Virus record (IMG/VR): IMGVR_UViG_3300030328_002122
Coordinates: 81,195-145,194 of that record
Direction: 5' to 3' (one strand)
Origin: a virus
DNA: 64,000 nt
Shown: one piece after another, positions 1 to 64,000 of the stretch
How the letters are laid out: the number at the start of each line of letters is the position of its first letter
How positions within the stretch are numbered: the stretch's first letter is position 1
The notes under the pieces: model-generated
Database searches by the model: none
The model's input: the letters and a program-made list of their open reading frames with translations, nothing else
What the model was told of the DNA's origin: nothing
Made by a program: the position numbers and the translations under genes

Positions 1-2
1 TA

Positions 3-806
3 TATAGAGTTTTAGGTAAAAGAAAGTATTCTTTTCATAGGGGTTCTGCATGGGTAAGTAAACTAGGAGAGTATTTTAAAGATTCTGGTCAAGATTATTT
101 TACTGATATTAATAAATGGACACCAGCTGATATTTGGTTGATAGACGATTCACAGTTAGGAAAATATGATTTTGGGGGTGGAGTTGGATTACCATATTTA
201 AATAATATACTTTTACAAGCATATGCAGCTCGTGATATAATTGGTGTATCTTTAAAGAAAACCACTAAAGCAAAACTTAGTCAAATGAATTATAGAAAAC
301 CATTTAAAGAACCTAATTTTACAAGAGTGAATTTTGGTAAAAGAGATTATTTTAAATCTAAAGATGGTTATATTCAATTTAAAGAAGGTGAAATACAATT
401 TAGAACCTTTCCTGCTTTTCAAGGAGAGATAATTGGTAAAACAGCAAAACATGGAAAAATAAGTGGTGATAGTGGCCCTTTGGGCCCAATAGGTAAAGTT
501 ATGAGATCAATTGGAGCTCAACCCATTCCTGCTCGAAAAGATATAACTGCAATGATAAAACAACAAGAAGATGAGTTTTTTCAAAAGTTTCATAATGAAT
601 ATTCACAAGCGGTACAAAAACCATTATCATTAAAAGATTTTAGAACTAATTTGAGTCGTAAAGATAGTGGTTGGTTAGAATCGAAATATCTAGTAACATT
701 TATGTTTAATCGTATAAGAGGAAAAGAACAACTATTTTTATCTAAAGCATTTAGATATGCAAAATCACAATCTAAAGAATCAGCTGTTCATTTGAAGGTG
801 TATTAA
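3..806 (+). CDS. Conserved phage protein of unknown function, 5' truncated by window edge
   Basis: The reading frame is open from base 3, so the true start lies outside the window. An internal TTG at 138 is not a likely start because the codons before it translate to protein-like sequence (Y-R-V-L-G-K-R-K). At least 267 residues are visible, rich in Lys, Phe and Gly, with no signal peptide or membrane segment. I do not recognise the family. The stop overlaps the next gene by one base (TAATG), so the two are translationally coupled in the same late-type operon. Role unknown; a virion or assembly role is only suggested by the neighbours. Confidence 0.75.
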   Translation, partial: YRVLGKRKYSFHRGSAWVSKLGEYFKDSGQDYFTDINKWTPADIWLIDDSQLGKYDFGGGVGLPYLNNILLQAYAARDIIGVSLKKTTKAKLSQMNYRKPFKEPNFTRVNFGKRDYFKSKDGYIQFKEGEIQFRTFPAFQGEIIGKTAKHGKISGDSGPLGPIGKVMRSIGAQPIPARKDITAMIKQQEDEFFQKFHNEYSQAVQKPLSLKDFRTNLSRKDSGWLESKYLVTFMFNRIRGKEQLFLSKAFRYAKSQSKESAVHLKVY

Positions 807-2053
807 TGATTAAGTTTAGTAATTTTTTAACTGAAGATAAGGCTGGTAAGAATTTACATCTAGAACATATCGAAGATGAAATTCTAAACTTTGGTGTGCC
901 TGGTGGTAGAGCTGCAATCAACTTTGTTCAATCACTTAGAGATATGTTATCTGGTTCTTCAAGATCATCAGTCAATATGACAGTCAAATGGGATGGTGCT
1001 CCTGCAATCTTTGCTGGTACAGATCCTAGTGATGGTAAATTCTTTGTTGCAAAGAAATCAGTATTCAATGTTAATCCAAAATTATATAAGACTAATGCAG
1101 AAATAGATGCAGATTTATCTGGAGATTTAAATGCAAAATTCAAAGTCGCACTTGCAGAGTTCTCAAAACTTGGAATCAAAGGAGTCCTTCAAGGAGATCT
1201 TATGTACACCTCAAATGATTTATCGAAAGAAAATGTTGAGGGGATATCATATTACACTTTCCAGCCTAACACTATTGTTTACGCTGTTCCTATTGACAGC
1301 ACTTTAGGTAAGGTTATAAAGAGTTCTAAGATAGGAGTTGTATGGCATACAACATATACAGGAGATAATCTACAGGATATGAAAGCTTCTTTTGGTGCAA
1401 ACATAAGTGGTCTTAAAACTGTATCAAGTGTTTGGATGGATGATGCAACTTATAAAGATGTATCTGGTAAAGCAACAATGACAGAAAAAGAAACTACATC
1501 AGTTACTAAGTCATTATCAAATGCTGGTTCTATGTTCCAAAAAATAAACTCATCTATGTTAAGTAAGTTTTTAAATATACAAAATACATTTACTGGTAAC
1601 CTATCTGGTGCATCTTTGAAAACATATAACAATAGTAAAGTACGACAGGGTAAACCTGTATCAAATCCAAAATCCCATGCACAAGGATATATAAGTTGGG
1701 TAGAAGATACGTTTCAAAAACAAATTGATAAACTAAAAACACAATCAAGAAAAGATGCACTAGAGAATAAAAAGAAAGAAATATCTCGTGAGTTGCAAAA
1801 ACATACTTCTAATCTTACAAATGTGATCGCATTTCAAAATTATATAGTAGAAGCAAAGATGGGAATCGTAAGGAAACTAAATAGTGTTAAGGGGTTGACT
1901 AATACTTTTATCAAAACTGCAAATGGATTTAAAGTAACTAATCCAGAGGGGTATGTTGCAATAGATAGAATTTCTGGTAATGCAGTTAAACTTGTTGATA
2001 GAATGGAGTTTAGTTTTAACAACTTTACTGCAATAAAGGCGTGGGACAAATGA
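806..2053 (+). CDS. Conserved T4-like marine phage protein with ligase-like KxDG motif
   Basis: A 415-residue soluble protein of a type I recall from T4-like cyanophages. Residues about 60-70 read VKWDGAPAIFAG; KWDG fits motif I (KxDG) of the nucleotidyltransferase superfamily of DNA and RNA ligases and capping enzymes. Further on, KGVLQGDLMYT could be motif III and VEGISYYTF resembles motif IV. A clear motif V lysine pair is not obvious. The N-terminus (FSNFLTED) resembles the short leader seen on several neighbouring proteins. It starts on the last base of the preceding gene and ends in an ATGA overlap with the next. Catalytic activity is inference from motifs alone. Confidence 0.8.
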   Translation: MIKFSNFLTEDKAGKNLHLEHIEDEILNFGVPGGRAAINFVQSLRDMLSGSSRSSVNMTVKWDGAPAIFAGTDPSDGKFFVAKKSVFNVNPKLYKTNAEIDADLSGDLNAKFKVALAEFSKLGIKGVLQGDLMYTSNDLSKENVEGISYYTFQPNTIVYAVPIDSTLGKVIKSSKIGVVWHTTYTGDNLQDMKASFGANISGLKTVSSVWMDDATYKDVSGKATMTEKETTSVTKSLSNAGSMFQKINSSMLSKFLNIQNTFTGNLSGASLKTYNNSKVRQGKPVSNPKSHAQGYISWVEDTFQKQIDKLKTQSRKDALENKKKEISRELQKHTSNLTNVIAFQNYIVEAKMGIVRKLNSVKGLTNTFIKTANGFKVTNPEGYVAIDRISGNAVKLVDRMEFSFNNFTAIKAWDK

Positions 2054-2442
2054 AAACATATGAAGAGTTAATGTACGAATTAGAAGAAAAGAAAGCGATG
2101 AGCGTTCTTCAAAGACGTAAGATGGGTATTCGTATGAGAAAGATGATGAAGAACCCAGCCGTTCAAGCGAAGATTGCAAGATCAAAAAAGAAACTTGCTC
2201 CAGATTCAAAAATTTTACAACGTGCAAATAAAGCTGCAAAACAAATTATTATTAAAAAGTTTGCTGGACTACAACCAAATGAATATGCAAATTTATCTAT
2301 GATGCAAAGACAAACGATAGATAATAAAATTGTTTCAAAAAAGGCTGGTGCGATTAAAAAGATTGCAAAGAAACTAGTTGTTAAGTTGAAGAAAGCAGAA
2401 CTAGAAAGATTGAAAAAAGCAAGAGAGGTTGGAAACCAATGA
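2050..2442 (+). CDS. Small very basic conserved phage protein
   Basis: A 130-residue protein extremely rich in Lys and Arg (RRKMGIRMRKMMK, KKIAKKLVVKLKK), probably helical. The ATG at 2050 overlaps the TGA of the upstream gene (ATGA), which is preferred over the GTG at 2041. It resembles a short basic protein found beside the nucleotidyltransferase gene in T4-like cyanophages; its function is not known to me. The charge suggests nucleic acid binding or packaging inside the head, but that is inference. Its stop overlaps the next start by 4 bases. Confidence 0.75.
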   Translation: MKTYEELMYELEEKKAMSVLQRRKMGIRMRKMMKNPAVQAKIARSKKKLAPDSKILQRANKAAKQIIIKKFAGLQPNEYANLSMMQRQTIDNKIVSKKAGAIKKIAKKLVVKLKKAELERLKKAREVGNQ

Positions 2443-4067
2443 AAAAGTTTTTAGACATTGCAGAAGCTAGAGGGGATACTGCTGTCTTTACTTTTGGTAG
2501 ATTTAATCCACCAACTATAGGACACGAAAAGTTAGTAGATAAAGTTGCATCTGTCGCTAAGAGTAATCCAGGCGCACCTTATTATATCTTTGCATCACAT
2601 TCAGAAAACCCAAAGAAAGATCCATTACCATATGTAAAAAAAGTTGCATATATGAAAAAGATGTTCTCAAAACATTCTAGGAATATAACAACAAGTAGAG
2701 ATAGAACTGTATTTGAACTTGCAGTAACACTTTACAATAAAGGACATAAAGCAATTGTGATGGTTGTTGGTTCTGATAGAGTTACAGAGTTCGACACACT
2801 ATTAAACAAATATAATGGTGTTGAAGGTAGACATGGTTACTATGGTTTTGATAATATAGAGGTTGTATCTGCTGGAGAAAGAGATCCAGATGCAGAAGGT
2901 GTATCTGGAATGTCTGCATCAAAGATGAGAGCAGCTGCATCAGCAGATGACTACGATACTTTTAAATTAGGGTTACCTAAGAACTTTAATAATGGAATGT
3001 CTTTATTTAAAGATGTTCGTAAATTTATGGGTATTCGTGAGTCTTTTGTTGAACACCAAGTTAATATGACAGAGGAAGATGTTATTCGTGATATGTATGT
3101 TGAAAATAAAATATTCTGTACTGGAGATATTGTAGAAGATGATTATAGTGGCGTATCTGGTACAGTAGTTCGTAGAGGAACAAATTATCTTGTATTTGCA
3201 GAAAGTGATGGTACAACTCATAAGAGATGGTTATATGAAGTAAGAAGAGTAAAACAAGAAGCAAGAGCAAAACAAGCAGTTTCTGGTGGAAAAGTTCAGA
3301 AACTTGTTACTGCACATGGTTTAAAATATAATGGTAAGGTGTATAAAGAAATAGATATGGAACTAAAAGGTATTGACAACAATACTCAAATGGTTACATT
3401 TAATATTATACATCCCAAAGAAATATTTGGTAATGAAGTTAAAATTGCATTTAAAGTTTTGAGAAGAGGCCCCTTCATGGCAACTGATACTTCAAAGATA
3501 AATAAAGAAGATTTGGATGAAAAAGGAATAAAAAGAGCTTATGATAATATTGTAAAAGATTATTCTGATATGGTAAAAAAAGGAAAGGGTAAACATAGTA
3601 ACTCTTTCTATCTGTCAAGAGCTGCAATGAATTATGGAGTTGATACTATCAAACCTATTAGAGATTATATTAACTCTCTTGTTAAATCAGATGAATTACC
3701 AAAAGATTTATCGGCAGAATACGAAAAATTTGATGAAGAATTAGACGAAAAGATTGAAAGTCTTGTAAATAAATCTAATCAAAATGGTGTTCCATATTCT
3801 ATACTTAAAGAAAGTTATGATAGAGGAATGTCTGCATGGAAAAATGGTCACAGGCCAGGTGTAAGTCAACAACAATGGGCGTTTGCAAGAGTCAACTCTA
3901 TGTTAACTGGTGGAAAAGCAGATCCAGATTTACAAAAACAAATTCGTGTTAGTGGATATAAAAAGAAAAAGAAATTAAAGTTAGAAGATTTTAAAGAAAA
4001 TGTTTCATATATAAAAAAGAAAGAAGAAAAAATAATATCTTTTAAAGAACACGTTAGGGGTATTTAA
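2439..4067 (+). CDS. Nucleotidyltransferase (HIGH superfamily, NMNAT/cytidylyltransferase-like) fused to phage C-terminal domains
   Basis: 542 residues. Residues about 15-190 form an adenylyl/cytidylyltransferase Rossmann fold: FTFGRFNPPTIGHEKLV carries the T/HxGH nucleotide-binding motif and GMSASKMRAAA the ISxSxxR-like motif. Such enzymes transfer AMP or CMP to a phosphorylated acceptor (NMN, phosphopantetheine, glycerol phosphate); the acceptor cannot be read here. The middle region has an SH3-like look (SGVSGTVVRRGTNYLVF). The C-terminus contains a module common in marine T4-like phages (SAWKNGHRPGVSQQQWAFAR). Its place just before the adhesin genes suggests it is virion-associated or modifies host cofactors; both ideas are inference. 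Confidence 0.85.
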   Translation: MKKFLDIAEARGDTAVFTFGRFNPPTIGHEKLVDKVASVAKSNPGAPYYIFASHSENPKKDPLPYVKKVAYMKKMFSKHSRNITTSRDRTVFELAVTLYNKGHKAIVMVVGSDRVTEFDTLLNKYNGVEGRHGYYGFDNIEVVSAGERDPDAEGVSGMSASKMRAAASADDYDTFKLGLPKNFNNGMSLFKDVRKFMGIRESFVEHQVNMTEEDVIRDMYVENKIFCTGDIVEDDYSGVSGTVVRRGTNYLVFAESDGTTHKRWLYEVRRVKQEARAKQAVSGGKVQKLVTAHGLKYNGKVYKEIDMELKGIDNNTQMVTFNIIHPKEIFGNEVKIAFKVLRRGPFMATDTSKINKEDLDEKGIKRAYDNIVKDYSDMVKKGKGKHSNSFYLSRAAMNYGVDTIKPIRDYINSLVKSDELPKDLSAEYEKFDEELDEKIESLVNKSNQNGVPYSILKESYDRGMSAWKNGHRPGVSQQQWAFARVNSMLTGGKADPDLQKQIRVSGYKKKKKLKLEDFKENVSYIKKKEEKIISFKEHVRGI

Positions 4068-6947
4068 ATGGGAAAAGCAAGGAATAGAGCTGAACGTACT
4101 GGAAGTATGGATGTTGTCATTGGTACTACTAAGTTAGTAACTAATTCTGGTGATATAGAAGTAAAAGATACCAGTAATAATAGAAAGAAAATTATTGCGT
4201 CAGAAATCAAACTTGGTACTGGTAATGATATTGTTATTATTAAAAGAAATTCAAGTACAGGACAAGCTCAATTTCAATCATCATCTGATGGTGGAAGTAG
4301 TACAAGTGAACAAACTGTGGGCGGTGCTAGTACTGTAACTAATGCATCTGATTTGCCTATTACTGGAAATCAAGCTGGTGATTTGAAACTTGTTACTTCA
4401 ACCAATAATTTGATGATTCACAATGGTACTGGTTGGTATAAAATAGCAACAATTACAAACGCATCACCTACGATATCTTCTGCTGGAAGTGCTGCATATA
4501 ATTTTGCAACAAATGGAACAGCAGTTTCTATAGAAATTGTTGCAACAGATCCAGAGGGTGCTGCTTTACAATATAAGTATCAAGTCACAACTGGATCATT
4601 AGGTTCAACTGCAGCTGTAACAAATAGTGCAACATCTGGTGGTACTTACTCTGCGCTTGCAGCTAATACTTATAGTAATAATAGATTCTTTAAAGTTACG
4701 CCTAGTACAAATACTGCTCATGCTGGTACATTTGCAATCACATTTTCTGTAACTGATGGTATCAATACTGCGAACTCTAGTGCATCTTCATTTACTTTGG
4801 CATTTGAAACTTTTGGATCTACTGCTTTGGATTTAAACGCAGGCCCTACTTCGGCTGGTGATGCTCATTTAGAAGTTGCAGCCCATTCTGATTTTACTTT
4901 AGGTACTAATAATTTTACAATTGAGGGTTGGTTTTTTTCTCAAGGGCCTGCTCCATCACAGGATTATCCATCTGCTAGGGTGGGATATAGAAACTCTGTT
5001 GGATATTCTCCTCACCTTTTTGATTTTAGAAACGTAAGTGGGAATAATAAAAGAGCGCCTATGGTATGGATAGGTGGAACTGGTGGAAACAACGCTCAAG
5101 CGGGTAATTTAACATTTCGATATCATGTTACTGGCTCTGATCGTATTACAAGCTCCCGCCAGTTTCCAGAAATAGAAAATCAATGGTTTCATTTTGCTAT
5201 CGTCAGAAATTCTTCAACAACAACTATGTATATTAATGGTACATCTGAAGGTACATGGTCGGACAGTACAAATTATGATGAAATAGATAAGTTGTGGATA
5301 GGTAGAAAACATACTAATGGAAGTCATAACTTTACTGGATGGGTTTCAAATTTTAGAATAGTTAATGGTACTGCTGTATATACTGCTAACTTTACGCCTC
5401 CAACTGCACCTCTTACTGCCATTGCAAATACAAAGTTATTAATTTGTACAAAAAATAATGCAGTAGACGATATAGGCCCTACTGGTCATACAGTAACAAA
5501 ATCTGGTACTGCTACTCATTCTACTTTTAATCCATACCCTTGGGCTACTACTGGTTGGGGTTCAGTATTTTTCGATAAAAACAATGATAGGATTAAATAT
5601 ATAAAAGGTGGTGGAAATGCAGTAACAGGTATGACCGCTCTTACAGACCTTACAGTAGAAGCTTGGGTCTATCATTTTGCTGGACATAGTGATGATAGTA
5701 CAGATCCAACTACTGAAGAAATATATGTGCATTTTACTGATAACCTTTCTAGTGGTGTACAAATGTCATTTGGTAGAAAAAGAACTGAAAGTACTACTTG
5801 TCCAATATTTACTAGTACGTCTGGTCATCCTTATCAAAATCAAGTTTATACAGCTAACGCAGCCCATGATGTAAATCGTGGTGGGTGGTATCATGTTGCT
5901 TTTGTAAAAGATGGTACTAACCTAAGAATGTATAAAAATGGCACTAATGTAGCTGGGAATAATCAAACTTCTGCTACTAATCTTCCTTCATCATTTAGAG
6001 TAGGTGAAATTTATATTGGTGCAGATTCTGGTAATGGTTATGATATGTTAGGATATATGTCTAATCTTAGAATTTCTAATAGTGCAAGATATAGTGCCGA
6101 TTTTACTCCATCAACAACACCACTTACTAGTGATTCAAATACAGTATTGTTGACTTGTCAAAGGGCTGCACCACAAAAGCTTACAAATGGAGCAACAACT
6201 TTTAGTGGAACTAATACTAAATTAACTACAGCGGCTAGTAGTGACTTCACACTTGGAACTGGAGATTTTACAGCAGAAGGTTGGTTTAATTGGCCTTCTC
6301 TCCCAGGCAGTGGAAAGTATATTGTCGATATTGGTAGTAATGGTTGTGTTTTGCAATTTCAAAGTAATACTCAAATAGGTTTTTGGAATGGTACTGATGG
6401 TTATGTACAAGGATCATATACTTTTGTAGTCGATACTTGGTATCATATTGCTTGGACAAGAGCATCTGGAACAGGAAAATGTTATGTTAATGGCACTCAA
6501 GTAGTTTCTGGTACTTTAAATAAAGATGTAACTACTAATACATTAACAATGAATGGTTATGGTGGTGGTGGATCTTATGGTCAAGGTGGGGTAAAATGGA
6601 GTGATTTCAGACTTGTAAAAGGTAAAGCAGTTTATACTGGTGCGTTTTCACCGCCTACTGGCCCATTAACAAAAACTGGTGGAACTTATCCTAATAGTAC
6701 AAACCGAAGTGATCCTTCAGCTTCACAAACTGTACTTTTAACTCATCAAGCATCATCTGGATCAACTGCAACAGATAATAGCGATAGTGGTCATACAATC
6801 TCAAATGGTGCTGCTTTTGGTGGTAGTATATCATTAGGTGCTGGAAATCAAAATATTGCAACAGATCAAGGTGCAAATAGTTTAGGTCTAGTAGTAGAAG
6901 GTGATGTACGTAATGCTAGATATTGGCCATTTACTTATAATGGATAA
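4068..6947 (+). CDS. Giant LamG-repeat adhesin / tail fibre protein A
   Basis: 959 residues, starting one base after the previous stop. The N-terminal 120 residues (MGKARNRAERTGSMDVVIGT...) are shared with the next two genes and probably anchor the protein to the virion. Residues about 128-245 form an Ig/cadherin-like domain (ATDPEGAALQYKYQV, AITFSVTDG). Three concanavalin A-like LamG modules follow, each recognisable by NNFTIEGWF, WFHFAIVRN, MYINGT, WIGRK and a closing VYTANFTPPTAPLT strand. LamG domains bind carbohydrate or protein ligands, so a receptor-binding fibre is likely. No catalytic motif was seen. First of three tandem paralogues. Confidence 0.85.
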   Translation: MGKARNRAERTGSMDVVIGTTKLVTNSGDIEVKDTSNNRKKIIASEIKLGTGNDIVIIKRNSSTGQAQFQSSSDGGSSTSEQTVGGASTVTNASDLPITGNQAGDLKLVTSTNNLMIHNGTGWYKIATITNASPTISSAGSAAYNFATNGTAVSIEIVATDPEGAALQYKYQVTTGSLGSTAAVTNSATSGGTYSALAANTYSNNRFFKVTPSTNTAHAGTFAITFSVTDGINTANSSASSFTLAFETFGSTALDLNAGPTSAGDAHLEVAAHSDFTLGTNNFTIEGWFFSQGPAPSQDYPSARVGYRNSVGYSPHLFDFRNVSGNNKRAPMVWIGGTGGNNAQAGNLTFRYHVTGSDRITSSRQFPEIENQWFHFAIVRNSSTTTMYINGTSEGTWSDSTNYDEIDKLWIGRKHTNGSHNFTGWVSNFRIVNGTAVYTANFTPPTAPLTAIANTKLLICTKNNAVDDIGPTGHTVTKSGTATHSTFNPYPWATTGWGSVFFDKNNDRIKYIKGGGNAVTGMTALTDLTVEAWVYHFAGHSDDSTDPTTEEIYVHFTDNLSSGVQMSFGRKRTESTTCPIFTSTSGHPYQNQVYTANAAHDVNRGGWYHVAFVKDGTNLRMYKNGTNVAGNNQTSATNLPSSFRVGEIYIGADSGNGYDMLGYMSNLRISNSARYSADFTPSTTPLTSDSNTVLLTCQRAAPQKLTNGATTFSGTNTKLTTAASSDFTLGTGDFTAEGWFNWPSLPGSGKYIVDIGSNGCVLQFQSNTQIGFWNGTDGYVQGSYTFVVDTWYHIAWTRASGTGKCYVNGTQVVSGTLNKDVTTNTLTMNGYGGGGSYGQGGVKWSDFRLVKGKAVYTGAFSPPTGPLTKTGGTYPNSTNRSDPSASQTVLLTHQASSGSTATDNSDSGHTISNGAAFGGSISLGAGNQNIATDQGANSLGLVVEGDVRNARYWPFTYNG

Positions 6948-6979
6948 TTCATTCTAAAAATTCTAAAGGAACACGATAA

Positions 6980-9900
6980 ATGAGTATAGCAAGAGATAGA
7001 GCAAATAGAAGTGGATCAGATCCTTTACAGATTGATAATACAAAATTAGTTACAGATTCTGGTGATTTAAAGGTTCAAGATGTAAGTGGTAATGAAAAAA
7101 AACTTATAGCATCAGAAATTCATGTAGGAACTGGTGCAGATAAAGTCATATTAAAGAGAGATTCCTCTACAGGTAAAGTTGCAATTCAGACACAAGCATC
7201 TGGAGAAGCTGCAGAAGGTGGTACTGTTGCAAGTACAACTGTTTATGCAACTACAGCTCTTTTACCAACAAATCCAACTGATGGTCAACAAGCTCTAGTT
7301 ACTGCAAATAATTTCATGTTTATTGCAAAATCTAATGGATGGTATAAAATAGCAGAAATTACTAATACTGCTCCTACTATTTCGTCAGCTGGTAATGCAT
7401 CTTATCAGTTTTTAACTGATGGAACTCCAGTTTCTATAGAAATTACTGCTACAGACTCAGAAGTTGGTAGTGCGTTACAGTACAAATATGTAGTAAGTTC
7501 TGGATCAATAGGTTCAACTGCAGCTATTACTTCAAGTGCAACATCTGGTGGAACTTATAGTGCATTAGCCGCCAATACATTGACTACAAACAAATTTTTT
7601 AAAGTGACGCCCAGTACAACTGATGCTCACGCTGGTACTTTTAGTTTAACCTTCTCAGCATCTGATGGTGTTGCAGTTGCAACTTCTAGTGCATCTGAAT
7701 TTACTTTACAGTTTGATGTGCCTGGATCATATAAAGTTGGGCCTTATAATGCTGATACAGACTATTATAGTTTTCCTGCTAGTTCAGATTTTAATTTTGG
7801 ATCAAATAATTTTACTATAGAAGCATGGGTATGGCCTGATGGAGCTGCAGCTGATAAAAGAGGATCTTGGATAGAATGGGGGCCAGATGATAGTAATAAT
7901 GTATTAAGAATATTTCAAGGATCTTCAACACAAAGTGCTTCTAATACAGATAATGATTTAGAAGCAATATATATAGTGGGTGGAACAGATAAATTTGAAA
8001 TTGTTGCTCAAGATGGACTAAAACCAAATGCTTGGAATCATATTGCTCTACAAAGAGTAAGTAATACCATACATCTTTTTGTTGATGGTAGTGAAGTAGG
8101 TTCTGCTTCTTATAGTGGTACAGTTGATCTTTCATCATGGGTTGGATATCTTGGTATGGATAAGTATGGTACTGATAGAACAGCAACTGGTTATATATCA
8201 AATGTTAGAGTTGTAAATGGAAGTTCGGCTTATAGTGTAACTGCAGCTCCTCATAGTGGATCAATTCTTCTTAGTGGTGGTGCTGTTACTACAAGTACAA
8301 GTACTGATTTTACAATGGGTACAGGAGATTGGACAATAGAATTATGGTTCAAATATGGAAGTTCTAGTTTATCTGGAAATAATTATCTTCTTGACTTAGG
8401 TTCTAATGGTTTAAGATTTACTTTTACCAGTGGCTCTATTTTCGCCACATTAAATCATGGAGCTGGAGATACTATTGACTATGATATGGTAGATGATTTA
8501 GGTAGTTTAGATACAAGTAAATGGTATCATCTAGCTTTTACTAGAAGTGGTACAACCCTTAAACTTTATTTGGACGGCGTACTAAAAGGTACTGATACTG
8601 GTATCAGTAGTAATCACGCAACTAATACTTTTACACTTGGTGGTTATGGTGGTGGTGGTTATAATTGGCAAGGTGGTGTATGTGATCTTAGAATTGTAAA
8701 AGGTAAAGCAGTTTATACAGGCGCTTTTACACCACCAAGTGGCCCACTTACAAAAACTGGTGGAACTTATCCTAGTAATGTTAATATAAGTAATCCTTCT
8801 GCAAGTCAAACAATTATGTTACTTGGTAATAATGCAAGTAGTGTTACAGATACAAGTGATACTCCTCATACCATGAGTCATGGTGGTTCAGTTTCTGCTA
8901 GTTCAGCCGTACCAATTGCAGCCAGTATAACTAAACCAACATCTGGTTTAACTGCTGTAACAAATACAAAACTTTTAACTATGAAAGGGGCAGAACCATC
9001 AAAAGTAACAAATGGTGGAACAACTCTTGCATCTCAAGGTAGTAGTGAATTGAATGTAACATCTACTCATATCCCTGCTTGGGGTACTACTTGGACATTA
9101 GAAACATGGGCTTATTTTACTTCTGGTGGTTCTTATAGAAATATATTTCATGGCGGCGCTGTTGGTAGTGCTTGGTATATGGCAAGAGTTGGTGCAGCTA
9201 TTCAACCATATAATATGGGTTTTAATTACTCCAATATGGGATCAACAAGTGTAAATCAATGGCATCATATTGCTGCGACTTGTAATAATGGTAGTTTTGT
9301 TTTATATATTGACGGCGTTTCAGCTGGTACTGCGACAGCAAGTGCCAGTGGTACTAACCCACTAGGTGTTGGTAGTAGTCAAGATATACGTTTGTTTACT
9401 AATAGTGTCGATAGTCAAGACATGACAGGAACATTATCCGACTCAAGAGTTGTCGTTGGAACTTGTGTATATACAGGCGCTTTTACACCACCAAGTGGCC
9501 CACTTACAAGAACTGGTGGAACTTATCCTAGTAATACAAATGTAAATACAAGTATTCCTTCAGCTCATACTTATTTGTTAACAAATCAAACTTCTTCTGG
9601 ATTAGTAACAGACAATTCTCAATACAATGCGACTATGTATCAACTTGGTGTAACTACAGGTGCTGGATATGAGAAATTACTAGATGTAAATTCACAAGTA
9701 ACAGCAAAAGTTTTAACTAAATATGGTGATGCCAAACATGATTATGCTACTCCATTTGCACAAGGTTCTGGTGGATCGGCATTTTTTGGAACTTATCTTG
9801 GCGCCAATAATGCTAATATTGGTACTCTTATTCCAACTGCAAATAGTGATTTCACTTTGGGTACTGGTGATTATTGTGTAGATGGTTGGTTTAAAAATAC

Positions 9901-11131
9901 ATTTCCTGTAAATACAGGTATCACTCACAATGAAAGACTTTTTGATATTGGTAATAATGGTTGTAGAATATTTTTTAAAAATGGACTAATAAAAGCACAA
10001 ACTGATCAAAGTGTTCAAATGACTTACACACCTGGCACTACTGACGCTGTCTTTCCTACAAATGAATGGCATCATTATGCTCTACAAAGATCAAGTGGTA
10101 CTACAAAATTTTTTCTTGATGGTAAAGAAAAGACTAGTATTTCTGATACTGCAAATCACACATCTAATACTTGTAAGATTGGTGGTTATGGTGCTGATGA
10201 TACTAATGATAAGAAATTTCTTGGTTATATGTCTGATTTTAGAATTGTTAAGGGTGCAACTGCTCATACTGTAACATCTGCGGCCTCATATGGGGGCGGT
10301 TCTATTACTTTTGATGGAACTGGTGACTATGTAACTGGTGTGGTAACAGCAGCAGGAACTAGTGATTTTACTTTAGAATGTTGGTTCAATTTTGATGCTA
10401 CAGGACATAAAGGTATTATGCATATAGGAAATAATGCATGGAGTGGTTCTAATAGTGCTGGTATTGGTATGGCAATAAAACCATCAATAAGTGGTTATCA
10501 AATATATGCAAATGATACTTACACAAATACTAGTAATCAAGGTGTTATACCAGCTACTGGCAGTTGGCATCATGGTGCTATGGTCAGAATAGGTCAAACT
10601 ACAAGATTATATATTGATGGTATAGAAACTATATCTGTAGCAGATCCTAAAAATTATACATCAACACACATTATGATTGGTGGATTTTATAGTACATCTC
10701 AAGTAATGGATGGAAAAATTTCAGACGTAAGATATGTTGTCGGAACAGGAGTTTATAGTGGCAACTTTTCCCCACCAGCTGGAAGATTGACATTAACTGG
10801 TGGAACTTATTTGGATACAACAAATGTCAATACATCAATACCTTCTGGTCATACTAAACTTTTAACTGCAAATGAAGCAACTGGAGCTCCAAATGATGAT
10901 AGTGCATCAAGTGTATCTTTAACTGCTAATGGTGATGCAGCTGCAAATGCCGCAACACCTTTTGTTGATACAATACCATTACCAACATCAAAATCTACTG
11001 CAATAACAGGTACAGTATTATTAACTTGTCAACAAAGTACAGGCGATTTTACTGATGCAAGTTCAAGTAATCATACAATATCGCAAGGTGCTACTGGTAC
11101 AGTATTAGCAAAAAGACACCAACCATATTAG
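6980..11131 (+). CDS. Giant LamG-repeat adhesin / tail fibre protein B
   Basis: 1383 residues, with SD-like AAAGGAACA before the ATG. It has the same plan as the preceding gene: shared anchor (IARDRANRSGSDPLQI), an Ig/cadherin-like domain with LTFSASDGV, then five LamG modules marked by FTIEAWVW, WTIELWFKY, WTLETWAYF, YCVDGWFK and FTLECWFNF. Module ends carry the repeated block VYTGAFTPPSGPLTKTGGTYPS. At DNA level positions 8714-8779 and 9470-9535 are nearly identical, showing recent duplication or gene conversion between modules. Probably a host-binding fibre; the ligand cannot be inferred. Confidence 0.85.
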   Translation: MSIARDRANRSGSDPLQIDNTKLVTDSGDLKVQDVSGNEKKLIASEIHVGTGADKVILKRDSSTGKVAIQTQASGEAAEGGTVASTTVYATTALLPTNPTDGQQALVTANNFMFIAKSNGWYKIAEITNTAPTISSAGNASYQFLTDGTPVSIEITATDSEVGSALQYKYVVSSGSIGSTAAITSSATSGGTYSALAANTLTTNKFFKVTPSTTDAHAGTFSLTFSASDGVAVATSSASEFTLQFDVPGSYKVGPYNADTDYYSFPASSDFNFGSNNFTIEAWVWPDGAAADKRGSWIEWGPDDSNNVLRIFQGSSTQSASNTDNDLEAIYIVGGTDKFEIVAQDGLKPNAWNHIALQRVSNTIHLFVDGSEVGSASYSGTVDLSSWVGYLGMDKYGTDRTATGYISNVRVVNGSSAYSVTAAPHSGSILLSGGAVTTSTSTDFTMGTGDWTIELWFKYGSSSLSGNNYLLDLGSNGLRFTFTSGSIFATLNHGAGDTIDYDMVDDLGSLDTSKWYHLAFTRSGTTLKLYLDGVLKGTDTGISSNHATNTFTLGGYGGGGYNWQGGVCDLRIVKGKAVYTGAFTPPSGPLTKTGGTYPSNVNISNPSASQTIMLLGNNASSVTDTSDTPHTMSHGGSVSASSAVPIAASITKPTSGLTAVTNTKLLTMKGAEPSKVTNGGTTLASQGSSELNVTSTHIPAWGTTWTLETWAYFTSGGSYRNIFHGGAVGSAWYMARVGAAIQPYNMGFNYSNMGSTSVNQWHHIAATCNNGSFVLYIDGVSAGTATASASGTNPLGVGSSQDIRLFTNSVDSQDMTGTLSDSRVVVGTCVYTGAFTPPSGPLTRTGGTYPSNTNVNTSIPSAHTYLLTNQTSSGLVTDNSQYNATMYQLGVTTGAGYEKLLDVNSQVTAKVLTKYGDAKHDYATPFAQGSGGSAFFGTYLGANNANIGTLIPTANSDFTLGTGDYCVDGWFKNTFPVNTGITHNERLFDIGNNGCRIFFKNGLIKAQTDQSVQMTYTPGTTDAVFPTNEWHHYALQRSSGTTKFFLDGKEKTSISDTANHTSNTCKIGGYGADDTNDKKFLGYMSDFRIVKGATAHTVTSAASYGGGSITFDGTGDYVTGVVTAAGTSDFTLECWFNFDATGHKGIMHIGNNAWSGSNSAGIGMAIKPSISGYQIYANDTYTNTSNQGVIPATGSWHHGAMVRIGQTTRLYIDGIETISVADPKNYTSTHIMIGGFYSTSQVMDGKISDVRYVVGTGVYSGNFSPPAGRLTLTGGTYLDTTNVNTSIPSGHTKLLTANEATGAPNDDSASSVSLTANGDAAANAATPFVDTIPLPTSKSTAITGTVLLTCQQSTGDFTDASSSNHTISQGATGTVLAKRHQPY

Positions 11132-11136
11132 GATAG

Positions 11137-11144
11137 TATAAATA
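11137..11144 (+). promoter_or_regulatory. T4-type late promoter box TATAAATA
   Basis: TATAAATA lies just after the stop of adhesin B and 17 bases before the ATG of adhesin C, with an SD (AAGGAAT) between. It matches the T4 late promoter recognised by the gp55 sigma with gp33. A gp33 homologue is encoded at 37137. Confidence 0.65.
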
Positions 11145-11161
11145 CTTAAAAAGGAATAACT

Positions 11162-14100
11162 ATGGGAAAATCAAGAGATAGAGCTAATCGTTCTGGAAGT
11201 GATCCAGTAAATATCGGCACAACAAGGTTGGCTGTTGATTCTGGTAATGTAAAAGTCACTGCTCAAGATGGTACAACATTTAAAAAGATTTTTGCAGAAG
11301 AAGTGCAAGTAGGGGTTGGTAATAATAGAGTTATACTTAAAAGAGGTTCAGATGGAAAAGCTGAGTTTCAATCTACAGCTGATGGTGGTGGTTCAACAAC
11401 AAATTTAACAGTAGGTGGTTCTAGTACTGTAACTAATCCTTCCGATTTACCCATTACTGGAAATCAAGCTGGTGATACAATATTGGTAACATCAAATAAT
11501 AATTTGATGATCTACAATGGTTCTGGTTGGTACAAAATAGCTACCATAACTAATGCAACACCTACAATATCATCAGCTGGAAATGCGAGTTATACTTTTG
11601 CTACAGATGGTACTCCAGTAAGTATCGAAATTACAGCATCTGATCCAGAGGGTGTTGCATTACAATATAAGTATCAAGTCACAACTGGTTCTCTTGGAAG
11701 TACAGCTGCTGTAACAAATAGTGCAACATCTGGTGGAACTTATAGTGCATTAGCCGCCAATACCTATAGTAATAATAGATTTTTTAAAGTGACGCCCAGC
11801 ACAAATAGTGCTCATGCTGGTGCATTCGCAATCACATTTTCTGTAACTGATGGTGTTAATACTGCTAATTCAAGTGCATCTTCATTTACTTTGGCATTTG
11901 AGGTTTCTGGTTCATTGAGATTTGATGGTACTGGAGATTATATAACTGTTCCAAGTTCTACTAATCTCCAATTAGGATCATCAAACTTTACAGTAGAATT
12001 TTGGTTGTATTTACCTGTAGCAATTGCTAGTAATTATCAAATTTATATTGGAAAAGGGCATAATGCTGATAGCAGTAGAGAATGGTATTTAGAGGGTATG
12101 TCTGATGGAAAAATTGATTTATTTTGGTCAACTAATGGCGGTGGTTGGAGTAGTGCTGAAGTAACTGGAGTTTTACCTATAAGGACATGGCATCATATCG
12201 TTATGCAAAGAACAGGAAGTACTTTAAAGGTATATACAAACGGCAACGAATCATATGTTAATAGTTCTTTTCCAACTATTCATTCGGGCAGTCAAATATT
12301 AAACATTGGCGGGTTCAATGATGGAAGTGGACTATATTCAAATAGTTTTATGTCAAATGTAAGACTTATAAAAGGTTCTAATGCTTATACTACAACTGGT
12401 GGATCTATTAATCTTACTCCATCAAATGCAAATGTTTCTCTTGCCACAGATGCTGATTATTTGATAGGTAGTAGTGAAGATTTTACAATTGAAGCTTGGG
12501 TTTATACACCTTCAAGTTTTGCATTAAATAATGCTAAGTGGAGAACAGTTTATTTTTGTGGTACTAATGGTGCATTACAAATTGCATATGATACAGCTGG
12601 AAAACCTGTTTTTTATTCTGGAGGCAATATTATTCTTGCTACTACTGCTTCAACGGCATCAACTTGGGAACATATAGCTTTTACTAGAACTGGTTCTTCT
12701 ATGGTATTTTATCGAAATGGTGTCGCTGATGGTACAGCTACAAATAATGCAGCACATGGTGCAAATACTAATGCACATTATATTGGTGCTTATAGTGGAA
12801 CTGAAGGTGGTCTTGGTGGTTATATATCTAATTTTAGATTTGTTGTAGGTACAGGTGTATATACTGGTGCTTTTACTCCACCTCATGCTTTAACAACTAG
12901 TGGTGGAACTTATGCTTCTACTGCAAACGTAAATACATCATTTACAGCTTCACATACTATGATATTAACTGGACAAAGTTCATCTTCAGTAACAGACGCA
13001 AGCCAGAAAAATGAAACTTTAACACTAGGAAGCAGTGCAGCTGCAGCTGCAAATAGTCCATTTATTACAGTACCAACTGAACCAATAAGTGCTATATCAA
13101 ATACTATGTTATTAGTAGGAACTGAAAAAGAATCAGTTGCTGTTACAGATGGTGCATATAGTTTTGATGCAGTTACATCAAGATTAAAAACTCCAGATTC
13201 TTCAAGTGGTGCTTATAATCTTCCTGCTGATACACCAATGACACTTGAAATGTGGTATTATATGAGAGCCACTCCAGCTAATTCTGTATATCTTTGGTCA
13301 TTACACGATTATCAAGTTCATATGACTTATTATAGTAGTTATAGTAGTCACAATCAACCTCATATGCAACTTTATCTTGGTAAAGGTGGTTCTACTAGAT
13401 TGTATGGTAATGGAAATACAGGCACTTCTCTTAATACTTGGTATCATGTTGCTGTAACTAGAAATTCGAGCAATGTTTGGAATATGTATATTGATGGCGT
13501 AAAACAAACACTTGGTGCTGGTGGTGGAGCTGGTGGTTCACAAATAACTAATAATAGTGGTTGGACAGGAGCATCTGAAGCTGCAAGAATAGGAATAAAT
13601 TGTTATCCAGTAGTTTCTAGTGCTTCTTGGGCTGTAAATTCTGGTATGAATGGAGCTCTTTCAGATATAAGATGGGTCGTAGGAACTTGTGTTTATTCTG
13701 ATAGTTTTACTCCACCTTCAGGCCCATTAACAAAAACTGGTGGAACTTATCCATCAAATACAAATATCAATACATCTATAACATCTTCTCACACTAAAAT
13801 GTTAACTGCACAGAGTAGTGGTGTTGCTGGTGGTTTAGAATTTACTGGTAGTGGTGAAACTACTACTGCAAGTCATGCTGGTTTTGATTTTGGATCTAAT
13901 GATTTTACTGTAGAATTTTGGTACAAATGGAAAGATAATAGTGGGTATCAAACTCTCATAGATCAATATTATCATGTGGGGGCTCGTCATTTTTTACTTC
14001 AAGCTAATACTAGTACAACTAAATGGGGAGTATTTATAAATCAGACTCATATTGGAAGTGCTTATGAATCATCAGATGCTACTATAGGTATATGGCATCA

Positions 14101-15286
14101 TTATGCTATAGTAAGAAATGGTAGTGCGTTTAAGATGTATAGAGATGGCGTAGAAACTATATCTGCTACTGTTTCTGGATCATTAAGTGGAACAGAAGTT
14201 ACAAAATTTAATCATGCATCACATACCACTTCTGGATCAGTTAGTAATTTACGAGTGGTAAAGGGTACAGCTGTGTACACAAGTGCTGGTTTTACATTAC
14301 CAACTGGTAATTTAACTGCAATAAGTGGAACATCTTTATTGTTATTCCAAGAAAATAGTGGAACAACATTAGATGATGGTAGTACAAATAATGTTACTAT
14401 AACAAAACATAGTGGTCATAATATTATAACTGGTGGTGGCCCATATTATTGGAAAGATAATAGTGATAGTGGTTTTAGATTATCTGCATCTGGTGCTGGA
14501 AATGCTACTAAAACAACTGGTGTAACATACCCTTCAAAAGATATAAGCACACAAAATAATTCATTATCTTTTAAAGGAGATACATCACACAGCTTTGCAA
14601 CTCCATTTAGTGATGGTGGTGGTGGATCTACATTGTTTTGTGCTACTCAGACACTTGGCGGTAATCATTCGGGGCATTATGCTGATGCTCCAGATAGTGC
14701 CCAATTTAGTATGGGTACTGGTGATTTTACTATTGAGGGTTGGGTATATCCTTATGATCAACAACATAATCGAGGATTTTGGGCTTTAAGTACTACTGCT
14801 GCTGACAGTTGGAATTGGAATAGTGGAAATTCATTAGGATTTTTAAGAGGGTATGGTGATAGTGGAAATTTAGGGTTTTATGGTATTGGCAACGAACATA
14901 ACTTAACTACTACTGTTAATCCAGCGATTAATACTTGGTTTCATTTTGCCTTTGTTAGAATTTCTAACACTTTAAAGATCTATATTGATGGTGTTGAAAA
15001 GCATTCTGCAACTGATAACACTAATTATACAGGTGATGGTATAAAAATTGGTGGTCTTGGTGGTGTCGGTGGTGTAGCACATTTTAATATGTCTAATTTC
15101 AGAATTGTTAAGGGAACTGGTGTCTATACAAGTGCTTTTAGTGTACCAACTTCACCATTAACTGCTATAACAAACACAGTTTTATTAACTTGTAATGACA
15201 GTAATAAAGTTGATGATGCAAGTACATCTGGTCATGTTATCACTACTTATAATGATGTGATTGCAACAAGATTTCATCCATTCTAA
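11162..15286 (+). CDS. Giant LamG-repeat adhesin / tail fibre protein C
   Basis: 1374 residues. The N-terminal anchor and Ig/cadherin-like domain are very close to adhesin A (ALQYKYQVTTGSLGST, AITFSVTDGVNTANSS), while a 44-base stretch at 11720-11763 is identical to 7535-7578 of adhesin B. Five LamG modules follow (FTVEFWLYL, FTIEAWVYT, MTLEMWYYM, FTVEFWYKW, FTIEGWVYP). The gene has its own late promoter box. The mixed similarity to A and B suggests exchange within the array. Expected location is the tail fibre or virion surface; function is inferred from the fold only. Confidence 0.85.
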   Translation: MGKSRDRANRSGSDPVNIGTTRLAVDSGNVKVTAQDGTTFKKIFAEEVQVGVGNNRVILKRGSDGKAEFQSTADGGGSTTNLTVGGSSTVTNPSDLPITGNQAGDTILVTSNNNLMIYNGSGWYKIATITNATPTISSAGNASYTFATDGTPVSIEITASDPEGVALQYKYQVTTGSLGSTAAVTNSATSGGTYSALAANTYSNNRFFKVTPSTNSAHAGAFAITFSVTDGVNTANSSASSFTLAFEVSGSLRFDGTGDYITVPSSTNLQLGSSNFTVEFWLYLPVAIASNYQIYIGKGHNADSSREWYLEGMSDGKIDLFWSTNGGGWSSAEVTGVLPIRTWHHIVMQRTGSTLKVYTNGNESYVNSSFPTIHSGSQILNIGGFNDGSGLYSNSFMSNVRLIKGSNAYTTTGGSINLTPSNANVSLATDADYLIGSSEDFTIEAWVYTPSSFALNNAKWRTVYFCGTNGALQIAYDTAGKPVFYSGGNIILATTASTASTWEHIAFTRTGSSMVFYRNGVADGTATNNAAHGANTNAHYIGAYSGTEGGLGGYISNFRFVVGTGVYTGAFTPPHALTTSGGTYASTANVNTSFTASHTMILTGQSSSSVTDASQKNETLTLGSSAAAAANSPFITVPTEPISAISNTMLLVGTEKESVAVTDGAYSFDAVTSRLKTPDSSSGAYNLPADTPMTLEMWYYMRATPANSVYLWSLHDYQVHMTYYSSYSSHNQPHMQLYLGKGGSTRLYGNGNTGTSLNTWYHVAVTRNSSNVWNMYIDGVKQTLGAGGGAGGSQITNNSGWTGASEAARIGINCYPVVSSASWAVNSGMNGALSDIRWVVGTCVYSDSFTPPSGPLTKTGGTYPSNTNINTSITSSHTKMLTAQSSGVAGGLEFTGSGETTTASHAGFDFGSNDFTVEFWYKWKDNSGYQTLIDQYYHVGARHFLLQANTSTTKWGVFINQTHIGSAYESSDATIGIWHHYAIVRNGSAFKMYRDGVETISATVSGSLSGTEVTKFNHASHTTSGSVSNLRVVKGTAVYTSAGFTLPTGNLTAISGTSLLLFQENSGTTLDDGSTNNVTITKHSGHNIITGGGPYYWKDNSDSGFRLSASGAGNATKTTGVTYPSKDISTQNNSLSFKGDTSHSFATPFSDGGGGSTLFCATQTLGGNHSGHYADAPDSAQFSMGTGDFTIEGWVYPYDQQHNRGFWALSTTAADSWNWNSGNSLGFLRGYGDSGNLGFYGIGNEHNLTTTVNPAINTWFHFAFVRISNTLKIYIDGVEKHSATDNTNYTGDGIKIGGLGGVGGVAHFNMSNFRIVKGTGVYTSAFSVPTSPLTAITNTVLLTCNDSNKVDDASTSGHVITTYNDVIATRFHPF

Positions 15287-15303
15287 AATTAAAGGAAAAT
15301 AAA

Positions 15304-16935
15304 ATGGGAAAATATGGAAAAACAATAACAGACTCATATAAAGAAGTTTTAGAGTGGACAGAAACTACAAATGAACTTCAAGAGAAAAAGAAAGTAACCA
15401 AACGAGAAATTGATAAGTTAGAAGATGGCAATGAACATGGAATGGTTGCACTCAAACTTGCACAATCTTTTGGTACTCCTAAAGAAATTAAGACAGTTCA
15501 AGACATTAATAAAAGACATAATAGAGCTGGATCTATTGAACATAAAGATCAAAAAGAAAGAGATGCAATTATTCGTAAGTACTACGATATGGCAGAAAAA
15601 GTTGAACTTGATGAAATGAATCCAACTGATCATGTTAAGAAAAAAGGTGACAAGTATTGTGTATATAATGCAGATGGTAGTGTTGCAAAAGAGTTTGATA
15701 ATGAAGAAGATGCTAATAAATATGCGATTGACAATCACGATAAACTAATGAATGAAGAAGATAAACTTGATGAGGGTGCATTTTGGGGTCAGGATAAAAT
15801 GGTCAAGTTCTTCAAAGATGCTGATAAGAAAAAAGGTCTTGTTCAGTTGAAAAAATCCACAGGTAGTTCAACATCAACGACTGTAACAGTCAAAGCAAAA
15901 GATATTAAAAAATATGAGAAACAAGGGTTTGAATTAGATCCTTACTTTGATGACATGAGAGAAGAAGTTGAACTTGATGAGAAATACGACTTGTATCATA
16001 AGTCTTTTTCAGATGCAATGAAACACGCTGTAGACTATGCAAAAAGTAAAATGGGTATTACAGTTGATCCAAAAGAAATTGATGATAAGGTTGCAACTGG
16101 CCCGAAAAAACCTTCTGATGGTAAAACTAATAAGTATAGGTTAAAGGGTAAGGGTGGAACTTTACAAATTCAAGTATATAACAAAGGTGGATCAAAACCA
16201 TTTGAATTAAATATGTATAAAGAAGAAATTGAACTTGATGAAGCAAAGTTTCAAGTAAATTATTCAAAGAATAATAAATTGTATTCAAAAACAATAAATG
16301 CAAAAGACGAAGATGATGCAGAAGAAAAGGCAATCAAACAATTCAAGATTGATGATGACGATATTAGAAGTGTTGTTAAAGAGTCACTTACTGAAGATGC
16401 AATGATTATAGATTTGGATTATTCTAAAAATCCAAAAGGTCTTTACAACGCAGTTCTTCAAATGTCCAAAAGATTAGGTCTTACAATATACAATGCACCA
16501 CAAGCTATGAAAGACTTACAAACTAAAGGTAAAGTTAGACTTGGTGGTACAGGTGCAAACCTTGTTAAGTTTATGAAACATCTAAATGACAAAGGTATTG
16601 AACCTAGTGTTGATGTTCAAAAAGGTAAGATGAAAGAAGAACTAGACTCTAGTCTAGAGGAAAAGAAACTTACAGATGCAGAGATGAAGAAAAGAGAAGA
16701 GATCGCAAAGGCTATAGAAAAAGATGATCCAGATATGCCTATGGATAAGAAGATGGCGATTGCAACTGCAACTGCAAAGAGAGTCGCAGAGGAAGAAGAA
16801 CCAGATAAACCAGACACTGCGAAACAAGTAGATCAGATGCGTGATGATAAAAAGAAAACACGTATCGCACAATTACAACTACAGATTGCAAAAGCAACTG
16901 AAACTATTAATAAATTAAATACACAGGAGAAATAA
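15304..16935 (+). CDS. Modular acidic virion protein with repeated (V/I)ELDE linkers
   Basis: 543 residues, highly charged, starting MGKYGKTITDSYKEVLEW. Small domains are separated by similar acidic linkers: VELDE at 100-104, NEEDKLDE near 150, EEVELDE at 221-226, EEIELDE at 308-313 and EELDSSLEE at 445-453. The C-terminal module (LTDAEMKKREEIAKAIEKD...MAIATATAKRVAEE) is common in large phage virion proteins. The V/I-x-E cores resemble cleavage sites of T4-type prohead protease ([LI]-x-E), so packaging into the prohead and cleavage during maturation is possible. No enzyme motif was recognised. The SD is AAAGGAAA. Confidence 0.7.
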   Translation: MGKYGKTITDSYKEVLEWTETTNELQEKKKVTKREIDKLEDGNEHGMVALKLAQSFGTPKEIKTVQDINKRHNRAGSIEHKDQKERDAIIRKYYDMAEKVELDEMNPTDHVKKKGDKYCVYNADGSVAKEFDNEEDANKYAIDNHDKLMNEEDKLDEGAFWGQDKMVKFFKDADKKKGLVQLKKSTGSSTSTTVTVKAKDIKKYEKQGFELDPYFDDMREEVELDEKYDLYHKSFSDAMKHAVDYAKSKMGITVDPKEIDDKVATGPKKPSDGKTNKYRLKGKGGTLQIQVYNKGGSKPFELNMYKEEIELDEAKFQVNYSKNNKLYSKTINAKDEDDAEEKAIKQFKIDDDDIRSVVKESLTEDAMIIDLDYSKNPKGLYNAVLQMSKRLGLTIYNAPQAMKDLQTKGKVRLGGTGANLVKFMKHLNDKGIEPSVDVQKGKMKEELDSSLEEKKLTDAEMKKREEIAKAIEKDDPDMPMDKKMAIATATAKRVAEEEEPDKPDTAKQVDQMRDDKKKTRIAQLQLQIAKATETINKLNTQEK

Positions 16936-17589
16936 ATGTCCAAGTACTTTGAAACTAAAAAGGATAGTTTGGAACAGGCTGTGCTTGAGGCAATGTCGCC
17001 TGTACAGCCCGAAACAATTGTAGAAAAAATTGAGTATGTAGAATATAAATTTAAAAATTCTAAAGATGCAAAATCTGCTAAGTCATACTTTGAAGGAATC
17101 CAACTAATGACTTTTGATGTGAATGATGATAACATTAGTAATGGAGAACTTATGGTAGATGCTGGTAACAAAGATATGACCAAGTATCACAAAGAAGTTA
17201 TGCAAAAGTTTAAACCAAAAGTAATGACTCAAGAAAAGAAACTTACAGATGAAGATAAACTTGATGCAGTAAATCCAGACGCTGTTAAAAAGAAATTTAA
17301 AGATCGTAAGGATAAAGATATTGACAATGATGGTGATGTAGATTCATCTGATAAGTTTTTACATAAAAGACGTAAAGCAATATCAAAAGCAGTTAAAGAA
17401 CAAAGTGAAACACTAATTCAAAGAGCTGCAAATGAGATTACAAAAATGTGGGAAAAGTCTGCAAATGTAAAAAGTGAAGAAGAAATGGATGATGAAGATG
17501 ATGAAGAACCTAAGAATGGTAAAAAAACCATGACAGGTAAACCAATGTCTAAGGTTGAAACGGCCCCAAAAGACAAGATTGAGAAATAG
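16936..17589 (+). CDS. Acidic virion-associated protein with calcium-loop motif
   Basis: 217 residues, beginning directly after the previous stop. Residues about 127-140 read DKDIDNDGDVDSSD, a dockerin/EF-hand-like calcium-binding loop (DxDxDGxxD). The tail is strongly acidic (EEEMDDEDDEEPKN) followed by a basic end. Comparable proteins occur beside the modular protein in T4-like marine phages. It also carries KKLTDEDKLD, similar to the linker-flanking LTDAEM sequence of its neighbour. Probably an internal head or scaffold-like component; this rests on context rather than a recognised family. Confidence 0.65.
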   Translation: MSKYFETKKDSLEQAVLEAMSPVQPETIVEKIEYVEYKFKNSKDAKSAKSYFEGIQLMTFDVNDDNISNGELMVDAGNKDMTKYHKEVMQKFKPKVMTQEKKLTDEDKLDAVNPDAVKKKFKDRKDKDIDNDGDVDSSDKFLHKRRKAISKAVKEQSETLIQRAANEITKMWEKSANVKSEEEMDDEDDEEPKNGKKTMTGKPMSKVETAPKDKIEK

Positions 17590-17628
17590 ATAAATAGAAG
17601 AGTAAATTCTTAGAGAAGGAGAAATGAT

Positions 17629-18186
17629 ATGGCCCTATGGGGAAATTCAAGTACTGATGAGTCCAAACCAAAGTGGACTACTGATGGAAATAAAACAGCA
17701 GATAAACAAAATGTCTTTGCAACAGCGCAAGGATGGGTTATGCGTCATTATACAAAAGCTGATAAATCAACGCATTATGATGAAATTCTTTGTGCAATGA
17801 AAGGACTTCCTACTGCTCTGGCAGCTGCAACAATTACTTCTGTTCACTTTGACACGAAAACATTAGCACGAGCTGCTACTGGTAAAGTTATTGTTGTGTA
17901 TAACGAACTTGTTGATGTTACTAGTGGTGCAACTCTAGTTGTTACAGCATCTGGACAATCAAATCCAACAGCTACTGCAGCTGCACAGACAGGTACAAAT
18001 CGTGTGGAGTTCACATTTACAGTTCCTAATGCGGCAACCAATCTTTCAATTGGTGCTCAGACTCTTGGTGGTGGAAATAAAACTAAAGATGCAGGCACAA
18101 ACACTAATTCTGATAAAGTATTCGCTGCTGGTGATGTTATCGGTGCAGGCGGTAGTGGTGCAACTAAGACTATAGCAGTTGCATAA
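17629..18186 (+). CDS. Small virion structural protein (MALWG family)
   Basis: 185 residues, starting MALWGNSSTDESKPKWTTDG, a start typical of a beta-rich structural protein in T4-like cyanophages. It is rich in Ala, Thr and Gly, as are many virion surface proteins (VVTASGQSNPTATAAAQ). A strong SD (AGAAGGAGAAATGAT) precedes the ATG, consistent with abundant production. An imperfect late box (GATAAATA) lies upstream near 17590. The exact virion location is not deducible. Confidence 0.65.
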   Translation: MALWGNSSTDESKPKWTTDGNKTADKQNVFATAQGWVMRHYTKADKSTHYDEILCAMKGLPTALAAATITSVHFDTKTLARAATGKVIVVYNELVDVTSGATLVVTASGQSNPTATAAAQTGTNRVEFTFTVPNAATNLSIGAQTLGGGNKTKDAGTNTNSDKVFAAGDVIGAGGSGATKTIAVA

Positions 18187-18204
18187 TAAATAGTAAGGAT
18201 AATT

Positions 18205-18459
18205 ATGAAAAAGAATGGTAACACTTTAAGTGTTGATGATATTGAAAAAAGAAAAGAAATGTTACAAACTGATATGAAACAAGTTCAGAAACAGTTGGAA
18301 CAAACAGAAAAAATGAAGTTTCAGTTGACGGCTCAACATAATGCACTCAATGGTGCAATACAACAATGTGACTCGTTTATTGAACAATTAAGTGGGGCGA
18401 ATAACGTCAGTAGCATCCCCTCGCAAGACGATAGAGCAGTAACTACTGCTCTTAGTTGA
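18205..18459 (+). CDS. Short coiled-coil protein
   Basis: 84 residues; residues 10-65 are heptad-like and charged (IEKRKEMLQTDMKQVQKQLEQTEKM), predicting a coiled coil with QLTAQHNALNGAIQQCDSF. It is similar in style to small phage proteins that follow structural genes. SD AAGGATAATT. Function unknown. Confidence 0.65.
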   Translation: MKKNGNTLSVDDIEKRKEMLQTDMKQVQKQLEQTEKMKFQLTAQHNALNGAIQQCDSFIEQLSGANNVSSIPSQDDRAVTTALS

Positions 18460-18483
18460 GGGTTTAAAATATAGGAGATAAAA

Positions 18484-18969
18484 ATGGCTGATAAAAAAAT
18501 AACAGCGTTAACAGATTTAGGTGCAGCTATAGCAGATGTAGATTTACTACACGTTATAGATGATCCTGCTGGTAATCCAGTAAATAAAAAAGTTAGTATT
18601 GCAAATGTTTTTAACAATATTCCAACATATCTTGGATTGGGTGGAACTGCACAAACACTTACTGCAACAGGTAATCCGACAGTTGGTGCTGGTGCATCAT
18701 CAATAACATTAGTTGATTTAAGTGGTGCAAGTAGTAGTACAGCTGCAACTGGTACATTGGGTACAGGAACAAATGGTCAAATTAAAATAGTTGCAATGAA
18801 AAACGCACCTTCATCAAGTTCAGCATATACACTAACTGTAACTAATTGGGGATCAACTGCTACTGGAACTAACCAAATTGTATTAAACGCAATAGGTGAA
18901 GCTGTAGTTCTAATATGGATAGTAGATAAGTGGTATGTACTTTCAAATTTTAATGCAACCATTAGCTAA
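18484..18969 (+). CDS. Phage structural protein ([13 protein letters not shown] family)
   Basis: 161 residues. The start [20 protein letters not shown] and the following [18 protein letters not shown] are familiar from marine phage structural and fibre-associated proteins, where this segment attaches a beta-rich domain to the virion. The remainder is Ala/Thr/Gly-rich beta sequence ending in [14 protein letters not shown] is ATAGGAGATAAA. Likely a minor virion or fibre-accessory protein; partner unknown. Confidence 0.65.
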
Positions 18970-18983
18970 GGGAGATTAAAACT

Positions 18984-19199
18984 ATGAAAAAATCTCCTAT
19001 AGATCCTATCAGATATGGTGCAAATGGTAAACCCATATCTGAAAGTTCTGAAGTTTTACAGGAAATATTACAGGAAAATCCTAATATTGTAAAACTTCAT
19101 AAGAAAAAAGATCCAATGTTACATACTCATGATGATGGTGTGGAACATTCACATAAGGGTGGTGATAAACCACACGAACATAATGAAGAGGAAGATTAA
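18984..19199 (+). CDS. Small protein with histidine-rich acidic tail
   Basis: 71 residues. The C-terminus (MLHTHDDGVEHSHKGGDKPH) holds alternating His and acidic residues ending HNEEED, capable of metal binding. The N-terminus (KKSPIDPIRYGANGKPISESS) is not recognised. It lies one base upstream of the next start. Function unknown. Confidence 0.55.
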   Translation: MKKSPIDPIRYGANGKPISESSEVLQEILQENPNIVKLHKKKDPMLHTHDDGVEHSHKGGDKPHEHNEEED

Positions 19200-19200
19200 A

Positions 19201-19626
19201 ATGAAAAGATTTAATCAATACGTTTCTGAAGGAGCTAAGACTACTGAAGGTCAAGCAAGTGCAGATAGTGATTTCTCTTATGGTATGAGTAACCTATCTA
19301 ATCCAGAAGTCATTGAAAGAATCAATGCATTTCTAGGTGTGATGGGTAGTATGGAACATTTAGTTGCAGAACACGCCATAAATAAGTTAAGAGAAAGACT
19401 TTCAAGATTAGGTATTAATTTTGGTGATGTTGACCTATCAGAAGGTGGTGGTAAAATATCTTTACCATTATCACAGTATGCTAGATCTGGTAAAGAAGAA
19501 AATGGTGATGATATAAGTCCAGGCAGTGATAGTATTTCACATAATGTCGAAGGTGGATTATCATTACAGATTGAACATGAAAAAACTAAAGCAGGGACTC
19601 ATTTTATAAAGGCTAAAATAGTTTAA
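19201..19626 (+). CDS. Conserved hypothetical phage protein
   Basis: 141 residues from the ATG at 19201, chosen because it follows the previous stop by one base and begins with the common phage leader MKRFNQYVSEGA; an upstream in-frame start at 19129 would overlap the previous gene by 70 bases. The middle is helical (INAFLGVMGSMEHLVAEHAI) and the end beta-like (LSLQIEHEKTKAGTHFIKAK). Similar proteins occur in T4-like marine phages. Function unknown. Confidence 0.6.
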   Translation: MKRFNQYVSEGAKTTEGQASADSDFSYGMSNLSNPEVIERINAFLGVMGSMEHLVAEHAINKLRERLSRLGINFGDVDLSEGGGKISLPLSQYARSGKEENGDDISPGSDSISHNVEGGLSLQIEHEKTKAGTHFIKAKIV

Positions 19627-19638
19627 TATAATTATATT

Positions 19639-20001
19639 ATGTATGAAAAATTAACGAATGAAAACATCATAATGTTTGCAATCAGACATTATGATAATCC
19701 ACAATGTGAAGGTGAATATGAGTTTCATGATGACATGAAACGATTCAAGTACATTAAGCGATTATTGAGAAAGTATGATGAAACTGGTGATTTAAAAGAA
19801 AGACTTATATTAAACCACATAACTGTCATATATAATGTCTTTGGTGCAGACGCTGGGTCTACTTTATTATTATTTAAGATTGAAAAAGAATTTTGGAGTG
19901 TTCTTAAAGCATTTATGAGATTTTTAAATATGATTTCTGATGATGAACTTAAAGAAATAGAAGAAGATCTAAAGGTAAAGAAAGTGTTAGAGAAACTATA
20001 A
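19639..20001 (+). CDS. Conserved T4-like marine phage protein
   Basis: 120 residues, mostly helical, with KRFKYIKRLLRKYDETGDL and LILNHITVIYNVFGADAG, a sequence type I know from many T4-like cyanophages without a function. No catalytic residues were seen. Its stop codon shares a base with the ATG of the next gene, so this and the following two genes form a tightly coupled set. Confidence 0.7.
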   Translation: MYEKLTNENIIMFAIRHYDNPQCEGEYEFHDDMKRFKYIKRLLRKYDETGDLKERLILNHITVIYNVFGADAGSTLLLFKIEKEFWSVLKAFMRFLNMISDDELKEIEEDLKVKKVLEKL

Positions 20002-20618
20002 TGGGAAGAGCGATTGATTTATTTGTAACTTATAGATTTATTAAACTATTGGTTACACCTTTTGAAAAAACAGATGCTTTTAAGTTGGGTATCATTGATG
20101 AAAAAGGAGTTAGAACAAAGAAAAGATTGTATAAAGCTGTAGAACAAAATGCATATACAGTTTTACACAAACTTGTTTTTAACATCAAGAAAATATTTCA
20201 AAAGGTGCCAGGTTTAAGAACAAAGTTAGGTACATATGCAGCTGCTTTATTCTTGTTGAAAGATACTTTTAAAGAACACATAGAAGATCCAGAGATGTTT
20301 GAAAAAGAGTTTATGAAGTATCTTAAAGAAAACAATATTGATTTAGATGATGATATTTCAGAAGAAGTAACATTAGATAATGGTAAACTATCAAAAGGAA
20401 TTTATTTACTTACACAAGATGTTATCGTAACAGGAGATGATGAGGAAGATGAAATAGATGCATTAGAAGGTGATGAAGTTGAAGCCTTTGAAGATCTTTC
20501 ACCCTCTGATACAATACTAGGTGTTGATGTTTTTCCTGTCATACATAAAAAGACGAAACAAAAAATATTTGTAAGTGCAGAAGATATAAAAGAATTACAA
20601 TTAGGGGATCTATTATGA
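20001..20618 (+). CDS. Conserved T4-like marine phage protein
   Basis: 205 residues. The helical N-terminal half (GRAIDLFVTYRFIKLLVTPF) is followed by a very acidic stretch (GDDEEDEIDALEGDEVEAFE) and a small C-terminal beta region (FPVIHKKTKQKIFVS). Conserved position and overlaps on both sides suggest it works with its neighbours, possibly in head or tail assembly. Function unknown. Confidence 0.7.
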   Translation: MGRAIDLFVTYRFIKLLVTPFEKTDAFKLGIIDEKGVRTKKRLYKAVEQNAYTVLHKLVFNIKKIFQKVPGLRTKLGTYAAALFLLKDTFKEHIEDPEMFEKEFMKYLKENNIDLDDDISEEVTLDNGKLSKGIYLLTQDVIVTGDDEEDEIDALEGDEVEAFEDLSPSDTILGVDVFPVIHKKTKQKIFVSAEDIKELQLGDLL

Positions 20619-21124
20619 GTATAAGTTTTGACGATTTAATGAAAAAGTTCTATGATGATCCAAAACTAGGATTACAATCAGAAGATGTGCCAACAACATC
20701 AACTGCTAATGTGCCTGGAGCTGGAGATGATTCTTCTACAGTAGTGGTTAAAAGAAAAAAGAAACCATATGATGGTAGAACTAAAGAAGCAAGAAACTTT
20801 TTAAAAAGAATAGAAAATTTAAGATCTAAAAGAGAATCAAAACTTGCAAAGAAAGTGCAAGAAAATACTGTAAATTTTGAGAATGAATATTTACTTGTAG
20901 AAGATAATATAGATGTTCTTAAAAATATTGTAAAGAATAAACAACACAAAACAATAAAGTTTAAAGATGGTTCTTTGAAAGTTGATATGTTTACTGCATC
21001 TGCAATTACAAAAGTTTTTGACTTGATTAATAAATCTAATCAAGAAAAAATGAAACGGATGGTAAATGGAAGTAAGGGTCAGTTTATGAAAATAGCTGAT
21101 TTTGCACTCTCTAAAGTAAAGTAA
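20615..21124 (+). CDS. Conserved T4-like marine phage protein
   Basis: 169 residues. A disordered Thr/Pro/Gly N-terminus and a basic helix (RNFLKRIENLRSKRESKLAK) lead into a conserved C-terminal domain (NEYLLVEDNIDVLKNIVKN, TASAITKVFDLINKSNQEKM). I recall this domain from cyanophage proteins with no assigned role. It overlaps both neighbours by a few bases. Confidence 0.65.
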   Translation: MSISFDDLMKKFYDDPKLGLQSEDVPTTSTANVPGAGDDSSTVVVKRKKKPYDGRTKEARNFLKRIENLRSKRESKLAKKVQENTVNFENEYLLVEDNIDVLKNIVKNKQHKTIKFKDGSLKVDMFTASAITKVFDLINKSNQEKMKRMVNGSKGQFMKIADFALSKVK

Positions 21125-21576
21125 TGAAAACATTCAAAGATTTTCTTAAAGAGGTATCTTACTCCTATGCGCTTGGTAACTATAAACCTATCGCAGATTT
21201 AAATGCGTCTACATCTGACGCAAAATTATCCAAAAAAGATTTAGACTCAGTAGAGAAATATGCAGATAGATTGTATAAATCTGTCGGTATTGATGTTGAG
21301 TTTACACGACATTTTCTGGATCGTGTTAATGATGTTCGCAACAAAACACAAATTACAGTTGCAGAGTTGATACGTATGTTTAAACAATCATACAAAAAAC
21401 ACGGCAAGAAAATAGCACAACTTGGGCCTGATGCCGAAGCTGTGCTCAACGATATGCAAACAGATATAAATGTTCCGTTTGTATTAAAGTGGGATGGAAA
21501 AGAACTGGATTTGGTAGCAAAAACTGTTATGAGAAAAAAGAACTTTGGTACTCCAAATCCTAAACTATCATTCTAA
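21124..21576 (+). CDS. Conserved T4-like marine phage protein
   Basis: 150 residues with the characteristic core FTRHFLDRVNDVRNKTQIT and a C-terminal stretch VPFVLKWDGKELDLVAKTVM, conserved in T4-like marine phages. The ELDLVAKTVM end recalls toxin-like BrnT or RelE folds, but active-site residues cannot be assigned. It begins on the A of the previous TAA. Function unknown. Confidence 0.65.
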   Translation: MKTFKDFLKEVSYSYALGNYKPIADLNASTSDAKLSKKDLDSVEKYADRLYKSVGIDVEFTRHFLDRVNDVRNKTQITVAELIRMFKQSYKKHGKKIAQLGPDAEAVLNDMQTDINVPFVLKWDGKELDLVAKTVMRKKNFGTPNPKLSF

Positions 21577-21589
21577 AGGAGAAAGTAAT

Positions 21590-21823
21590 ATGGAAATATT
21601 AAATAAAATAAAAGAGTGGGCTGGTGGATTAGCTAATGTAGGTGTTTCACTTGCTGCTCTTGCGATTATTTTAGAAGTGTTGGGTTTGGGTGCTATGCCA
21701 TTCATGCCTTCCGAAATGTCTGTGATTACCAATATAAGTAATATTATGTCTGGACTAGGTTCACAAGGTATTATTGGTTTAATCGCTGTGTGGATTCTAT
21801 ATGAAATTTGGCAAAAGCGATAA
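21590..21823 (+). CDS. Small two-helix membrane protein, holin candidate
   Basis: 77 residues from the ATG at 21590, preceded by SD AAAGGAGAAAGTAAT; an earlier in-frame codon at 21545 overlaps the upstream gene. Two hydrophobic segments (VGVSLAALAIILEVLGLGAM and GIIGLIAVWILYEIW) are joined by a short loop, with a basic end. Position directly upstream of another small membrane protein and the spanin pair suggests a holin or antiholin. That role is inferred from context; no holin family motif is recognised. Confidence 0.6.
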   Translation: MEILNKIKEWAGGLANVGVSLAALAIILEVLGLGAMPFMPSEMSVITNISNIMSGLGSQGIIGLIAVWILYEIWQKR

Positions 21824-21838
21824 TATAAGGAGAACATT

Positions 21839-22000
21839 ATGATTACTTGGATTAAGAATAGAATATCAGAAAGAACTACGTGGGATGGTGGAATTTGTAT
21901 TGCAATGGGTCTACTAGTTCTATTCATGACACCACTCGCTAAGATTGCAGCTGGAGTTGCGATTGCGTGGGGTTTATGGACTATTTGGAAATCTGAATAA
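21839..22000 (+). CDS. Small membrane protein of the lysis region
   Basis: A 53-residue protein (MITWIKNRISERTTWDGG...) with two short hydrophobic stretches (ICIAMGLLVLFMTPL, IAAGVAIAWGLWTIW). SD AAGGAGAAC precedes it. Very similar small proteins, including the SERTxWDGG segment, are common in T4-like cyanophages. With its neighbours it is a plausible holin or antiholin partner. Function not demonstrated by sequence. Confidence 0.65.
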   Translation: MITWIKNRISERTTWDGGICIAMGLLVLFMTPLAKIAAGVAIAWGLWTIWKSE

Positions 22001-22009
22001 AGGTTAATT

Positions 22010-22432
22010 ATGGTGCGTGTATATATTACCATAATTATAATGTTGATACTTGGCTCTGTAGCATATGGGGCCAAGTATTATTATGATACAACCCAAGAAA
22101 CTATTTCTGTTTTGAGAACAAATAATGCAACACTTAAAACAGTAAATAAACAAGTAACAACACAATTTGAAGAATATCGTAAAACTGTACAACAAGAGAT
22201 AGAAGATTTCAAAGCAGAAGTAAAAAAACAACAAGAATTAAATACCGAATTAAATACAAATCTTAAAAAAGTACAGGACGCAAATAAAGAAATATCAAAA
22301 CTACTTGCGAATACAGATATAATAAAGAATAGCCTTGCAAACCCAAAAGCAAGTGAGGAAAAAATAAATGAAGAAGTTGATGTATTTTTTAGTGACATTA
22401 GTTGTGTTACTGATGATAAGTGCTTGCAGTAG
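22010..22432 (+). CDS. Inner-membrane spanin (Rz-like)
   Basis: 140 residues. One N-terminal transmembrane helix (VYITIIIMLILGSVAYGA) is followed by a long periplasmic coiled coil (about residues 28-110, QFEEYRKTVQQEIEDFKAEV). This is the architecture of i-spanins, which span the periplasm and fuse inner to outer membrane at lysis. The decisive evidence is the overlap with the next gene in another frame, which encodes a lipoprotein: the classical Rz/Rz1 arrangement. Confidence 0.75.
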   Translation: MVRVYITIIIMLILGSVAYGAKYYYDTTQETISVLRTNNATLKTVNKQVTTQFEEYRKTVQQEIEDFKAEVKKQQELNTELNTNLKKVQDANKEISKLLANTDIIKNSLANPKASEEKINEEVDVFFSDISCVTDDKCLQ

Positions 22433-22781
22433 TTTTCGTGAGAAAGAAATTGTAACAGTACCGACAGTAGTTGAAAAAGTAGAAATTCCTGCTCCTACTA
22501 TACAAATTGTCAATCGTCCAAATCCAGTTAAAATGAAAGACGCTGACATTGTTGTAGTCACAGAAAATAACTTAGAAGATGTTATGAGTCGCATTAAAGA
22601 TACACAAGGAGAGTTTGTGTTATATGCAATGACTGCTAGTAGTTTTGAGGCTCTTGCACTTAACTTTGAAGAGATAAAAAGATTTATAGAAGAACAAAAT
22701 CAAATCATTTTGTATTATGAAAAGGCAGTTACACCAAGAGAGGATAATACAGAAGATGACATACAATCTGAAGAAAATTAA
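22368..22781 (+). CDS. Outer-membrane spanin lipoprotein (Rz1-like)
   Basis: 137 residues beginning inside the i-spanin gene in a different frame (65-base overlap). The N-terminus MKKLMYFLVTLVVLLMISAC ends in lipobox ISAC, giving acylation at Cys20. It continues with a Pro-containing extended stretch (VPTVVEKVEIPAPTIQIVN) and a C-terminal domain (VLYAMTASSFEALALNFEEI). Longer than classical Rz1, so it may have an added domain. It should pair with the upstream i-spanin across the periplasm. Confidence 0.72.
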   Translation: MKKLMYFLVTLVVLLMISACSSFREKEIVTVPTVVEKVEIPAPTIQIVNRPNPVKMKDADIVVVTENNLEDVMSRIKDTQGEFVLYAMTASSFEALALNFEEIKRFIEEQNQIILYYEKAVTPREDNTEDDIQSEEN

Positions 22782-23487
22782 CCTTATGGCTCAGTTGTCA
22801 CAACTGGCGTATAATGGTAAAAATTCTAAATCATATTTTCAAAAACTAGGATATACTGGACACAAATATTTTGATGTTGATGGTGCTCAATGTCATGCAG
22901 TATGGAATAATAAAGAATATTGTTTGTGTTTTAGGGGTACAGAACCAAAAGAAATATCTGACATATTTGCAGATTTGAAAGCATGGCCTAGAGGTTCTAT
23001 GACACATGGATTAGTACACGCTGGTTTCAAAGGTGAAATAGATAAGTTATGGGAAGAGATTAATAAACATCAACAAAAACATGAGAATAAAAAGTTTTAC
23101 ATAACTGGTCACTCTTTAGGTGCAGCTATGGCTACAATTGCAACATCTAGATTTGAAGAATATTGTGAAGTAGACCAACTAACAACATTTGGATCACCTA
23201 GAGTTGGAACAAGAAGATTTATAAAAAATATTAGAACTTTACATTATCGTGTCGTTAATAATAATGATATAGTTACAAGAGTACCATTATTTCTAATGGG
23301 ATATAAACATCATGGAAATCTTATATACATTAATTATTATGGAAAGATAAGAAATATGACACTATGGCAAAGGTTCAAAGATAAAGTACGTGGTAGATGG
23401 GCTGCAATGAAGAAGTTACACCCATTTGATGGAACAATAGATCATGGTATGAATTTTTATATAGATTACACTAAGGAAAATAAATAA
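22756..23487 (+). CDS. Class 3 lipase (alpha/beta hydrolase) in the lysis cassette
   Basis: About 243 residues from the ATG at 22756, which limits overlap with the o-spanin gene; a start at 22717 is also possible. It has the nucleophile elbow GHSLGAAMA, the class 3 lipase segment TFGSPRVG, a candidate Asp in NNNDIVTRVP and a candidate His in IDHGM, so the Ser-Asp-His triad appears complete. No signal peptide is seen. Class 3 lipases hydrolyse acylglycerols or phospholipids. Directly downstream of the spanins, it may attack host membrane lipids at lysis or release fatty acids; this role is inferred. Confidence 0.85.
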   Translation: MTYNLKKINLMAQLSQLAYNGKNSKSYFQKLGYTGHKYFDVDGAQCHAVWNNKEYCLCFRGTEPKEISDIFADLKAWPRGSMTHGLVHAGFKGEIDKLWEEINKHQQKHENKKFYITGHSLGAAMATIATSRFEEYCEVDQLTTFGSPRVGTRRFIKNIRTLHYRVVNNNDIVTRVPLFLMGYKHHGNLIYINYYGKIRNMTLWQRFKDKVRGRWAAMKKLHPFDGTIDHGMNFYIDYTKENK

Positions 23488-23816
23488 TGTGGGATATGAT
23501 AGAGAGAATGGTGAACGACAGGTTGTGGATTTACACAGGTATTGGTGGTTCTATATTTGGTGCATTGTTTATTGCATACATGAGAGATACAAGAATAGGT
23601 CTGTGGGTCTATTCACAATTCGATAAGATATTAGATTTTTTCAGAGATCGTTATGGTTGGACATGGTTTGATCAACCAGATGATGCTTGGAAAAAAGTAA
23701 ATCCAAAAATTGCGAGAAAAATTGAAGAACTGGAACGAAGATTGCATACATTAGAGATGTTAGGTGATGAATATCATTACTTAATGCACAGAGGAAAAGA
23801 TAAGAATGTCAAGTAG
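23487..23816 (+). CDS. Conserved T4-like phage membrane protein
   Basis: 109 residues with one hydrophobic segment (IYTGIGGSIFGALFIAYM) and a Trp/Asp-rich soluble tail (RYGWTWFDQPDDAWKK) ending in a short coiled coil (KIARKIEELERRLHTLEML). Conserved in T4-like cyanophages next to the following coiled-coil protein, with which it overlaps by 11 bases. Function unknown. Confidence 0.65.
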   Translation: MWDMIERMVNDRLWIYTGIGGSIFGALFIAYMRDTRIGLWVYSQFDKILDFFRDRYGWTWFDQPDDAWKKVNPKIARKIEELERRLHTLEMLGDEYHYLMHRGKDKNVK

Positions 23817-24228
23817 TAAAAGTGTGGAAACAGAGGTTGCACTTCTCAAAAGAGAAGTAAACGACATGAAACAAATACACCACAGACTTGATTCTGCAAT
23901 AGAAAAGATTGCAGATGTATCTTCTTCTTTACATACTATAATGGCTGTGCATGAAGAAAAACTTATACGCCAGGAAGAAAATTTGGAACAACAAGAAAAA
24001 GAATTTAGAGATAGTGTACAAGAATTGCACTCTCGCATTACCACTAATGCAAAGGAAACCCATCATGCAATGGGTGAGATGGAACGTAGACTCGTGGAAG
24101 AATTTCAAAAGATGCGACAAGATATGTCTAATCGTGTCGGTGTCTTAGAAAAATGGAGATGGTTAATTATCGGTGGATCTATTGTTTTAGGATTTATTAT
24201 ACAGAAAGTAATTACGATAAATGTTTAA
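23806..24228 (+). CDS. Coiled-coil protein with C-terminal membrane anchor
   Basis: 140 residues. Residues 5-110 are a long coiled coil (VALLKREVNDMKQIHHRLDS) and residues about 117-135 a transmembrane helix (WLIIGGSIVLGFIIQKVI), the XhlA-like or tail-anchored architecture. It overlaps the upstream membrane protein gene. A lysis-regulatory or membrane-remodelling role is possible but unproven. Confidence 0.65.
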   Translation: MSSSKSVETEVALLKREVNDMKQIHHRLDSAIEKIADVSSSLHTIMAVHEEKLIRQEENLEQQEKEFRDSVQELHSRITTNAKETHHAMGEMERRLVEEFQKMRQDMSNRVGVLEKWRWLIIGGSIVLGFIIQKVITINV

Positions 24229-24234
24229 TATCTA

Positions 24235-24263
24235 TTGACAAATTGGTTTGAATTATATATTAT
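24235..24263 (+). promoter_or_regulatory. Sigma70 promoter for the primase-RNR operon
   Basis: TTGACA at 24235-24240, a 17-base spacer and TATTAT at 24258-24263. The predicted start lies only 1-3 bases before the primase ATG at 24272, so this mRNA would be essentially leaderless. Confidence 0.65.
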
Positions 24264-24271
24264 GAAAAATA

Positions 24272-25282
24272 ATGAATTACATTGACAGTAAATACATATC
24301 CTTAATATCACCAAGACTTAGAAACTTCACAAAAAAAAGTGATTATCTGTGGAATTTCTCTTGTCCTTATTGTGGTGATTCTCAAAAAAATACAAAAAAG
24401 GCCAGAGGGTTTGTTTATAGAACAAAAACTGAATTGTTCTATAAATGTCATAACTGCTCTATGGGAACAACTTTACCTAAACTGATCGAGTTTATAGATG
24501 TAAATCTTTTCAATGAATATCGTCTGGAAAGGTATAAAGAAGGGTATGGTCAGAACTACACTGGTAAGTCAGTACCACAAGACCAATTTGAATTTAAACA
24601 ACCAAAATTTAAAACAAAACTTGATTTAAAAAGTTTTGAGAATCTTGAAAAAAGTCACCCAGCTGTTGACTTTTTATCACAAAGATTGATACCTAGAGAA
24701 TTTTGGAATGATATATATTACTGTCCAAACTTCTTTGGTTTTTCTAACAAACACATAGAAAATAAGTTTCCTTCTTTAGATGGTGACCACCCTAGAATAA
24801 TAATTCCTTTTAGGAATAAAGATGGAGATATTATAGGGTATCAAGGAAGAGCATTTGGAAAAGAGATGCCTAAGTATCTAACAGTAATTTTAGATAAAAA
24901 TAGTCCTAAAATTTATGGAATAGATAGAATAGATGATAAGAAAGATATATATGTTGTTGAAGGCCCATTTGATAGTCTATTCGTTGAAAATTGTATTGCA
25001 GTTGCACAAAGTGATTTACGTGTTTCTCAATATAAAGAAAAATCTATTCTTATTCCAGATAACGAACCTAGAAATAAAGAACTGTGTAAACAAATTAAAA
25101 AGTTTATAGATAACAACTATCGTATTGTACTATGGCCTTCTGCAATTAAAGAAAAAGATATTAATGAAATGATTTTATCTGGAAAAACAAAAAAAGAAAT
25201 AAAAACAATAATTGATAATAATACTTATCAAGGTACTAAGGCCTTGATGCAGTTTTCAATGTGGAGAAAAGTAAATGTCTAA
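24272..25282 (+). CDS. 61: DNA primase (T4 gp61-like)
   Basis: 336 residues. The N-terminal zinc-binding motif is CPYCGDS (about residues 31-37) with YKCHNC downstream, and a TOPRIM domain follows (DIYVVEGPFDSLFV, then ILIPDNEPRN carrying acidic metal ligands). It synthesises RNA primers for lagging-strand synthesis with the gp41 helicase. In the same window lie gp59 (37373), gp32 (39542) and RNase H (30557), other members of the T4 lagging-strand machinery. It overlaps the RNR gene by 8 bases. Confidence 0.92.
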   Translation: MNYIDSKYISLISPRLRNFTKKSDYLWNFSCPYCGDSQKNTKKARGFVYRTKTELFYKCHNCSMGTTLPKLIEFIDVNLFNEYRLERYKEGYGQNYTGKSVPQDQFEFKQPKFKTKLDLKSFENLEKSHPAVDFLSQRLIPREFWNDIYYCPNFFGFSNKHIENKFPSLDGDHPRIIIPFRNKDGDIIGYQGRAFGKEMPKYLTVILDKNSPKIYGIDRIDDKKDIYVVEGPFDSLFVENCIAVAQSDLRVSQYKEKSILIPDNEPRNKELCKQIKKFIDNNYRIVLWPSAIKEKDINEMILSGKTKKEIKTIIDNNTYQGTKALMQFSMWRKVNV

Positions 25283-27209
25283 TCAACTACCAACGCAATA
25301 TCAACAATTTATTCATCTATCTAGATACTCTAGATGGTTACCAGAAGAAGGACGCAGAGAAACATGGAATGAAACTATCGAAAGATATTTTGATTTTTTT
25401 ACTGAACATTTGAAGGAAATGTGTGACTATGATTTAGATGATAAAACAAGAAAAGAGTTGGAAGAAGCAGTATTAGATATTAAAGTGATGCCCTCTATGA
25501 GATGTTTAATGACCGCTGGTGAAGCATTGAAAAGAGAAAATATCGCTGGATATAATTGTTCTTATGTTGCAGTTGATAGAGTTGCAGCTTTTGATGAAAT
25601 ACTTTATGTGTTGATGAATGGTACTGGTGTTGGGTTTTCTGTGGAAAGACAATTTACTGCGAAACTTCCTATTGTTGCAGAGGAGTTTTATCATTCTGAT
25701 ACAATGATACAAGTTGCAGATAGTAAACTAGGTTGGGCAAAAGCACTCAAAGAACTTATAGGTATGTTATATATTGGTCAAATACCAAAATGGGATGTAT
25801 CAAAGGTTAGACCAGCAGGATCACCACTTAAAACATTTGGTGGTCGTGCATCAGGCCCAGAACCACTAGATAGTTTGTTTAGATTTGTTGAGAGTACATT
25901 TACAAATGCAAAAGGAAGAAAACTATCCTCTATAGAATGTCATGATATTGTATGTAAGATTGCAGAGATTGTGGTTGTGGGTGGAGTAAGAAGATCTGCT
26001 CTTATTTCATTATCTAATCTATCTGATGATCGTATGCGTCATGCAAAATCTGGTCAATGGTGGGAACATCATAGTCAAAGAGCACTTGCAAATAACTCTG
26101 CGTGTTATACAGAGAAACCAGATATTGGTATCTTTATGGACGAATGGAAATCACTATATGATTCTAAGTCTGGTGAAAGAGGTATCTTTAATCGTGCATC
26201 TGCAAATAAAATGGCTGAGAAAAATGGTAGAAGAACTATTGATGGTCATGAGTTTGGTACAAACCCATGTTCTGAAATCATATTAAGAGATAGACAATTC
26301 TGCAACTTATCAGAAGCTGTTATCAGACCAACTGATACAAGTGAATGTTTGAAAGAGAAAGTAAGGATTGCAACCATACTTGGTACATTTCAATCTACAC
26401 TTACTAACTTCAAGTATGTTTCTAATATGTGGAAAAAGAATTGTTCAGAAGAAAGATTGCTTGGTGTATCACTTACAGGTATCATGGATAGTCCTTTAAC
26501 AAATGGTAAAAGAAATCCAGTTTCAAATTCTTACAATAGTCTTGAAGGTTTATTAGATGAACTTAGAGAAGTTGCAATAGAAACAAATAAAATATGGTCT
26601 AAGAAGTTAGGTATTAATCAAGCAACTGCAATTACTTGTGTGAAACCATCTGGTACAGTTTCACAGTTGGTTGATGCAGCTTCTGGTATTCATGCAAGAC
26701 ATAATCCTTATTATATTAGAACAGTAAGAGGTGACAAGAAAGATCCACTTACACAAATGATGGTAGACTCTGGATTTCCTGTAGAAGATGATGTAATGAA
26801 TCCAGGCCATACATCAGTATTTTCTTTTCCTATGAAGGTAAATAAAAATGCAGTATTCAGAACTGATATGTCTGCAATACAACAATTAGAATTATGGTTA
26901 ACTTATCAGAAACATTGGTGTGAACATAAACCATCTGTAACTATATCTGTAAAAGAACACGAATGGTTAGAAGTTGGTGCATGGGTGTATGAACACTTTG
27001 ATTATATGTCTGGTGTAAGTTTCCTACCATTTAGTGAACATACATATAAACAAGCACCATATCAAGATTGTGATGAAGATCAGTATAAAGATATACTAAA
27101 CAGTATGCCTAAGAATGTTGATTGGGGTTTACTAGGAGAATATGAGAAACAAGATACGACAACAAGTTCTCAAGAATTAGCCTGCACAGCAGGAGGCTGT
27201 GAAATTTAA
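25275..27209 (+). CDS. nrdJ: Class II (adenosylcobalamin-dependent) ribonucleoside-triphosphate reductase
   Basis: 644 residues of the monomeric RTPR type. Visible active-site elements are AGYNCSYVA (first redox Cys), NPCSEI (thiyl-radical Cys), RQFCNLSE (second redox Cys) and the C-terminal CTAGGCEI pair that recycles the disulfide. It converts NTPs to dNTPs using coenzyme B12, without oxygen or a small subunit. T4 and most T4-like cyanophages instead carry class I nrdAB, and none is seen here. It is somewhat shorter than the roughly 740-residue lactobacillus enzyme. Activity depends on B12 in the host. Confidence 0.93.
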   Translation: MSNQLPTQYQQFIHLSRYSRWLPEEGRRETWNETIERYFDFFTEHLKEMCDYDLDDKTRKELEEAVLDIKVMPSMRCLMTAGEALKRENIAGYNCSYVAVDRVAAFDEILYVLMNGTGVGFSVERQFTAKLPIVAEEFYHSDTMIQVADSKLGWAKALKELIGMLYIGQIPKWDVSKVRPAGSPLKTFGGRASGPEPLDSLFRFVESTFTNAKGRKLSSIECHDIVCKIAEIVVVGGVRRSALISLSNLSDDRMRHAKSGQWWEHHSQRALANNSACYTEKPDIGIFMDEWKSLYDSKSGERGIFNRASANKMAEKNGRRTIDGHEFGTNPCSEIILRDRQFCNLSEAVIRPTDTSECLKEKVRIATILGTFQSTLTNFKYVSNMWKKNCSEERLLGVSLTGIMDSPLTNGKRNPVSNSYNSLEGLLDELREVAIETNKIWSKKLGINQATAITCVKPSGTVSQLVDAASGIHARHNPYYIRTVRGDKKDPLTQMMVDSGFPVEDDVMNPGHTSVFSFPMKVNKNAVFRTDMSAIQQLELWLTYQKHWCEHKPSVTISVKEHEWLEVGAWVYEHFDYMSGVSFLPFSEHTYKQAPYQDCDEDQYKDILNSMPKNVDWGLLGEYEKQDTTTSSQELACTAGGCEI

Positions 27210-27222
27210 AGAGTATTATTAA

Positions 27223-27384
27223 ATGAAAAAGTTAATAGTTTGTGAATCATGTGATGTAGAGTATACGATTCAATATGACATGGAAGAAGAATATTACAAA
27301 ATTACATATTGTCCTTTTTGTGGAGAACCAGTGAGTAACAACGAAGATTTCATGTATGATGAAGAATACTATGATGGCGACTAG
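27223..27384 (+). CDS. Small zinc-ribbon protein
   Basis: 53 residues with two Cys pairs (CESC near residue 7 and CPFC near residue 31) that form a zinc ribbon, followed by an acidic tail (MYDEEYYDGD). Similar tiny zinc-ribbon proteins follow nucleotide genes in T4-like cyanophages. Probably a nucleic acid or protein interaction module; role unknown. Confidence 0.7.
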   Translation: MKKLIVCESCDVEYTIQYDMEEEYYKITYCPFCGEPVSNNEDFMYDEEYYDGD

Positions 27385-27386
27385 GT

Positions 27387-27737
27387 ATGAAAACACAAAG
27401 TGCAAAATCAAAAGGTAGAAGATTACAACAATGGGTACGTGATAAGTTAATAGAAGAACTTGACGTACATCCAGAAGATATAGAATCTCGTTCAATGGGA
27501 GCTGGTGGTGAAGATTTAATCATGGCTCGTGATGCGAGAAAGAAATTTCCATATTCTATAGAATGTAAGAATGTGGAGAAGTTGAATGTTTGGGATGCTT
27601 ATTCCCAAGCATCAGAGAACAGTAATAACTATGAACCTATAGTTGTTATGAAGAAGAATGGTAAAACTCCTCTAGTAGTAGTTGATGCCGAATATTTTAT
27701 GAAAATACATCAAAAATCCCCAAAAAAAGAAAGGTAG
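27387..27737 (+). CDS. Putative PD-(D/E)XK nuclease (resolvase-like)
   Basis: 116 residues with a basic N-terminus (KSKGRRLQQWVRDKL) and a compact PD-(D/E)XK core: GGEDLIMARDARKKF supplies the acidic residue and YSIECKN gives the ExK motif. Size and motif spacing resemble phage Holliday junction resolvase or endonuclease-like proteins of T4-like cyanophages. It probably acts in recombination or DNA processing. Substrate not deducible. Confidence 0.7.
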   Translation: MKTQSAKSKGRRLQQWVRDKLIEELDVHPEDIESRSMGAGGEDLIMARDARKKFPYSIECKNVEKLNVWDAYSQASENSNNYEPIVVMKKNGKTPLVVVDAEYFMKIHQKSPKKER

Positions 27738-27740
27738 AAA

Positions 27741-28757
27741 ATGAAACTGTTTAAAATCTTATCAGTACTATTATTATCATTAAGTGTATCATCTGCATTT
27801 GCAGATAAATTAAAAGTTGGATTTATATATGTTGGGCCAGTTGGAGATCATGGTTGGACTTATATGCATGATCAAGGTCGATTAATGGCCGAAAAACATT
27901 TTGGTGACGATATAACAACCACATTTGTAGAATCTGTACCAGAAGGGCCTGATGCAGAAAGAGTTATGACTCAGATGGCTTTACAAGGACATGATATTAT
28001 ATTTGCAACATCATTTGGTTATATGGAACAAATGTTAAATGTTGCTAAAAAATTCCCTAACATAAAATTTGAACACGCAACTGGATATAAAACTGCTGAC
28101 AATATGTCAGTATATTCTTCTAAGTTTTATGAAGGAAGATATGTTCAAGGTGTTATCGCTGGACATATGAGTAAAGAAGGAAAAGCAGGATATATTGCAT
28201 CATTCCCTATTCCAGAAGTTATTCGTGGTATCAATGCATTTTGGTTAGGTGCTACTTCTGTTAATCCAGATTTTGACATAGATGTTGTGTGGGTTAATAC
28301 TTGGTATGATCCTGCTAAAGAAGGTGATGCAGCCAGAGTACTAATCAATCAAGGTGCTGATATTATAACTCAACATACTGATTCAACTGCACCACTATCA
28401 GTTGCAGAAGAGATGGGTATTAAGGGTTTCGGTCAAGCATCTGATATGATTCACTTTGCACCTAATACACAATTAACTTCCATCATAGATCAATGGGGCC
28501 CTTATTATATTAAGAGAATACAGGCTGCGTTAGATGGTACTTGGGAATCTTCTGATACTTGGGGTGGTATGGATACTGGAATGGTTGAAATGGCTCCAAT
28601 GACTAATATGCCTGATAATATTGCTAAGATTGCAGTAAAAGTTGCAAATCAAATAAATGATGGTAAACTAGATCCATTTGGTGGAGAGTTTACTGTAGGT
28701 GAACTATTAGGAATGTCTAAGTATCTTTCTGGTATAGATGCACCAAATCCTAATTAA
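27741..28757 (+). CDS. BMP-family periplasmic substrate-binding protein (PnrA-like)
   Basis: 338 residues with a clear Sec signal peptide (MKLFKILSVLLLSLSVSSAF, then A|D). The mature protein starts DKLKVGFIYVGPVGDHGWTY, typical of the basic membrane protein/Med family that binds purine nucleosides for ABC import; GYIASFPIPEVIRGINAFWL and QGADIITQHTDSTAP are further family segments. It has no lipobox, so a soluble periplasmic protein is expected. It lies 3 bases after a nuclease gene and next to a transporter-like gene. It appears host-derived and full length. Presumably boosts uptake during infection; the ligand is inferred from the family. Confidence 0.88.
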   Translation: MKLFKILSVLLLSLSVSSAFADKLKVGFIYVGPVGDHGWTYMHDQGRLMAEKHFGDDITTTFVESVPEGPDAERVMTQMALQGHDIIFATSFGYMEQMLNVAKKFPNIKFEHATGYKTADNMSVYSSKFYEGRYVQGVIAGHMSKEGKAGYIASFPIPEVIRGINAFWLGATSVNPDFDIDVVWVNTWYDPAKEGDAARVLINQGADIITQHTDSTAPLSVAEEMGIKGFGQASDMIHFAPNTQLTSIIDQWGPYYIKRIQAALDGTWESSDTWGGMDTGMVEMAPMTNMPDNIAKIAVKVANQINDGKLDPFGGEFTVGELLGMSKYLSGIDAPNPN

Positions 28758-28775
28758 TAATGAAAAGGGTAGAAA

Positions 28776-29255
28776 ATGAAATCGCCTGAAGAAAAACTTT
28801 GGAAAAAGGTAGGAAAAATGGAACTTGGAAATCCTGTTATAACAACTTTAGTAGGACTTGTAGTATTTTATATTGGCCTTAAAATGTTTTCTGGTGGAAT
28901 GAAATCAATGGGAAATATGGAACATCTTACTTGGTTTTTAGGAAACCCTATCTATATGTTCTTTGGTGGAATACTTATGACACTTGCATGGCAATCATCT
29001 TCATTATCAACTACAGCGATTATTGCATTGGTTGCTTCTGGTGCATTACCACTACCAGCTGCAGTTGCGTGTGTACTAGGTGCAAACATAGGAACAACTG
29101 GAACTATATGGTTAGCAGGATTCTTTGTATCAGATGGTTGGCCAAAAGGAGATACATTGCGAATCGCTATGGCTCATACTGGTGCAAATTTATTAATGGC
29201 ACTTGCATTATTACCATTTGTAGGACATTTATCAAGGTTTTTATCTAAATTTTAG
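28776..29255 (+). CDS. Half-size Na+/phosphate cotransporter-like membrane protein
   Basis: 159 residues with four or five hydrophobic segments. It carries QSSSLSTT (the family's QSSS motif) and GANIGTTGT, signatures of the NptA/PF02690 Na/Pi-cotransporter family. Full-length members have two inverted repeats each with a QSSS motif; only one is present here, so the protein would need to dimerise or act with a host copy. The reading frame is intact with its own SD (AAAAGGGTAG), so it is not obviously a pseudogene. It follows the BMP protein and ends just before a terminator. Confidence 0.8.
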   Translation: MKSPEEKLWKKVGKMELGNPVITTLVGLVVFYIGLKMFSGGMKSMGNMEHLTWFLGNPIYMFFGGILMTLAWQSSSLSTTAIIALVASGALPLPAAVACVLGANIGTTGTIWLAGFFVSDGWPKGDTLRIAMAHTGANLLMALALLPFVGHLSRFLSKF

Positions 29256-29276
29256 TGTTTCATTTTTACCACTATT

Positions 29277-29308
29277 AGAAAAAAGTGTCTTTCGGGGCAC
29301 TTTTTTTT
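29277..29308 (+). terminator. Rho-independent terminator after the transporter gene
   Basis: An A-rich arm with AAAAAGTGTC pairs with GGGGCACTTTTTT across a short loop and ends in eight T residues. It closes the primase-to-transporter operon. Confidence 0.8.
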
Positions 29309-29318
29309 GTTTTTGAGG

Positions 29319-29354
29319 TTGACTCCATATGCAAAAAATGTTAATATGATTCGT
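29319..29354 (+). promoter_or_regulatory. Sigma70 promoter with TGATTCGT element at the start site
   Basis: TTGACT at 29319-29324, a 17-base spacer, TAATAT at 29342-29347, then TGATTCGT at 29347-29354, sharing the last base of the -10 box. The leader continues AAACAGAGAGAAAGG. Same architecture as 51241, 58728 and 58985. Confidence 0.75.
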
Positions 29355-29377
29355 AAACAGAGAGAAAGGTATTAATA

Positions 29378-29674
29378 ATGATTTCATATTTGAGTTGTAG
29401 CGAAGGTAAATTAGATTTGCATCATTATGAAAATGGTAACCATGAGATTGTTTGTTCTTCAAACAATGTTAATGAACTTGCAAATTGTCTTGCAAACTAT
29501 GGTTTTGGGGAGTTCTTCAGAACTTCTTCTTCATTAGACTTTGCAGATGAGTATGGGTTTGAAACAATGGATGGTGCTCATGATCTTTTAGAAGCTGCTT
29601 GTATTGAAGCATACAAGATTATTGAGATACATGAAGAATATGAGAAAGGTTTAACTCCTAATTATTTATTATAA
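29378..29674 (+). CDS. Hypothetical protein
   Basis: 98 residues (MISYLSCSEGKLDLHHYENG...), acidic, with no membrane segment or recognised motif. First gene after the terminator and under the TGATTCGT promoter; SD AGAAAGG. It shares this promoter type with other short unknown genes, which hints at an early takeover role. Function unknown. Confidence 0.65.
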   Translation: MISYLSCSEGKLDLHHYENGNHEIVCSSNNVNELANCLANYGFGEFFRTSSSLDFADEYGFETMDGAHDLLEAACIEAYKIIEIHEEYEKGLTPNYLL

Positions 29675-29677
29675 ATA
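29670..29677 (+). promoter_or_regulatory. T4-type late promoter box before the bS21 gene
   Basis: TATAAATA overlaps the previous stop and ends five bases before the ATG at 29683. With T4 late spacing the start would fall on or beside that ATG, giving a leaderless mRNA. Confidence 0.6.
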
Positions 29678-29682
29678 CTAGT

Positions 29683-29928
29683 ATGAAATATAAAAAGAAA
29701 TCATATAAGTCAGATGAACTTAAAGGTTTGTCGGTATCTGTTCGTAACAATGATGTAAATGGTGCATTGCGTGTTCTTAGAAAACGTCTTGTCAAAGATG
29801 GTATTATTCAAGAATTACGTGAAAAAACTTACTTTCAATCTAGGGGTGAGAAACGTAGGAAAGAAAAGGCAGCTGCAATACGCAGATATAAACGTAAATT
29901 GCAGAAAGAATTAGAAGAGAGATTATAA
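29683..29928 (+). CDS. rpsU: Ribosomal protein bS21
   Basis: 81 residues. LSVSVRNNDVNGALRVLRKR followed by EKTYFQSRGEKRRKEKAAAI matches bacterial S21, which sits near the 3' end of 16S rRNA and helps mRNA binding at initiation. Phage S21 genes are known, including in pelagiphage HTVC008M as I recall. It could replace the host subunit and bias ribosomes toward phage messages. The ATG has no purine-rich SD upstream (TATAAATACTAGT), which is striking for a protein that works at the SD-anti-SD site. Confidence 0.9.
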   Translation: MKYKKKSYKSDELKGLSVSVRNNDVNGALRVLRKRLVKDGIIQELREKTYFQSRGEKRRKEKAAAIRRYKRKLQKELEERL

Positions 29929-29939
29929 GAGAGGTTATA

Positions 29940-30326
29940 ATGAATACTGTGAAAAAAATTAAGAGAAAAAGAAAACCAATGTCAGTTGAACAAAGGTTAG
30001 CCGCAACCGAAAGACTTGCAATTGCAAGGGAGAAAAGGTTGAAAGAAAATCCACCACAATATAAGAATATATGTCCAGAGGTTTTATCTAAACCAGATGA
30101 CTACGCTTTTTCCTTAAAGAAAGTGCGTCAATGGATTAAGACTCAGAAAGAGTTACTTACAGTTGAGAGAAAAGCTGTAAGAGATAATATTAAAGGTGCG
30201 ATTGCAAGAGCTGCTAGTCATGAAGGTTATATTAGACATTGTGAATACTATCTTAAACATGGTGATTGGTGTGATGATTTCTATGGTGAATATCAAGAGA
30301 AGAGAGTAAGATGGAAAAGTCTATAA
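29940..30326 (+). CDS. Conserved basic phage protein
   Basis: 128 residues starting with a Lys/Arg-rich stretch (KKIKRKRKPMSVEQRLAATE) followed by helices (REKRLKENPPQYKN) and a C-terminal segment with His/Cys/Trp (YIRHCEYYLKHGDWCDDFYG). I recall similar proteins in T4-like cyanophages near replication genes. It may bind nucleic acid or the ribosome given its charge and place after bS21; this is inference. Confidence 0.65.
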   Translation: MNTVKKIKRKRKPMSVEQRLAATERLAIAREKRLKENPPQYKNICPEVLSKPDDYAFSLKKVRQWIKTQKELLTVERKAVRDNIKGAIARAASHEGYIRHCEYYLKHGDWCDDFYGEYQEKRVRWKSL

Positions 30327-30547
30327 AAAGAGTAGAGTTTGAAGAAGCTCATGCAGATATTGTAAAACTAGTTGAAGAACTAGTTACAAAAAAGAATATT
30401 AGTTTATTACAAATTGCAGGGATAATGCAAGCAACAGCAACACGTATATATAAAGAAGTGTTGTCTGAAGATGAGTTTATAAGTTTGATGGCTATGGTAG
30501 TAGATCAATCAACTGAACTAGGAGCAGAGAAAGAAACACTACACTAG
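30311..30547 (+). CDS. Small conserved phage protein
   Basis: 78 residues, helical, overlapping the previous gene by 16 bases. It contains VKLVEELVTKKNISLLQIAG and ATATRIYKEVLSEDEF. No recognised domain. Conserved context between the basic protein and RNase H suggests a replication-linked accessory. Function unknown. Confidence 0.6.
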   Translation: MEKSIKRVEFEEAHADIVKLVEELVTKKNISLLQIAGIMQATATRIYKEVLSEDEFISLMAMVVDQSTELGAEKETLH

Positions 30548-30556
30548 GAATGTATT

Positions 30557-31423
30557 ATGATATTAGTTGATATGAATCAAGTAACCATTAGTAATCTTAT
30601 GATGCAAATTGGTTCTAAAAGACAAAATGATGTAGATGAGAACCTTGTTAGACACATGGTTCTTAACTCTTTAAGAATGTATAGATCTAGATTCTTTGAA
30701 AAATTCGGAGAACTGATATTATGTTATGATAACAAAAGATATTGGAGAAGGGATTATTTTCCAAATTATAAATGTAATCGGAGAAAAGATAGAGCTAACT
30801 CTAATCTAGATTGGAATTTAATATTTGAAACATTAAATACTATTCGTGACGAAATTAGAGAAATCTTTCCATATAAAGTAATAGAAGTTGATGGTGCAGA
30901 AGCAGATGATTGTATTGCGACTATCTGTATGCATATTAACCAAACACCAAATGAATATGAGAAAGTATTGATATTATCAAGTGATAAAGACTTTATACAA
31001 TTACAAAAATATAACTTTGTTACACAGTATAGCCCCGTAAACAAGAAGTTTATCAATGGTATTGATCCCTACCTATATATAAAAGAACATATATTAGTAG
31101 GAGATAGAAGCGATAGTATTCCGAATATCTTATCACCAGATAATACTTTTGTTGATGGATTAAGACAGAAACCTTTCAGTAAAAAAAGAAAAGATTCAAT
31201 TCTTATGTCCAAACAAGAACCAGAAGATTTTTGTAATGCAGAACAATTAAGAAACTATCAAAGAAATAAAACTTTAATTGATTTAGAATGTATTCCAAAA
31301 GATGTGAAAAGAGAAATAATGATTGAGTATCGTAAATCACCAAAAGGTGAAAGATCTAATCTACTAAATTATTTTATACAAAAAAGATTGAAAAATCTTA
31401 TGAATGATATTGGAGATTTTTAG
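30557..31423 (+). CDS. rnh: RNase H / 5'-3' exonuclease (T4 Rnh, FEN-1 family)
   Basis: 288 residues of the 5'-nuclease family. Acidic metal-binding motifs are visible: ILVDMNQ at the start, LCYDNKRYWR, DGAEADDCIA and SSDKDFIQL. It removes RNA primers and adjacent DNA during lagging-strand maturation, working with gp32 and the polymerase in T4. Length is close to T4 Rnh (305). SD is AGGAATG. High confidence in family and role. Confidence 0.9.
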   Translation: MILVDMNQVTISNLMMQIGSKRQNDVDENLVRHMVLNSLRMYRSRFFEKFGELILCYDNKRYWRRDYFPNYKCNRRKDRANSNLDWNLIFETLNTIRDEIREIFPYKVIEVDGAEADDCIATICMHINQTPNEYEKVLILSSDKDFIQLQKYNFVTQYSPVNKKFINGIDPYLYIKEHILVGDRSDSIPNILSPDNTFVDGLRQKPFSKKRKDSILMSKQEPEDFCNAEQLRNYQRNKTLIDLECIPKDVKREIMIEYRKSPKGERSNLLNYFIQKRLKNLMNDIGDF

Positions 31424-31424
31424 T

Positions 31425-31880
31425 ATGGCTATGAAAACATATACACCACTACTTTCTGAAGTTTTGAAGAAAGTAAACAATGCAAAAACAAAAGATAAAA
31501 AGGTTGCAGTTCTCAAAGAACATGATACTCAACCATTAAGAATAATAATAAAAGGTTCTTTTGATCCTAAAATTGTATGGATGCTTCCAGAAGGTAATGT
31601 TCCATATAAACCTAATGAATCAGAAGAAGGAACTGAACATACAGTTCTTGCAAGAGAAGCAAGAAAATTATACCATTATGTTAAGGGTGGTAATGATAGA
31701 TTACCAACAACAAAACGTGAAACTATGTTTATACAATTGCTTGAAGGGTTACATAAATCAGAAGCAGAATTAGTAATCAATGCAAAAGATAAAAAATTAC
31801 ATCAAATATATAAAGGATTATCTGCAGCTGTTGTTAAAGAAGCGTTTAATTGGAACGATAATTTTAATAGGAGAACATAA
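31425..31880 (+). CDS. Conserved T4-like cyanophage-type protein
   Basis: 151 residues from the ATG at 31425, one base after the RNase H stop. It contains YTPLLSEVLKKVNNAKTKDK, GSFDPKIVWMLPEGNVPY and a helical C-terminus. I recall this family in T4-like marine phages beside RNase H, with no known function. A nucleic acid transaction role is possible from context only. Confidence 0.7.
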   Translation: MAMKTYTPLLSEVLKKVNNAKTKDKKVAVLKEHDTQPLRIIIKGSFDPKIVWMLPEGNVPYKPNESEEGTEHTVLAREARKLYHYVKGGNDRLPTTKRETMFIQLLEGLHKSEAELVINAKDKKLHQIYKGLSAAVVKEAFNWNDNFNRRT

Positions 31881-31881
31881 A

Positions 31882-32337
31882 ATGGCATTTAAATTATCAC
31901 AAAGATCACTAGATAAATTAGAAGGCGTTGATGAACGTATGCAAAGAGTTGTCAAGGCTGCAATAGAATTGACTAAAACTGACTTTGGCGTGATTCAAGG
32001 TATGAGAACTGAAGCACAACAAAAAGAACTTGTAGCAAAAGGCGCAAGTCAAACTATGAAAAGTAAACATCTAGAAGGTAAAGCAGTTGACCTCATGGCC
32101 TATGTTGGTTCAAGGGGATCATGGGAACTGAATCTTTATGATGATCTTGCAGATGCAATGAAACAAGCGGCTATCCAAGAAGGTGTACAAGTACGTTGGG
32201 GAGCTGCATGGCAGATTGATGATATGCGAGATTGGGATGGTACAATGGAAGAAGCAATGAACGCATATATTGATTTACGCCGTTCACAAGGCAGACGCCC
32301 ATTTATTGATGGGCCACATTTTGAGTTAATGGATTAA
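31882..32337 (+). CDS. M15-family L-alanyl-D-glutamate / D-Ala peptidase endolysin
   Basis: 151 residues from the ATG at 31882, with SD AGGAGAAC. Zinc ligands of the M15 peptidase fold are visible: His63 and Asp70 in SKHLEGKAVDLMAY and a C-terminal His in GPHFEL, with QGMRT the usual upstream motif. It cleaves peptidoglycan cross-bridge peptides. There is no signal peptide, so it needs a holin such as those proposed near 21.6 kb. It is the likely main endolysin, distinct from the tail-associated M15 domains at 61-64 kb. Confidence 0.88.
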   Translation: MAFKLSQRSLDKLEGVDERMQRVVKAAIELTKTDFGVIQGMRTEAQQKELVAKGASQTMKSKHLEGKAVDLMAYVGSRGSWELNLYDDLADAMKQAAIQEGVQVRWGAAWQIDDMRDWDGTMEEAMNAYIDLRRSQGRRPFIDGPHFELMD

Positions 32338-32375
32338 AAACTATTGACATTTATATTATGATATGATAGTCTAAT

Positions 32376-32468
32376 CCATGTGTCGTGGGATTGTTAGTCC
32401 TCTCTCTCTCACTCTCAAAAATCTAATAACCCACGACAACTGAAAACCCTCTTATGAGGGTTTTTTGT
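32376..32468 (+). ncRNA. Candidate small RNA with long stem, CU-rich loop and terminator
   Basis: No credible ORF. Bases 32381-32397 pair with 32423-32438: nine base pairs (TGTCGTGGG/CCCACGACA) plus seven more after a one-base bulge (TTGTTAG/CTAATAA). The 25-base loop is pyrimidine rich (TCCTCTCTCTCTCACTCTC). A terminator hairpin AAAACCCTC-TTAT-GAGGGTTTT follows at 32443-32468. A TTGACA at 32344 may be its -35, but the -10 is poor. The loop is complementary to the GA-rich ribosome binding leaders of many phage genes. Start point uncertain. Confidence 0.6.
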
Positions 32469-32486
32469 TTTGATAACAAAAAAGTG

Positions 32487-32515
32487 TTGACAAATAAAAC
32501 GAATCAGTATATACT
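32487..32515 (+). promoter_or_regulatory. Sigma70 promoter with CGAATCA element in the spacer
   Basis: TTGACA at 32487-32492, a 17-base spacer holding ACGAATCA (32499-32506), then TATACT at 32510-32515. Reverse complement of the TGATTCGT element of other promoters. It drives the noncoding RNA that follows. Confidence 0.8.
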
Positions 32516-32521
32516 GTAAGT

Positions 32522-32721
32522 ATAGTTAACAAAAGAGGGAGATTAAAACCAATGACATGGGTATAACGAGGGTAACAGAGTGGGTTACAAGTTTGGTAAA
32601 CTCAAGGGCCTAATACTCTTAAAGAAGTTACTGCATCAAGGGTGGGTGTCCGAAGCTTGATGACAACTGACAAGGACTCAAGAGGGAACTGAAACAATAG
32701 TCGAGTTCCCTCTTTTTTTTA
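32522..32721 (+). ncRNA. Candidate structured noncoding RNA, about 200 nt
   Basis: Lies between a strong promoter and a strong terminator and holds no ORF of meaningful length (ATG ACA TGG GTA then a stop). Visible helices are GTTT/AAAC near 32601-32611, CATCAAG (32634-32640) with CTTGATG (32656-32662), and the terminator AGAGGGAACT/AGTTCCCTCT at 32681-32714 followed by T8. GTCC in the second hairpin loop (32648-32651) can pair with GGAC at 32674-32677, a possible pseudoknot. It matches no RNA class that I recognise. The leader GTATAGTTAAC is shared with promoters at 32723 and 59833. Confidence 0.6.
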
Positions 32722-32722
32722 C

Positions 32723-32751
32723 TTGACAAATAAAACGAATCAGTGTATAAT
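32723..32751 (+). promoter_or_regulatory. Sigma70 promoter with CGAATCA element in the spacer
   Basis: TTGACA at 32723-32728, 17-base spacer with ACGAATCA at 32735-32742, TATAAT at 32746-32751. The following leader ATAGGTATAGTTAATAAGAG is nearly identical to that at 59862. Confidence 0.82.
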
Positions 32752-32784
32752 ATAGGTATAGTTAATAAGAGAGAGATGTATAAA

Positions 32785-32967
32785 ATGGATATTGCAGTTT
32801 TACAAGACAACATGATTTTCTTTACTGATTTGTTAAATAAATTAGAAAAGAAGAAAAAGAAAACGCCTGGAAATGGTTTTGCAATAATGAAATGCAAAGA
32901 AAAGATTGCAGAAATTAATCTTATCTTTGATAAAATTAATTATAATTCACAAATTACATACGACTAA
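32785..32967 (+). CDS. Hypothetical helical protein
   Basis: 60 residues from the ATG at 32785, chosen because the promoter -10 ends at 32751 and SD GAGAGAG sits 9-10 bases upstream; the ATG at 32776 lies too close to that SD. Sequence is helical and Lys-rich (LLNKLEKKKKKTPGNGF). It overlaps the following metallopeptidase gene by one base. Function unknown. Confidence 0.6.
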   Translation: MDIAVLQDNMIFFTDLLNKLEKKKKKTPGNGFAIMKCKEKIAEINLIFDKINYNSQITYD

Positions 32968-33389
32968 TGTATATAGAATTTTCAAAAACAAATAAGAAAC
33001 AACAACGAATCATTGAGGATGCTCTCTGGTTCGCAAAGGCATATCTATTACCTAAACATAAGATTGATGAGATTCATGTTGAGTCTGTAAAAAAATGGAA
33101 TTATAGAGATGGTGATTGTTATGATACAGATGATAGATCCTATCATATAAGAGTTAGAAAGAATATGTCAGAAGATGTTTTGATTAAAACAATCTTTCAT
33201 GAATTTGCTCATATTAAACAATCAATCAAAAAAGAATTTGGTGATATTTTTGGAATTTTGAGTGATGATGCATCATGGATTTCTTATGATGATAGACCTT
33301 ATGAAATGGATGCTTTTAAATTAGAAAATGAAATGTTCGATAAGTATGCTAAAGATGGAAAATTTAAATTTTCTATAGATGATATCTAG
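32967..33389 (+). CDS. Putative zinc metallopeptidase (HExxH)
   Basis: 140 residues. IFHEFAHIKQ provides His78, Glu79 and His82 of an HExxH zinc site; a third ligand may be in YEMDAFKLENEMF. No signal peptide, so it acts in the cytoplasm. The size and DAFxxE pattern are reminiscent of SprT-like or WLM-like peptidases, but I cannot assign the family. Under a TGATTCG-type promoter with a short upstream gene, so probably early. Target unknown. Confidence 0.7.
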   Translation: MYIEFSKTNKKQQRIIEDALWFAKAYLLPKHKIDEIHVESVKKWNYRDGDCYDTDDRSYHIRVRKNMSEDVLIKTIFHEFAHIKQSIKKEFGDIFGILSDDASWISYDDRPYEMDAFKLENEMFDKYAKDGKFKFSIDDI

Positions 33390-33400
33390 AGGAGAGAGTT

Positions 33401-33604
33401 ATGGGAATGTCAAGTTACGTATTAGATTTTGAAGAAAAATTTTGGGATTATGCTCACGAAATTGTTGGTGAATGTGAATGTTATAAAGAATTTTATAATA
33501 AAATGTTTAAATTTGATGATATTACTACAACCTATTCTATTATAACATGGCCGCACAATGAATTAAATATGTTTTGGGATGAATTTTGGGTTGGAAAACA
33601 ATAA
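33401..33604 (+). CDS. Hypothetical protein
   Basis: 67 residues (MGMSSYVLDFEEKFWDYAHE...), rich in aromatic and acidic residues, with SD AGGAGAGAG. No known motif. Co-transcribed with the upstream metallopeptidase. Function unknown. Confidence 0.6.
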   Translation: MGMSSYVLDFEEKFWDYAHEIVGECECYKEFYNKMFKFDDITTTYSIITWPHNELNMFWDEFWVGKQ

Positions 33605-33613
33605 ATACTTGTA

Positions 33614-34048
33614 ATGTTACTTCAAACTGCACTAATATGTATGGCTATGAATGTATATCACGAAGCACGTTCAGAACCTATTGTTGGACAAATTGCTGTC
33701 GCACAAGTTGTTATCAATCGTGTAAATGATAAACGATTTCCAGATACAATTTGTGGAGTTGTTAAGCAAGCAGTTTTAGATAGTAATGGTTTACCTAAAA
33801 AAAATATGTGTCATTTTAGTTGGTACTGTGATGGTGCAGACGATATGCCGAATACAGAAAGTAAATCATGGGAAACTTCTTTGATGGTTGCAAAGACAGT
33901 AATATCTGGAAAGACAGAAGAACTTGTAAGTAATGCAACACATTATCATGCAACTTCTGTTTTTCCATATTGGGCTAAGAATAAAAAATATAAAAGAATT
34001 GCAAAGATTGATAGTCATATATTTTATAGATGGGAGAACAGAAAATGA
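33614..34048 (+). CDS. Cell wall hydrolase, SleB family
   Basis: 144 residues matching the SleB/Hydrolase_2 catalytic domain: AMNVYHEARSEPIVGQIAVA with the catalytic Glu, VVINRVNDKRFPDTICGVVK, CHFSWYCDGADD, ATHYHATSVFPYWA and HIFYR. SleB enzymes are lytic transglycosylases or amidases acting on peptidoglycan. No clear signal peptide, though the first 12 residues are hydrophobic. A late-like box (AATAAATA) ends six bases before the ATG. It is a second soluble muralytic enzyme besides the M15 endolysin, perhaps for lysis or virion entry. Confidence 0.85.
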   Translation: MLLQTALICMAMNVYHEARSEPIVGQIAVAQVVINRVNDKRFPDTICGVVKQAVLDSNGLPKKNMCHFSWYCDGADDMPNTESKSWETSLMVAKTVISGKTEELVSNATHYHATSVFPYWAKNKKYKRIAKIDSHIFYRWENRK

Positions 34049-34206
34049 AGTTTGATGAGCGGATATCTTTAAGACAAGAAAATGCAGAATTGAGGCAAGA
34101 AATAAAAATGTTAAAAGAAGAAATTGCATCAATGAATAAGGAAAAATACGGACTCCTAAATAGAATAAAAGAGTTAAGTGATTTAAGAGAAGCGATAATT
34201 AGATAA
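34045..34206 (+). CDS. Small coiled-coil protein
   Basis: 53 residues, MKFDERISLRQENAELRQEI and onward, an almost perfect coiled coil (EIKMLKEEIASMNKEKYGLL). It overlaps the SleB gene stop (ATGA) and the next start (TAATG), so it is embedded in a coupled operon. Function unknown. Confidence 0.65.
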   Translation: MKFDERISLRQENAELRQEIKMLKEEIASMNKEKYGLLNRIKELSDLREAIIR

Positions 34207-34517
34207 TGCCTACATTTAGATTTATGAATAATGAAACTGGCGAACAGTTTGATGACTTTTTGTCAAATTCTAAAAGAGAAGATCTTTTAGAAAAAAATCC
34301 ACACATAACACAAGTACCTACGCCATTTGCAATTGTATCTACAGTTGCAACGACAGTAGATAGTAAAACTGATGATGGTTTTAAAGAAGTGTTACAGAAG
34401 ATTGGTGAAAATCACCCAGGCAGTGAAATAGACGAAAGATACAATAGAAGAAGTGTAAAACAATCACAGACAAAACGAGTGATTGATAAACACAGAAGTA
34501 AATGGAAAGTTAGTTAA
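34206..34517 (+). CDS. Conserved T4-like phage protein (FmdB-like, without Cys)
   Basis: 103 residues. The start MPTFRFMNNETGEQFDDFLS resembles the FmdB zinc-ribbon N-terminus, but no cysteines remain. The C-terminal part (DDGFKEVLQKIGENHPGSEI, RSVKQSQTKRVIDKHR) is conserved in T4-like cyanophages beside phoH. Function unknown; it overlaps phoH by one base. Confidence 0.7.
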   Translation: MPTFRFMNNETGEQFDDFLSNSKREDLLEKNPHITQVPTPFAIVSTVATTVDSKTDDGFKEVLQKIGENHPGSEIDERYNRRSVKQSQTKRVIDKHRSKWKVS

Positions 34518-35224
34518 TGGCTAAAGCAAAAGATATTAGAATTGATGATATGATTTCTGTATCGCCAGTTGGTGATAATCAAAAGAAAGTATTTGAACAT
34601 TATAAAAAAGGAAAGAATATGTTTCTCTATGGTGCAGCTGGTACAGGAAAAACATTTATTTCTTTATATCTTGCATTACAGGAATGTCTAAGAAATGATA
34701 CTAAGTATGATACAGTTTATCTAGTTCGTAGTGCAGTTCCTACAAGAGAAATAGGTTTTTTACCAGGCGATGAAGAAGATAAAACTGCGTTGTTTCAAGT
34801 ACCATATCAGAATATGGTGAGGTTTATATTCTCACAACCAAATGAACACGCATTTTCTTTATTGTATGATAGATTAAAAGGTCAACAAAGTTTGATGTTT
34901 CTGACTACATCTTTTCTACGAGGTATAACATTAGATAATGCAATTATTATTGTAGATGAGTGCCAGAACCTAAATTTTCACGAGCTAGACACTATTATGA
35001 CAAGAGTTGGACAAGATAGTAAGATAATGTTCTGTGGTGATTTCTTTCAGACAGATTTACAAAAACCTTCAGAGAAAGAAGGATTAAAATACTTTATGTC
35101 CATCATATCTAAAATGAGTAGTTTTTCTACAGTAGAATTTAACTTAGGGGATATAGTTCGTTCTGGTCTAGTAAAAGAATATCTTATTAGTAAGATTAAA
35201 ACAGGCCAGGAAAAAAATGAGTGA
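34517..35224 (+). CDS. phoH: PhoH-like ATPase
   Basis: 235 residues with Walker A GAAGTGKT, Walker B IIIVDECQN and the PhoH segment VRSAVPTREIGFLPGD. PhoH proteins are P-loop NTPases, in bacteria part of the phosphate-starvation regulon and linked to RNA metabolism. This gene is widespread in marine phages and used as a marker. Its actual role in infection is unsettled. Here the same phage also carries a Na/Pi cotransporter-like gene. Confidence 0.92.
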   Translation: MAKAKDIRIDDMISVSPVGDNQKKVFEHYKKGKNMFLYGAAGTGKTFISLYLALQECLRNDTKYDTVYLVRSAVPTREIGFLPGDEEDKTALFQVPYQNMVRFIFSQPNEHAFSLLYDRLKGQQSLMFLTTSFLRGITLDNAIIIVDECQNLNFHELDTIMTRVGQDSKIMFCGDFFQTDLQKPSEKEGLKYFMSIISKMSSFSTVEFNLGDIVRSGLVKEYLISKIKTGQEKNE

Positions 35225-35354
35225 TGAGGATATAAAAGATTTTATTGATTATTTTGGAGAAGATAATATACCATCGCCAGAAAATTATCCAAGAAAATTT
35301 GCATGGTTAATGAGGTGGTACAAAGTAGTGGTAAGGAATAGAGAAAATGGGTAA
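35217..35354 (+). CDS. Very small conserved phage protein
   Basis: 45 residues (MSDEDIKDFIDYFGEDNIPS...) ending in a basic aromatic segment (KFAWLMRWYKVVVRNR). It overlaps phoH by 8 bases and the next gene by 8 bases. A similar small protein follows phoH in T4-like cyanophages. Function unknown. Confidence 0.6.
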   Translation: MSDEDIKDFIDYFGEDNIPSPENYPRKFAWLMRWYKVVVRNRENG

Positions 35355-35607
35355 AAAGAAAAAAAGAGATAAACAAACTTCTAAAGGTGAAAGACGAAGT
35401 GTTTCTAAAAGTATTACCAAGTCTTTACGTATAGATTTTATAGAATCTGGTCAGAGGGTGGTACGCCAAGCAGAAGCTTTTCGTAAGGGTAAAAAGGTTA
35501 TGGTAACAATGCCTAACCCTAATAAATCTGAAACAAATAGACCTTTTATTCGTGTACCAGCTACAGAAGTTTGGAAAAGAATTTCTTTAAAACCATTGAC
35601 AATGTAA
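35347..35607 (+). CDS. Small basic conserved protein
   Basis: 86 residues starting MGKKKKRDKQTSKGERRSVS, strongly basic, followed by a short beta-like part (MVTMPNPNKSETNRPFIRVP). Possibly RNA or ribosome binding given its charge, but no family is recognised. A sigma70 promoter for the next gene begins inside its 3' end. Confidence 0.6.
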   Translation: MGKKKKRDKQTSKGERRSVSKSITKSLRIDFIESGQRVVRQAEAFRKGKKVMVTMPNPNKSETNRPFIRVPATEVWKRISLKPLTM

Positions 35608-35624
35608 GTTATATTTGATATATT
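35596..35624 (+). promoter_or_regulatory. Sigma70 promoter
   Basis: TTGACA at 35596-35601, 17-base spacer, TATATT at 35619-35624. No TGATTCG element. The start would be about 20 bases upstream of the nuclease ATG at 35655. Confidence 0.6.
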
Positions 35625-35654
35625 GATTTAAATTAATTATAGAATGGAAATATT

Positions 35655-36365
35655 ATGTTTATACACGAGTCGGTAGATATACCAGAGGTATCTACAAAAA
35701 ACGTCAATCGAAAAAGATTTTATGTGACACCAGAAGGTGGATTATATCCATCTATTACTACAGTACTTTCTCTTAGAAAGAAACAAGGTCTTTCAGAATG
35801 GAGAAAACGAGTCGGTGATGATGTTGCAAATTATATTGCAAGAACGGCTGCAAATCGTGGAACGAAAGTTCACCAGATGTGTGAGGATTTTCTAAACAAT
35901 AAAGAAGTAACTAAAGACAATAGAGATTTTTTACCATATTGTTTATTCACACAAATCAAAGATGTTATCAAAACAAATATAAATAATATATATGCACAAG
36001 AATGTGGATTATGGAGTGATAAATACAAAGTTGCAGGCCGAGTAGATTGCATTGCAGAGTATAACAACATTCCATCTATAATTGATTTTAAAACTTCCAA
36101 ATCAGAAAGAAAAGATGATTGGAACTTAGAGTATTATATACAAGCATCTGCATATGCAGAGATGTTTGAGGAAAGAACAGGAAAACCAATAGAGCAAATT
36201 GTTATTCTTGTGGTTACAGAAGATGGTCATGTTCAAGAGTTTATTAGAAAGAAACATGAGTATTTACCTATGCTTGTTGAAGTTATTGATGAATTTGTAA
36301 TGCAATGGGAAAGAGAAGAAAATGCAAAAAATAATTCTAATAATAACATTTCTGTTAACGCTTAA
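35655..36365 (+). CDS. PD-(D/E)XK exonuclease (RecB-like)
   Basis: 236 residues. Nuclease motifs are visible in order: GTKVHQMCEDFL, VAGRVDCIAEYNNIPSIIDF with the catalytic Asp, the DFKTS Lys, and EYYIQASAYAEMFEE with the QxxxY motif. This is the RecB/Cas4-like exonuclease family found in T4-like cyanophages. It likely processes DNA ends in recombination or degrades host DNA. The C-terminus is disordered (KNNSNNNISVNA) because the next gene overlaps it. Confidence 0.85.
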   Translation: MFIHESVDIPEVSTKNVNRKRFYVTPEGGLYPSITTVLSLRKKQGLSEWRKRVGDDVANYIARTAANRGTKVHQMCEDFLNNKEVTKDNRDFLPYCLFTQIKDVIKTNINNIYAQECGLWSDKYKVAGRVDCIAEYNNIPSIIDFKTSKSERKDDWNLEYYIQASAYAEMFEERTGKPIEQIVILVVTEDGHVQEFIRKKHEYLPMLVEVIDEFVMQWEREENAKNNSNNNISVNA

Positions 36366-36678
36366 TATCTATAGTGTAAATGCACAACCCACTACTGGTT
36401 GGGTAATGAAACCAACTCAATGTGGTAATGCAGATGTTGTTATAGAAGGTCTGAAATCAGCAGGAGAAGATCCTTTTGTTTGGATGAATGGTCGTTCTAT
36501 GAGTGTAGAAGGTATATTTCTAGATACCAGATTTGTTTTAGCTATGAACACAAAAACACTTGATTGGACTCTTTTAGAGTTTACTAGAGATAATAAATTT
36601 GCGTGTGTACTAGGATCTGGTAATGGAACAATTAATATGAATACAGAAATAAATAAGAAAAAAGGTGTTGACTTATAA
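36322..36678 (+). CDS. Secreted hypothetical protein
   Basis: 118 residues with a signal peptide (MQKIILIITFLLTLNIYSVN, cleavage about AQ). The mature part has two Cys (QCGNADVV, FACVLG) that could form a disulfide and a beta-rich pattern (WTLLEFTRDNKFACVLGSG). It overlaps the exonuclease gene by 44 bases. Similar small secreted proteins are frequent in marine phages; a periplasmic role such as exclusion is speculative. Confidence 0.6.
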   Translation: MQKIILIITFLLTLNIYSVNAQPTTGWVMKPTQCGNADVVIEGLKSAGEDPFVWMNGRSMSVEGIFLDTRFVLAMNTKTLDWTLLEFTRDNKFACVLGSGNGTINMNTEINKKKGVDL

Positions 36679-36698
36679 TATTCTATATGTTATAAATA
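36668..36698 (+). promoter_or_regulatory. Hybrid early/late promoter for the tmRNA
   Basis: TTGACT at 36668-36673 with a 17-base spacer leads to TATAAATA at 36691-36698, which is at once a sigma70 -10 box (TATAAA) and the T4 late consensus. It sits inside the end of the secreted-protein gene. The same design occurs at gp32 (39441). Confidence 0.65.
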
Positions 36699-36703
36699 AG
36701 GTA

Positions 36704-37100
36704 CAGTTTGTTGATACGAATTGATGTTTGGATAGGACTTGGGGGCAGTACCCAACGCCTCCACCATAGACACACTAGGTTTTGGTATATCAATTGATAT
36801 ATAACCATACCTTTGTACACAATGGTTAACATCATCTGATCGGAAGGTAGGATCAGCTAGTGTGTCTTTGATGGGGGCGAAATAGGATCGACTAACAAAT
36901 GAATATGAGAGTAGAACTGTCGCATGACCTCGTTATCGGTCAAAACAAATAAGTGCAAACAATAATTTTGCGCCTGTAGATTTCGCCATAGCGGCTTAAT
37001 CGTACTGAGTTTTGGTGGTGTACTTGGAAACAGAAACACCACTACATGAATAGGGTCACTACTTAATAGGTGCGTGTGGAGTCATGGTTAACTCCATTTC
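36704..37100 (+). ncRNA. ssrA: Circularly permuted two-piece tmRNA gene
   Basis: The acceptor piece comes first: T-arm TTGGG-GGCAGTA-CCCAA (36739-36755), acceptor strand CGCCTCC (36756-36762), A, CCA (36764-36766). About 105 bases later the 5' piece starts with GGGGGCG (36873-36879), which pairs with CGCCTCC, then AAATAGGATCGAC as in tmRNA D-like arms. The tag frame starts at resume codon GCA (36955) and reads ANNNFAPVDFAIAA with stop at 36997-36999. A GTGGTGT/ACACCAC helix follows, and a hairpin at 37077-37096. This order is the permuted form known from Alphaproteobacteria. It should rescue stalled ribosomes and tag products for proteolysis. Outer ends approximate. Confidence 0.9.
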
Positions 37101-37136
37101 AACAAAACACAACATGACAATAAAGGAGTCTTTGTG

Positions 37137-37370
37137 ATGAATCTAGAAGAAGTTGTAAAAATTACACCAAAGAAATTTGCATTACAGATTGAAGAAATCG
37201 TTAAATGTGGTGGTGTAACTTATATGGATGCTATTCTAGATTATTGCGAAAAGAATAATATGGAGCCAGATACAGTTGCTCCATTGATTTCTAAACCTCT
37301 GAAAGAGAAGTTAGAGGCAGATGCAAGGGAATTAAACTTTTTACCAAGAGTTGCAACATTACCTATTTAA
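37137..37370 (+). CDS. 33: Late transcription coactivator (T4 gp33-like)
   Basis: 77 residues from the ATG at 37137 with SD AAAGGAG; a GTG one codon earlier is not needed. The sequence TPKKFALQIEEIV, YMDAILDYCEKN and PLISKPLKEKLEADARELNF matches cyanophage gp33. In T4, gp33 bridges gp55-RNA polymerase to the sliding clamp and activates late promoters, consistent with the TATAAATA boxes in this window. gp55 and gp45 are not in the window. Confidence 0.8.
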   Translation: MNLEEVVKITPKKFALQIEEIVKCGGVTYMDAILDYCEKNNMEPDTVAPLISKPLKEKLEADARELNFLPRVATLPI

Positions 37371-37372
37371 TT

Positions 37373-37948
37373 ATGGAATCGTGGGAAGCCTATCAGATGT
37401 ATCTAGGTCTTAAATTACACTTTACAAGTGACTATGATTACAGACGATATGGTGGTAAAACATCTGCCTCTAAATCATCTTTCTTGAAAAGAAAAGACAG
37501 GAATTTCTTTTCAAGAGTTGTAAGAAAATATGAAGGTAAAGAATTAGATTTTTTTATATCTAATTTTATTAAGCAACCGAAAGGTTATATTGGAGATTTT
37601 AAGGAAGAAAATTTTATAGAGTGGTCTAAAAATCAACAATCGTTGACATATAACTTTATTAAAGATATGTCACATTTAGTTTCTCAAGAAAGTTTTGATA
37701 ACATATTTAAATGCGAGTCTGGTAAACATCCAACTCTTGTCAAATCTTATCTTGCAAAAAGAATTAGTTTAGAAACTATGGTGATATTACAAAGTTTAGT
37801 CAACTACATGGAACAGTTTAATAGGGATTTAAAACAAGACTTAATATGGCCAGACATAAGAAGAATGGTTACGAAATATAGTTCGTTTTTATCTTTTGAT
37901 AAACATAAATGCAAAATAAAACTTCTAGAATTACTAAAGGAGATATGA
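37373..37948 (+). CDS. 59: Helicase loader (T4 gp59-like)
   Basis: 191 residues. WEAYQMYLGLKLHFTSDYDY and the following RYGGKTSASKSSF match the N-terminal domain of gp59, and ELDFFISNFIKQPKGYIGDF is also typical. gp59 loads the gp41 helicase on gp32-coated forked DNA. It is two bases after gp33 and close to gp32, as in T4-like phages. Clear assignment. Confidence 0.88.
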   Translation: MESWEAYQMYLGLKLHFTSDYDYRRYGGKTSASKSSFLKRKDRNFFSRVVRKYEGKELDFFISNFIKQPKGYIGDFKEENFIEWSKNQQSLTYNFIKDMSHLVSQESFDNIFKCESGKHPTLVKSYLAKRISLETMVILQSLVNYMEQFNRDLKQDLIWPDIRRMVTKYSSFLSFDKHKCKIKLLELLKEI

Positions 37949-38157
37949 TCGTGGAAAAAGAAATGCACTCTAATAATAAAAGTAAACTTGTTAGAGAAAG
38001 AGATTTTTATCGTGCTAAAATGAGTGAATTAAAAAATAAGATAAAAGCTCTTGAATATGATAATGCAGAATTAATTAAACGTGATCAAGTTTTATCTAAG
38101 AGAATGGAAGAAATAACTTCCTTGAGATCACTTAAACAAAAGAAAAGGGTTAATTGA
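37945..38157 (+). CDS. Small coiled-coil protein
   Basis: 70 residues from the ATG at 37945, overlapping the gp59 stop (ATGA) with SD AAAGGAG. Charged heptads (MSELKNKIKALEYDNAELIK) predict a coiled coil and the end is basic (LKQKKRVN). Function unknown. Confidence 0.6.
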   Translation: MIVEKEMHSNNKSKLVRERDFYRAKMSELKNKIKALEYDNAELIKRDQVLSKRMEEITSLRSLKQKKRVN

Positions 38158-38167
38158 GGATTTATAA

Positions 38168-38365
38168 ATGGATAAATTATTTGTACTTGTAGTTTCATTA
38201 TGGGGTAATAATGGATCTGATTGGGTTTATATAGGCAATCAATATGTTCTAAATGAACCTATGCCTAAAGAAAGATGTATTGAAATGGCCGATTTAGATA
38301 ATTGGTCGTGGTGGGAAACCAACGAATATTACACAGTACAGTTAAGTTGTGAAGAGGCGAAATAA
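38168..38365 (+). CDS. Small hypothetical protein with hydrophobic start
   Basis: 65 residues (MDKLFVLVVSLWGNNGSDWV...), Trp-rich with two Cys (ERCIEMAD and QLSCEEAK). The layout resembles the protein at 53303, suggesting a family of short proteins with a hydrophobic N-terminus and paired Cys that may be exported. SD AGGATTTATA. Function unknown. Confidence 0.55.
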   Translation: MDKLFVLVVSLWGNNGSDWVYIGNQYVLNEPMPKERCIEMADLDNWSWWETNEYYTVQLSCEEAK

Positions 38366-38368
38366 AGT

Positions 38369-39109
38369 ATGGTGACCAAAATACAAGGAATAAATAACTT
38401 GACACCAAACGCAAAATTAGTGTCGTATTCGACACCAACTAAAAATTTTTCAGAGGAAGGATTGAAAGATGTACAAGATCTCATTTCGTACTGTGCTCGT
38501 GTTTCCAATCCATCAAACCAATTTAACAAAGCGACAGCGCAAAAACTTATCATATATCTCATTAAACACAAACACTGGTCGCCATTGGAGATGGCTAGCG
38601 CTTGCATAGAGATAGAAACTACAAGAGATATCGCACACCAAATTGTAAGACATAGAAGTTTTTCATTTCAAGAGTTTAGTCAAAGATATGCAAATCCAGA
38701 TGAGATGGGTGATGCATTTACTATACGTGAGTGTAGATTACAAGACAGTACTAATAGACAAAATTCTATAGAAATAGAAAATGATCCATCATTACAATTG
38801 GATCAATCAAGACAAGAACTTATAACCGAATGGCAACGCAGACAACATGGTATTATTAACCAATCTAAAGAAGTTTATGATTGGGCTATAAAAAATGGTA
38901 TTGCAAAAGAACAAGCTCGTGTAGTATTACCAGAGGGTTTAACTAAGAGTAGAATACTTATGAATGGAACACTAAGATCATGGGTACATTATATAGAGTT
39001 AAGAACTGCAAAGGGTACACAGAAAGAACATATGCAAATTGCAGAAGGTTGTGCAATTGAAATTTCAAAAATATTTCCAATGATGGAGAATTTAAATGGA
39101 AAGAGATGA
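38369..39109 (+). CDS. thyX: Flavin-dependent thymidylate synthase
   Basis: 246 residues. The ThyX signature RHRSFSFQEFSQRY (RHRxxSxxxxSxR) is intact; HWSPLEMASACIEIETTRDI and ARVVLPEGLTKSRILMNGTL are further family segments. It makes dTMP from dUMP with FAD, NADPH and methylenetetrahydrofolate. With NrdJ and the deoxynucleotidase it supports dNTP supply. Full length. High confidence. Confidence 0.93.
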   Translation: MVTKIQGINNLTPNAKLVSYSTPTKNFSEEGLKDVQDLISYCARVSNPSNQFNKATAQKLIIYLIKHKHWSPLEMASACIEIETTRDIAHQIVRHRSFSFQEFSQRYANPDEMGDAFTIRECRLQDSTNRQNSIEIENDPSLQLDQSRQELITEWQRRQHGIINQSKEVYDWAIKNGIAKEQARVVLPEGLTKSRILMNGTLRSWVHYIELRTAKGTQKEHMQIAEGCAIEISKIFPMMENLNGKR

Positions 39110-39434
39110 ATACACTAGACTTAGATTAAGTCTTAAAAAGATCAAAGAAGAAGTTTCGCATATAGAACAAACTATAGAAAATATAAAAATTCGTAAGATA
39201 ACAGAAGGATTGACTTATGCAGAATGGGCTGCAAATCAAGCTAAAGAAGAACAAAAAAAGTCAATTCAAGAAGCTCTTGTAGAACACGAAGAAAAAGAGT
39301 TTGAAAAATGGTTTGAGGAAGAACATAATCAAAAATTTGACAAGTTGACTTTTCAACAATCAAAAGATATTGGTATCAAGTTTAGTGGTACATACGAAGA
39401 TGATAAACCACCATTACACGAAAAAGATAACTAA
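39096..39434 (+). CDS. Helical acidic hypothetical protein
   Basis: 112 residues, highly charged and helical (LSLKKIKEEVSHIEQTIENI, ALVEHEEKEFEKWFEEEHNQ), overlapping thyX by 14 bases. Coiled coil is likely in residues 8-32. Function unknown. The gp32 promoter begins directly after its stop. Confidence 0.6.
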   Translation: MERDEYTRLRLSLKKIKEEVSHIEQTIENIKIRKITEGLTYAEWAANQAKEEQKKSIQEALVEHEEKEFEKWFEEEHNQKFDKLTFQQSKDIGIKFSGTYEDDKPPLHEKDN

Positions 39435-39440
39435 AATATA

Positions 39441-39471
39441 TTGACAATTGATTGTGTAAATGATATAAATA
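39441..39471 (+). promoter_or_regulatory. Hybrid early/late promoter for gp32
   Basis: TTGACA at 39441-39446, 17-base spacer, then TATAAATA at 39464-39471, serving as both sigma70 -10 (TATAAA) and T4 late box. gp32 is needed in both phases in T4. The leader before the ATG is about 65 bases. Confidence 0.7.
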
Positions 39472-39541
39472 GAGTTATATATTATGAATCAAGTGAAATA
39501 TTTAAACATACGAAAAACATATATTAACATAGGAGAATAAT

Positions 39542-40432
39542 ATGTCTATTTCAGCACTTAGAAACCAGAGTAGTCTGGACAAATTACTTGCACAAGTCCA
39601 AAAGGACGAAACCCCAACCACAGATAAAAAATCTTATGTAGATGAAAGGCTTTGGAAACCACAAGTTGACAAAGCTGGAAATGGTTATGCAGTTATAAGA
39701 TTTTTACCAGCGTCTAAGGATGAGGAAATGCCTTGGGTTCGTGTTTGGAATCATGCGTTTCAAGGGCCTACTGGTCAATGGTATATAGAGAACTCTCTTA
39801 CTACTGTTAATCAGAAAGATCCAGTTTCAGAGTATAACACACAGTTATGGAACTCTGGTGTTGAGAGTGATAAAGAAATCGCTCGTAAACAAAAACGCAA
39901 ATTACAATACTACTCAAACATTTATGTAGTAAGTGATAGTGTAAATCCTAGTAATCAAGGTAAAGTATTTCTTTTCAGATATGGAAAGAAAATATTTGAC
40001 AAACTTAGTGAAGCGATGCAGCCTGCATTTGAAGATGAAACTCCTATCAATCCATTTGATTTGTGGGAAGGTGCAAATTTCAAATTGAAAATTCGTAAGG
40101 TTGATGGTTATTGGAACTATGATAAATCAGAATTTGATAAACCATCTAAACTAAACGATAGTGATGATGAGATGGAAAAGATCTGGAATACACAGTATTC
40201 ATTAAAAGATTTTAATGCACCATCTAATTTCAAATCTTATGATGAGTTGAAGACTCGTCTTGATGCTGTTCTTACAGGCTCTGTAACTACTGGTAAGTCT
40301 GCAGCTCAAATGGTTGAGGAAGATAGTACAGATTTTAAACCAACATTTAAATCTGAACCAGCTCCAGAAATTGCATCAACAAATGAAGATGATGATGCAA
40401 TGAACTATTTTGAGAAACTTGCTAACGAATAA
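39542..40432 (+). CDS. 32: Single-stranded DNA binding protein (T4 gp32-like)
   Basis: 296 residues. The N-terminus MSISALRNQSSLDKLLAQVQ, the core FLPASKDEEMPWVRVWNHAF and an acidic C-terminal tail ending DDDAMNYFEKLANE match the gp32 plan (cooperativity arm, OB core, acidic interaction tail). T4 gp32 binds zinc through three Cys and one His; here the corresponding region (WYIENSLTTVNQKDPVSEYN) has no Cys, as I recall for marine relatives. Binds ssDNA in replication, recombination and repair. SD AGGAGAATA; a strong terminator follows. Confidence 0.92.
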   Translation: MSISALRNQSSLDKLLAQVQKDETPTTDKKSYVDERLWKPQVDKAGNGYAVIRFLPASKDEEMPWVRVWNHAFQGPTGQWYIENSLTTVNQKDPVSEYNTQLWNSGVESDKEIARKQKRKLQYYSNIYVVSDSVNPSNQGKVFLFRYGKKIFDKLSEAMQPAFEDETPINPFDLWEGANFKLKIRKVDGYWNYDKSEFDKPSKLNDSDDEMEKIWNTQYSLKDFNAPSNFKSYDELKTRLDAVLTGSVTTGKSAAQMVEEDSTDFKPTFKSEPAPEIASTNEDDDAMNYFEKLANE

Positions 40433-40463
40433 TTCGTTATCAAAACATTTTATATAATGTGAC

Positions 40464-40497
40464 AAAAAGTCAGAGATATTCTCTCTGACTTTTTTTT
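40464..40497 (+). terminator. Rho-independent terminator after gp32
   Basis: AAAAAGTCAGAGA pairs with TCTCTGACTTTTT around a TATTC loop and is followed by a T run. One of the strongest hairpins in the window. Confidence 0.88.
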
Positions 40498-40552
40498 ATG
40501 AAATCTTTAATTTTTTTATGGGGGTTTCATAATATAATTCCTTTCACTCTTT

Positions 40553-40580
40553 TTTTATAATATTAATTTTATAATATTAA
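40553..40580. repeat. Tandem 14-base A/T repeat in the gp32 downstream spacer
   Basis: TTTTATAATATTAA occurs twice in direct tandem (40553-40566 and 40567-40580). The roughly 295-base gap from 40433 to 40726 otherwise holds the terminator, a TATGAAA/TTTCATA hairpin near 40497-40530 and a late promoter box. I see no gene in it. Confidence 0.7.
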
Positions 40581-40693
40581 TATAATCACTTATAGATCAA
40601 TTGGTAATGGGTGGCTAGAAAAAACTCCACTTAACCAACAAAACTATTATTTCATAAAATGATGAATATTAATGTCACCACAAAGTCTGGTTT

Positions 40694-40701
40694 TATAAAT
40701 A
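40694..40701 (+). promoter_or_regulatory. T4-type late promoter box
   Basis: TATAAATA 25 bases upstream of the ATG at 40727, with SD GGGAGAGAGA between. No -35 partner was found, consistent with a pure late promoter. Confidence 0.65.
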
Positions 40702-40726
40702 GTATTGAGATCTAGTGGGAGAGAGA

Positions 40727-41209
40727 ATGGTAGATCCAGTTACAGCGATTGCAGCCGCAACGACAGCTTTCAATGCGATTAAAAAAGGTTTTCAGTTTGG
40801 ACGAGATGTAGAATCTATGTCTGGAGATCTTGGTCGCTGGATGGGCGCTGTTAGTGATATTGACAAAGCTGACCAATATGCTAAAAAACCACCATTGTTC
40901 AAAAAACTGTTCAATGCTGGATCAGTAGAAGAAGAGGCATTAAACGCATTTATGGCGAAGAAAAAAGCTCAAGATATGAGAGATGAGTTGAAAAACATAA
41001 TTGTTTTTTCAAGAGGCCCTAACGCATGGAATGAACTATTAAAAACTGAAGCAGATATCAGAAAGAAAAGACAACAAGCAATTTATGCACAACAAGAATT
41101 AAGAAGAAAAATTCTTGAAATAGTTGCAGTTGTAGTTATATTGGGAATTGCCACTACTGCAATGGGTTTACTAATTTATGCAGCTGGTGTAAAAAGAGGT
41201 CTTTGGTAG
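40727..41209 (+). CDS. Conserved T4-like phage membrane-anchored protein
   Basis: 160 residues from the ATG at 40727 (SD GGGAGAGAG). A helical start (MVDPVTAIAAATTAFNAIKK), charged middle and one C-terminal transmembrane helix (ILEIVAVVVILGIATTAMGL). Conserved in T4-like cyanophages near tail genes, presumably virion associated. It ends one base from the convergent stop of the tape-measure-like gene, with no terminator between. Confidence 0.7.
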   Translation: MVDPVTAIAAATTAFNAIKKGFQFGRDVESMSGDLGRWMGAVSDIDKADQYAKKPPLFKKLFNAGSVEEEALNAFMAKKKAQDMRDELKNIIVFSRGPNAWNELLKTEADIRKKRQQAIYAQQELRRKILEIVAVVVILGIATTAMGLLIYAAGVKRGLW

Positions 41210-41210
41210 A

Positions 41211-43085
41211 TTAAATAGGAAATGCAAAATTAGGTATAGTATTATCTCTAACAGGCCAAGGAACAACTCCACCACCAGAACCACCACCACTTACATTATT
41301 ATTATTTACAACACTATTATTAGTGATTATTGATCCACCACCACCAGTTCTTTTTTCTTCTGCAAGTTCACTATTTGCAGTTGCAACTGCACTACCTAAT
41401 AGTGTTTTTAACTCTGTAGTTAATTGTTCAACAAGTTTTGCATCTTGATTTCTTCCTTTATAATCAAGGCCTCTGTAAACATTTTCACCAGACTCTGATC
41501 TTGCAATTCTATCTTTTGCTTCTTGTATCTCTGTTTGAACTTGAACTCTTTTTTGTTCATCAGTTGGTGTTTTTACTAATTCCTCTAATTCAACATCAGC
41601 TGGTTCTTGAACTGTTTCTTCAACTGGTGTGTCATTTTTCAGAAATGGTATATACCCCTCTAAAAAGTCTGGTATAACTGCTCTTGCAATATCTTTAACA
41701 TTTATATCAAATAAACCACCAAAGAAATCTGTAACTTTTTTTACTGTCTTTTCAAACAATTCACTTATGTTTGGAAGTTCTGGTAGTTTTAAGTTGGTTA
41801 ATACATCTCTTACATCTTTAAATGGGTCAAATGTGGTTAGAAAAGTTCGTAAACTACCAAAGATATCTAGGTTTGCAAAGAACTCTCTGATATCACCAAA
41901 AAGATCTAGGTTTGCAAAGAACTCTCTAATACTACCAAAAAGATTTAAGTTTGCAAAGAAACCTCTTATATCTTCAATTTTCTGACCTACTGTATCTGGT
42001 ATAGAAGTAAAAAATCCTACAAGGTCATCATATATACCAGTTATTCTTTCAATAAATGCATCTGATGGAGTAAATGCAGCTATGGCTGCAGTAAACATAT
42101 TACTAATAAAATCACTTACATTTTGCAAAAATCCATTGATAAGATCCTCAAAAGAAAAACTATCAAGTTTTGCAGCTATTTCTTCAAATCCAAGTTTTGT
42201 CAAGAGCCAAGATGTTAGATCTTTTAACAAATCAAGTGGAAGTCCTATGATAGTAGAATAAAATTCTATACTAGCTTGTTTTATCGCTTCCATAATACTG
42301 CCAGTTTCTCTCCAAGTATCCATGAAACTCTTAAATGCATCATACAATCCTTTTGCAGTTACCAAAATTCCTGCTACTATTGCAACGATAACTGCACCTG
42401 TAGCAGCTGCACCTAATCCTATGACTCCACCAATTGCAGTTAGACCAGCAGCGATTGCAGTAAAAGCCCCACCAAGACTTGTTACGATACCAACTATTTT
42501 AACTATCGCCCAACCACCTAAAACTGCACTTAATGTTGTCATTTGAGCAGTATGATCAGTAAATAAAGTTTTTAATTCTTCCCATGATGGTGAAGTGATA
42601 AAGCCTAATATTGCAGGCCAAAAAGGATGCAAAACAAATTTTTTCACACCTTCTACAATCGCAAGTGCTTTTTCTGTTATTTTAGGCCATTCCTCACTAT
42701 CCATAAATGATAGTAATCCAATCAGAGCAGCACCAAACAAGAATTTTTTTGCAAGATTCCAAATACCACCAGCTGCTTTCTTTGCAGAATCTAATGCATT
42801 TTTTTCTATAATACCAGTTAGAGTACCTACACCCTTTGTAACACCAAAAATACCTTTTTTTATAACTTTAAATATTGACAGTTGTTCTCTTTTATCTTCT
42901 GTTTCTTTTGCATCAGTTTTGTTTTTATCTTGTAGTTCAACACCTTGTGCTTGGGCCATTTGATTTTGAGTATCAGATATATTTTCTAATACTTTCAAAA
43001 GTCCTTCTTGACCTTTATTATTTGCTTGTTGTTCTGAAACTAAGGTTTTGAAATCTTTAGCGCCACCAAAACTTACTTCTACCAT
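41211..43085 (-). CDS. Tape-measure-like tail protein with 13-residue repeats
   Basis: 624 residues. A polar N-terminus, long hydrophobic helices (about residues 110-260, including AVLGGWAIVKIVGIVTSLGG), a repeat region, and a disordered Gly/Asn-rich C-terminus (GGGGSIITNNSVVNNNNV). Five degenerate 13-residue units of the type IREFFANLDLFGD appear near residues 365-430; three are near-identical in DNA at 39-base spacing (41869-41985). Position downstream of gp26/gp51 matches the usual place of tape measure genes after tail assembly chaperones. T4 gp29 is the functional counterpart, but similarity is not evident to me by eye. Confidence 0.65.
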   Translation of the reverse strand: MVEVSFGGAKDFKTLVSEQQANNKGQEGLLKVLENISDTQNQMAQAQGVELQDKNKTDAKETEDKREQLSIFKVIKKGIFGVTKGVGTLTGIIEKNALDSAKKAAGGIWNLAKKFLFGAALIGLLSFMDSEEWPKITEKALAIVEGVKKFVLHPFWPAILGFITSPSWEELKTLFTDHTAQMTTLSAVLGGWAIVKIVGIVTSLGGAFTAIAAGLTAIGGVIGLGAAATGAVIVAIVAGILVTAKGLYDAFKSFMDTWRETGSIMEAIKQASIEFYSTIIGLPLDLLKDLTSWLLTKLGFEEIAAKLDSFSFEDLINGFLQNVSDFISNMFTAAIAAFTPSDAFIERITGIYDDLVGFFTSIPDTVGQKIEDIRGFFANLNLFGSIREFFANLDLFGDIREFFANLDIFGSLRTFLTTFDPFKDVRDVLTNLKLPELPNISELFEKTVKKVTDFFGGLFDINVKDIARAVIPDFLEGYIPFLKNDTPVEETVQEPADVELEELVKTPTDEQKRVQVQTEIQEAKDRIARSESGENVYRGLDYKGRNQDAKLVEQLTTELKTLLGSAVATANSELAEEKRTGGGGSIITNNSVVNNNNVSGGGSGGGVVPWPVRDNTIPNFAFPI

Positions 43086-43094
43086 TTTTCTGTC

Positions 43095-43421
43095 CTACTT
43101 TTTCGCAAAGGTTTCTTTTGCATAGAAAGCTGCAACTATAGCTGCAACTGATACAAAGTATGTTGGAGCCATATCACCTAATATACCACTTGCTTTATCT
43201 AATCCAATCCACTCTGCAAGAACTACTGAAAAAGGATATAATAACATACCAAACAATGCAAACCATGCCATGTTGCGTTGTGCATCGGCCTTCTTATCTT
43301 CATTCTCTAATCTCATCATTTCTTTACTCATTGCAATTTCCTCATCGCTTACTATCCCATCTCCATCCACATCAAAATCTGCATATTGTGAACCTTTTTC
43401 TAATTTCTTTTGTGCAGCCAT
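43095..43421 (-). CDS. EF-hand membrane protein of the tail region
   Basis: 108 residues from the ATG at 43421, chosen for its SD (AGAGGAAAG) over an upstream in-frame codon. A canonical EF-hand calcium loop (DVDGDGIVSDEE) near residues 18-29 is followed by two hydrophobic segments (AWFALFGMLLYPFSVVLA and YFVSVAAIVAAFYA). Comparable EF-hand membrane proteins occur in T4-like cyanophages. It may be a virion or host-envelope component; function unknown. Confidence 0.7.
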   Translation of the reverse strand: MAAQKKLEKGSQYADFDVDGDGIVSDEEIAMSKEMMRLENEDKKADAQRNMAWFALFGMLLYPFSVVLAEWIGLDKASGILGDMAPTYFVSVAAIVAAFYAKETFAKK

Positions 43422-43474
43422 TTTACTTTCCTCTCTATAATCCAAATGATGTTTAATTGATATAAAATCTACCA

Positions 43475-43597
43475 CTAACAGTTACATTTACTACACTCGC
43501 AACCTGTACAAACATCATTTGCACATTGTTCACATTCTTTTTCACAATGACAATCATGTCCACACTTTTTACATTTTCCGTTACAAGTACAACTCAT
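43475..43597 (-). CDS. Metallothionein-like cysteine-rich small protein
   Basis: A 40-residue ORF with 13 cysteines at positions 3, 5, 9, 12, 16, 18, 22, 25, 30, 33, 35, 38 and 40, arranged as CxC, CxxC and CxxxC, with two His. It starts MSCTCNGKCKKCGHDCHC and ends in Cys-Asn-Cys. Composition and spacing are metallothionein-like and would bind a metal cluster. SD AAGGAGAGC lies 3-12 bases upstream. It sits between gp51 and the EF-hand gene in the minus-strand tail operon. No homologue is recognised; metal identity unknown. Confidence 0.75.
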   Translation of the reverse strand: MSCTCNGKCKKCGHDCHCEKECEQCANDVCTGCECSKCNC

Positions 43598-43616
43598 AGT
43601 GCTCTCCTTGTTCTAT

Positions 43617-43757
43617 TTATCCTTTTCCATCTGCTTTAGCTTGTCTTTCAGCGGTTTTTTCATCATCTAACCATTGAAGAAGAAGTTTTGTGTATATTTC
43701 CCTCTCCCAAGGCATCATATATTCTAGTTCTGTTAAAGAATACTTATGATGTTGCAT
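43617..43757 (-). CDS. 51: Baseplate hub assembly protein (T4 gp51-like), possibly made by frameshift from gp26
   Basis: From the ATG at 43757 it encodes 46 residues (MQHHKYSLTELEYMMPWERE...). PWEREIYTKLLLQWL matches cyanophage gp51. The frame is open further upstream (SLSHNTLENYYQLNFQL) into the end of gp26 in the -1 frame, and no good SD precedes the internal ATG, suggesting it is mainly made as a gp26-gp51 fusion. T4 gp51 catalyses baseplate hub assembly. Confidence 0.75.
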   Translation of the reverse strand: MQHHKYSLTELEYMMPWEREIYTKLLLQWLDDEKTAERQAKADGKG

Positions 43758-43810
43758 AAGTTGGAAATTTAATTGATAATAGTTTTCCAACGTATTATGA
43801 GAGAGGGATA

Positions 43811-44515
43811 CTAGAAAAAATCTTGTAGTCCTTCTAATGTTAAATCACTTTCAACTTCAGTTTTAGGATTCTTCACAGTAATCTTATGTTTCACTTTAGG
43901 CATTGTTTCAAAAAAACTTTGCACTTTCACAAATTGTTCATGTGACATTGATTCAATAAAATCATCTAATTCTTTTTCTTCCATGTCGTTTTTAGTATAA
44001 ACATTCTCTGCATCATATATTTGATTAACACAGCTTTTAATAACATTAAAAGTTGCAACTGCATCATTCTTTCCATCTGTAATTTTTACAACTTTGCTTA
44101 TTTCTGGATAATCAAATACTATCCCTACATCATCACTAATTTTTATATTATTAGTATGATCTTTGTCTTTAATACATTGTACTTCAGATAGATTTACATC
44201 TACTTTTACTTTTGTTTCTTCATCATCTGGACAAATTACTGTAACAGCAGTTGTTTCTCCAATAGACTTACATCTAATCTGTAAAAATACATATTCTATA
44301 TCAAATGTTGGTAATTTTTTTGAATCTAATTTACCAAACGTACACGCATCAATAAGATCCTGTACTGCACGTATTAAAGATTGTTGACTTCCTTCTTGTT
44401 GTGCTAACATTAACATTTTTTCTTCTTTCACAAGAAAGGGTCTAAACTCTACTTTTTGTCCTGTAGAGGGTAATGTCAATTCATATTTAGCGGTTGCTAA
44501 CTTTGGTAACGCCAT
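43811..44515 (-). CDS. 26: Baseplate hub / tail assembly protein (T4 gp26-like)
   Basis: 234 residues. MALPKLATAKYELTLPSTGQ then FRPFLVKEEKMLMLAQQEGS matches the T4 baseplate gp26 family. The gene ends GAT TTT TTC TAG, where T TTT TTC is a perfect -1 slippery heptamer directly before the stop, giving access to the gp51 frame. Gene order (tail tube, gp26, gp51, tape measure) parallels tube, G, GT and tape measure in siphophages, so it may act as a tail assembly chaperone. SD AGGAGAAAA. Confidence 0.85.
   Translation of the reverse strand: MALPKLATAKYELTLPSTGQKVEFRPFLVKEEKMLMLAQQEGSQQSLIRAVQDLIDACTFGKLDSKKLPTFDIEYVFLQIRCKSIGETTAVTVICPDDEETKVKVDVNLSEVQCIKDKDHTNNIKISDDVGIVFDYPEISKVVKITDGKNDAVATFNVIKSCVNQIYDAENVYTKNDMEEKELDDFIESMSHEQFVKVQSFFETMPKVKHKITVKNPKTEVESDLTLEGLQDFF
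43814..43820 (-). other. Candidate -1 programmed ribosomal frameshift site
   Basis: On the minus strand TTTTTTC is read T TTT TTC in the gp26 frame and directly precedes the TAG stop. A -1 slip continues for 65 sense codons through gp51 to the TAA at 43617-43619. Sequence and context fit the conserved tail-chaperone frameshift; no stimulatory structure was assessed. Confidence 0.65.
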
Positions 44516-44540
44516 AATTTAATTTTCTCCTCATATTATA

Positions 44541-45182
44541 TTATCTTGCACCAGTACCGATTACTGATGTTAGGGTTTGTCCACCAGAAACAGTTTTGGG
44601 TGGATTTTGAGTTGCAAATGTTCTGGTATCACTATTATCCATTACTTGTCCATTTGCATCTATAAAAACAAAATCTCTGAAAACAAAAGAAACCTCTTGT
44701 CTTGCAATGTCCATATTTTGAGCGCTAAACTCTACTGCACCAACTGTTTTTGGAAAACATTCATTCAATCTAAGACCAGCTAATGGTAAACCATTTTTTC
44801 CTAATTGGAAAACTTCTATTGGTGTTACATACTGATTATAATATTCTAGATTGTAATTATTTGGTTTAACAACAAGATCTTGCCACTTTAAGAAATACTG
44901 TCTTTCAAAATGTTCTGCTGATAAAAAGAATGTCATACTTATATCTTCTGCATATGTCAATCCCTGAGCCATTTCATAAGTTGGGCCATATACTGTTTCG
45001 TTTGTAACAGTTCTTATATTTTTACCAGGCATGGTGAACGCTTCAACTCTAAAAGATACGTGTCTATCTGCGTCTGGATCTCTTATTGCTGGTGGTGATG
45101 TTATTTTTACTTCAAATCTATTTGCAAGTGCATGACCACCATACTTACTAAAACTTGCAATGAACTCATCTAGTGCAGCCAT
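44541..45182 (-). CDS. Tail tube-family protein (gp19/gp54-like)
   Basis: 213 residues. The opening MAALDEFIASFSKYGGHALA then NRFEVKITSPP, FRVEAFTMPGKNI and the closing VSFVFRDFVFIDANGQ are typical of T4-type tail tube proteins, including the tube-like baseplate proteins. The main gp19 gene is usually next to gp18 and gp20, which are not in this window, so this is probably a second tube-family protein in the baseplate or tube initiation complex. It overlaps the upstream gene by one base. Confidence 0.65.
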   Translation of the reverse strand: MAALDEFIASFSKYGGHALANRFEVKITSPPAIRDPDADRHVSFRVEAFTMPGKNIRTVTNETVYGPTYEMAQGLTYAEDISMTFFLSAEHFERQYFLKWQDLVVKPNNYNLEYYNQYVTPIEVFQLGKNGLPLAGLRLNECFPKTVGAVEFSAQNMDIARQEVSFVFRDFVFIDANGQVMDNSDTRTFATQNPPKTVSGGQTLTSVIGTGAR

Positions 45183-45751
45183 TATCCTCTCCTTGCAATC
45201 CTTCTTGAGTCTGCATAAACTCTCGTTTCTTGTGCTCTTACAAATCTTTGTACTGGTAACAAAACTGCAACCATCATTTCGTCTGCATCAATTCTACGAA
45301 ATGGAGTTCGTACATGATCCATAAGATATCTCTTTACTGTGGGTTTTACGATTGGATTTCTTTTTATTCTATTCCATGTCAATCTTATTCTAGTTTTTTG
45401 ATCTAACTTAGCGTTGATTGCATATTCAGCGATAATGTTTAAAAGTTTTAATCTCATGGGTATGGATAGATAGTGAAAGTTTAATCCTAAAAAACCATTG
45501 TTATATTGTTCAATGGGCATGATTAAAGGAAACCTATCATAGTATGGTAATATGTCAACATTATCCTTATTCTTAGGACTATACATAAAAAAGTTCATAG
45601 TACCAAACGTAGGTCTGGTTGTAACCATTCCTTCACGAATAAGTGTTTGTGGTTGTATTTCGCCCAACTCTTTGACTTTCTCACGAAACCAACGAATTGA
45701 CCTATCTCTACCACCAGTTTTCTTTAATATACCATCAATTAATTTTGTCAT
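45182..45751 (-). CDS. Conserved T4-like marine phage protein, probably baseplate or tail
   Basis: 189 residues, basic, with LPYYDRFPLIMPIEQYNNGF and LGLNFHYLSIPMRLKLLNII, segments I recall from conserved cyanophage proteins adjacent to gp4 and gp26. The C-terminus is Arg-rich (YADSRRIARRG). No enzyme motif. A virion or assembly role is inferred from its neighbours. The ATG is preceded by GGAG and, five bases upstream, a late promoter box. Confidence 0.65.
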   Translation of the reverse strand: MTKLIDGILKKTGGRDRSIRWFREKVKELGEIQPQTLIREGMVTTRPTFGTMNFFMYSPKNKDNVDILPYYDRFPLIMPIEQYNNGFLGLNFHYLSIPMRLKLLNIIAEYAINAKLDQKTRIRLTWNRIKRNPIVKPTVKRYLMDHVRTPFRRIDADEMMVAVLLPVQRFVRAQETRVYADSRRIARRG

Positions 45752-45756
45752 ACTCC

Positions 45757-45764
45757 TATTTATA
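45757..45764 (-). promoter_or_regulatory. T4-type late promoter box, minus strand
   Basis: Minus-strand TATAAATA ends five bases before the ATG of the gene at 45182-45751. With T4 late spacing the start would be on the ATG itself, giving a leaderless message; read-through from gp4 would instead include the GGAG. Confidence 0.55.
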
Positions 45765-45768
45765 TGAC

Positions 45769-46197
45769 TTAACCAAGATGATCTTCAGTTAGAATTTTAA
45801 ATTCCATATTTCTATCTTTACACCATTCCAACGCATATTCCCACTTGGCTTTATTAACACCCCATGTCTGAACTTCCTTTATATAATATTTGGTTTTCTT
45901 CTTACCGACAGGTGGTTTACATTGTTTCTTTGGTTTAACTTCTATAATCATTTTCTTGATAGTACCATCATTCTGTTTTACTTTTACATAGAAATCTGGA
46001 AAGTATCTGTGTGTTCTACCATCAAGAGGTGACTTGTATGGTATGATTATTTCTTCACTACCCCACTCTAGTATTGCATCAGTTCTATCACAATAGACCA
46101 TAAACTTACGTTCCCACAAACTCCTGTAAATTATGTTTGATGGGTCACCTTTATATTTTCTAGGTTTTGTGGGAATATATCTACCTTTGTATGTCAT
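45769..46197 (-). CDS. 4: Head completion protein (T4 gp4-like)
   Basis: 142 residues. YRSLWERKFMVYCDRTDAIL, EWGSEEIIIPYKSPLDGRTH, RYFPDFYVKVK and IIEVKPKKQ match T4 gp4 (head completion, gp50/65), which has a TnsA-like PD-(D/E)XK nuclease core: PDFYV carries the Asp and EVKPK the ExK. It acts on packaged heads before tail joining. First gene of the minus-strand tail cluster, diverging from gp48/54 across 46 bases. Confidence 0.88.
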   Translation of the reverse strand: MTYKGRYIPTKPRKYKGDPSNIIYRSLWERKFMVYCDRTDAILEWGSEEIIIPYKSPLDGRTHRYFPDFYVKVKQNDGTIKKMIIEVKPKKQCKPPVGKKKTKYYIKEVQTWGVNKAKWEYALEWCKDRNMEFKILTEDHLG

Positions 46198-46201
46198 ACT
46201 G

Positions 46202-46209
46202 TATAAATA
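46202..46209 (+). promoter_or_regulatory. T4-type late promoter box
   Basis: TATAAATA in the divergent gap, 34 bases upstream of the plus-strand baseplate gene at 46244. No -35 partner at 17 bases. Confidence 0.65.
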
Positions 46210-46243
46210 CTATTGAAACCATAATATATTTAGGACTATTTAT

Positions 46244-47122
46244 ATGGCTCAATTAATCATAGGAACTGATGGACAAAAATCACACATCACTGCAAATAGG
46301 ACTTCTTATCAATACCCACTAGATGTAAATGATAGCAAAGGTCATTTTATTCAATTTCAGATAAGAGTTAGAGAACAAGCAACTATAAGTTATGGTAGTG
46401 GAGCAGTAGATGCATCTAATGTTGGTGGTAATGAATACATAACAGTTCCAAGACCACCTAGAAAAACTTTAGATTCAACAATTCAAATACAGATGCCACC
46501 CACCATTGAAGTGTCACATAAGATAAATTATGCAGATACAGAAATAGGATTAATAGTCGCTGGGTTACTTGCAGCTGGTAATGCGATAAGTAGTGAGAAT
46601 ATAAACACAAAAGCAACAAGAGATGCAGTTGCAAATACAGTAAGATCAGAAGGTGAGAAAGTAATAGCAAACATTGCTGAAGGAATTGGTGTAACAGGTG
46701 CAAAGGCTGCTATGGAATTGAGTAAAGGAAAAGTTACGAACAATAGAACTGAATTAAAGTTTGAAGGTATTGATAGAAGATCTTTTGCATTTACTTTTAG
46801 AATGTTACCGAAGAGTTCAGAAGAAGCGCAAATAATTAAAGAAATTGTTACACTATTTCGATATCATGCAATGCCTGAATTTCCGATAGAAGGTTCTTTA
46901 GGTGGTAGAACAATGAGAGTACCATCTACATTTGATATTTCATATGTACCTGGCCGACACTTGCATAAGATTGATGAATGTGCATTAGAAGCAGTACAGG
47001 TAAAATATGGTGGAGAAAGAACACAATTTTTTGTTGATGATCAACCAGTGGAAACAGAACTTACATTACAGTTCAGAGAACTTGGTATCATAACAAAAGA
47101 GAAAATTGCAGAAGGTTTTTAA
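46244..47122 (+). CDS. Baseplate tail tube cap/initiator (gp48/gp54-like)
   Basis: 292 residues. RSFAFTFRMLPKSSEEAQII, FRYHAMPEF, MRVPSTFDISYVPGRHLHKI and a C-terminal LTLQFRELGIIT match the gp48/gp54 proteins of T4-like cyanophages, which cap the hub and start tube polymerisation. Which of the two it is cannot be settled without alignment. It opens the plus-strand baseplate operon with gp53 and gp27 and has a late promoter. Confidence 0.75.
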   Translation: MAQLIIGTDGQKSHITANRTSYQYPLDVNDSKGHFIQFQIRVREQATISYGSGAVDASNVGGNEYITVPRPPRKTLDSTIQIQMPPTIEVSHKINYADTEIGLIVAGLLAAGNAISSENINTKATRDAVANTVRSEGEKVIANIAEGIGVTGAKAAMELSKGKVTNNRTELKFEGIDRRSFAFTFRMLPKSSEEAQIIKEIVTLFRYHAMPEFPIEGSLGGRTMRVPSTFDISYVPGRHLHKIDECALEAVQVKYGGERTQFFVDDQPVETELTLQFRELGIITKEKIAEGF

Positions 47123-47124
47123 TC

Positions 47125-47652
47125 ATGTCATTTTTTTCAAATTTTCCTACTGTAGAAGTAGATGTATTAGATGATGGTACAAAGACTACTTTTTTAGAGA
47201 TAACAAGAAAAGTTAGATTTTATGATCTTGTTAAAAGATACAACGTCACATTCGATTATTATGATGTACAATCTGGTCAAACTCCAGAATTTTTAGCTAA
47301 ATCGTTTTACAATGATTCAACACTCCATTGGGTTTTATTACTTGCAAATGATGTAATGGATTACTATCATGATTGGCCCCTTTCTAATGCAACATTTGAT
47401 AGAAATTTGCAAGAACTATACGACAATCCAGACGCAGTTCATCATTACGAAGTAAAACAAACATCTGGTGATACAACTAAAATAATAGAAATACCAAATG
47501 ACTCTGCAAATACAATACCAGAAGATGCAGTTATAATTACAAATTATAATTATGCAGAAAGGGCAGAGGACAACAAAAGACGAATAAGAGTTATAAAACC
47601 AGAATACATTCCTCAAATAAAAAGAGAAATACAACAACTATTGAGAAAATAA
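47125..47652 (+). CDS. 53: Baseplate wedge protein gp53
   Basis: 175 residues. FPTVEVDVLDDGTKTTFLEI, YNVTFDYYDVQSGQTPEFLA, DSTLHWVLLLANDVMDYYHD and WPL match gp53, which joins wedges around the hub. It follows the gp48/54-like gene by two bases and precedes gp27. Full length for marine T4-like phages. Confidence 0.85.
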   Translation: MSFFSNFPTVEVDVLDDGTKTTFLEITRKVRFYDLVKRYNVTFDYYDVQSGQTPEFLAKSFYNDSTLHWVLLLANDVMDYYHDWPLSNATFDRNLQELYDNPDAVHHYEVKQTSGDTTKIIEIPNDSANTIPEDAVIITNYNYAERAEDNKRRIRVIKPEYIPQIKREIQQLLRK

Positions 47653-47653
47653 T

Positions 47654-49087
47654 ATGGCTAATATACAATACGCTGGTGAATTTCAACTAGAAGAATGTAC
47701 ACTTTGTACAGTAGGTGGTTTAGAACTTGATTTAATTGAACTAGTTGCAGATATAAACATATATGAAAATCTTTTTTCTACATCTATAAGTGGAAGTATA
47801 TCTTTTCAAGACACCAATAATTTATTGGGTAATAAAGATATAAGTATTATTGGTCAAGAGAAACTCAAACTTAAACTGTCAACACCAAACGCTGATGATA
47901 CAGGTGATAGAAATCGTGTTATCAACTATACTGAAACACCACTATATGTTTATAAGATTGATGATAAAGTTACAGTAAATGAAAATACAGATGCATTTAT
48001 GTTGCATTTTACTACACCAGAATTTATCAGAAATAATCATGTGCGTGTTGTCAAATCATATGAGGGTGAACCATCAGAAGATATCATTCAAAATATTTTG
48101 AGAGATGATGATCTAATAGCATCTAAAAAAGAGTTTTATTATGAGGTAACAAACAATCATTTTAAACTTGTTTCACCAAATATGCACCCATTTGATTTCA
48201 TAACAAATTTATCGAAAAGATGTTTGTCTAGAGAATATGACTATGCACCAACATTTTTATTCTACGAAACAACCAAAGGTTATTTTTTCAGAACATTAGA
48301 CAGTATGATGGACAGAAAGAATCCAAAGGGTGTATTTCGTGAAGTATCACCACAAGAGATAGAGCTAAGAGATAACGAAGAAGGTGTTATCTCTAAACTA
48401 ACAAATATTCTAAATATGGAAGTAATGTCAACAACCGACACTATGTCAAGTAGATTGTCTGGCATGTATGGATCAAGACTAATATTGTTAGATATTTTCA
48501 ATAAAGATTATCAAGAGTTTGACTACAACTATATACAGGATTTTGAAAGGGATATTCATGTCGATCACTACAATAGATATGGATCTAGTAAATCTCCAGT
48601 AGCTTCAACTGCGACAGACCAATATGGTAAACAAATTGGAGATTATCCAGATTCCGTTCTTCATGTGCAGATGATAGAAAGAAATATTGCAAGTGGTATG
48701 TACAATCCAGCTTGGGGTGGAACATCTCAATATGATTATATGGGTACAGACCAATGGTTACAAAGAAGAAGATCTAGATTTGCATCCTTAAGCTCTGCAC
48801 TATCATTAAGAGTTACTATACCAGGCAACACAACATTACAGGTAGGTGATTTAGTAGGTTTAGATTTAACTGATGAAAGTATGACAGGAAAGTATTTAAT
48901 CAGAAATTTACTACATAAATTCACATATGCAGAAGGTTCTCCTATGCATGAGGTTATAATGGATTGTGTAAGAGATACAGTTAAGTCACCATTTCCAAGT
49001 TCTGGAGTTAGTATTACAGATCAAGGTAACGAAGGTGACTATAGAATACCACTAGGTTCTGAAAATCCTTCAGAAGTAACATTTTAG
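47654..49087 (+). CDS. 27: Baseplate hub protein gp27-like
   Basis: 477 residues. It starts NIQYAGEFQLEECTLCTVGG and contains LIELVADINIYENLFSTSIS, VVKSYEGEPSEDIIQNILRD and a C-terminal SLRVTIPGNTTLQVGDLVGL, typical of gp27-type hub proteins in T4-like cyanophages. gp27 trimers form the collar on which the gp5 spike sits; the matching gp5 genes lie at 61.1-63.9 kb. Last baseplate gene of this operon. Confidence 0.82.
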   Translation: MANIQYAGEFQLEECTLCTVGGLELDLIELVADINIYENLFSTSISGSISFQDTNNLLGNKDISIIGQEKLKLKLSTPNADDTGDRNRVINYTETPLYVYKIDDKVTVNENTDAFMLHFTTPEFIRNNHVRVVKSYEGEPSEDIIQNILRDDDLIASKKEFYYEVTNNHFKLVSPNMHPFDFITNLSKRCLSREYDYAPTFLFYETTKGYFFRTLDSMMDRKNPKGVFREVSPQEIELRDNEEGVISKLTNILNMEVMSTTDTMSSRLSGMYGSRLILLDIFNKDYQEFDYNYIQDFERDIHVDHYNRYGSSKSPVASTATDQYGKQIGDYPDSVLHVQMIERNIASGMYNPAWGGTSQYDYMGTDQWLQRRRSRFASLSSALSLRVTIPGNTTLQVGDLVGLDLTDESMTGKYLIRNLLHKFTYAEGSPMHEVIMDCVRDTVKSPFPSSGVSITDQGNEGDYRIPLGSENPSEVTF

Positions 49088-49149
49088 AAAGGAGATCTGA
49101 TAACAACTCATTCGTCATGATAATTTTTTAACCATAGAAAGAGGCTAAA

Positions 49150-49347
49150 ATGTCAGCAAAACTCAAAAATCGTGTACACAAAATGAAGTTTCAAAAACAA
49201 ACCAATCGCACAATAAGGACACAGGATAATGAGGACACTAAATATTATGAACAATTATATAAAGAACAAACTATGGAGTTGTTAGGAATAAAACATGAAA
49301 ACATTTCGACAAATACAAGAAGGAGTTTACGACCCCAACATATTTAA
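49150..49347 (+). CDS. Small basic hypothetical protein
   Basis: 65 residues (MSAKLKNRVHKMKFQKQTNR...), with SD AGAAAGAGG. It overlaps the kinase gene by 53 bases in another frame, a large overlap for this genome, so its end may be a chance extension. The acidic-helical middle (YYEQLYKEQTMELLG) looks protein-like. Function unknown. Confidence 0.45.
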   Translation: MSAKLKNRVHKMKFQKQTNRTIRTQDNEDTKYYEQLYKEQTMELLGIKHENISTNTRRSLRPQHI

Positions 49348-49960
49348 AGCAATATTTCTTGCAGGCGGGCCAGGATCTGGTAAGTCATATGTAGTAAGAA
49401 GATCTACAGGCGGATTGGGTATGAAGATTGTAAACTCTGATGATATATACGAAAAAATGTTAAAAGACGCTGGGTTGGAAACAACACCAGAAGATATATA
49501 TTCTGATCAAGGTCAAGACATAAGAGTTAAAGCGAAAGAGGTTACGGCCCGTATGCAAGGAAACTTTCTAAAAGGTAGACTAGGAGTTATCATTGATGGT
49601 ACAGGTAGAGAGTTTGATAAAATATCACAACAAGTAAGAGGATTACGTGCATTAGGATATGAAGCCTATATGATATTTGTAAATACATCATTAGATACTG
49701 CACAACAAAGAAATCGAATGAGATCCAGAACTTTACCAGAAGATCAAGTTGCGAAGATGTGGAACGCAGTTCAAAACAACATAGGTAAGTTTCAATCACT
49801 ATTTGGTACAAATAATTTTATAATTGTAGACAACAATGATGCTGGTGAAGATGTATTCAAGAAAGTATGGAAGAGATGTATGATACTTGTTAAGAAGAAA
49901 GTAAAAAATACAATCGCTAAAAATTGGATATCTAAACAGCTAAAATTGAAAAAAAGATAA
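49295..49960 (+). CDS. P-loop kinase (zeta-toxin / polynucleotide kinase-like)
   Basis: 221 residues. The phage leader MKTFRQIQEGVYDPNIFKAI precedes Walker A AGGPGSGKS; later IVNSDDIYEKML and VIIDGTGREFDKI resemble the AAA_33/zeta-toxin fold, and NRMRSRTLPEDQVAKMW supplies lid arginines. Such enzymes phosphorylate nucleic acid ends, nucleotides or sugar nucleotides; the substrate cannot be read. Similar ATPases follow baseplate genes in T4-like cyanophages. Confidence 0.75.
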   Translation: MKTFRQIQEGVYDPNIFKAIFLAGGPGSGKSYVVRRSTGGLGMKIVNSDDIYEKMLKDAGLETTPEDIYSDQGQDIRVKAKEVTARMQGNFLKGRLGVIIDGTGREFDKISQQVRGLRALGYEAYMIFVNTSLDTAQQRNRMRSRTLPEDQVAKMWNAVQNNIGKFQSLFGTNNFIIVDNNDAGEDVFKKVWKRCMILVKKKVKNTIAKNWISKQLKLKKR

Positions 49961-49961
49961 T

Positions 49962-49969
49962 TATAAATA
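49962..49969 (+). promoter_or_regulatory. T4-type late promoter box
   Basis: TATAAATA right after the kinase stop and 48 bases before the ATG at 50018. It would drive the secreted protein gene as a single late unit ending at the terminator near 50443. Confidence 0.6.
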
Positions 49970-50017
49970 TGTATTTGTGTGACAAAATGTTCGCAAATAG
50001 TATAAGGAAACCCTCAC

Positions 50018-50413
50018 ATGAAACTACTATCAAGTATAACAGCGTTTCTCGCTGTCTTGTTCTTTGCAACAAATACAGTTGCAGACATATCTCATAGTCA
50101 TGATGTTACAGCTGAGTATTCAGTTGACAATGAAAAAACAATTATGCATTATGAACCAGAAATTAAGTGGAATCAAGATCAATTAGGTTTGTCAATTGGT
50201 ACACTTATTTCTATATACGACTCTTCTGCAACTGACAGTTTTATGTTATTTGACACATTGGAAGAAGGAAATAGACCAGATATTAATATGGAATTGACAT
50301 ACGATATGGGTAATATGATTTCATTACCTATAGAAGTATATGGTAAAACAGGCTGGGATATTGATGCATCAGAAAGAAAAGATATTAAGTTGGGTGCAAC
50401 TATATCATTCTAA
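50018..50413 (+). CDS. Secreted beta-rich protein, possible outer-membrane beta-barrel
   Basis: 131 residues with a signal peptide (MKLLSSITAFLAVLFFATNT, cleavage near ADI). The mature part alternates polar and hydrophobic residues (LGLSIGTLISIYD, INMELTYDMGNMISLPIEVY) and ends KLGATISF; a C-terminal Phe on a beta strand is the classic BAM-targeting signal of outer membrane proteins. It is small for a barrel (perhaps 8 strands). Late-expressed single gene between promoter and terminator. Could alter the host surface or superinfection; speculative. Confidence 0.65.
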   Translation: MKLLSSITAFLAVLFFATNTVADISHSHDVTAEYSVDNEKTIMHYEPEIKWNQDQLGLSIGTLISIYDSSATDSFMLFDTLEEGNRPDINMELTYDMGNMISLPIEVYGKTGWDIDASERKDIKLGATISF

Positions 50414-50442
50414 CAAAGAATATTATCAATATATTTTTTCAG

Positions 50443-50470
50443 AAAAACCTCAATTTTTTGGGGTTTTTTT
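50443..50470 (+). terminator. Rho-independent terminator
   Basis: AAAAACCTC pairs with GGGGTTTTTTT across a T-rich loop. It separates the late gene from the TGATTCG-type promoter that begins at 50482. Confidence 0.7.
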
Positions 50471-50481
50471 GTTTTTAGGGG

Positions 50482-50537
50482 TTGACATTTGTTATGAAAA
50501 CAGGTATATTAATAGTATAGAGAGAAAGGTGATTCGT
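50482..50537 (+). promoter_or_regulatory. Sigma70 promoter with TGATTCGT between SD and ATG
   Basis: TTGACA at 50482-50487, 17-base spacer, TATATT at 50505-50510. Here TGATTCGT (50530-50537) lies in the leader between SD AGAAAGG and the ATG at 50539, the same placement as at 56587. Confidence 0.72.
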
Positions 50538-50538
50538 T

Positions 50539-50703
50539 ATGAAAATTACAACAAAGACAATCGGTAAAAAAACCATTATGACAATAACTGGCTTGACCAA
50601 AAAAGAAATGTCACAGATGGAAGACTTTAAACATTGTTTTCCAATGTTTAATTTAGAACTCCTCAAGTGGGATGATAAAAAAATTACTATGGAGAAAGTA
50701 TAA
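50539..50703 (+). CDS. Small hypothetical protein
   Basis: 54 residues (MKITTKTIGKKTIMTITGLT...), with SD AGAAAGG. A beta-beta-alpha look, with DFKHCFPMFNLELLKWDDKK at the end. Co-transcribed with the deoxyribonucleotidase, whose ATG is one base beyond its stop. Function unknown. Confidence 0.6.
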   Translation: MKITTKTIGKKTIMTITGLTKKEMSQMEDFKHCFPMFNLELLKWDDKKITMEKV

Positions 50704-50704
50704 T

Positions 50705-51244
50705 ATGAAAAAAGTAGGAAACGCAACTATTTTATACTTAGACATGGACGGAGTCCTTGCAGATTTCTTTGATGCATTTGCAAAGAAGTTCAATAGAGAT
50801 CATTGGAAAGAGATTCCAAGAAAAGACAAGTCATTACAAGAACTCATAGGTACTGACTTCTTTTACACGCTATCAATATTTGAAAATACCTATAACCTAG
50901 TGAATGTTGTAGACGCTATATCAAAAGGTCAATGGGGAATATGTTCATCACCATTAAAAGGTGATAGGGATAACTCTGCATACCACAAAAGAAGGTGGTT
51001 AGAGGACAATGATTTGATGCCTCCTGCTATTGAGAATGTAATATTCACTGGTCAGAAAGAGCATTATGCAATCAATTCTATTGATGGTTCACCAAACATT
51101 TTGGTTGATGATAAACCTAGTAATATTGAGAAATGGGAAAAAGCTGGTGGAATAGGTTTTCTATACCAAGCAAATAAAGACTCCTATGCAGACTTGGTTA
51201 AAAACATCAATATGGTTTATTCACATGGTCAATATAGGACTTGA
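50705..51244 (+). CDS. 5'(3')-deoxyribonucleotidase-like HAD phosphatase
   Basis: 179 residues from the ATG at 50705. HAD motif I is YLDMDGVLADFFDAF (nucleophile and general acid Asp), SSPLKGD fits motif II and ILVDDKPSNIEKW motif IV; AYHKRRWLEDN carries the motif III Lys/Arg region. This is the NT5C-like family that dephosphorylates deoxynucleoside monophosphates. It may recycle host DNA nucleotides or balance pools with NrdJ and ThyX. High confidence for HAD; substrate inferred. Confidence 0.85.
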   Translation: MKKVGNATILYLDMDGVLADFFDAFAKKFNRDHWKEIPRKDKSLQELIGTDFFYTLSIFENTYNLVNVVDAISKGQWGICSSPLKGDRDNSAYHKRRWLEDNDLMPPAIENVIFTGQKEHYAINSIDGSPNILVDDKPSNIEKWEKAGGIGFLYQANKDSYADLVKNINMVYSHGQYRT

Positions 51245-51276
51245 CACGAAACAATATATATGGTATAGTGATTCGT
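51241..51276 (+). promoter_or_regulatory. Sigma70 promoter with TGATTCGT at the start site
   Basis: TTGACA (51241-51246) overlaps the nucleotidase stop; 17-base spacer, TATAGT at 51264-51269, TGATTCGT at 51269-51276. The leader has AATAGAGAGG. It drives a long operon of small genes extending toward 56 kb. Confidence 0.8.
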
Positions 51277-51292
51277 AAATAGAGAGGTAGAA

Positions 51293-51514
51293 ATGTCTAA
51301 ACAATTTCCAAGAATGTCATTAGCGTCAAGAAATCTTGCACTAAAGACAATCCAAAATTTAAGTCCTATTGAATTAGAAAATATGGCTGCAGATCTTGTA
51401 AAAGTAAGTCCATACATTGCATTACGATTAGAGTTTGCACTTGGGTCATCTTTACAAGATTATGAAGATGAATTAGCAATTGAAGATTTTGATAATAACA
51501 AGGAGAATATATAA
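51293..51514 (+). CDS. Small helical hypothetical protein
   Basis: 73 residues (MSKQFPRMSLASRNLALKTI...) with an acidic tail (YEDELAIEDFDNNKENI). First gene of the operon; SD AGAGAGG. It shares one base with the next gene. Function unknown. Confidence 0.6.
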   Translation: MSKQFPRMSLASRNLALKTIQNLSPIELENMAADLVKVSPYIALRLEFALGSSLQDYEDELAIEDFDNNKENI

Positions 51515-51798
51515 TGGTTACTATTACTAAAATGAGAAAAGTATCAGAGATACTACACACTATGACACTTAGTGAACTAAATGAAGTTATAAGTATGTGT
51601 AGAGATATCAAGGTTATGAAAGCGAAAGCAGACATAACTGTGGGTATGAGGGTCTATGTTGTTCAGAAAACAAAAAAGACGCCTGGTACTGTGGTCAAAA
51701 TTAACAAGACGAGAGCTCTTGTTGATATGGTAAGATCACCAATCACTGGTGAAACTGCAACATACCAAGTTCCATTTTCAATGTTGGAGGCTGCTTAA
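51514..51798 (+). CDS. Small protein with KOW/SH3-like C-terminus
   Basis: 94 residues. A helical N-terminal half (SEILHTMTLSELNEVISMCR) and a C-terminal KOW-like barrel (VGMRVYVVQKTKKTPGTVVK, RALVDMVRSPITGETATYQV). I recall this pattern from conserved cyanophage proteins. It could bind RNA or the transcription or translation machinery; unproven. Overlaps the next ATG by one base. Confidence 0.65.
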   Translation: MVTITKMRKVSEILHTMTLSELNEVISMCRDIKVMKAKADITVGMRVYVVQKTKKTPGTVVKINKTRALVDMVRSPITGETATYQVPFSMLEAA

Positions 51799-51995
51799 TG
51801 TGGTATAATTTTAGAGTTATACTGTCTTGGAGTATCGGTATTATGGGTGTTCTCATAATACTTGGTACTGCTGGTGCAGATTGTGATGGTAAATGTATGG
51901 ACAATGCACTTACATTATCCGAAATGTTTGCATGGTTTGGTTATGGTCTTGCGGCCATAACTACTGCATTTTGTATTCATCCTATTAGTAGATAG
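51798..51995 (+). CDS. Small two-helix membrane protein
   Basis: 65 residues with hydrophobic segments VILSWSIGIMGVLIILGTAG and MFAWFGYGLAAITTAFC, separated by a Cys/Asp loop (ADCDGKCMDN). Inner membrane location expected. Function unknown; possible holin-like or exclusion protein. Confidence 0.6.
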   Translation: MWYNFRVILSWSIGIMGVLIILGTAGADCDGKCMDNALTLSEMFAWFGYGLAAITTAFCIHPISR

Positions 51996-52370
51996 ATGCA
52001 CATATTACCTATCTACTATACGACTACAAATCTCAAACGCAAGCGCAAGAGAGTAGACACACGCAAGTACGAGTCGGAAATGCGTGAACACAACAAGTTT
52101 TTGAAACGCATGAAACTCCCTATGTTAACTCTAGAGGAGTTTATTGCGTATAAACATGGTAAAACTACTGTCAAAGGTCGTGGTGGTGCGATAGAACAGC
52201 GGATATATACTGCAAAGGTCAAAACATCTGACGCAATCGGTAATGGTTTTGTCAAAGAAACTCCTATATATAAAGGAAATGTGGTCATAGGACAAGCGTA
52301 TAACAAGGGTGGACTCCAAGTTCTATCCAATGTTGACGCAAAAGATTCAGCCACTGGTAAGAGGAGATAA
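51996..52370 (+). CDS. Basic hypothetical protein
   Basis: 124 residues, starting directly after the upstream stop. A basic N-terminal region (KRKRKRVDTRKYESEMREHN) is followed by MLTLEEFIAYKHGKTTVKGR and a conserved-looking end (PIYKGNVVIGQAYNKGGLQV). It might bind nucleic acid. No family recognised. Confidence 0.55.
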   Translation: MHILPIYYTTTNLKRKRKRVDTRKYESEMREHNKFLKRMKLPMLTLEEFIAYKHGKTTVKGRGGAIEQRIYTAKVKTSDAIGNGFVKETPIYKGNVVIGQAYNKGGLQVLSNVDAKDSATGKRR

Positions 52371-52373
52371 ATT

Positions 52374-52577
52374 GTGAGTGACGATAATGTAATTGACATA
52401 TGGAGTCATGATAGGTTTATGAGTCAACCTAATGGTAAACTCATTAAAGAGAAACATATAAGGTATATGTTAGAAGAAGAAGATGGTAATGTGCGAGTAA
52501 AAAAGGTTACAATTAATCGAAAGTTCATGGGTCAAAATGACTACATTGACAGTACAGAAGAGGAGTACCTAACTTAA
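52374..52577 (+). CDS. Small hypothetical protein, GTG start
   Basis: 67 residues (MSDDNVIDIWSHDRFMSQPN...) using a GTG start preceded by SD AAGAGGAGA. Acidic C-terminus (YIDSTEEEYLT). Function unknown. Confidence 0.55.
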   Translation: MSDDNVIDIWSHDRFMSQPNGKLIKEKHIRYMLEEEDGNVRVKKVTINRKFMGQNDYIDSTEEEYLT

Positions 52578-52588
52578 TAAATACCTTC

Positions 52589-52846
52589 ATGTATGATATA
52601 GATGAAAGAGTTCGATGGCTCAAGTATCGTATAGAAAAATTTAAACGAAAACATAAACACTTATATAATAATGGTGAAAACGAAAACGAAAACGAGATTG
52701 TCGATACATTAGAAAAGGTTGTTCCTAGAACAAAAAAGATTGTTCAAGAAGAACCTAAACCTACATCTGATGATGAATTAAGTCAAGAAGAAATCAATTT
52801 TCAGAGGGCTCTAAGGGCCGCACTCAAAAAAACCAAAAAGAAATAG
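52589..52846 (+). CDS. Hypothetical charged protein
   Basis: 85 residues, with KYRIEKFKRKHKHLY, an Asn/Glu repeat (NNGENENENEI) and a helical end (NFQRALRAALKKTKKK). A late-like box (TAATAAATA) ends five bases before the ATG and no SD is visible. Function unknown. Confidence 0.55.
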   Translation: MYDIDERVRWLKYRIEKFKRKHKHLYNNGENENENEIVDTLEKVVPRTKKIVQEEPKPTSDDELSQEEINFQRALRAALKKTKKK

Positions 52847-52855
52847 GAGATTCAA

Positions 52856-53077
52856 ATGCTTAATGCTCTACTAGAAGAACACGAAGAACTAGAAAAAAGA
52901 CTAGAAACTGAATTGTTAACAGAAGAAGAAAGTAGAGAAATTAAGAAAAAAAAGTTAAGGGTAAAGGATAGTATCGCTAGTATTAGGCGTAAATATGAAT
53001 TAAAATACGATTACGATCAACATGGTGGGGGAGTTGAAGATTTTGGGTACAATGGGGTCAAGAACGCTTCATTATAA
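52856..53077 (+). CDS. Small coiled-coil protein
   Basis: 73 residues with a strong coiled coil (LEEHEELEKRLETELLTEEE) and SD ATAGGAGA. The end (HGGGVEDFGYNGVKNASL) overlaps the next gene. Function unknown. Confidence 0.55.
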   Translation: MLNALLEEHEELEKRLETELLTEEESREIKKKKLRVKDSIASIRRKYELKYDYDQHGGGVEDFGYNGVKNASL

Positions 53078-53306
53078 CTATGGTGAGTATAAATTAGAAT
53101 TAGAAAGTGCGACAGGTGTACTGTATAGAGGTGAAAAATTACTGTTCAAAGGGTTCTCGTATGAGGCCATACGTTGGTTTATCAATGCATCTGGTGACGA
53201 TCCAAAGATAAAAGAAAAGTTTAGAAATCAATTAAAAATGCGTCAAGAACTGACATTCGATAGAATAAAAGACAAAGAGAAATGGAATAATAAGGAAAAA
53301 AAATGA
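53052..53306 (+). CDS. Hypothetical protein
   Basis: 84 residues from the ATG at 53052 (an earlier ATG at 53022 would enlarge the overlap). A beta-like start (HYNYGEYKLELESATGVLYR) and basic end (KDKEKWNNKEKK). Function unknown. Confidence 0.5.
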   Translation: MGSRTLHYNYGEYKLELESATGVLYRGEKLLFKGFSYEAIRWFINASGDDPKIKEKFRNQLKMRQELTFDRIKDKEKWNNKEKK

Positions 53307-53662
53307 AATGGGCGATTATATTATATGCGATTATGGGGTATGAAAATTCACTTACAGACACAGAGCTCTTGATTAGTTGGAATTTGACATTTGATACTCA
53401 GCCACAATGCGAGTCATTCTATCGTGGAAACGAAGTTAATTTGCATTCTGGAGTATTGGATTATTCTAAACAAAAATATAAGTCCAAAATGCACGTTATA
53501 GAATTAGGTTGTGTTCATGCAACATCTCAATCTCCTTCAGATATGAAACCAGAACTCAAGGACTTTAATCCTCTATATAAGAAGAGTATTAGTCCAAATG
53601 ATGGACAAAAGTGGAGAGAGAGAAAACACTATGACGACAAATTATTATTACGAAGGAACTGA
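53303..53662 (+). CDS. Hypothetical protein with hydrophobic start
   Basis: 119 residues. The first ten residues are hydrophobic (MKWAIILYAIMG), two Cys occur in QCESFYRG and ELGCVHATSQ, and the layout resembles the 65-residue protein at 38168. Possibly exported. It overlaps the preceding gene by 4 bases. Function unknown. Confidence 0.5.
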   Translation: MKWAIILYAIMGYENSLTDTELLISWNLTFDTQPQCESFYRGNEVNLHSGVLDYSKQKYKSKMHVIELGCVHATSQSPSDMKPELKDFNPLYKKSISPNDGQKWRERKHYDDKLLLRRN

Positions 53663-53810
53663 TTATGGAACTATGCACCCATTTCATTACGACTTCTGGT
53701 ATCATCTATTGGTGCCTTGGGATGGTCTAAATTGGTGTATGTTAGTATGTTTATTAATACCTGTGGTGGTATATATTAATGATAGGATGCATTGGTACGA
53801 TTTAAGATGA
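53631..53810 (+). CDS. Small membrane protein
   Basis: 59 residues from the ATG at 53631 (SD GGAGAGAGA). Aromatic N-terminus (TTNYYYEGTDYGTMHPFHYD) and one transmembrane helix (WCMLVCLLIPVVVYIND). Function unknown. Confidence 0.5.
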   Translation: MTTNYYYEGTDYGTMHPFHYDFWYHLLVPWDGLNWCMLVCLLIPVVVYINDRMHWYDLR

Positions 53811-53902
53811 TTTGGATAATACTGTATTTCCTTATCATTTTTATAGGAATTATCTGGATGTTAGCTAGTTTAGTGTGGATTGCAATGGACAATGAAGAAT
53901 AA
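53807..53902 (+). CDS. Tiny transmembrane peptide
   Basis: 31 residues, almost entirely hydrophobic (MIWIILYFLIIFIGIIWMLA), with an acidic end (MDNEE). It starts in an ATGA overlap with the previous gene and overlaps the next, so it is likely translated by coupling. Function unknown. Confidence 0.5.
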   Translation: MIWIILYFLIIFIGIIWMLASLVWIAMDNEE

Positions 53903-54113
53903 AAGTCAAAAAATAATCTTTATCACAGATCTGATAGAGAGTAAAATAAACAAACAACGAGAAATTGAGAAGTTTGAAGCCCAACTCAAGATTATCGAAG
54001 AAAGACTCTTTTTCTTACGAAAAGAGAAAGAAATTACAGAAACAATACTTGAATTGATTGAACACGAAAAGATCATGGATCTTAGAAATTATATGATAAA
54101 GGATGATGCATGA
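53892..54113 (+). CDS. Coiled-coil hypothetical protein
   Basis: 73 residues from the ATG at 53892. Long charged helix (EKFEAQLKIIEERLFFLRKE). It overlaps the glutaredoxin gene by 4 bases. Function unknown. Confidence 0.55.
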   Translation: MKNKSQKIIFITDLIESKINKQREIEKFEAQLKIIEERLFFLRKEKEITETILELIEHEKIMDLRNYMIKDDA

Positions 54114-54349
54114 AAATATTGATGTACTCCAGACACAAACCACCTTGTCAGTTTTGTGTCCGAGCCAAGTCCATGTTGGACTATTATGGAGTCGAATACG
54201 AAGAAAAACTCCTAGATGATATCAATAATCTGGTAGAGTTCAAAGACAATTACCCTAACATTAAACAAGTACCAGCGATCTTTATTGATGATGAATATAT
54301 TGGTGGATATAATGAACTAGAACAGAGATTATGGAAGAACAAGAAGTAA
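54110..54349 (+). CDS. Glutaredoxin
   Basis: 79 residues of the thioredoxin/glutaredoxin fold. The active site is CQFC (about residues 13-16); VPAIFIDDEYIGGYNEL carries the cis-Pro and the GG glutathione motif. Phage glutaredoxins often donate electrons to ribonucleotide reductase. Here the reductase is class II NrdJ, whose C-terminal Cys pair also needs reduction, so a functional link is plausible. Confidence 0.88.
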   Translation: MKILMYSRHKPPCQFCVRAKSMLDYYGVEYEEKLLDDINNLVEFKDNYPNIKQVPAIFIDDEYIGGYNELEQRLWKNKK

Positions 54350-54963
54350 AAAGACTTTTTATACACATACCCAAGAATGGTGGAACATCAGTACATTATG
54401 AAATTATGGTGCATGGTATCAAGAAAAAGTCAAAAAGTGAAGAAATAGATATAAAAACATTCGGTCATGATAGATGGAAAGATGTTCCTACAGAGATCAG
54501 ATATACACATCAATCTTTTGCAGTTATTCGTAATCCTTGGGCCAGAGTAATATCGAGATATGTCATGGGAATACCTACTCAACACACAAACGAACATGGA
54601 ACAACATGGAACACCTTTGAAGAGTTCCTAGAAACAAGGCATCTATGGACAGACAAAGAATGGAACGATCCCATAAGAAGTTGGAACACACAATACGATT
54701 ATGTCTGTGATGAAGATAACATTGTACGTTGTGATAGTCTAAGACTAGAACATATTGATGACGAACTAATACCTTATCTACAATTAGATACAAAAAGTAT
54801 CAGGAAAGACAATAATAAATCACATCAAGATTATTATAACAACAATTCCAAATCAATACAAATAGTCGCTGATTGGTATGCACAAGACATAGACTATTGG
54901 GGGTTTGATTTCGATACAAGTGCAACAAAAAATTATCATTATCATAAGGAGAAAAAAATATGA
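54331..54963 (+). CDS. Sulfotransferase-family protein
   Basis: 210 residues. The 5' phosphosulfate-binding loop is LFIHIPKNGGTS (residues 9-20) and the 3' phosphate motif FAVIRNPWARVISRY (residues 63-77), the two PAPS-binding signatures of carbohydrate sulfotransferases. No signal peptide or membrane anchor. It could sulfate a glycan, lipid or small molecule of the host or virion. The gene overlaps glutaredoxin by 19 bases. Substrate unknown; PAPS must come from the host. Confidence 0.8.
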   Translation: MEEQEVKRLFIHIPKNGGTSVHYEIMVHGIKKKSKSEEIDIKTFGHDRWKDVPTEIRYTHQSFAVIRNPWARVISRYVMGIPTQHTNEHGTTWNTFEEFLETRHLWTDKEWNDPIRSWNTQYDYVCDEDNIVRCDSLRLEHIDDELIPYLQLDTKSIRKDNNKSHQDYYNNNSKSIQIVADWYAQDIDYWGFDFDTSATKNYHYHKEKKI

Positions 54964-55157
54964 TGAAATACTGTATATTATTAATAGGATTATTATTAAC
55001 AAGTGCGTGTAGTACAAACTATGTAACCAAAGAGGGTCAAAGACTACTAGGAAACACAGCCGCAGGGTGTATATTAGGTGAAGTTGCATTTGGTAAATGT
55101 GAAGAAGGTGCAGCCATTGGTGCATTTACAACAGTAATAACAGACCAAAAGAGGTAG
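54960..55157 (+). CDS. Small lipoprotein-like protein
   Basis: 65 residues. A hydrophobic start (MMKYCILLIGLLLTSACSTN) with Cys17 in an imperfect lipobox (TSAC), followed by GNTAAGCILGEVAFGKCEEG, rich in Gly and Ala. Resembles small phage lipoproteins of the host envelope. A superinfection-exclusion role is possible but unproven. Confidence 0.6.
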   Translation: MMKYCILLIGLLLTSACSTNYVTKEGQRLLGNTAAGCILGEVAFGKCEEGAAIGAFTTVITDQKR

Positions 55158-55158
55158 T

Positions 55159-55389
55159 ATGACATTTCAAGTAAATAAAATACATAAGTTACAAGACCAA
55201 ATAGAATCACTCACATACGATTGGGTATGGGAAGATATTTCAGAACATTACGGAGTCGAAGAAGTAGAGGAGTTGAATCAAGAACAAATTGATGAAATCA
55301 TGACCTTTGCAGACAGCGATGAGTGTTACGAAGGGTATGTGGGTATGACATTAAGAAGTATATGTGACTCGTGGGATGCAGACTACTAA
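55159..55389 (+). CDS. Acidic hypothetical protein
   Basis: 76 residues, very acidic (EDISEHYGVEEVEELNQEQI), mainly helical. It overlaps the PyrD-like gene by 14 bases. A strongly acidic small phage protein may mimic DNA, but nothing specific supports that. Function unknown. Confidence 0.55.
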   Translation: MTFQVNKIHKLQDQIESLTYDWVWEDISEHYGVEEVEELNQEQIDEIMTFADSDECYEGYVGMTLRSICDSWDADY

Positions 55390-56098
55390 ATTCTTCATAT
55401 CAGCTCCATTCGGTAATTATCTAAAGTTCCAGAACGCAATCAGTGTAACAGGTAGTTGGACAATCGAACCACGACCTGGCTTGATCCCACAAGTTCTGAA
55501 AACATTACGATATGTAAGAGTGAATGGAGTATGGGGTTGGAGAAACAAAATAGGTCTAAGGAACGCTGGTATTCATGAAGGTCTAAGACGTATGACCAAT
55601 TCTTTTGATGTAATGAGTATTGCATCAGTACAGAAATACGATTGGATTAACTTTGATAGTATACTACCAGAACATCAAAACATAGAGGTGAATATCAGCT
55701 GTCCTAACCTAGATAAAGACGAAGATGCAACACAATTCCCACACTTTGATACACTTAACAATGGTAAAAGACAATGGTGCATCTGTAAAGTTCCACCTAC
55801 AATAAAAGAATATAAACTAGACCAAATCATCAACGATTATGGATATACACAAATACACGCAAGTAATACACTCGCTAGTGATAAAGGTGGACTATCTGGT
55901 AAAAGACTTGCACCACATACACTTAGAATACTAGACTATATTAAAAGAAAATACCCTCATATAACAGTAATAACAGGGGGTGGAATAACAGAAAAGTATC
56001 AGACACATATCTATAAAGAAAGAGGTGCAGATCATATCAGTCTAGGAACAGTCTGCTTCACGCCATGGAAAGTAAAGAGGATCATAGATGAAACTTAA
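55376..56098 (+). CDS. Dihydroorotate dehydrogenase-like FMN enzyme
   Basis: 240 residues from the ATG at 55376. The TIM-barrel pattern of PyrD is visible: VNISCPN (105-111, substrate Asn and neighbouring Cys), CKVPPT (137-142), HASNTLASDKGGLSGKRLAP (161-180) and VITGGGI (198-204) with GADHISLGT (218-225) for FMN phosphate. It would oxidise dihydroorotate to orotate. It is shorter at the N-terminus than the usual roughly 310-340 residues, so activity is uncertain. A phosphoribosyltransferase resembling PyrE lies at 57444. Confidence 0.78.
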   Translation: MQTTKFFISAPFGNYLKFQNAISVTGSWTIEPRPGLIPQVLKTLRYVRVNGVWGWRNKIGLRNAGIHEGLRRMTNSFDVMSIASVQKYDWINFDSILPEHQNIEVNISCPNLDKDEDATQFPHFDTLNNGKRQWCICKVPPTIKEYKLDQIINDYGYTQIHASNTLASDKGGLSGKRLAPHTLRILDYIKRKYPHITVITGGGITEKYQTHIYKERGADHISLGTVCFTPWKVKRIIDET

Positions 56099-56285
56099 TA
56101 AGGATATCATTAACTTCTTAGACACTATAAAGAGAAAGGATATCCATACAGAGATAGATTATATATCACCATTGGTTAAAAAGTATGGAATGAATAAGGA
56201 ACTCGCAGAGAGAATAAGACATGAGTATGTATGCCATGTACTTAAAAAGGCTACTGCGTATGTATCATGGGAAAACATGGAATAA
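56088..56285 (+). CDS. Small helical hypothetical protein
   Basis: 65 residues (MKLNKDIINFLDTIKRKDIH...), overlapping the PyrD-like gene by 11 bases. Entirely helical in appearance with a basic pattern. Last gene of the 51.3-56.3 kb operon. Function unknown. Confidence 0.55.
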   Translation: MKLNKDIINFLDTIKRKDIHTEIDYISPLVKKYGMNKELAERIRHEYVCHVLKKATAYVSWENME

Positions 56286-56404
56286 AATGGGATTTGCGTA
56301 CAATTTAAAAAAAGGTATAAAAAAAGGTAGTTAGGTGTTCTCTTTTGTGCATTAAAGGGTGTATTCTATCACGAAAATTTTTTTTTGTCAAGGGGTTTTT
56401 TCAC

Positions 56405-56447
56405 TTGACAGGGAAAACGAATCAGTATATAGTATAAGTATGATTCG
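56405..56447 (+). promoter_or_regulatory. Sigma70 promoter with CGAATCA in the spacer and TGATTCG downstream
   Basis: TTGACA at 56405-56410, 17-base spacer with ACGAATCA (56417-56424), TATAGT at 56428-56433, then TGATTCG at 56441-56447. The only promoter here with the element in both orientations. The 120 bases before it (56286-56404) hold no gene that I can see. Confidence 0.8.
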
Positions 56448-56520
56448 GTTTTTAACAATAGCAGTGGTCTTATGGTTGGTAATTGTGGGTGCATATGCGG
56501 CCCTATTATTATCAATTTAA
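56440..56520 (+). CDS. Possible 26-residue transmembrane peptide on a leaderless mRNA
   Basis: ATG at 56440, on the predicted transcription start (7 bases after the -10 box). Product MIRFLTIAVVLWLVIVGAYA plus six residues: one basic N-terminal residue and a single membrane helix. The next promoter starts 14 bases after its stop, so the transcript carries little else. It may be a genuine micropeptide or only a short regulatory RNA. Confidence 0.4.
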   Translation: MIRFLTIAVVLWLVIVGAYAALLLSI

Positions 56521-56533
56521 TTACAAATATCTC

Positions 56534-56594
56534 TTGACAAACTCTTGACAAGTTGATATGATGACTATGCTAGGTATGATATAAGGTGATTCGT
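56534..56594 (+). promoter_or_regulatory. Sigma70 promoter with TGATTCGT next to the ATG
   Basis: TTGACA at 56534-56539, 17-base spacer, TATGAT at 56557-56562; a second TTGACA at 56545 has no good -10. TGATTCGT at 56587-56594 lies just before the ATG at 56597, as at 50530. Confidence 0.7.
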
Positions 56595-56596
56595 TT

Positions 56597-56839
56597 ATGA
56601 TAATTTCTAATTGGGATTCAGAGTGTTACATGGGTAGAGATTCGAGTGATTCGGAGTCTATCTATAACACTACAGAGATGCACACAGGGCCAGAGAATAA
56701 GAGAGTTTGTCCTTGTGATTCGTGTCCTCTTTCTCTCCAGTGTATGCAGAACATCACAGAATGTTCTGCATTTCGCAATTGGGCGAGTAAGGGTGATTAT
56801 AATGATAATGATTTAGGTAAGAGATTGAGAGGTTGTTAA
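56597..56839 (+). CDS. Small cysteine-cluster protein
   Basis: 80 residues. The conserved-looking core CPCDSCPLSLQCMQNITEC followed by SAFRNWASKGDY has four or five Cys suited to a metal or Fe-S site and is familiar from short marine phage proteins. Acidic, Ser-rich N-terminus. First gene of its operon. Function unknown. Confidence 0.65.
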   Translation: MIISNWDSECYMGRDSSDSESIYNTTEMHTGPENKRVCPCDSCPLSLQCMQNITECSAFRNWASKGDYNDNDLGKRLRGC

Positions 56840-57114
56840 TGACAAAAGAAACATCTATAGGAGAACTATTACAGTTTGATGAGGCGTTGAAGTCAGACTT
56901 GTTCATACAACAAGCAGAGAATAAGAAACTCTTTGACGAGATGTGTGATAAGAACGATTGGAAGATGCCTTTTAATTGTTCTATACCTACAGAGATGTAT
57001 GCGTCTTATAATGAGGCGTGCATCTGGTTTACTGGTGCAGAGTTAACTGTTATAAACGAATCAGGCGGTGTGTGCTTCTGTGAGTGTGAAGGATATTATA
57101 ACGCAATGGGTTGA
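56839..57114 (+). CDS. Hypothetical protein
   Basis: 91 residues from the ATG at 56839, which overlaps the previous stop. Cys are clustered at the end (GGVCFCECEGYY). Soluble, mixed helix and strand. The next promoter -35 begins over its stop codon. Function unknown. Confidence 0.55.
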   Translation: MTKETSIGELLQFDEALKSDLFIQQAENKKLFDEMCDKNDWKMPFNCSIPTEMYASYNEACIWFTGAELTVINESGGVCFCECEGYYNAMG

Positions 57115-57179
57115 CAAGCACACTATAATATGATATAATATGTGAACTGATTCGGGCCACCCCCTAAAACTGGGAGCCC
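57111..57179 (+). promoter_or_regulatory. Sigma70 promoter, TGATTCGG element and leader hairpin
   Basis: TTGACA at 57111-57116, 17-base spacer, TATAAT at 57134-57139, TGATTCGG at 57148-57155. A GC-rich hairpin (GGGC/GCCC and CCC/GGG, 57154-57179) follows at the start of a roughly 100-base leader before the ATG at 57251; it could protect the mRNA or control translation. Confidence 0.7.
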
Positions 57180-57250
57180 AATCGTAATCTATAAATGCAA
57201 TAAAGATACAGATAAATATTTCAAATTAAATATAAGCTTATGGTGGTTTT

Positions 57251-57460
57251 ATGAATTGTTGGCATTGTAATACAGAGTTAATATGGGGTGGAGATCATGA
57301 TGCAGATGAAGATGAGTTAGAGTTTTCTATCGTTACTAATCTCTCATGTCCGAATGAGCATTGCAGAGCTTCTGTCTTGGTCTATTTACCTAGAGATGAT
57401 ACAGAGGATATGCCTTGGACAGTTCAAGGTGAGGAGAGTCAATATGACACACAGAACTGA
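57251..57460 (+). CDS. Small zinc-ribbon protein
   Basis: 69 residues. CWHC (residues 3-6) and CPNEHC form a zinc ribbon. MNCWHCNTELIWGGDHDADE then FSIVTNLSCP is a conserved pattern in T4-like phages. Acidic C-terminus. It overlaps the phosphoribosyltransferase by 17 bases. Function unknown. Confidence 0.72.
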   Translation: MNCWHCNTELIWGGDHDADEDELEFSIVTNLSCPNEHCRASVLVYLPRDDTEDMPWTVQGEESQYDTQN

Positions 57461-57860
57461 AGCAAAACTATTTGAGTATGGCGACTTCATATCCCACTCT
57501 GGTAATACTCTTAAATTTAAGATAGAGTGTGATGCGTTTGATATTGATGATTGGAATACGATTGCAGATATGATTATGACATTCCAAGATGAACCATTTA
57601 GAACTGTCGAAGGTATTCCTAGAGGTGGTATTCCTCTTGCAGATGCGTTAAGGAGATATGCAACAGGCGATCCCTCTCATCAACCTATGATAGTTGATGA
57701 TGTATTTACTACAGGCAAATCATTCATAGATTACTTAGATGAACATTATTCAAATACATTGATGGCATGGGGTTATAAGTGGGTAGTCTTTGCACGAACA
57801 CCTATACATACAACACCAGCACATAAGTTAGGTGTCAAAGCGTTGTTTACCATGCCATGA
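57444..57860 (+). CDS. Phosphoribosyltransferase, orotate PRTase-like
   Basis: 138 residues from the ATG at 57444 (SD GAGGAGAG). The PRPP-binding motif is IVDDVFTTGKS (83-93), matching the VEDVxTTGGS type. FISHSGNTLKFKIECDAF resembles the substrate strand of PyrE and EGIPRGGIPLADALRR the following loop. Shorter than cellular PyrE (about 200), so it may be a minimal version or use another base. With the PyrD-like protein at 55376 it suggests phage-boosted UMP synthesis. Confidence 0.75.
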   Translation: MTHRTEAKLFEYGDFISHSGNTLKFKIECDAFDIDDWNTIADMIMTFQDEPFRTVEGIPRGGIPLADALRRYATGDPSHQPMIVDDVFTTGKSFIDYLDEHYSNTLMAWGYKWVVFARTPIHTTPAHKLGVKALFTMP

Positions 57861-58378
57861 AATATAAATCAAATATTTCAAAACCATTATTACTATTAGT
57901 CTTTCTCTTTGCAGTACAAGAAATGATTGCAAGAGAATCACATATGTATGAACTGATAGGGTTCATAGAAAACAATAGTGAATATTCTTACACAGGCACA
58001 CCCTTACCCACAGTAAAAGAAATGTCAAATAAGGCTATTTGTGATCAGTTCAAAATGCTTTACCCATGTGACATTGCAGGCTACTATGATTATCGTACCG
58101 ATCTTATTGTTATCGCAACAACACCTACGGGCGGTATGATTGAGGAAAACTTTTACGAAGTGGTATTAATCCATGAGTTAGTACATTACTTGCAGTATCA
58201 TCAAGGGTATTTTAATGTAGTGGAGTGCAAACAACAATTAGAAGCAGATGCGTTTCGTCTGCAAGACGAGTATATAGATCATATGGGATACGATCCAGCA
58301 AACAAAAACAATCCCCTCTTTGCTCTGATGGCAAGTATGTGTAGAGGTGATAACAGAGGTGGTCATGGGAGTATGTAA
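57857..58378 (+). CDS. Exported zinc metalloprotease
   Basis: 173 residues. An N-terminal hydrophobic segment (PLLLLVFLFAVQEMIA) acts as signal or anchor. The zinc motif is HELVHYLQYHQ (His106, Glu107, His110), with a likely third ligand Glu129 in QQLEADAFRLQ, a gluzincin-like pattern. Four Cys (ICDQF, YPCDIAG, VVECKQQ, SMCRGD) could form disulfides, supporting a periplasmic site. It may cleave envelope proteins or weaken the wall. Target unknown. Confidence 0.75.
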   Translation: MKYKSNISKPLLLLVFLFAVQEMIARESHMYELIGFIENNSEYSYTGTPLPTVKEMSNKAICDQFKMLYPCDIAGYYDYRTDLIVIATTPTGGMIEENFYEVVLIHELVHYLQYHQGYFNVVECKQQLEADAFRLQDEYIDHMGYDPANKNNPLFALMASMCRGDNRGGHGSM

Positions 58379-58724
58379 AAAAATGATTCAAAAAATCGGA
58401 AAATGGTTCGGAAGAGTTTGTATAAGTTGGAGTATCTTTGTGAATACTTTGTTTGGTGGAAAGAATAATCAAACTGTGAGTGCAAGACAGTACTTTAGAC
58501 AATTACAGAATAAATGGAATATTTGTTTTTTGATTAATGGTTTCTTCTGGTGGGAAGAAGATCATTGTAAAGACAGCTATAATAAATGGGAAGTGATTAA
58601 TAATGCCATGAAGTATTATGATGAATACAAAGAGAAGTATTCTGTTAATGCGTATGAGTTGGCAGAAGATTATACAGAGGACAAAGATCCTTTGCATGAT
58701 TATTATCGTTTGATGAGTCAGTAA
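58365..58724 (+). CDS. Hypothetical aromatic-rich protein
   Basis: About 119 residues from the ATG at 58365; ATGs at 58347 and 58383 are alternatives. Weakly hydrophobic N-terminal part (WFGRVCISWSIFVNTLFGG) and a Trp/Tyr/acidic C-terminal half (FFWWEEDHCKDSYNKWEVIN). It overlaps the metalloprotease stop. Function unknown. Confidence 0.55.
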   Translation: MGVCKKMIQKIGKWFGRVCISWSIFVNTLFGGKNNQTVSARQYFRQLQNKWNICFLINGFFWWEEDHCKDSYNKWEVINNAMKYYDEYKEKYSVNAYELAEDYTEDKDPLHDYYRLMSQ

Positions 58725-58727
58725 CTC

Positions 58728-58763
58728 TTGACATTGTTATCATAACATGGTATACTGATTCGT
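58728..58763 (+). promoter_or_regulatory. Sigma70 promoter with TGATTCGT at the start site
   Basis: TTGACA at 58728-58733, 17-base spacer ending ACATGG, TATACT at 58751-58756, TGATTCGT at 58756-58763, sharing the last base of the -10 box. Confidence 0.82.
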
Positions 58764-58792
58764 AGTTAACAATAGAGAAGAGTGTATATATT

Positions 58793-58975
58793 ATGAAACT
58801 TACTGATAAGCAATTTAAGGAAATTCAATCTAGAATGAATGAACTTATAGAAATCAAAAAAAATCTACCAGATTTAGTTAATGACTTAGGTTGGGAATTT
58901 GAAAGAATGACTAGCTCTGGTCAAGAAACCTTAAATAAAATATGCAAAATTATTGGTAATCCCCCTTTTAGTTGA
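58793..58975 (+). CDS. Small helical hypothetical protein
   Basis: 60 residues (MKLTDKQFKEIQSRMNELIE...), helical, single gene between two TGATTCGT promoters. Weak SD (AGAAGAG). Function unknown. Confidence 0.6.
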   Translation: MKLTDKQFKEIQSRMNELIEIKKNLPDLVNDLGWEFERMTSSGQETLNKICKIIGNPPFS

Positions 58976-58984
58976 AAAAAAGAC

Positions 58985-59020
58985 TTGACTTTGTTCTCAG
59001 AACATGGTATAGTGATTCGT
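58985..59020 (+). promoter_or_regulatory. Sigma70 promoter with TGATTCGT at the start site
   Basis: TTGACT at 58985-58990, 17-base spacer ending ACATGG, TATAGT at 59008-59013, TGATTCGT at 59013-59020. The leader is GA-rich (CGAGAGAAAGAGAGAG). Confidence 0.82.
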
Positions 59021-59045
59021 AAACGAGAGAAAGAGAGAGAAAATA

Positions 59046-59516
59046 ATGGCATATATTTCAACTGAAGATGTTAGACATATCCGAAACACTTTGAAAAAAG
59101 AACTTCCACAGTATAAATTTTCTGTGGTTCGTGATCATCATTCAAGTGTTTCTGTTTCTATTATGAAAGGCCCTGCCTTCAAAGATTGGAACTATAGGGA
59201 TAGGTGGACTAACGAAATTAAAGTTGGTTCTTTAAATGATGGTGAACATCACCAAATCAATCATCACTACACAGAAGAGTTCTACGGAAAAGAGAATGCA
59301 AAAATCTTAGATAAAATCTATAAGATTATGAAAGTTGCACCTTCTTTGAATGGTGGAAAAGAATGGTATGATGATTCAGATGCCATGACAGATTATTTTG
59401 ATACTGCATACTATATGCATATCGGAGTTGGTAAGTGGGATAAACCTTATGAGGTTGTTGACCATCAGTTGGATTCGTTGGTTGATGCGTGTAAAAATAG
59501 TTTGGAGGCTGCGTAA
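59046..59516 (+). CDS. Conserved-looking hypothetical protein
   Basis: 156 residues. A beta-containing N-terminal half (YKFSVVRDHHSSVSVSIMKG) and a middle with His (GEHHQINHHYTEEF), then AYYMHIGVGKWDKPYEV. It has the look of the LPD29-type phage domain with FxVRxxxxSxxxSI, though I cannot confirm that. Function unknown. Shares one base with the next gene. Confidence 0.65.
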   Translation: MAYISTEDVRHIRNTLKKELPQYKFSVVRDHHSSVSVSIMKGPAFKDWNYRDRWTNEIKVGSLNDGEHHQINHHYTEEFYGKENAKILDKIYKIMKVAPSLNGGKEWYDDSDAMTDYFDTAYYMHIGVGKWDKPYEVVDHQLDSLVDACKNSLEAA

Positions 59517-59824
59517 TGAATTTAGTACATGAGAAATTTAATAATTCTGATTTGAAGCTTCCTATTGAACAGAGAAACATTTATACAACAATGTTTCTGG
59601 ATTATGTATGGGGATTTTACAATCATGTTGATGGTGTCTATCCTATTGATGGGTTGACTAAAGATATGGTAGTCAAAGCAACTAACAAGTATTTAAATAG
59701 ATGTTTAGAAGAAAATAATACTTGCAATTGGGGTGATGGCGATTCCTTAGATAGAGAAAGGGTACGAGATATAATCCTTGACGATAATAATCTAGGACAT
59801 GAAGATTATTTTTCAAGATTTTAA
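59516..59824 (+). CDS. Hypothetical protein
   Basis: 102 residues (MNLVHEKFNNSDLKLPIEQR...), acidic, with a C-terminal segment CNWGDGDSLDRERVRDIILD. Translationally coupled to the previous gene (TAATG). Function unknown. Confidence 0.6.
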   Translation: MNLVHEKFNNSDLKLPIEQRNIYTTMFLDYVWGFYNHVDGVYPIDGLTKDMVVKATNKYLNRCLEENNTCNWGDGDSLDRERVRDIILDDNNLGHEDYFSRF

Positions 59825-59832
59825 TTATTTAC

Positions 59833-59861
59833 TTGACACAGAAAACGAATCAGTATATAAT
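59833..59861 (+). promoter_or_regulatory. Sigma70 promoter with CGAATCA element in the spacer
   Basis: TTGACA at 59833-59838, 17-base spacer with ACGAATCA at 59845-59852, TATAAT at 59856-59861, then a leader nearly identical to that at 32752 (ATAGGTATAGTTAACAAGAG). Confidence 0.85.
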
Positions 59862-59893
59862 ATAGGTATAGTTAACAAGAGAGAGAAAATATT

Positions 59894-60112
59894 ATGAAAG
59901 CACCATTACCAAAAGTTACAGTACAACCATTGTTTGATTTATTTTTAAATGACGATAAGTTTGTTACTTTTTCTACTGACACTATTAAAGGGTGTAAGAA
60001 AATGGCAAAGAAACTTGGAAAACCTTGCACTATCTATTCTGTTATTACTGATGGGTTAGGTAGGAGTAACTATATTCCAGTGTGGTCTACAACAAAGGGA
60101 GTATTATCATAG
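59894..60112 (+). CDS. Small hypothetical protein
   Basis: 72 residues (MKAPLPKVTVQPLFDLFLND...), with a basic middle (KGCKKMAKKLGKPCTIYSVI). SD AGAGAGAG. First of a four-gene unit. Function unknown. Confidence 0.6.
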   Translation: MKAPLPKVTVQPLFDLFLNDDKFVTFSTDTIKGCKKMAKKLGKPCTIYSVITDGLGRSNYIPVWSTTKGVLS

Positions 60113-60534
60113 TGAGTGATGTAAACGGAAATAGGGCAGGCAATAAAGTTTTAGATTGGTATGAATACGAGTCAGATGATTATTATATTCAAGATGATTT
60201 GTTTAGAATAAGTTGGGCTCTTCATGAGGGTTATAAAAACATTCATGAAAAACTAACGGATCTTGTTCCATGTGAGGGTGCAGTTCCACAAGGACGTTCT
60301 GTTAACAAGTGTCTTGAAAAGTTTAGAGTTGCACAAAATCTAATCTACGATTTATTTAATAATGGTCTTATGAATAGAAAATCTCATTTCAGACAGTTCT
60401 TTGGTTGGGCTCCTTATACTAGGTATAATATTAGTCAAAATGAATTTAATCGTTACAATTTAGAATTAGAACCTATCTATACAAAGATTATAATAGATGC
60501 GTACAAAGAACAGAAGAATTTAGGAACTATATAA
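60112..60534 (+). CDS. Hypothetical protein, GTG start
   Basis: 140 residues, from a GTG at 60112 that overlaps the previous TAG, giving coupled translation (VSDVNGNRAGNKVLDWYEYE). Aromatic and acidic start, helical middle, no motif recognised. Overlaps the next ATG by one base. Function unknown. Confidence 0.6.
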   Translation: MSDVNGNRAGNKVLDWYEYESDDYYIQDDLFRISWALHEGYKNIHEKLTDLVPCEGAVPQGRSVNKCLEKFRVAQNLIYDLFNNGLMNRKSHFRQFFGWAPYTRYNISQNEFNRYNLELEPIYTKIIIDAYKEQKNLGTI

Positions 60535-60767
60535 TGAAAAAGTATTTTGTAAAATATAAGTATAAATTTCCTTTAGATGCATGGGATAGGCCTGGTGGTC
60601 AATATAGTCTTGCAGACTTGCCTATTCGTAGTCATAAGGTATTAACCAGAGAGGGTATTATCCTTTCTAAAAATGATGAACATGATATGTTTAAAATTAA
60701 AGACTTACATGAGAGATTAATTACTGTGTGGGTTGATAAATCAGATGTGGAGATATTAAACCCATGA
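60534..60767 (+). CDS. Small hypothetical protein
   Basis: 77 residues, beta-rich (YFVKYKYKFPLDAWDRPGGQ, HERLITVWVDKSDVEIL), possibly an SH3-like barrel. Overlaps the next start by 4 bases. Function unknown. Confidence 0.55.
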   Translation: MKKYFVKYKYKFPLDAWDRPGGQYSLADLPIRSHKVLTREGIILSKNDEHDMFKIKDLHERLITVWVDKSDVEILNP

Positions 60768-61042
60768 AAAAATTATTATTAATAATAACTTTAATAACTA
60801 TAGGGTGTCATCCTGCTAACGCATTTGAATTGCGAATGAATAATCAAGATGCACTTAAACAACAAATGATTGGTTTGTTATTAAACCAACTCTTTAATGG
60901 CAATCAAATAAATGTTGGTAACAATAATATTAACAAGAATGTGATTGCAAATTGGGCTACCAACAAGCATGAGAAAATGTGTTGGATTTCTCAAAAGTAT
61001 AATTCTAATGGTACAATTGTAAACAAACTACAATGTGATTAA
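60764..61042 (+). CDS. Secreted small protein
   Basis: 92 residues with a signal peptide (MKKLLLIITLITIGCHPANA); cleavage after ANA or lipid attachment at Cys15 are both possible. The mature part is Asn/Gln-rich (NGNQINVGNNNINKNV) with two Cys (MCWISQ, LQCD). It ends the early-type operon. Function unknown. Confidence 0.6.
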   Translation: MKKLLLIITLITIGCHPANAFELRMNNQDALKQQMIGLLLNQLFNGNQINVGNNNINKNVIANWATNKHEKMCWISQKYNSNGTIVNKLQCD

Positions 61043-61072
61043 TTTTCCTTTCTTTCTTTCTTAACTAACTTT

Positions 61073-61101
61073 CCCTTTGCAGTATAAATACTTCAAAGGG
61101 A
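61073..61101 (+). promoter_or_regulatory. Terminator hairpin whose loop holds a late promoter
   Basis: CCCTTTG (61073-61079) pairs with CAAAGGG (61094-61100) and is followed by A and seven T, a Rho-independent terminator for the upstream operon. The 14-base loop contains TATAAATA (61083-61090), the late promoter for the gp5 gene. AAAGGG of the 3' arm also serves as SD for the ATG at 61109. Confidence 0.72.
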
Positions 61102-61108
61102 TTTTTTT

Positions 61109-62173
61109 ATGCATACACAAAAACTATCATATTTTTCTGGTAGAGATGGATTTCTCTGGTGGGTAGGTGTTGTAGAAGATCGTACAGATCCTATGTCGCT
61201 AGGAAGGGTACGAGTCAGAGTATTTGGTTATCATACATCAGATAAAACAAAACTTGCAACAGAAGATTTGCCTTGGGCGTTTTGTATTCAACCTTGTACA
61301 TCTGCTTCCGCTGGTGGCGTAGGAACTTCTCCTACGGGCCCGATAGAAGGAAGTTGGGTAATTGGTTTCTGGAGAGATCCAGACTTTCTACAAGAACCAA
61401 TGGTATTTGGAACGATACCTGGCTACATAGGGCCTAATGGTGCTCCTCAAGGTGGAGCTCCCTATGATTATTCACAAGATCAAAATCGTGAACCTGGCAC
61501 AATAAGTGAAAAAACAGTAATTGCAGATGGGGTTAAAACAGAATTTGATTTACCAGCGAGTTCTCAAGACTCCACAGTTCTAGTAACTAAAGATGGTGTG
61601 CCAGATAAAGCGACAAACGCACCACCCTCATCATATATGAATACCGAAGTTTCTACATCAGAATTTGCTGGTGCAAGAGTATATACTAAAAATGACTTTC
61701 CTTTATCTACTAGGGGTAGTAAAACTGCTAATGCTTTAAATAGATTATTACCATTCGTAAGAGATAGGATTGCAAAAGGAATTAATAATTTTATTCAATC
61801 CAATAGTGGTTGGGATATGAGTATAGGTTCTGGTTACAGAACAAATTCACAACAACAAGAATTGTATAACGATTGGTTAAGACGAAAGAAATATAAAGCT
61901 GCAAAACCTGGCTTCTCTTGGCATAACTTTGCGTGTGCAGTTGATATAACAATATTCAGAGCAGATGGTTCGTATGATGATGGAAGAAAAGGAGATAGTA
62001 ACTATACAGGCAGAGCTCGTTCTGCATTTAAATCTTTCAATATGCAAAATGGTATTCCGAATGATATGGGTCACTTTTATCCATCAGAGTTTCCAAAATA
62101 TCCACCAAAGGCTGTAAGGATAGGAAAAAAGTCTGTTACCAAATATGCGAAAGAAAGAGGAGTGTCAACTTAA
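61109..62173 (+). CDS. Baseplate spike N-terminal part: gp5-like OB domain plus M15 peptidase
   Basis: 354 residues. Residues 1-110 resemble the gp5 OB domain (FLWWVGVVEDRTDPMSLGRV, RVRVFGYH, GSWVIGFWRDPDFLQEPMVF). After a linker, residues about 215-345 form an M15 peptidase: SIGSGYRTNSQQQELY, SWHNFACAVDITIF with zinc His and Asp, and MGHFYPSEF with the third His. T4 gp5 carries a lysozyme here; this phage has a peptide-cleaving enzyme instead. It should sit on the gp27 hub and open peptidoglycan during entry. Overlaps the needle gene by one base. Confidence 0.82.
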   Translation: MHTQKLSYFSGRDGFLWWVGVVEDRTDPMSLGRVRVRVFGYHTSDKTKLATEDLPWAFCIQPCTSASAGGVGTSPTGPIEGSWVIGFWRDPDFLQEPMVFGTIPGYIGPNGAPQGGAPYDYSQDQNREPGTISEKTVIADGVKTEFDLPASSQDSTVLVTKDGVPDKATNAPPSSYMNTEVSTSEFAGARVYTKNDFPLSTRGSKTANALNRLLPFVRDRIAKGINNFIQSNSGWDMSIGSGYRTNSQQQELYNDWLRRKKYKAAKPGFSWHNFACAVDITIFRADGSYDDGRKGDSNYTGRARSAFKSFNMQNGIPNDMGHFYPSEFPKYPPKAVRIGKKSVTKYAKERGVST

Positions 62174-63942
62174 TGGCATATGAAATAGAAGATAGAAAAA
62201 TTAAATTTGATAAACCACCACCCAAAGGTACAGAAGTAAATCTAAAAGTTTCTACTCAACAATCACTTAATGGTTTTGCTGATCCTCGTTCTTTTTATCC
62301 TCGCAGAGTTAATGAAGTTGATACAAACAGACTTGCAGTAAATGACGCAACTAAACAACACCCTGTAGTTAATCTTAAAAGACAAAGAATAGATGATCTG
62401 GTAGGAGAACCAGAAACACAGTACGCATCAAAGTATCCATATAATCATGTAAAGGAAACGGAGTCTGGTCATATCGTAGAGTTTGATGATACGCCAGGCC
62501 ATGAACGTATACATGAATATCATAGGTCTGGTACTTTTTACGAAGTACATCCAGATGGTACAAAGGTTACAAAGATTATCGGTGATGATTATGAAATTGT
62601 ACATCAGAATAAAAAGTTAAGAGTAAGAGGAAACATTGAAGTCTATTGTGATGGTGATGCAGATTTATATGTGCGTGGTTCTTTGACAGGACAGGTAGAC
62701 GAGAATATAGATTTACACGCTGGTAAGAATATTAATATTCATGCTGGTAAGAACATGAGATTTTACGCAAATGACTCTATAGAGTTTACAGCACAGAAAG
62801 AACTAACAGCAACATCTGTATCAAAGATGACATTACAATCTCAAGCAGATGTGAATATTAATGCAGAGGGTAACTACCTTACCAATATAAAAGGAACAAG
62901 TGATATTATTTCAGATGGAAAAATTGCCATAAAATCTCCAAGTTCAATAATAATAAATGGAAATAGCACTATTGACATTCTTGGTGGTGGTAATATGAAC
63001 TTAGAAGGTAAAGAGATAAAATTAAATGGTGGTGCGTTTAGATCAAGTGTAGAAAAAGTAGAAGATACAAAATATAAAGACAGTTCTGGTGTAAATTTAT
63101 ATAGTGAAGGTAAAGAAGTTGACGCACCTGTAGAAGCTACAGTACTTGATGCAAAAGACCTAAGTGCATTAGCAGATGAACAATCTGTTTTTGGTGAAGA
63201 TGATATTCCAAAATCAGATGATGATATTAAATCTGATGTTGCTTCTGGAAATGCATTACCTTCCTCATCTTCAGATTATAGTTATAATTCTATTGATGGA
63301 AGTTATAGTTCTGAAAGTGCATCAAGACCATTGATATCAGTTCCATCAGTTCCAGACTTTCCTAGAGAACATGGATATTCAACTGGACAATCAGAATTAC
63401 TTTATACAGAAGCTGCAAAGGTTACATCAGTAACAAAGCCGTCTAAGATAATACTTCCAGATGATGGATCTATAGATTATAATATGTACATATCTTCCAA
63501 GTATAAACTTTCCAAACTTACACTTGCACCACCTGTAGGACAGAAAATAAACAAAGGTAAAGAAGAAGCAGAAAAGATTATTAATAAATTAAGAGTTCTT
63601 GCAGTTAATTGTTTAGATCCATTACTTGCAGAATATCCTAAACTAAGAATTAACATGGGATATTTTGAATCAAGACCAGGCACATCTTCTGCACATTCAT
63701 TAGGTGAAGCAGTTGACATACAAGTTGCAGATGCAAGTAAAGGAGAATACTTTGAGATTGCAATATGGATTAGAGAAAACTTACCACATGATTCTATCAT
63801 ACTACAATATAGAACTACTGGTTCTGGTATGCCTTGGATTCATCTTGGGTGTAAGGAGTCTGGTAATAGATCAGATATGATAACACAATACAATGGAAAA
63901 ACAACAACCGAATTAGGACAGATTGCACAGTATTATGCCTAA
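62173..63942 (+). CDS. Baseplate needle: gp5-like beta-helix with C-terminal M15-like domain
   Basis: 589 residues. The middle (about 140-290) has gp5/VgrG-type repeats of a triple-stranded beta-helix (YCDGDADLYVRGSLTGQVDE, IDLHAGKNINIHAGKNMRFY, INAEGNYLTNIKG). After a Ser/Asp-rich linker, residues about 440-589 carry a second peptidase-like domain with SSAHSLGEAVDIQV and MPWIHLGC, the HxxGxAxD and terminal His pattern of M15_3 peptidases. Together with the previous gene it replaces the single T4 gp5. Cell-puncturing role inferred. Confidence 0.8.
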   Translation: MAYEIEDRKIKFDKPPPKGTEVNLKVSTQQSLNGFADPRSFYPRRVNEVDTNRLAVNDATKQHPVVNLKRQRIDDLVGEPETQYASKYPYNHVKETESGHIVEFDDTPGHERIHEYHRSGTFYEVHPDGTKVTKIIGDDYEIVHQNKKLRVRGNIEVYCDGDADLYVRGSLTGQVDENIDLHAGKNINIHAGKNMRFYANDSIEFTAQKELTATSVSKMTLQSQADVNINAEGNYLTNIKGTSDIISDGKIAIKSPSSIIINGNSTIDILGGGNMNLEGKEIKLNGGAFRSSVEKVEDTKYKDSSGVNLYSEGKEVDAPVEATVLDAKDLSALADEQSVFGEDDIPKSDDDIKSDVASGNALPSSSSDYSYNSIDGSYSSESASRPLISVPSVPDFPREHGYSTGQSELLYTEAAKVTSVTKPSKIILPDDGSIDYNMYISSKYKLSKLTLAPPVGQKINKGKEEAEKIINKLRVLAVNCLDPLLAEYPKLRINMGYFESRPGTSSAHSLGEAVDIQVADASKGEYFEIAIWIRENLPHDSIILQYRTTGSGMPWIHLGCKESGNRSDMITQYNGKTTTELGQIAQYYA

Positions 63943-64000
63943 GATATGTAGAGAAGAAGATTCATTTAATACAGGACATGGTTGTGATCCGACTAGTAAA
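63935..64000 (+). CDS. PAAR-type spike tip protein, 3' truncated by window edge
   Basis: 22 codons are visible (MPKICREEDSFNTGHGCDPT...), matching the start of PAAR proteins in T4-like cyanophages (gp5.4 equivalent), which cap the needle with a sharp metal-binding cone. Overlaps the needle gene stop by 8 bases. The rest lies outside the window. Confidence 0.75.
   Translation, partial: MPKICREEDSFNTGHGCDPTSK

Follow-up and report, generated by a model that had tools for sequence, protein, structure and literature searches.

Nine promoters on the plus strand of the 64-kb window, the whole stretch of phage DNA that was analysed, hold the heptamer TGATTCG at set positions. Their boxes are of the sigma70 type (TTGACA/T-N17-TATAnT, with one -10 box reading TAATAT), and they comprise four promoters of class A, four of class B and one in which the element lies 8 bases past the -10 box. 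In class A, defined as TTGACA-N7-CGAATCA-N3-TATAnT, the element is found in the spacer, separated by 7 bases from TTGACA and by 3 from the -10 box, and its centre, read as CGAATCA, precedes that of the -10 box by 9.5 bases. Class B is defined by a TGATTCG whose first base is also the final base of the -10 box, which places the element's centre 5.5 bases downstream of the -10 centre. Some elements sit 7-8 bases past the -10 box instead. With the transcription start inferred from the -10 box, the element promoters have an extended GANTC site no more than about 40 bases away from it.

The first class A promoter (32487..32515, with CGAATCA at 32500-32506 between TTGACA and TATACT) seems to be the promoter of a short RNA that has no clear ORF and ends near 32716. 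The second (32723..32751, CGAATCA at 32736-32742) has perfect -35 and -10 boxes and lies upstream of ORF 32785-32967. The third (56405..56433, CGAATCA at 56418-56424) was thought to have the element in both orientations, and both are indeed present, but the second copy, TGATTCG at 56441-56447, overlaps the ATG start codon of an ORF of 26 codons (56440-56520); the arrangement recurs at loci L011 and L013, where the spacer copy reads CGAATCG. The fourth (59833..59861, CGAATCA at 59846-59852) precedes ORF 59894-60112, a gene for which the element is kept in all five distinct upstream regions found. The class B promoters lie at 29319..29353 (TGATTCG at 29347-29353, weak -10 TAATAT, upstream of ORF 29378-29674), where the element is kept in L211, the sole relative found, at 51241..51275 (TGATTCG at 51269-51275, upstream of ORF 51293-51514), at 58728..58762 (TGATTCG at 58756-58762, spacer inverted repeat GTTATCATAAC at 58736-58746) and at 58985..59019 (TGATTCG at 59013-59019, spacer inverted repeat GTTCTCAGAAC at 58993-59003, upstream of ORF 59046-59516, phrog_10415). 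The ninth promoter (57111..57154) again has perfect boxes, with TGATTCG at 57148-57154; its element is at the same place in L011 and L013 and one base closer in L034 and L037. An earlier sequence-only reading had proposed these four spacer elements, the four elements starting on the -10 box and the downstream copy at 57148, and all were found in the positions claimed, at constant register within class A and with coordinates correct to within a base or two. It had also put copies between promoter and ATG at 50530 and 56587. They do lie there (promoters 50482..50536, which has a spacer inverted repeat, and 56534..56593, followed by ORF 56597-56839), but both copies, at 50530-50536 and 56587-56593, overlap the AAGGTGAT Shine-Dalgarno just before the ATG and are therefore weaker evidence. 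In three element promoters the spacer has a repeat of the form GTT-N5-AAC, which might be a second operator.

The window contains 17 copies of TGATTCG, compared to 3.69 expected from dinucleotide shuffles (sd 1.87; none of 100 shuffles reached 17). Sixteen copies fall between 29 and 64 kb (2.63 expected; none of 200 shuffles had as many), and the first 29 kb holds one (1.27 expected). The complete 145,194-base record contains 18, just one of them in the 81 kb beyond the window, and two of the reversed pattern. A maximal-order model built from the window's own 6-mers is less favourable, with 10.2 copies expected, and under an order-2 model 88 heptamers of the window exceed TGATTCG in z, many of them from repetitive structural genes. 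On a gene map listed by hand, eleven of the 17 copies are intergenic (binomial 5e-9), although the 4,953 intergenic bases make up just 7.7% of the window. Coding copies, which the sequence-only reading had described as few, number six on this map (12247, 33006, 56441, 56647, 56716 and 57057). In the intergenic-versus-coding comparison that this reading had proposed, made over the window, TGATTCG is enriched between genes and the other GANTC contexts are not (12 vs 10.7 expected). The element is real and phased to sigma70 promoters.

GANTC overall is depleted in the window (155 vs 195 expected), and about half of the pelagiphages are described as GANTC-poor in the available part of PMC9516812. 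Both would suit a by-product of restriction-modification, in which GANTC is purged from the phage save where promoters need the bases otherwise. As only TGATTCG among the GANTC words shows intergenic enrichment, and as its register is fixed, we consider this explanation very improbable.

The phased element is present not only in this T4-like marine phage but in several unrelated phage lineages. In the viral collection, the class A pattern was found in at least 119 stretches vs 42 for the control, and class B in 66 vs 28; among the matches listed, two or more per stretch occurred in 13 of 80 class A rows, 2 of 66 class B rows and none of 70 control rows. A gene start (Shine-Dalgarno with ATG or GTG) followed 87 of 109 class A matches vs 10 of 31 in the control (p 1e-6), and the corresponding excess for class B was not significant (19/44 vs 5/18, p 0.20). 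Loci with gene-start element promoters form 11 groups without a common protein, eight of which are single loci; a single-link grouping merged most T4-like loci and was left out of the counting. In the pieces compared, the same registers are seen in phages having no protein in common with this clade. The registers were also evident in the window together with 79 loci fetched by protein and not by pattern, where 11 of the 21 CGAATCA occurring within 75 bases lie at offset 13 from TTGAC and 12 of 31 TGATTCG at offset 28, and the permuted element (7 and 2 occurrences) gave no peak at those offsets.

The upstream regions of orthologous genes were compared for eight query genes, a comparison that covers upstream DNA only, with no protein identities, for 50543 and 58794. 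Orthologues of the 59046 gene have a class B element, a class A element, a more downstream copy or none, with the element present in 15 of 34 distinct upstream regions, which fits one factor tolerating both positions. These data bear on the possibility that the element has no function of its own and hitch-hikes with a promoter cassette that multiplied within the genome and passed from phage to phage. The class A copies do lie in an almost identical cassette, about 60 bases long, and are therefore not mutually independent; blastn of 32480-32730 showed that relatives have the cassette too. However, classes A and B differ in spacer and in the orientation of the element, the flanks around the element differ in unrelated lineages, and promoters in front of the same orthologous gene may be of class A, of class B or without the element, so that hitch-hiking appears improbable.

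All 16 in-register variants with one mismatch keep GANTC, and 14 of them fit YGAKTCK. Swapping the middle base in class A left TGAGTCG in 7 and TGACTCG in 12 stretches, compared to at least 119 for TGATTCG. The K of YGAKTCK would have both T and G in use, and among these class A stretches TGAGTCG was no commoner than TGACTCG. Since neither word substitutes for TGATTCG, the reader must be stricter than YGAKTCK. A middle base nearly fixed as T is more than methylation alone demands, and this is one point in favour of the main rival explanation, according to which TGATTCG is the site of an activator or repressor, of phage or host origin, that is blind to methylation and for which the GANTC core is incidental. 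Such a regulator would also agree with the lack of enrichment of other GANTC contexts, with the absence of the element from several alphaproteobacterial phages and a SAR11 phage, and with the GTT-N5-AAC repeat as a second possible operator in three of the same promoters; the spacer and the -10/+1 region are classical operator places. On the other hand, a phage-specific repressor can hardly account for the same registers in phages without a detectable common protein, the site is a single heptamer with no palindromic symmetry, the one-mismatch variants retain GANTC, and the word matches the GcrA site exactly. We regard a methylation-blind regulator as a serious contender, albeit one well short of an even chance.

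The match to the site preferred by GcrA, put forward in the sequence-only reading, was borne out: TGATTCG is the exact extended site reported for GcrA activation in Caulobacter, more broadly given as YGAKTCK, and the available text of PMC7987155 reports functional sites on both the upstream and the downstream side of promoters. B. subvibrioides GcrA, by contrast, lacks such a site preference. GcrA binds sigma2 and has a DNA-binding domain attached through an unstructured linker (PMC7403470, available in part). Like the phage promoters, Caulobacter GcrA/CcrM promoters combine the exact TGATTCG and its GANTC core with sigma70-type boxes, and GcrA sites have been reported between their -35 and -10 boxes as well as further downstream; unlike them, the promoters described here lie in phage genomes, have near-consensus boxes, use two fixed registers and have a putative reader. 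The explanation we prefer, with a probability of roughly 0.48, is that TGATTCG is recognised by a host factor bound close to sigma70, probably GcrA acting on CcrM-methylated DNA. Tethered to RNA polymerase in the vicinity of sigma domain 2, this host protein would read the element and raise promoter activity, the best candidate being GcrA recognising the CcrM-methylated GANTC core. The promoters would then be strongest while the phage DNA is methylated and weaken as unmethylated copies build up, and a preference of this kind would tie early transcription to the methylation state of the host.

Phage genes dependent on host GcrA are found in a prophage-like operon of Brevundimonas subvibrioides, which differs in being integrated and thought non-functional by its authors, and for which the available part of PMC7987155 does not describe a phased element. 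PhiCbK-like Caulobacter phages likewise engage the GcrA pathway; according to the part of PMC3556154 at hand, a GcrA homologue is present in five of the six, whereas none was found among the 24 phage records searched here. The present record has neither GcrA (PF07750) nor a RAMA protein (PF18755). Its only methyltransferase, of the beta class (phrog_67), scores far below the CcrM cut-off (82 of 830 bits) and was rejected as a CcrM. The phage also has a host-like PnrA-like gene, and in 16 genomes hand-picked among 80 loci found with it GcrA was detected in 14, with a model that also scores a Sulfolobus control; the RAMA domain of CcrM-type enzymes was present in 11 of 14 of these chosen marine alphaproteobacterial genomes.

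Melnitz-like T4-like phages of OM43 and pelagimyophages resemble this phage in gene order, two-piece tmRNA and the spacer-repeat promoter family (PMC9004378, available in part). The promoters of Melnitz, an OM43 phage, resemble those described here in the -35 box, in the spacer repeat and around the start but are without the element, and none of the 12 TGATTCG in its whole genome falls in a class A or B match. PMC9004378 also attributes a type II methylase to Methylophilales sp. H5P1. HTVC008M has 0 copies, and its host clade has CcrM (PMC3973325). The pattern that the sequence-only reading had named as evidence against itself, promoters kept and element lost in related phages, was thus encountered in Melnitz and HTVC008M; in Melnitz, the same outcome would be expected of an element that depends on the host. 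The alphaproteobacterial phages CRP-901, CRP-902, GB2A, RL2RES, Atu_ph07 and Phosso gave no loose match to either class. The roseophage CRP-6 (9 TGATTCG vs 6 of the reversed word) and the Cronobacter phage GAP32 each gave one loose class B match, and two element-bearing contigs have named roseophages as their nearest relatives. The jumbo phages Phosso and Atu_ph07 contain 98 and 62 TGATTCG vs 15 and 17 of the reversed word (56, 34 and 42 vs 34, 43 and 24 in three non-alphaproteobacterial jumbo phages); in 200 kb of each the copies lay, by eye, in coding-like DNA, and both phages were dropped as support. The RecA-like protein of L297 is nearest to these two phages (70 and 68%), both without element promoters, and the best matches listed for L338, L339 and L305, at 43-50% to phages of other bacteria, are uninformative on host.

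In bacterial chromosomes, the strict class A pattern was found in 0 of 289 genomes, where chance likewise predicts about none, and the loose pattern gave 4 matches vs 2 for the control in 240 alphaproteobacterial genomes, which is no enrichment. Class A as a chromosomal habit of alphaproteobacteria at large was rejected, as both patterns yielded nothing beyond the control. In 60 stretches (1.1 Mb) from 40 alphaproteobacterial genomes, TGATTCG had the top intergenic-to-coding ratio of 32 GANTC contexts, a result given little weight because it rests on 11 intergenic copies and ranks 51 of 420 among heptamers of the same composition. Seven marine alphaproteobacteria with small genomes, which are probably SAR11-like (a single one is titled Pelagibacteraceae), contributed 0.8 Mb, in which 13 TGATTCG were present, 1 of them intergenic; in view of this lack of site use and the 0 copies in HTVC008M, SAR11 was rejected as a supporting host. 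Control by CcrM and GcrA, as originally suggested, is partly supported: it draws support from the phased element, the variants that keep GANTC and the exact GcrA site, and is weakened by HTVC008M and the missing chromosomal enrichment.

The phasing of the element in promoters of unrelated phages suggests that a putative methylation reader of the host contributes to switching on the genes of many phages. A bolder scheme, which we think rather unlikely as a whole, is that unrelated marine phage lineages converged on one epigenetic promoter code, in which a GANTC element at either of two set positions near the -10 box would enable the host reader to tell parental, methylated phage DNA from fresh, unmethylated copies. 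Replication would then turn down early genes, infection would be tied to the host cell cycle, and a phage moving to a reader-less host would have lost the element and kept its promoters. Should the reader prove to be GcrA, lytic phages would be using alphaproteobacterial cell-cycle methylation as a transcription switch, and the two fixed positions around the -10 box would offer a natural series for the mechanism of sigma2-bound activation. Even if the reader is another protein, the same-register element in unrelated marine phages points to a common regulator, of which no account was found in the literature searched, and the element may serve as a sequence sign for guessing the hosts of uncultured phages.

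TGATTCG (complement CGAATCA) occurs 17 times in the window, compared with 3.7 in shuffled sequences, and none of 100 shuffles reached 17. Because the window's own 6-mers already predict 10.2 copies and an order-2 model ranks 88 other words above it by z, the count alone is insufficient to single the word out; its placing, unlike its count, does so. Sixteen of the 17 copies lie within 29-64 kb of the window, the 81 kb of the record outside the window holding 1 copy, and on a hand-made gene map 11 of the 17 fall within the 4,953 bases between genes. On the same map the other GANTC contexts were not enriched there (12 against 10.7 expected), and GANTC overall is below expectation in the window. 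The feature is therefore TGATTCG between genes and not GANTC in general, in agreement with the sequence-only reading, which had taken copies in coding DNA to be few.

Two promoter forms carry the element. In class A it lies in the spacer as CGAATCA (TTGACA-N7-CGAATCA-N3-TATAnT), whereas in class B, TTGACA/T-N17 followed by TATAnT or TAATAT, the last T of the -10 box is the first base of TGATTCG. The four spacer and four -10 promoters proposed earlier for the window all have the respective form, and the copy claimed at 57148 belongs to promoter 57111, where TGATTCG stands 8 bases past the -10 box. The orientation is CGAATCA in the window's class A spacers and TGATTCG at and after the -10 box; by arithmetic on the sequences, the class A and class B centres are 15 bases apart and symmetric about the first two -10 bases. 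Copies at 50530 and 56587, also put forward as promoter elements, are present but overlap AAGGTGAT Shine-Dalgarno sequences and count as weak evidence. A spacer inverted repeat, GTT-N5-AAC, was seen in promoters 58728 (58736-58746), 58985 (58993-59003) and 50482 (50491-50501). In the corresponding region of the OM43 phage Melnitz, 5 of 16 promoters have a like repeat but no TGATTCG, and the repeat is possibly an operator separate from the element.

The register was determined in the window and 79 loci fetched by protein, with no selection for pattern; near-identical loci can enter these counts repeatedly, identical 60-base stretches a single time. Of 21 CGAATCA copies up to 75 bases downstream of TTGAC, 11 lay at offset 13; TGATTCG after TTGAC was at offset 28 in 12 of 31 and at offsets 36-37 in 9. 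The permuted element occurred 7 and 2 times in the same set, with no peak at the element offsets. In pattern-fetched loci, after removal of exact pattern matches, CGAATCA stood at offsets 11-14 in 39 of 83 cases. Among the 16 of 79 loci whose contexts were viewed, nine have element promoters (L009, L010, L011, L013, L014, L018, L021, L034, L037) and in seven the copies are not behind clear promoters. We regard a phased element in promoters as secure, with very little doubt.

Scanning 2.9 million viral contigs for exact patterns yielded at least 119 class A stretches versus 42 for a control of the same composition, and 66 class B stretches versus 28. Two or more matches per stretch occurred in 13 of 80 class A stretches among the matches listed, in 2 of 66 for class B and in 0 of 70 for the control. 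A Shine-Dalgarno sequence with ATG or GTG follows the promoter in 87 of 109 distinct class A cases versus 10 of 31 controls (p 1e-6); the class B excess was not significant (19/44 versus 5/18). The 87 gene-start-promoter loci fall into 11 groups without a common protein (35% identity, 60 bits): a chain of 74, mainly T4-like, two groups of 3 and 2 loci, and eight loci that stand alone, some of them perhaps by chance. Several loci have multiple class A promoters (four in L312, three each in L338 and L305, two each in L353 and L339), and L330 has a divergent class A and class B pair; within the pieces compared, L305, L353, L339 and L330 had no protein in common with the window's clade. The head protein of L330 has 81% identity to its counterpart in roseophage CRP-902, and the polymerase of L222 has 76% to that of roseophage CRP-6, so that these lineages probably infect Rhodobacteraceae. 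CRP-6 itself shows one class B match, with five more copies within the final 2.5 kb of its genome; a single loose class B match means little, since the Cronobacter phage GAP32 also has one. A phased, oriented heptamer with a conserved GANTC core in sigma70 promoters is common to unrelated phages.

The regions upstream of orthologues of the 59046 gene (phrog_10415) allow the forms to be compared at one gene. Among 34 distinct regions, 15 keep the element, a proportion that is no frequency estimate because many element-bearing loci were pattern-fetched. Class B is found in L010, L229, L233 and L576, class A in L297, L307, L327, L349, L360, L362, L294, L296, L328 and L377, and a more downstream element in L369; class A and class B thus serve the same gene. 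The element is absent from the other 19, Melnitz included, and in L258, L336, L383, L578 and L580 no promoter was visible by eye. The Melnitz promoter resembles the window's in -35 box, spacer repeat and start region but lacks the element.

The window, bases 81,195-145,194 of a virus record of 145,194 bases, has the genes of a T4-like myovirus (baseplate, tail-cap, gp5-like, RNase H and PhoH-like proteins, late-promoter coactivator). Judged by two proteins (gp5-like 51%, PhoH 77% identity), the closest named phage in the collection is Melnitz, whose host OM43 belongs to the Methylophilales. Window and Melnitz have the same order of genes around a permuted, alphaproteobacterial-type tmRNA (in the window 36664-37046, + strand; RF01849, 116 bits; tag ANNNFAPVDFAIAA), a kind already described in phages (PMC9004378). 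The tag is ANDNYVPVDYALAA in Melnitz, ANFNEYALAA in the SAR11 phage HTVC008M and short in small-genome marine alphaproteobacteria, e.g. ANDNRLALAA. The + strand also encodes ribosomal protein S21 (29683-29928; TIGR00030, 46.5 bits, cut-off 29) and a PnrA-like substrate-binding protein (27741-29255; PF02608), best matched in an alphaproteobacterial genome (64%) and followed by a short protein resembling, by eye, part of a Na/Pi cotransporter. A membrane-like 26-codon ORF (56440-56520, +; by eye), similar to sequence in L011 and L013, is possibly leaderless because its ATG is at the expected transcription start. Two tandem stretches without clear ORFs (32340-32730, +), kept at 82-97% in L211, L216, L260, L367 and L399, are candidate small RNAs; the first ends in a terminator-like hairpin (32442-32465), and the second, apparently transcribed from a class A promoter, ends near 32716 with a hairpin seen by eye only. 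Finally, the strip CCACCCCCTAAAACTGGGAGCCCAATC...TCTATAAATGCAATAAAGAT (57155-57212, +), 3' of an element promoter and present in altered form in relatives L018, L021, L034 and L054, is possibly a conserved RNA or a late promoter (TATAAATG).

OM43 is not known to have GcrA, a sigma70 cofactor of alphaproteobacteria, or the GANTC methylase CcrM. Reading of TGATTCG by GcrA/CcrM is the best single explanation, at a probability of about 0.48. According to PMC7987155, methylated GANTC within TGATTCG, or broadly YGAKTCK, is believed to be required for activation by GcrA in Caulobacter, sites on either side of promoters activate, and a prophage-like operon of B. subvibrioides is GcrA-dependent. GcrA binds sigma domain 2 and has an unstructured linker between its DNA-binding and sigma-binding domains (PMC7403470), and PMC4287350 reports promoters of the cell cycle in which GANTC lies between the -35 and -10 boxes. 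CcrM homologues are described across Alphaproteobacteria, SAR11 included, except Rickettsiales and Magnetococcales (PMC3973325), with GANTC methylation reported in Pelagibacter (PMC9516812). GcrA was present in 14 of 16 genomes hand-picked from 80 loci retrieved with the PnrA-like gene, and RAMA, a domain of CcrM-type enzymes, in 11 of 14 of the picked genomes. Five small marine alphaproteobacteria (G008, G010, G012, G013, G015) have beside full-length GcrA a second short open frame of 75-100 codons whose match to the GcrA model is confined to the C-terminal part, which binds sigma.

Variants were collected from 260 distinct TTGAC-N18-TATAnT promoters in pattern-fetched loci. Every one-mismatch in-register variant keeps GANTC: AGAATCA (5) and CGAATCG (3) in the spacer, TGATTCT (6), TGAATCG (1) and TGACTCG (1) at the -10 place (5 of 5 kinds, p about 0.014 under equal chances). 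YGAKTCK fits 14 of 16; no such variant was seen among 74 promoters from the loci fetched by protein. In the viral collection, the class A pattern matched 7 stretches when built with TGAGTCG and 12 when built with TGACTCG, counts more comparable with each other than with the at least 119 for TGATTCG, whose composition differs. The proposed match to the GcrA site stands for the extended motif, but the middle base is nearly fixed, unlike loose YGAKTCK. The main rival, a methylation-blind regulator that reads TGATTCG, is tentative but a serious candidate. Several findings count against GcrA/CcrM: HTVC008M, T4-like, has no TGATTCG in its genome, small-genome marine alphaproteobacterial DNA, probably SAR11-like, shows no sign of using it, and the alpha phages CRP-901, CRP-902, GB2A, RL2RES, Atu_ph07 and Phosso gave no class A or B matches even with loose boxes. 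In chromosomes of alphaproteobacteria the class A arrangement did not occur or did not exceed the control, which counts against a shared architecture and not against GcrA, because known GcrA promoters need not have it. The phage record encodes no GcrA or RAMA protein. Its beta-class DNA methyltransferase (L196; PF01555, phrog_67; G000:C1:62414-63754, outside the window) was rejected as the phage-borne CcrM that had been envisaged (82 bits, cut-off 830). Eight other records searched, including a 101-kb relative, Melnitz and HTVC008M, had no PF01555 match, and as the 101-kb contig is from an element-bearing near relative the enzyme may be dispensable. Among the open-access papers listed as matches, none describes GANTC elements in phage promoters as far as title and opening of the abstract show, subscription journals being mostly outside this set.

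We infer that a factor associated with RNA polymerase, close to sigma2, would touch the element on one or the other side of the -10 box. With less confidence, this factor would be host GcrA and its contact would require methylation. If, more speculatively, phage DNA were copied faster than CcrM methylates it, the element promoters might fade, and their fading could provide a replication-coupled early-to-late step.

Follow-up and report, generated by a model that had tools for sequence, protein, structure and literature searches.

The virus locus described here encodes two small proteins that resemble dihydroorotate dehydrogenase (DHODH, PyrD) and a phosphoribosyltransferase (PRTase) of the orotate type (OPRT, PyrE), raising the question of whether a phage carries two consecutive steps of pyrimidine synthesis in miniature. 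The genes lie in the final 64 kb of a 145,194-base IMG/VR virus record; this 64 kb stretch, the DNA that was analysed, is called the window below. The record belongs to a tailed phage whose relatives are numerous among marine viral contigs. Our best explanation is that the pair probably consists of a compact DHODH and a mini-OPRT, which together would form a pyrimidine module leading from dihydroorotate to OMP. From the comparisons of families, predicted structures and gene order that follow, we infer the catalytic activity of the phage enzymes, their substrates and their benefit to the phage.

Both open reading frames are real, lie on the + strand and hold the motifs first read in them (NISCPN, HASNT and GGLSG in the DHODH-like protein; IPRGGIPLADA and VDDVFTTGKS in the PRTase-like protein). 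Family alignments place the start of the DHODH gene at ATG 55379, its first 11 bases being shared with a small upstream ORF, and the start of the PRTase gene at ATG 57444 (Table 1). The small ORF before the DHODH gene is present too upstream of a 90% relative in contig L002, and neither of the two small ORFs has a Pfam match. The heptamer TGATTCG occurs at 17 sites in the window where 3.7 are expected, a four- to fivefold excess, and may be a transcription-start or operator element; its sites cluster at 56418-59852 and often stand directly downstream of sigma-70-like hexamers. The initial annotation had placed both genes under TGATTCG promoters. This applies to the PRTase gene, which has a putative promoter 290 bp upstream, and not to the DHODH-like gene, since TGATTCG is absent between 51276 and 56417 and hence no site lies close before it.

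Table 1. Positions in the window of the two genes and of the elements beside them.
Feature	Position	Strand	Basis
Compact DHODH (PyrD-like), 239 aa	55379..56098	+	PF01180, family profile, AlphaFold model, sole copy in Actinomarina
Mini orotate phosphoribosyltransferase (PyrE-like, predicted), 138 aa, without catalytic-loop segment	57444..57860	+	Profile-profile comparison, model, Actinomarina operon
Putative sigma-70-type promoter TTGACA-17-TATAAT, with TGATTCG 8 nt downstream	57111..57154	+	12/12 consensus match
Small ORF, 69 aa, between promoter and mini-OPRT, overlapping the mini-OPRT start	57251..57460	+	ORF list
Small ORF, 76 aa, overlapping the DHODH gene start	55159..55389	+	ORF list

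The PRTase-like protein (mini-PRT) belongs to a family of 118-139 aa, and as a single sequence it falls under the cut-off of every model: PF00156 gives E 0.025 and TIGR00336 E 0.0019, the latter with 18 bits against a curated cut-off of 106.8. Its identity is secured by profile and fold comparison. Of the PRTases that the family profile matches in the PDB, five are OPRTs (E 0.024 to 1.3) and the sixth is a purine PRTase (E 2.7). Direct alignment of profiles with hhalign gave 96% for OPRT (score 59.4), as against 66% for PyrR, 60% for an XPRT-like family, 31% for APRT and 30% for HPRT; column-shuffled controls reached maxima of 15-21, none above 21.4, and a PRTase motif by chance can be rejected on this comparison. 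In the Foldseek search with the predicted structure (pTM 0.64, mean pLDDT 69), OPRTs fill ranks 1-33, counting the OPRT-family protein HP1257, and APRT appears at rank 34. The reverse comparison, with canonical OPRT as the query, separates less sharply, scoring 51.7 for the mini-PRT of the ocean bacterium Candidatus Actinomarina and 49.4 for the XPRT-like protein of the same organism. When the phage pair was compared with other FMN and PRTase families, the best matches were DHODH and OPRT.

The proposal of consecutive PyrD and PyrE steps is supported chiefly by bacteria whose complete pyr operon places the two families side by side and whose genomes contain no canonical version at another locus. 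We searched 84,980 species genomes with the DHODH alignment and obtained at least 80 loci; those listed come mainly from Candidatus Actinomarina, Phycisphaerae and other planctomycetes, Marinimicrobia and Francisella. Among the matches listed, all 24 Actinomarina-type loci carry pyrF, the compact DHODH gene and the mini-PRT gene directly in that order, preceded, where the contig reaches, by pyrR-pyrB-pyrC-carA-carB; the DHODH-PRT pair forms the last two genes of this pyrimidine operon, whose members were checked by NCBIfam and Pfam. PyrF also adjoins the DHODH gene in Francisella and at loci L085 and L090. In ten of ten Actinomarina genomes the compact DHODH gene is the sole DHO_dh match, and none of the ten has a pyrE model match above 30 bits, where 106.8 are needed. 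Judged by length and position, the weak matches to the pyrE model correspond to PRPP synthase and PyrR; from their sizes and matches, the remaining PRTases can be assigned as HPRT, PyrR, PRPP synthase, an XPRT-like protein and a ComF-sized protein. As completeness figures are not given for these genomes, the absence of canonical enzymes rests on the agreement of ten separate genomes. The compact PyrD and mini PyrE appear, from this gene content, to be the only PyrD and PyrE of Actinomarina.

Both families of the window are thus present, and adjacent, in the Actinomarina operon pyrR-pyrB-pyrC-carA-carB-pyrF-pyrD-pyrE, whereas the phage genes lie 1.3 kb apart without the other operon genes and are about 48% (DHODH) and about 41% (PRT) identical to their Actinomarina relatives. 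The phage proteins had been described as shorter than cellular versions, which is true of the canonical enzymes and not of these cellular relatives of equal size. Same-size, full-length relatives are conserved in bacteria and phages, and we therefore reject the idea that the phage genes are ordinary PyrD and PyrE in shortened or degenerate form; the pair possibly constitutes a compact, separate class of both enzymes. In the DHODH tree, all phage sequences other than L013 and L029 fall in one clade (support 100/100), together with one short MAG contig, and this clade joins a group containing the Actinomarina clade (83/91, not strong), a topology compatible with a single ancient gene exchange linking phages and the Actinomarina lineage. 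Four contigs filed under Bacteroidetes, Marinimicrobia, Chloroflexi and Thaumarchaeota MAGs (L059, L060, L096 and L132) contain phage genes or sequences similar to them and seem to have been binned wrongly.

We surveyed the distribution of both families in phages. The DHODH family is found in 20 IMG/VR contigs and in a 595 kb phage record (LR756511, 30% identity), and the PRTase family in 10 IMG/VR contigs with a single query and at least 369 with an alignment. Cyanophages carry pyrE as an auxiliary gene (PMC9983427) and pyrE is enriched in viruses (PMC4022391), so a phage-borne OPRT step is common to these systems and ours; however, tblastn with the mini-PRT matched none of 50,697 annotated phage records, and the known phage PyrE therefore belongs to another sequence family. 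At least eight phage records hold both families (that of the window, G010, G020, G021, G023 and the contigs of L023, L027 and L030). PyrF occurs together with the DHODH in G015 and G047, overlaps the mini-PRT gene in phage L157 and shares a record with the mini-PRT in G052, and PRPP synthase (Prs) is found in four phage records. We found no single phage record that combines all three pyrimidine steps; most of the records are fragments. Other neighbours include, at L031:1615-4454, a row of DHODH, glyceraldehyde-3-phosphate dehydrogenase, a weak class I aldolase match and mini-PRTase, and, between or near the two genes in L023, L027, L033 and L096, a small protein like class II aminoacyl-tRNA synthetases (PF00152 in L033).

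The same neighbourhoods supply the main alternative, in which the mini-PRT would be a purine PRTase (for guanine, hypoxanthine or xanthine) that converts G to A nucleotides together with a phage enzyme of the GMP-reductase family, leaving the DHODH alone in pyrimidine metabolism. A gene of the IMPDH/GMP-reductase family lies within 6 kb of the mini-PRT in 21 of 80 phage loci, in both orders, often overlapping it and in several cases directly; such loci include the L003 group, L230, L247, L250, L256 and others. This pair stands without a DHODH in the 99 kb record G002 and the 82 kb record G005. By comparison, the examined flanks of only 2 of the 80 loci contain a DHODH, and the two counts together make a purine substrate the main rival. 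We nevertheless consider it unlikely: the profile matches to HPRT and to XPRT-like proteins trail far behind that to OPRT (30% and 60% against 96%), Actinomarina has separate HPRT and XPRT-like genes while its mini gene sits in the pyr operon, and the mini gene of phage L157 is the one overlapped by PyrF.

If the mini-PRT is an OPRT, it is one that lacks a central catalytic element. It shares with PyrE (TIGR00336; structures 1lh0, 2yzk and 6tai) the position of the hood motif, the PP-loop, the PRPP motif, a conserved C-terminal Arg and the place in the pyr operon, but it measures 118-139 aa against about 190-215 for the canonical enzyme and falls far under the NCBIfam cut-off. The alignment of the two profiles contains one large gap, exactly at strand beta-2 and the catalytic loop of OPRT, and this segment is missing from the mini-PRT. 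The spacing from GIPRGG to DD is 19 or 22 residues in 72 of 80 mini-PRTs, and the other eight differ just in how the motif is counted. In addition, the position of the hood residue K26 is His throughout the family. In E. coli OPRT the catalytic loop comprises residues 99-109, within which K103 is essential and its acetylation lowers kcat 150-300 fold (PMC10087573). Since this loop is absent from the mini-PRT, canonical catalysis cannot apply.

Loss of the loop also raises the alternative of a non-catalytic protein of PRTase fold, a regulator or a partner subunit of PyrD or PyrF. Regulators of this fold exist, PyrR among them, and the constant position of the Actinomarina mini-PRT beside pyr genes would suit such a role. 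Against it, the PRPP-binding residues of the DD..TTG.S motif (D85, D86, T89, T90, G91 and S93) and the PP-loop GIPRGG are invariant in all 80 phage sequences, and the ten Actinomarina genomes offer no other OPRT candidate over the cut-off, so that we hold a non-catalytic role to be very unlikely. Returning to an active OPRT, a bolder version is conceivable, though we put it forward tentatively and think it doubtful: the mini-PRT may represent a class of OPRT that has no loop and is smaller than any other known, which took the place of canonical PyrE in Candidatus Actinomarina and became widespread among marine phages. Its active site would then be closed in some other way, for instance by the product of an adjacent gene, such as the compact PyrD or PyrF, acting as a partner subunit.

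The DHODH-like protein is recognized more directly. As a single sequence it exceeds the gathering score of DHO_dh (PF01180; 42.6 bits against 27, E 5.6e-11), and the best PDB match of its family profile is the class 1B PyrD 1ep1 (E 4.2e-17), to which it aligns at the Cys and both Asn residues of NxSCPN, at the VK-x-P strand Lys and at the Asn-Thr of xNT. N105, S107, C108, P109 and N110, the catalytic Cys motif of class 1, are invariant in 18 of 18 compact sequences, as are the VK-x-P Lys and the xNT Asn-Thr throughout the family. DHODHs occupy the top fold ranks of the AlphaFold model (pTM 0.74, mean pLDDT 69). The FMN TIM-barrel fold and the NxSCPN (with its catalytic Cys), VK-x-P, xNT, GGLSG, GGG and GT motifs are common to the compact family and class 1 DHODHs (L. 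lactis PyrDB, 1ep1-1ep3, and PyrDA, 1dor). The compact family, which has bacterial members too, differs in its size (225-250 aa against about 310), in an xNT-to-GGLSG stretch shorter by more than 10 residues and apparently in an invariant Gly (Gly25, in the register given by the profile and NCBIfam matches) at the place of the N-terminal Lys of class 1 (Lys43 of L. lactis DHODA). A search for PyrK (PF10418), the iron-sulphur/FAD subunit of class 1B, gave no match in any phage record or Actinomarina genome tested, whereas its controls, L. lactis and B. subtilis among them, were positive; assignment to class 1B is rejected for this lack of PyrK. A literature search found no paper that directly documents a DHODH in a phage. 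In the planctomycete of L148, a second protein of the DHO_dh family (L148:220-1314) is without the NxSCPN cysteine motif, which may leave the compact DHODH as the one true PyrD of that organism.

That the protein acts instead on another pyrimidine, for example on uracil in the manner of dihydropyrimidine dehydrogenase (DPD), seems highly improbable: the DHO_dh fold family does include such enzymes, a DPD chain occurs among the fold matches of the model, and the compact family apparently has Gly for the class 1 Lys, with a short substrate loop, but class 1 DHODH outranks PreA and DPD as the best match, and no DHODH match besides the compact one occurs in genomes whose pyr operon is complete in all other respects.

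We therefore favour a dihydroorotate-to-OMP module, in which the compact FMN-dependent DHODH would oxidize dihydroorotate to orotate and the mini-OPRT would join orotate to PRPP to yield OMP, although it has no counterpart of the loop with which each subunit of a canonical OPRT covers the active site of its neighbour. PyrF was not found anywhere in the 145 kb record of the window, for which reason we reject a complete UMP branch in this phage, and PRPP synthase was likewise not found in the record; host PyrF would complete UMP, and the phage would gain more pyrimidine nucleotides during infection. The original PyrD/PyrE module reading was right in outline, with the amendments that the proteins belong to what may be a distinct compact class, not to truncated ordinary enzymes, and that PyrF is missing from the record. 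If the mini-OPRT is active, a catalytic loop thought essential to OPRT chemistry would be dispensable, in an enzyme of 118-139 residues, and activity would also fill a seemingly missing step in the Candidatus Actinomarina genomes, assign a role to a family of proteins found in at least 369 IMG/VR contigs and extend the marine phage repertoire by the de novo pyrimidine steps from dihydroorotate to OMP. The point of greatest interest to us is that a predicted OPRT without its catalytic loop has no competitor for this step in a bacterial operon, which becomes visible only through its relatives.

Elsewhere in the window, the NrdJ, ThyX and deoxynucleotidase of the initial annotation are borne out by Pfam as a B12-type RNR, ThyX and an NT5C-type nucleotidase. 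A phage tmRNA at 36664-37046 is of the alphaproteobacterial permuted type (Rfam RF01849, 116 bits), with the tag ANNNFAPVDFAIAA according to ARAGORN; given this tmRNA type, the host need not be Actinomarina. The window also encodes, at 27741-28757, a Bmp/PnrA-like substrate-binding protein of an ABC transporter (PF02608, E 3.5e-54), an unusual cargo in a phage, from a family that includes nucleoside binders.
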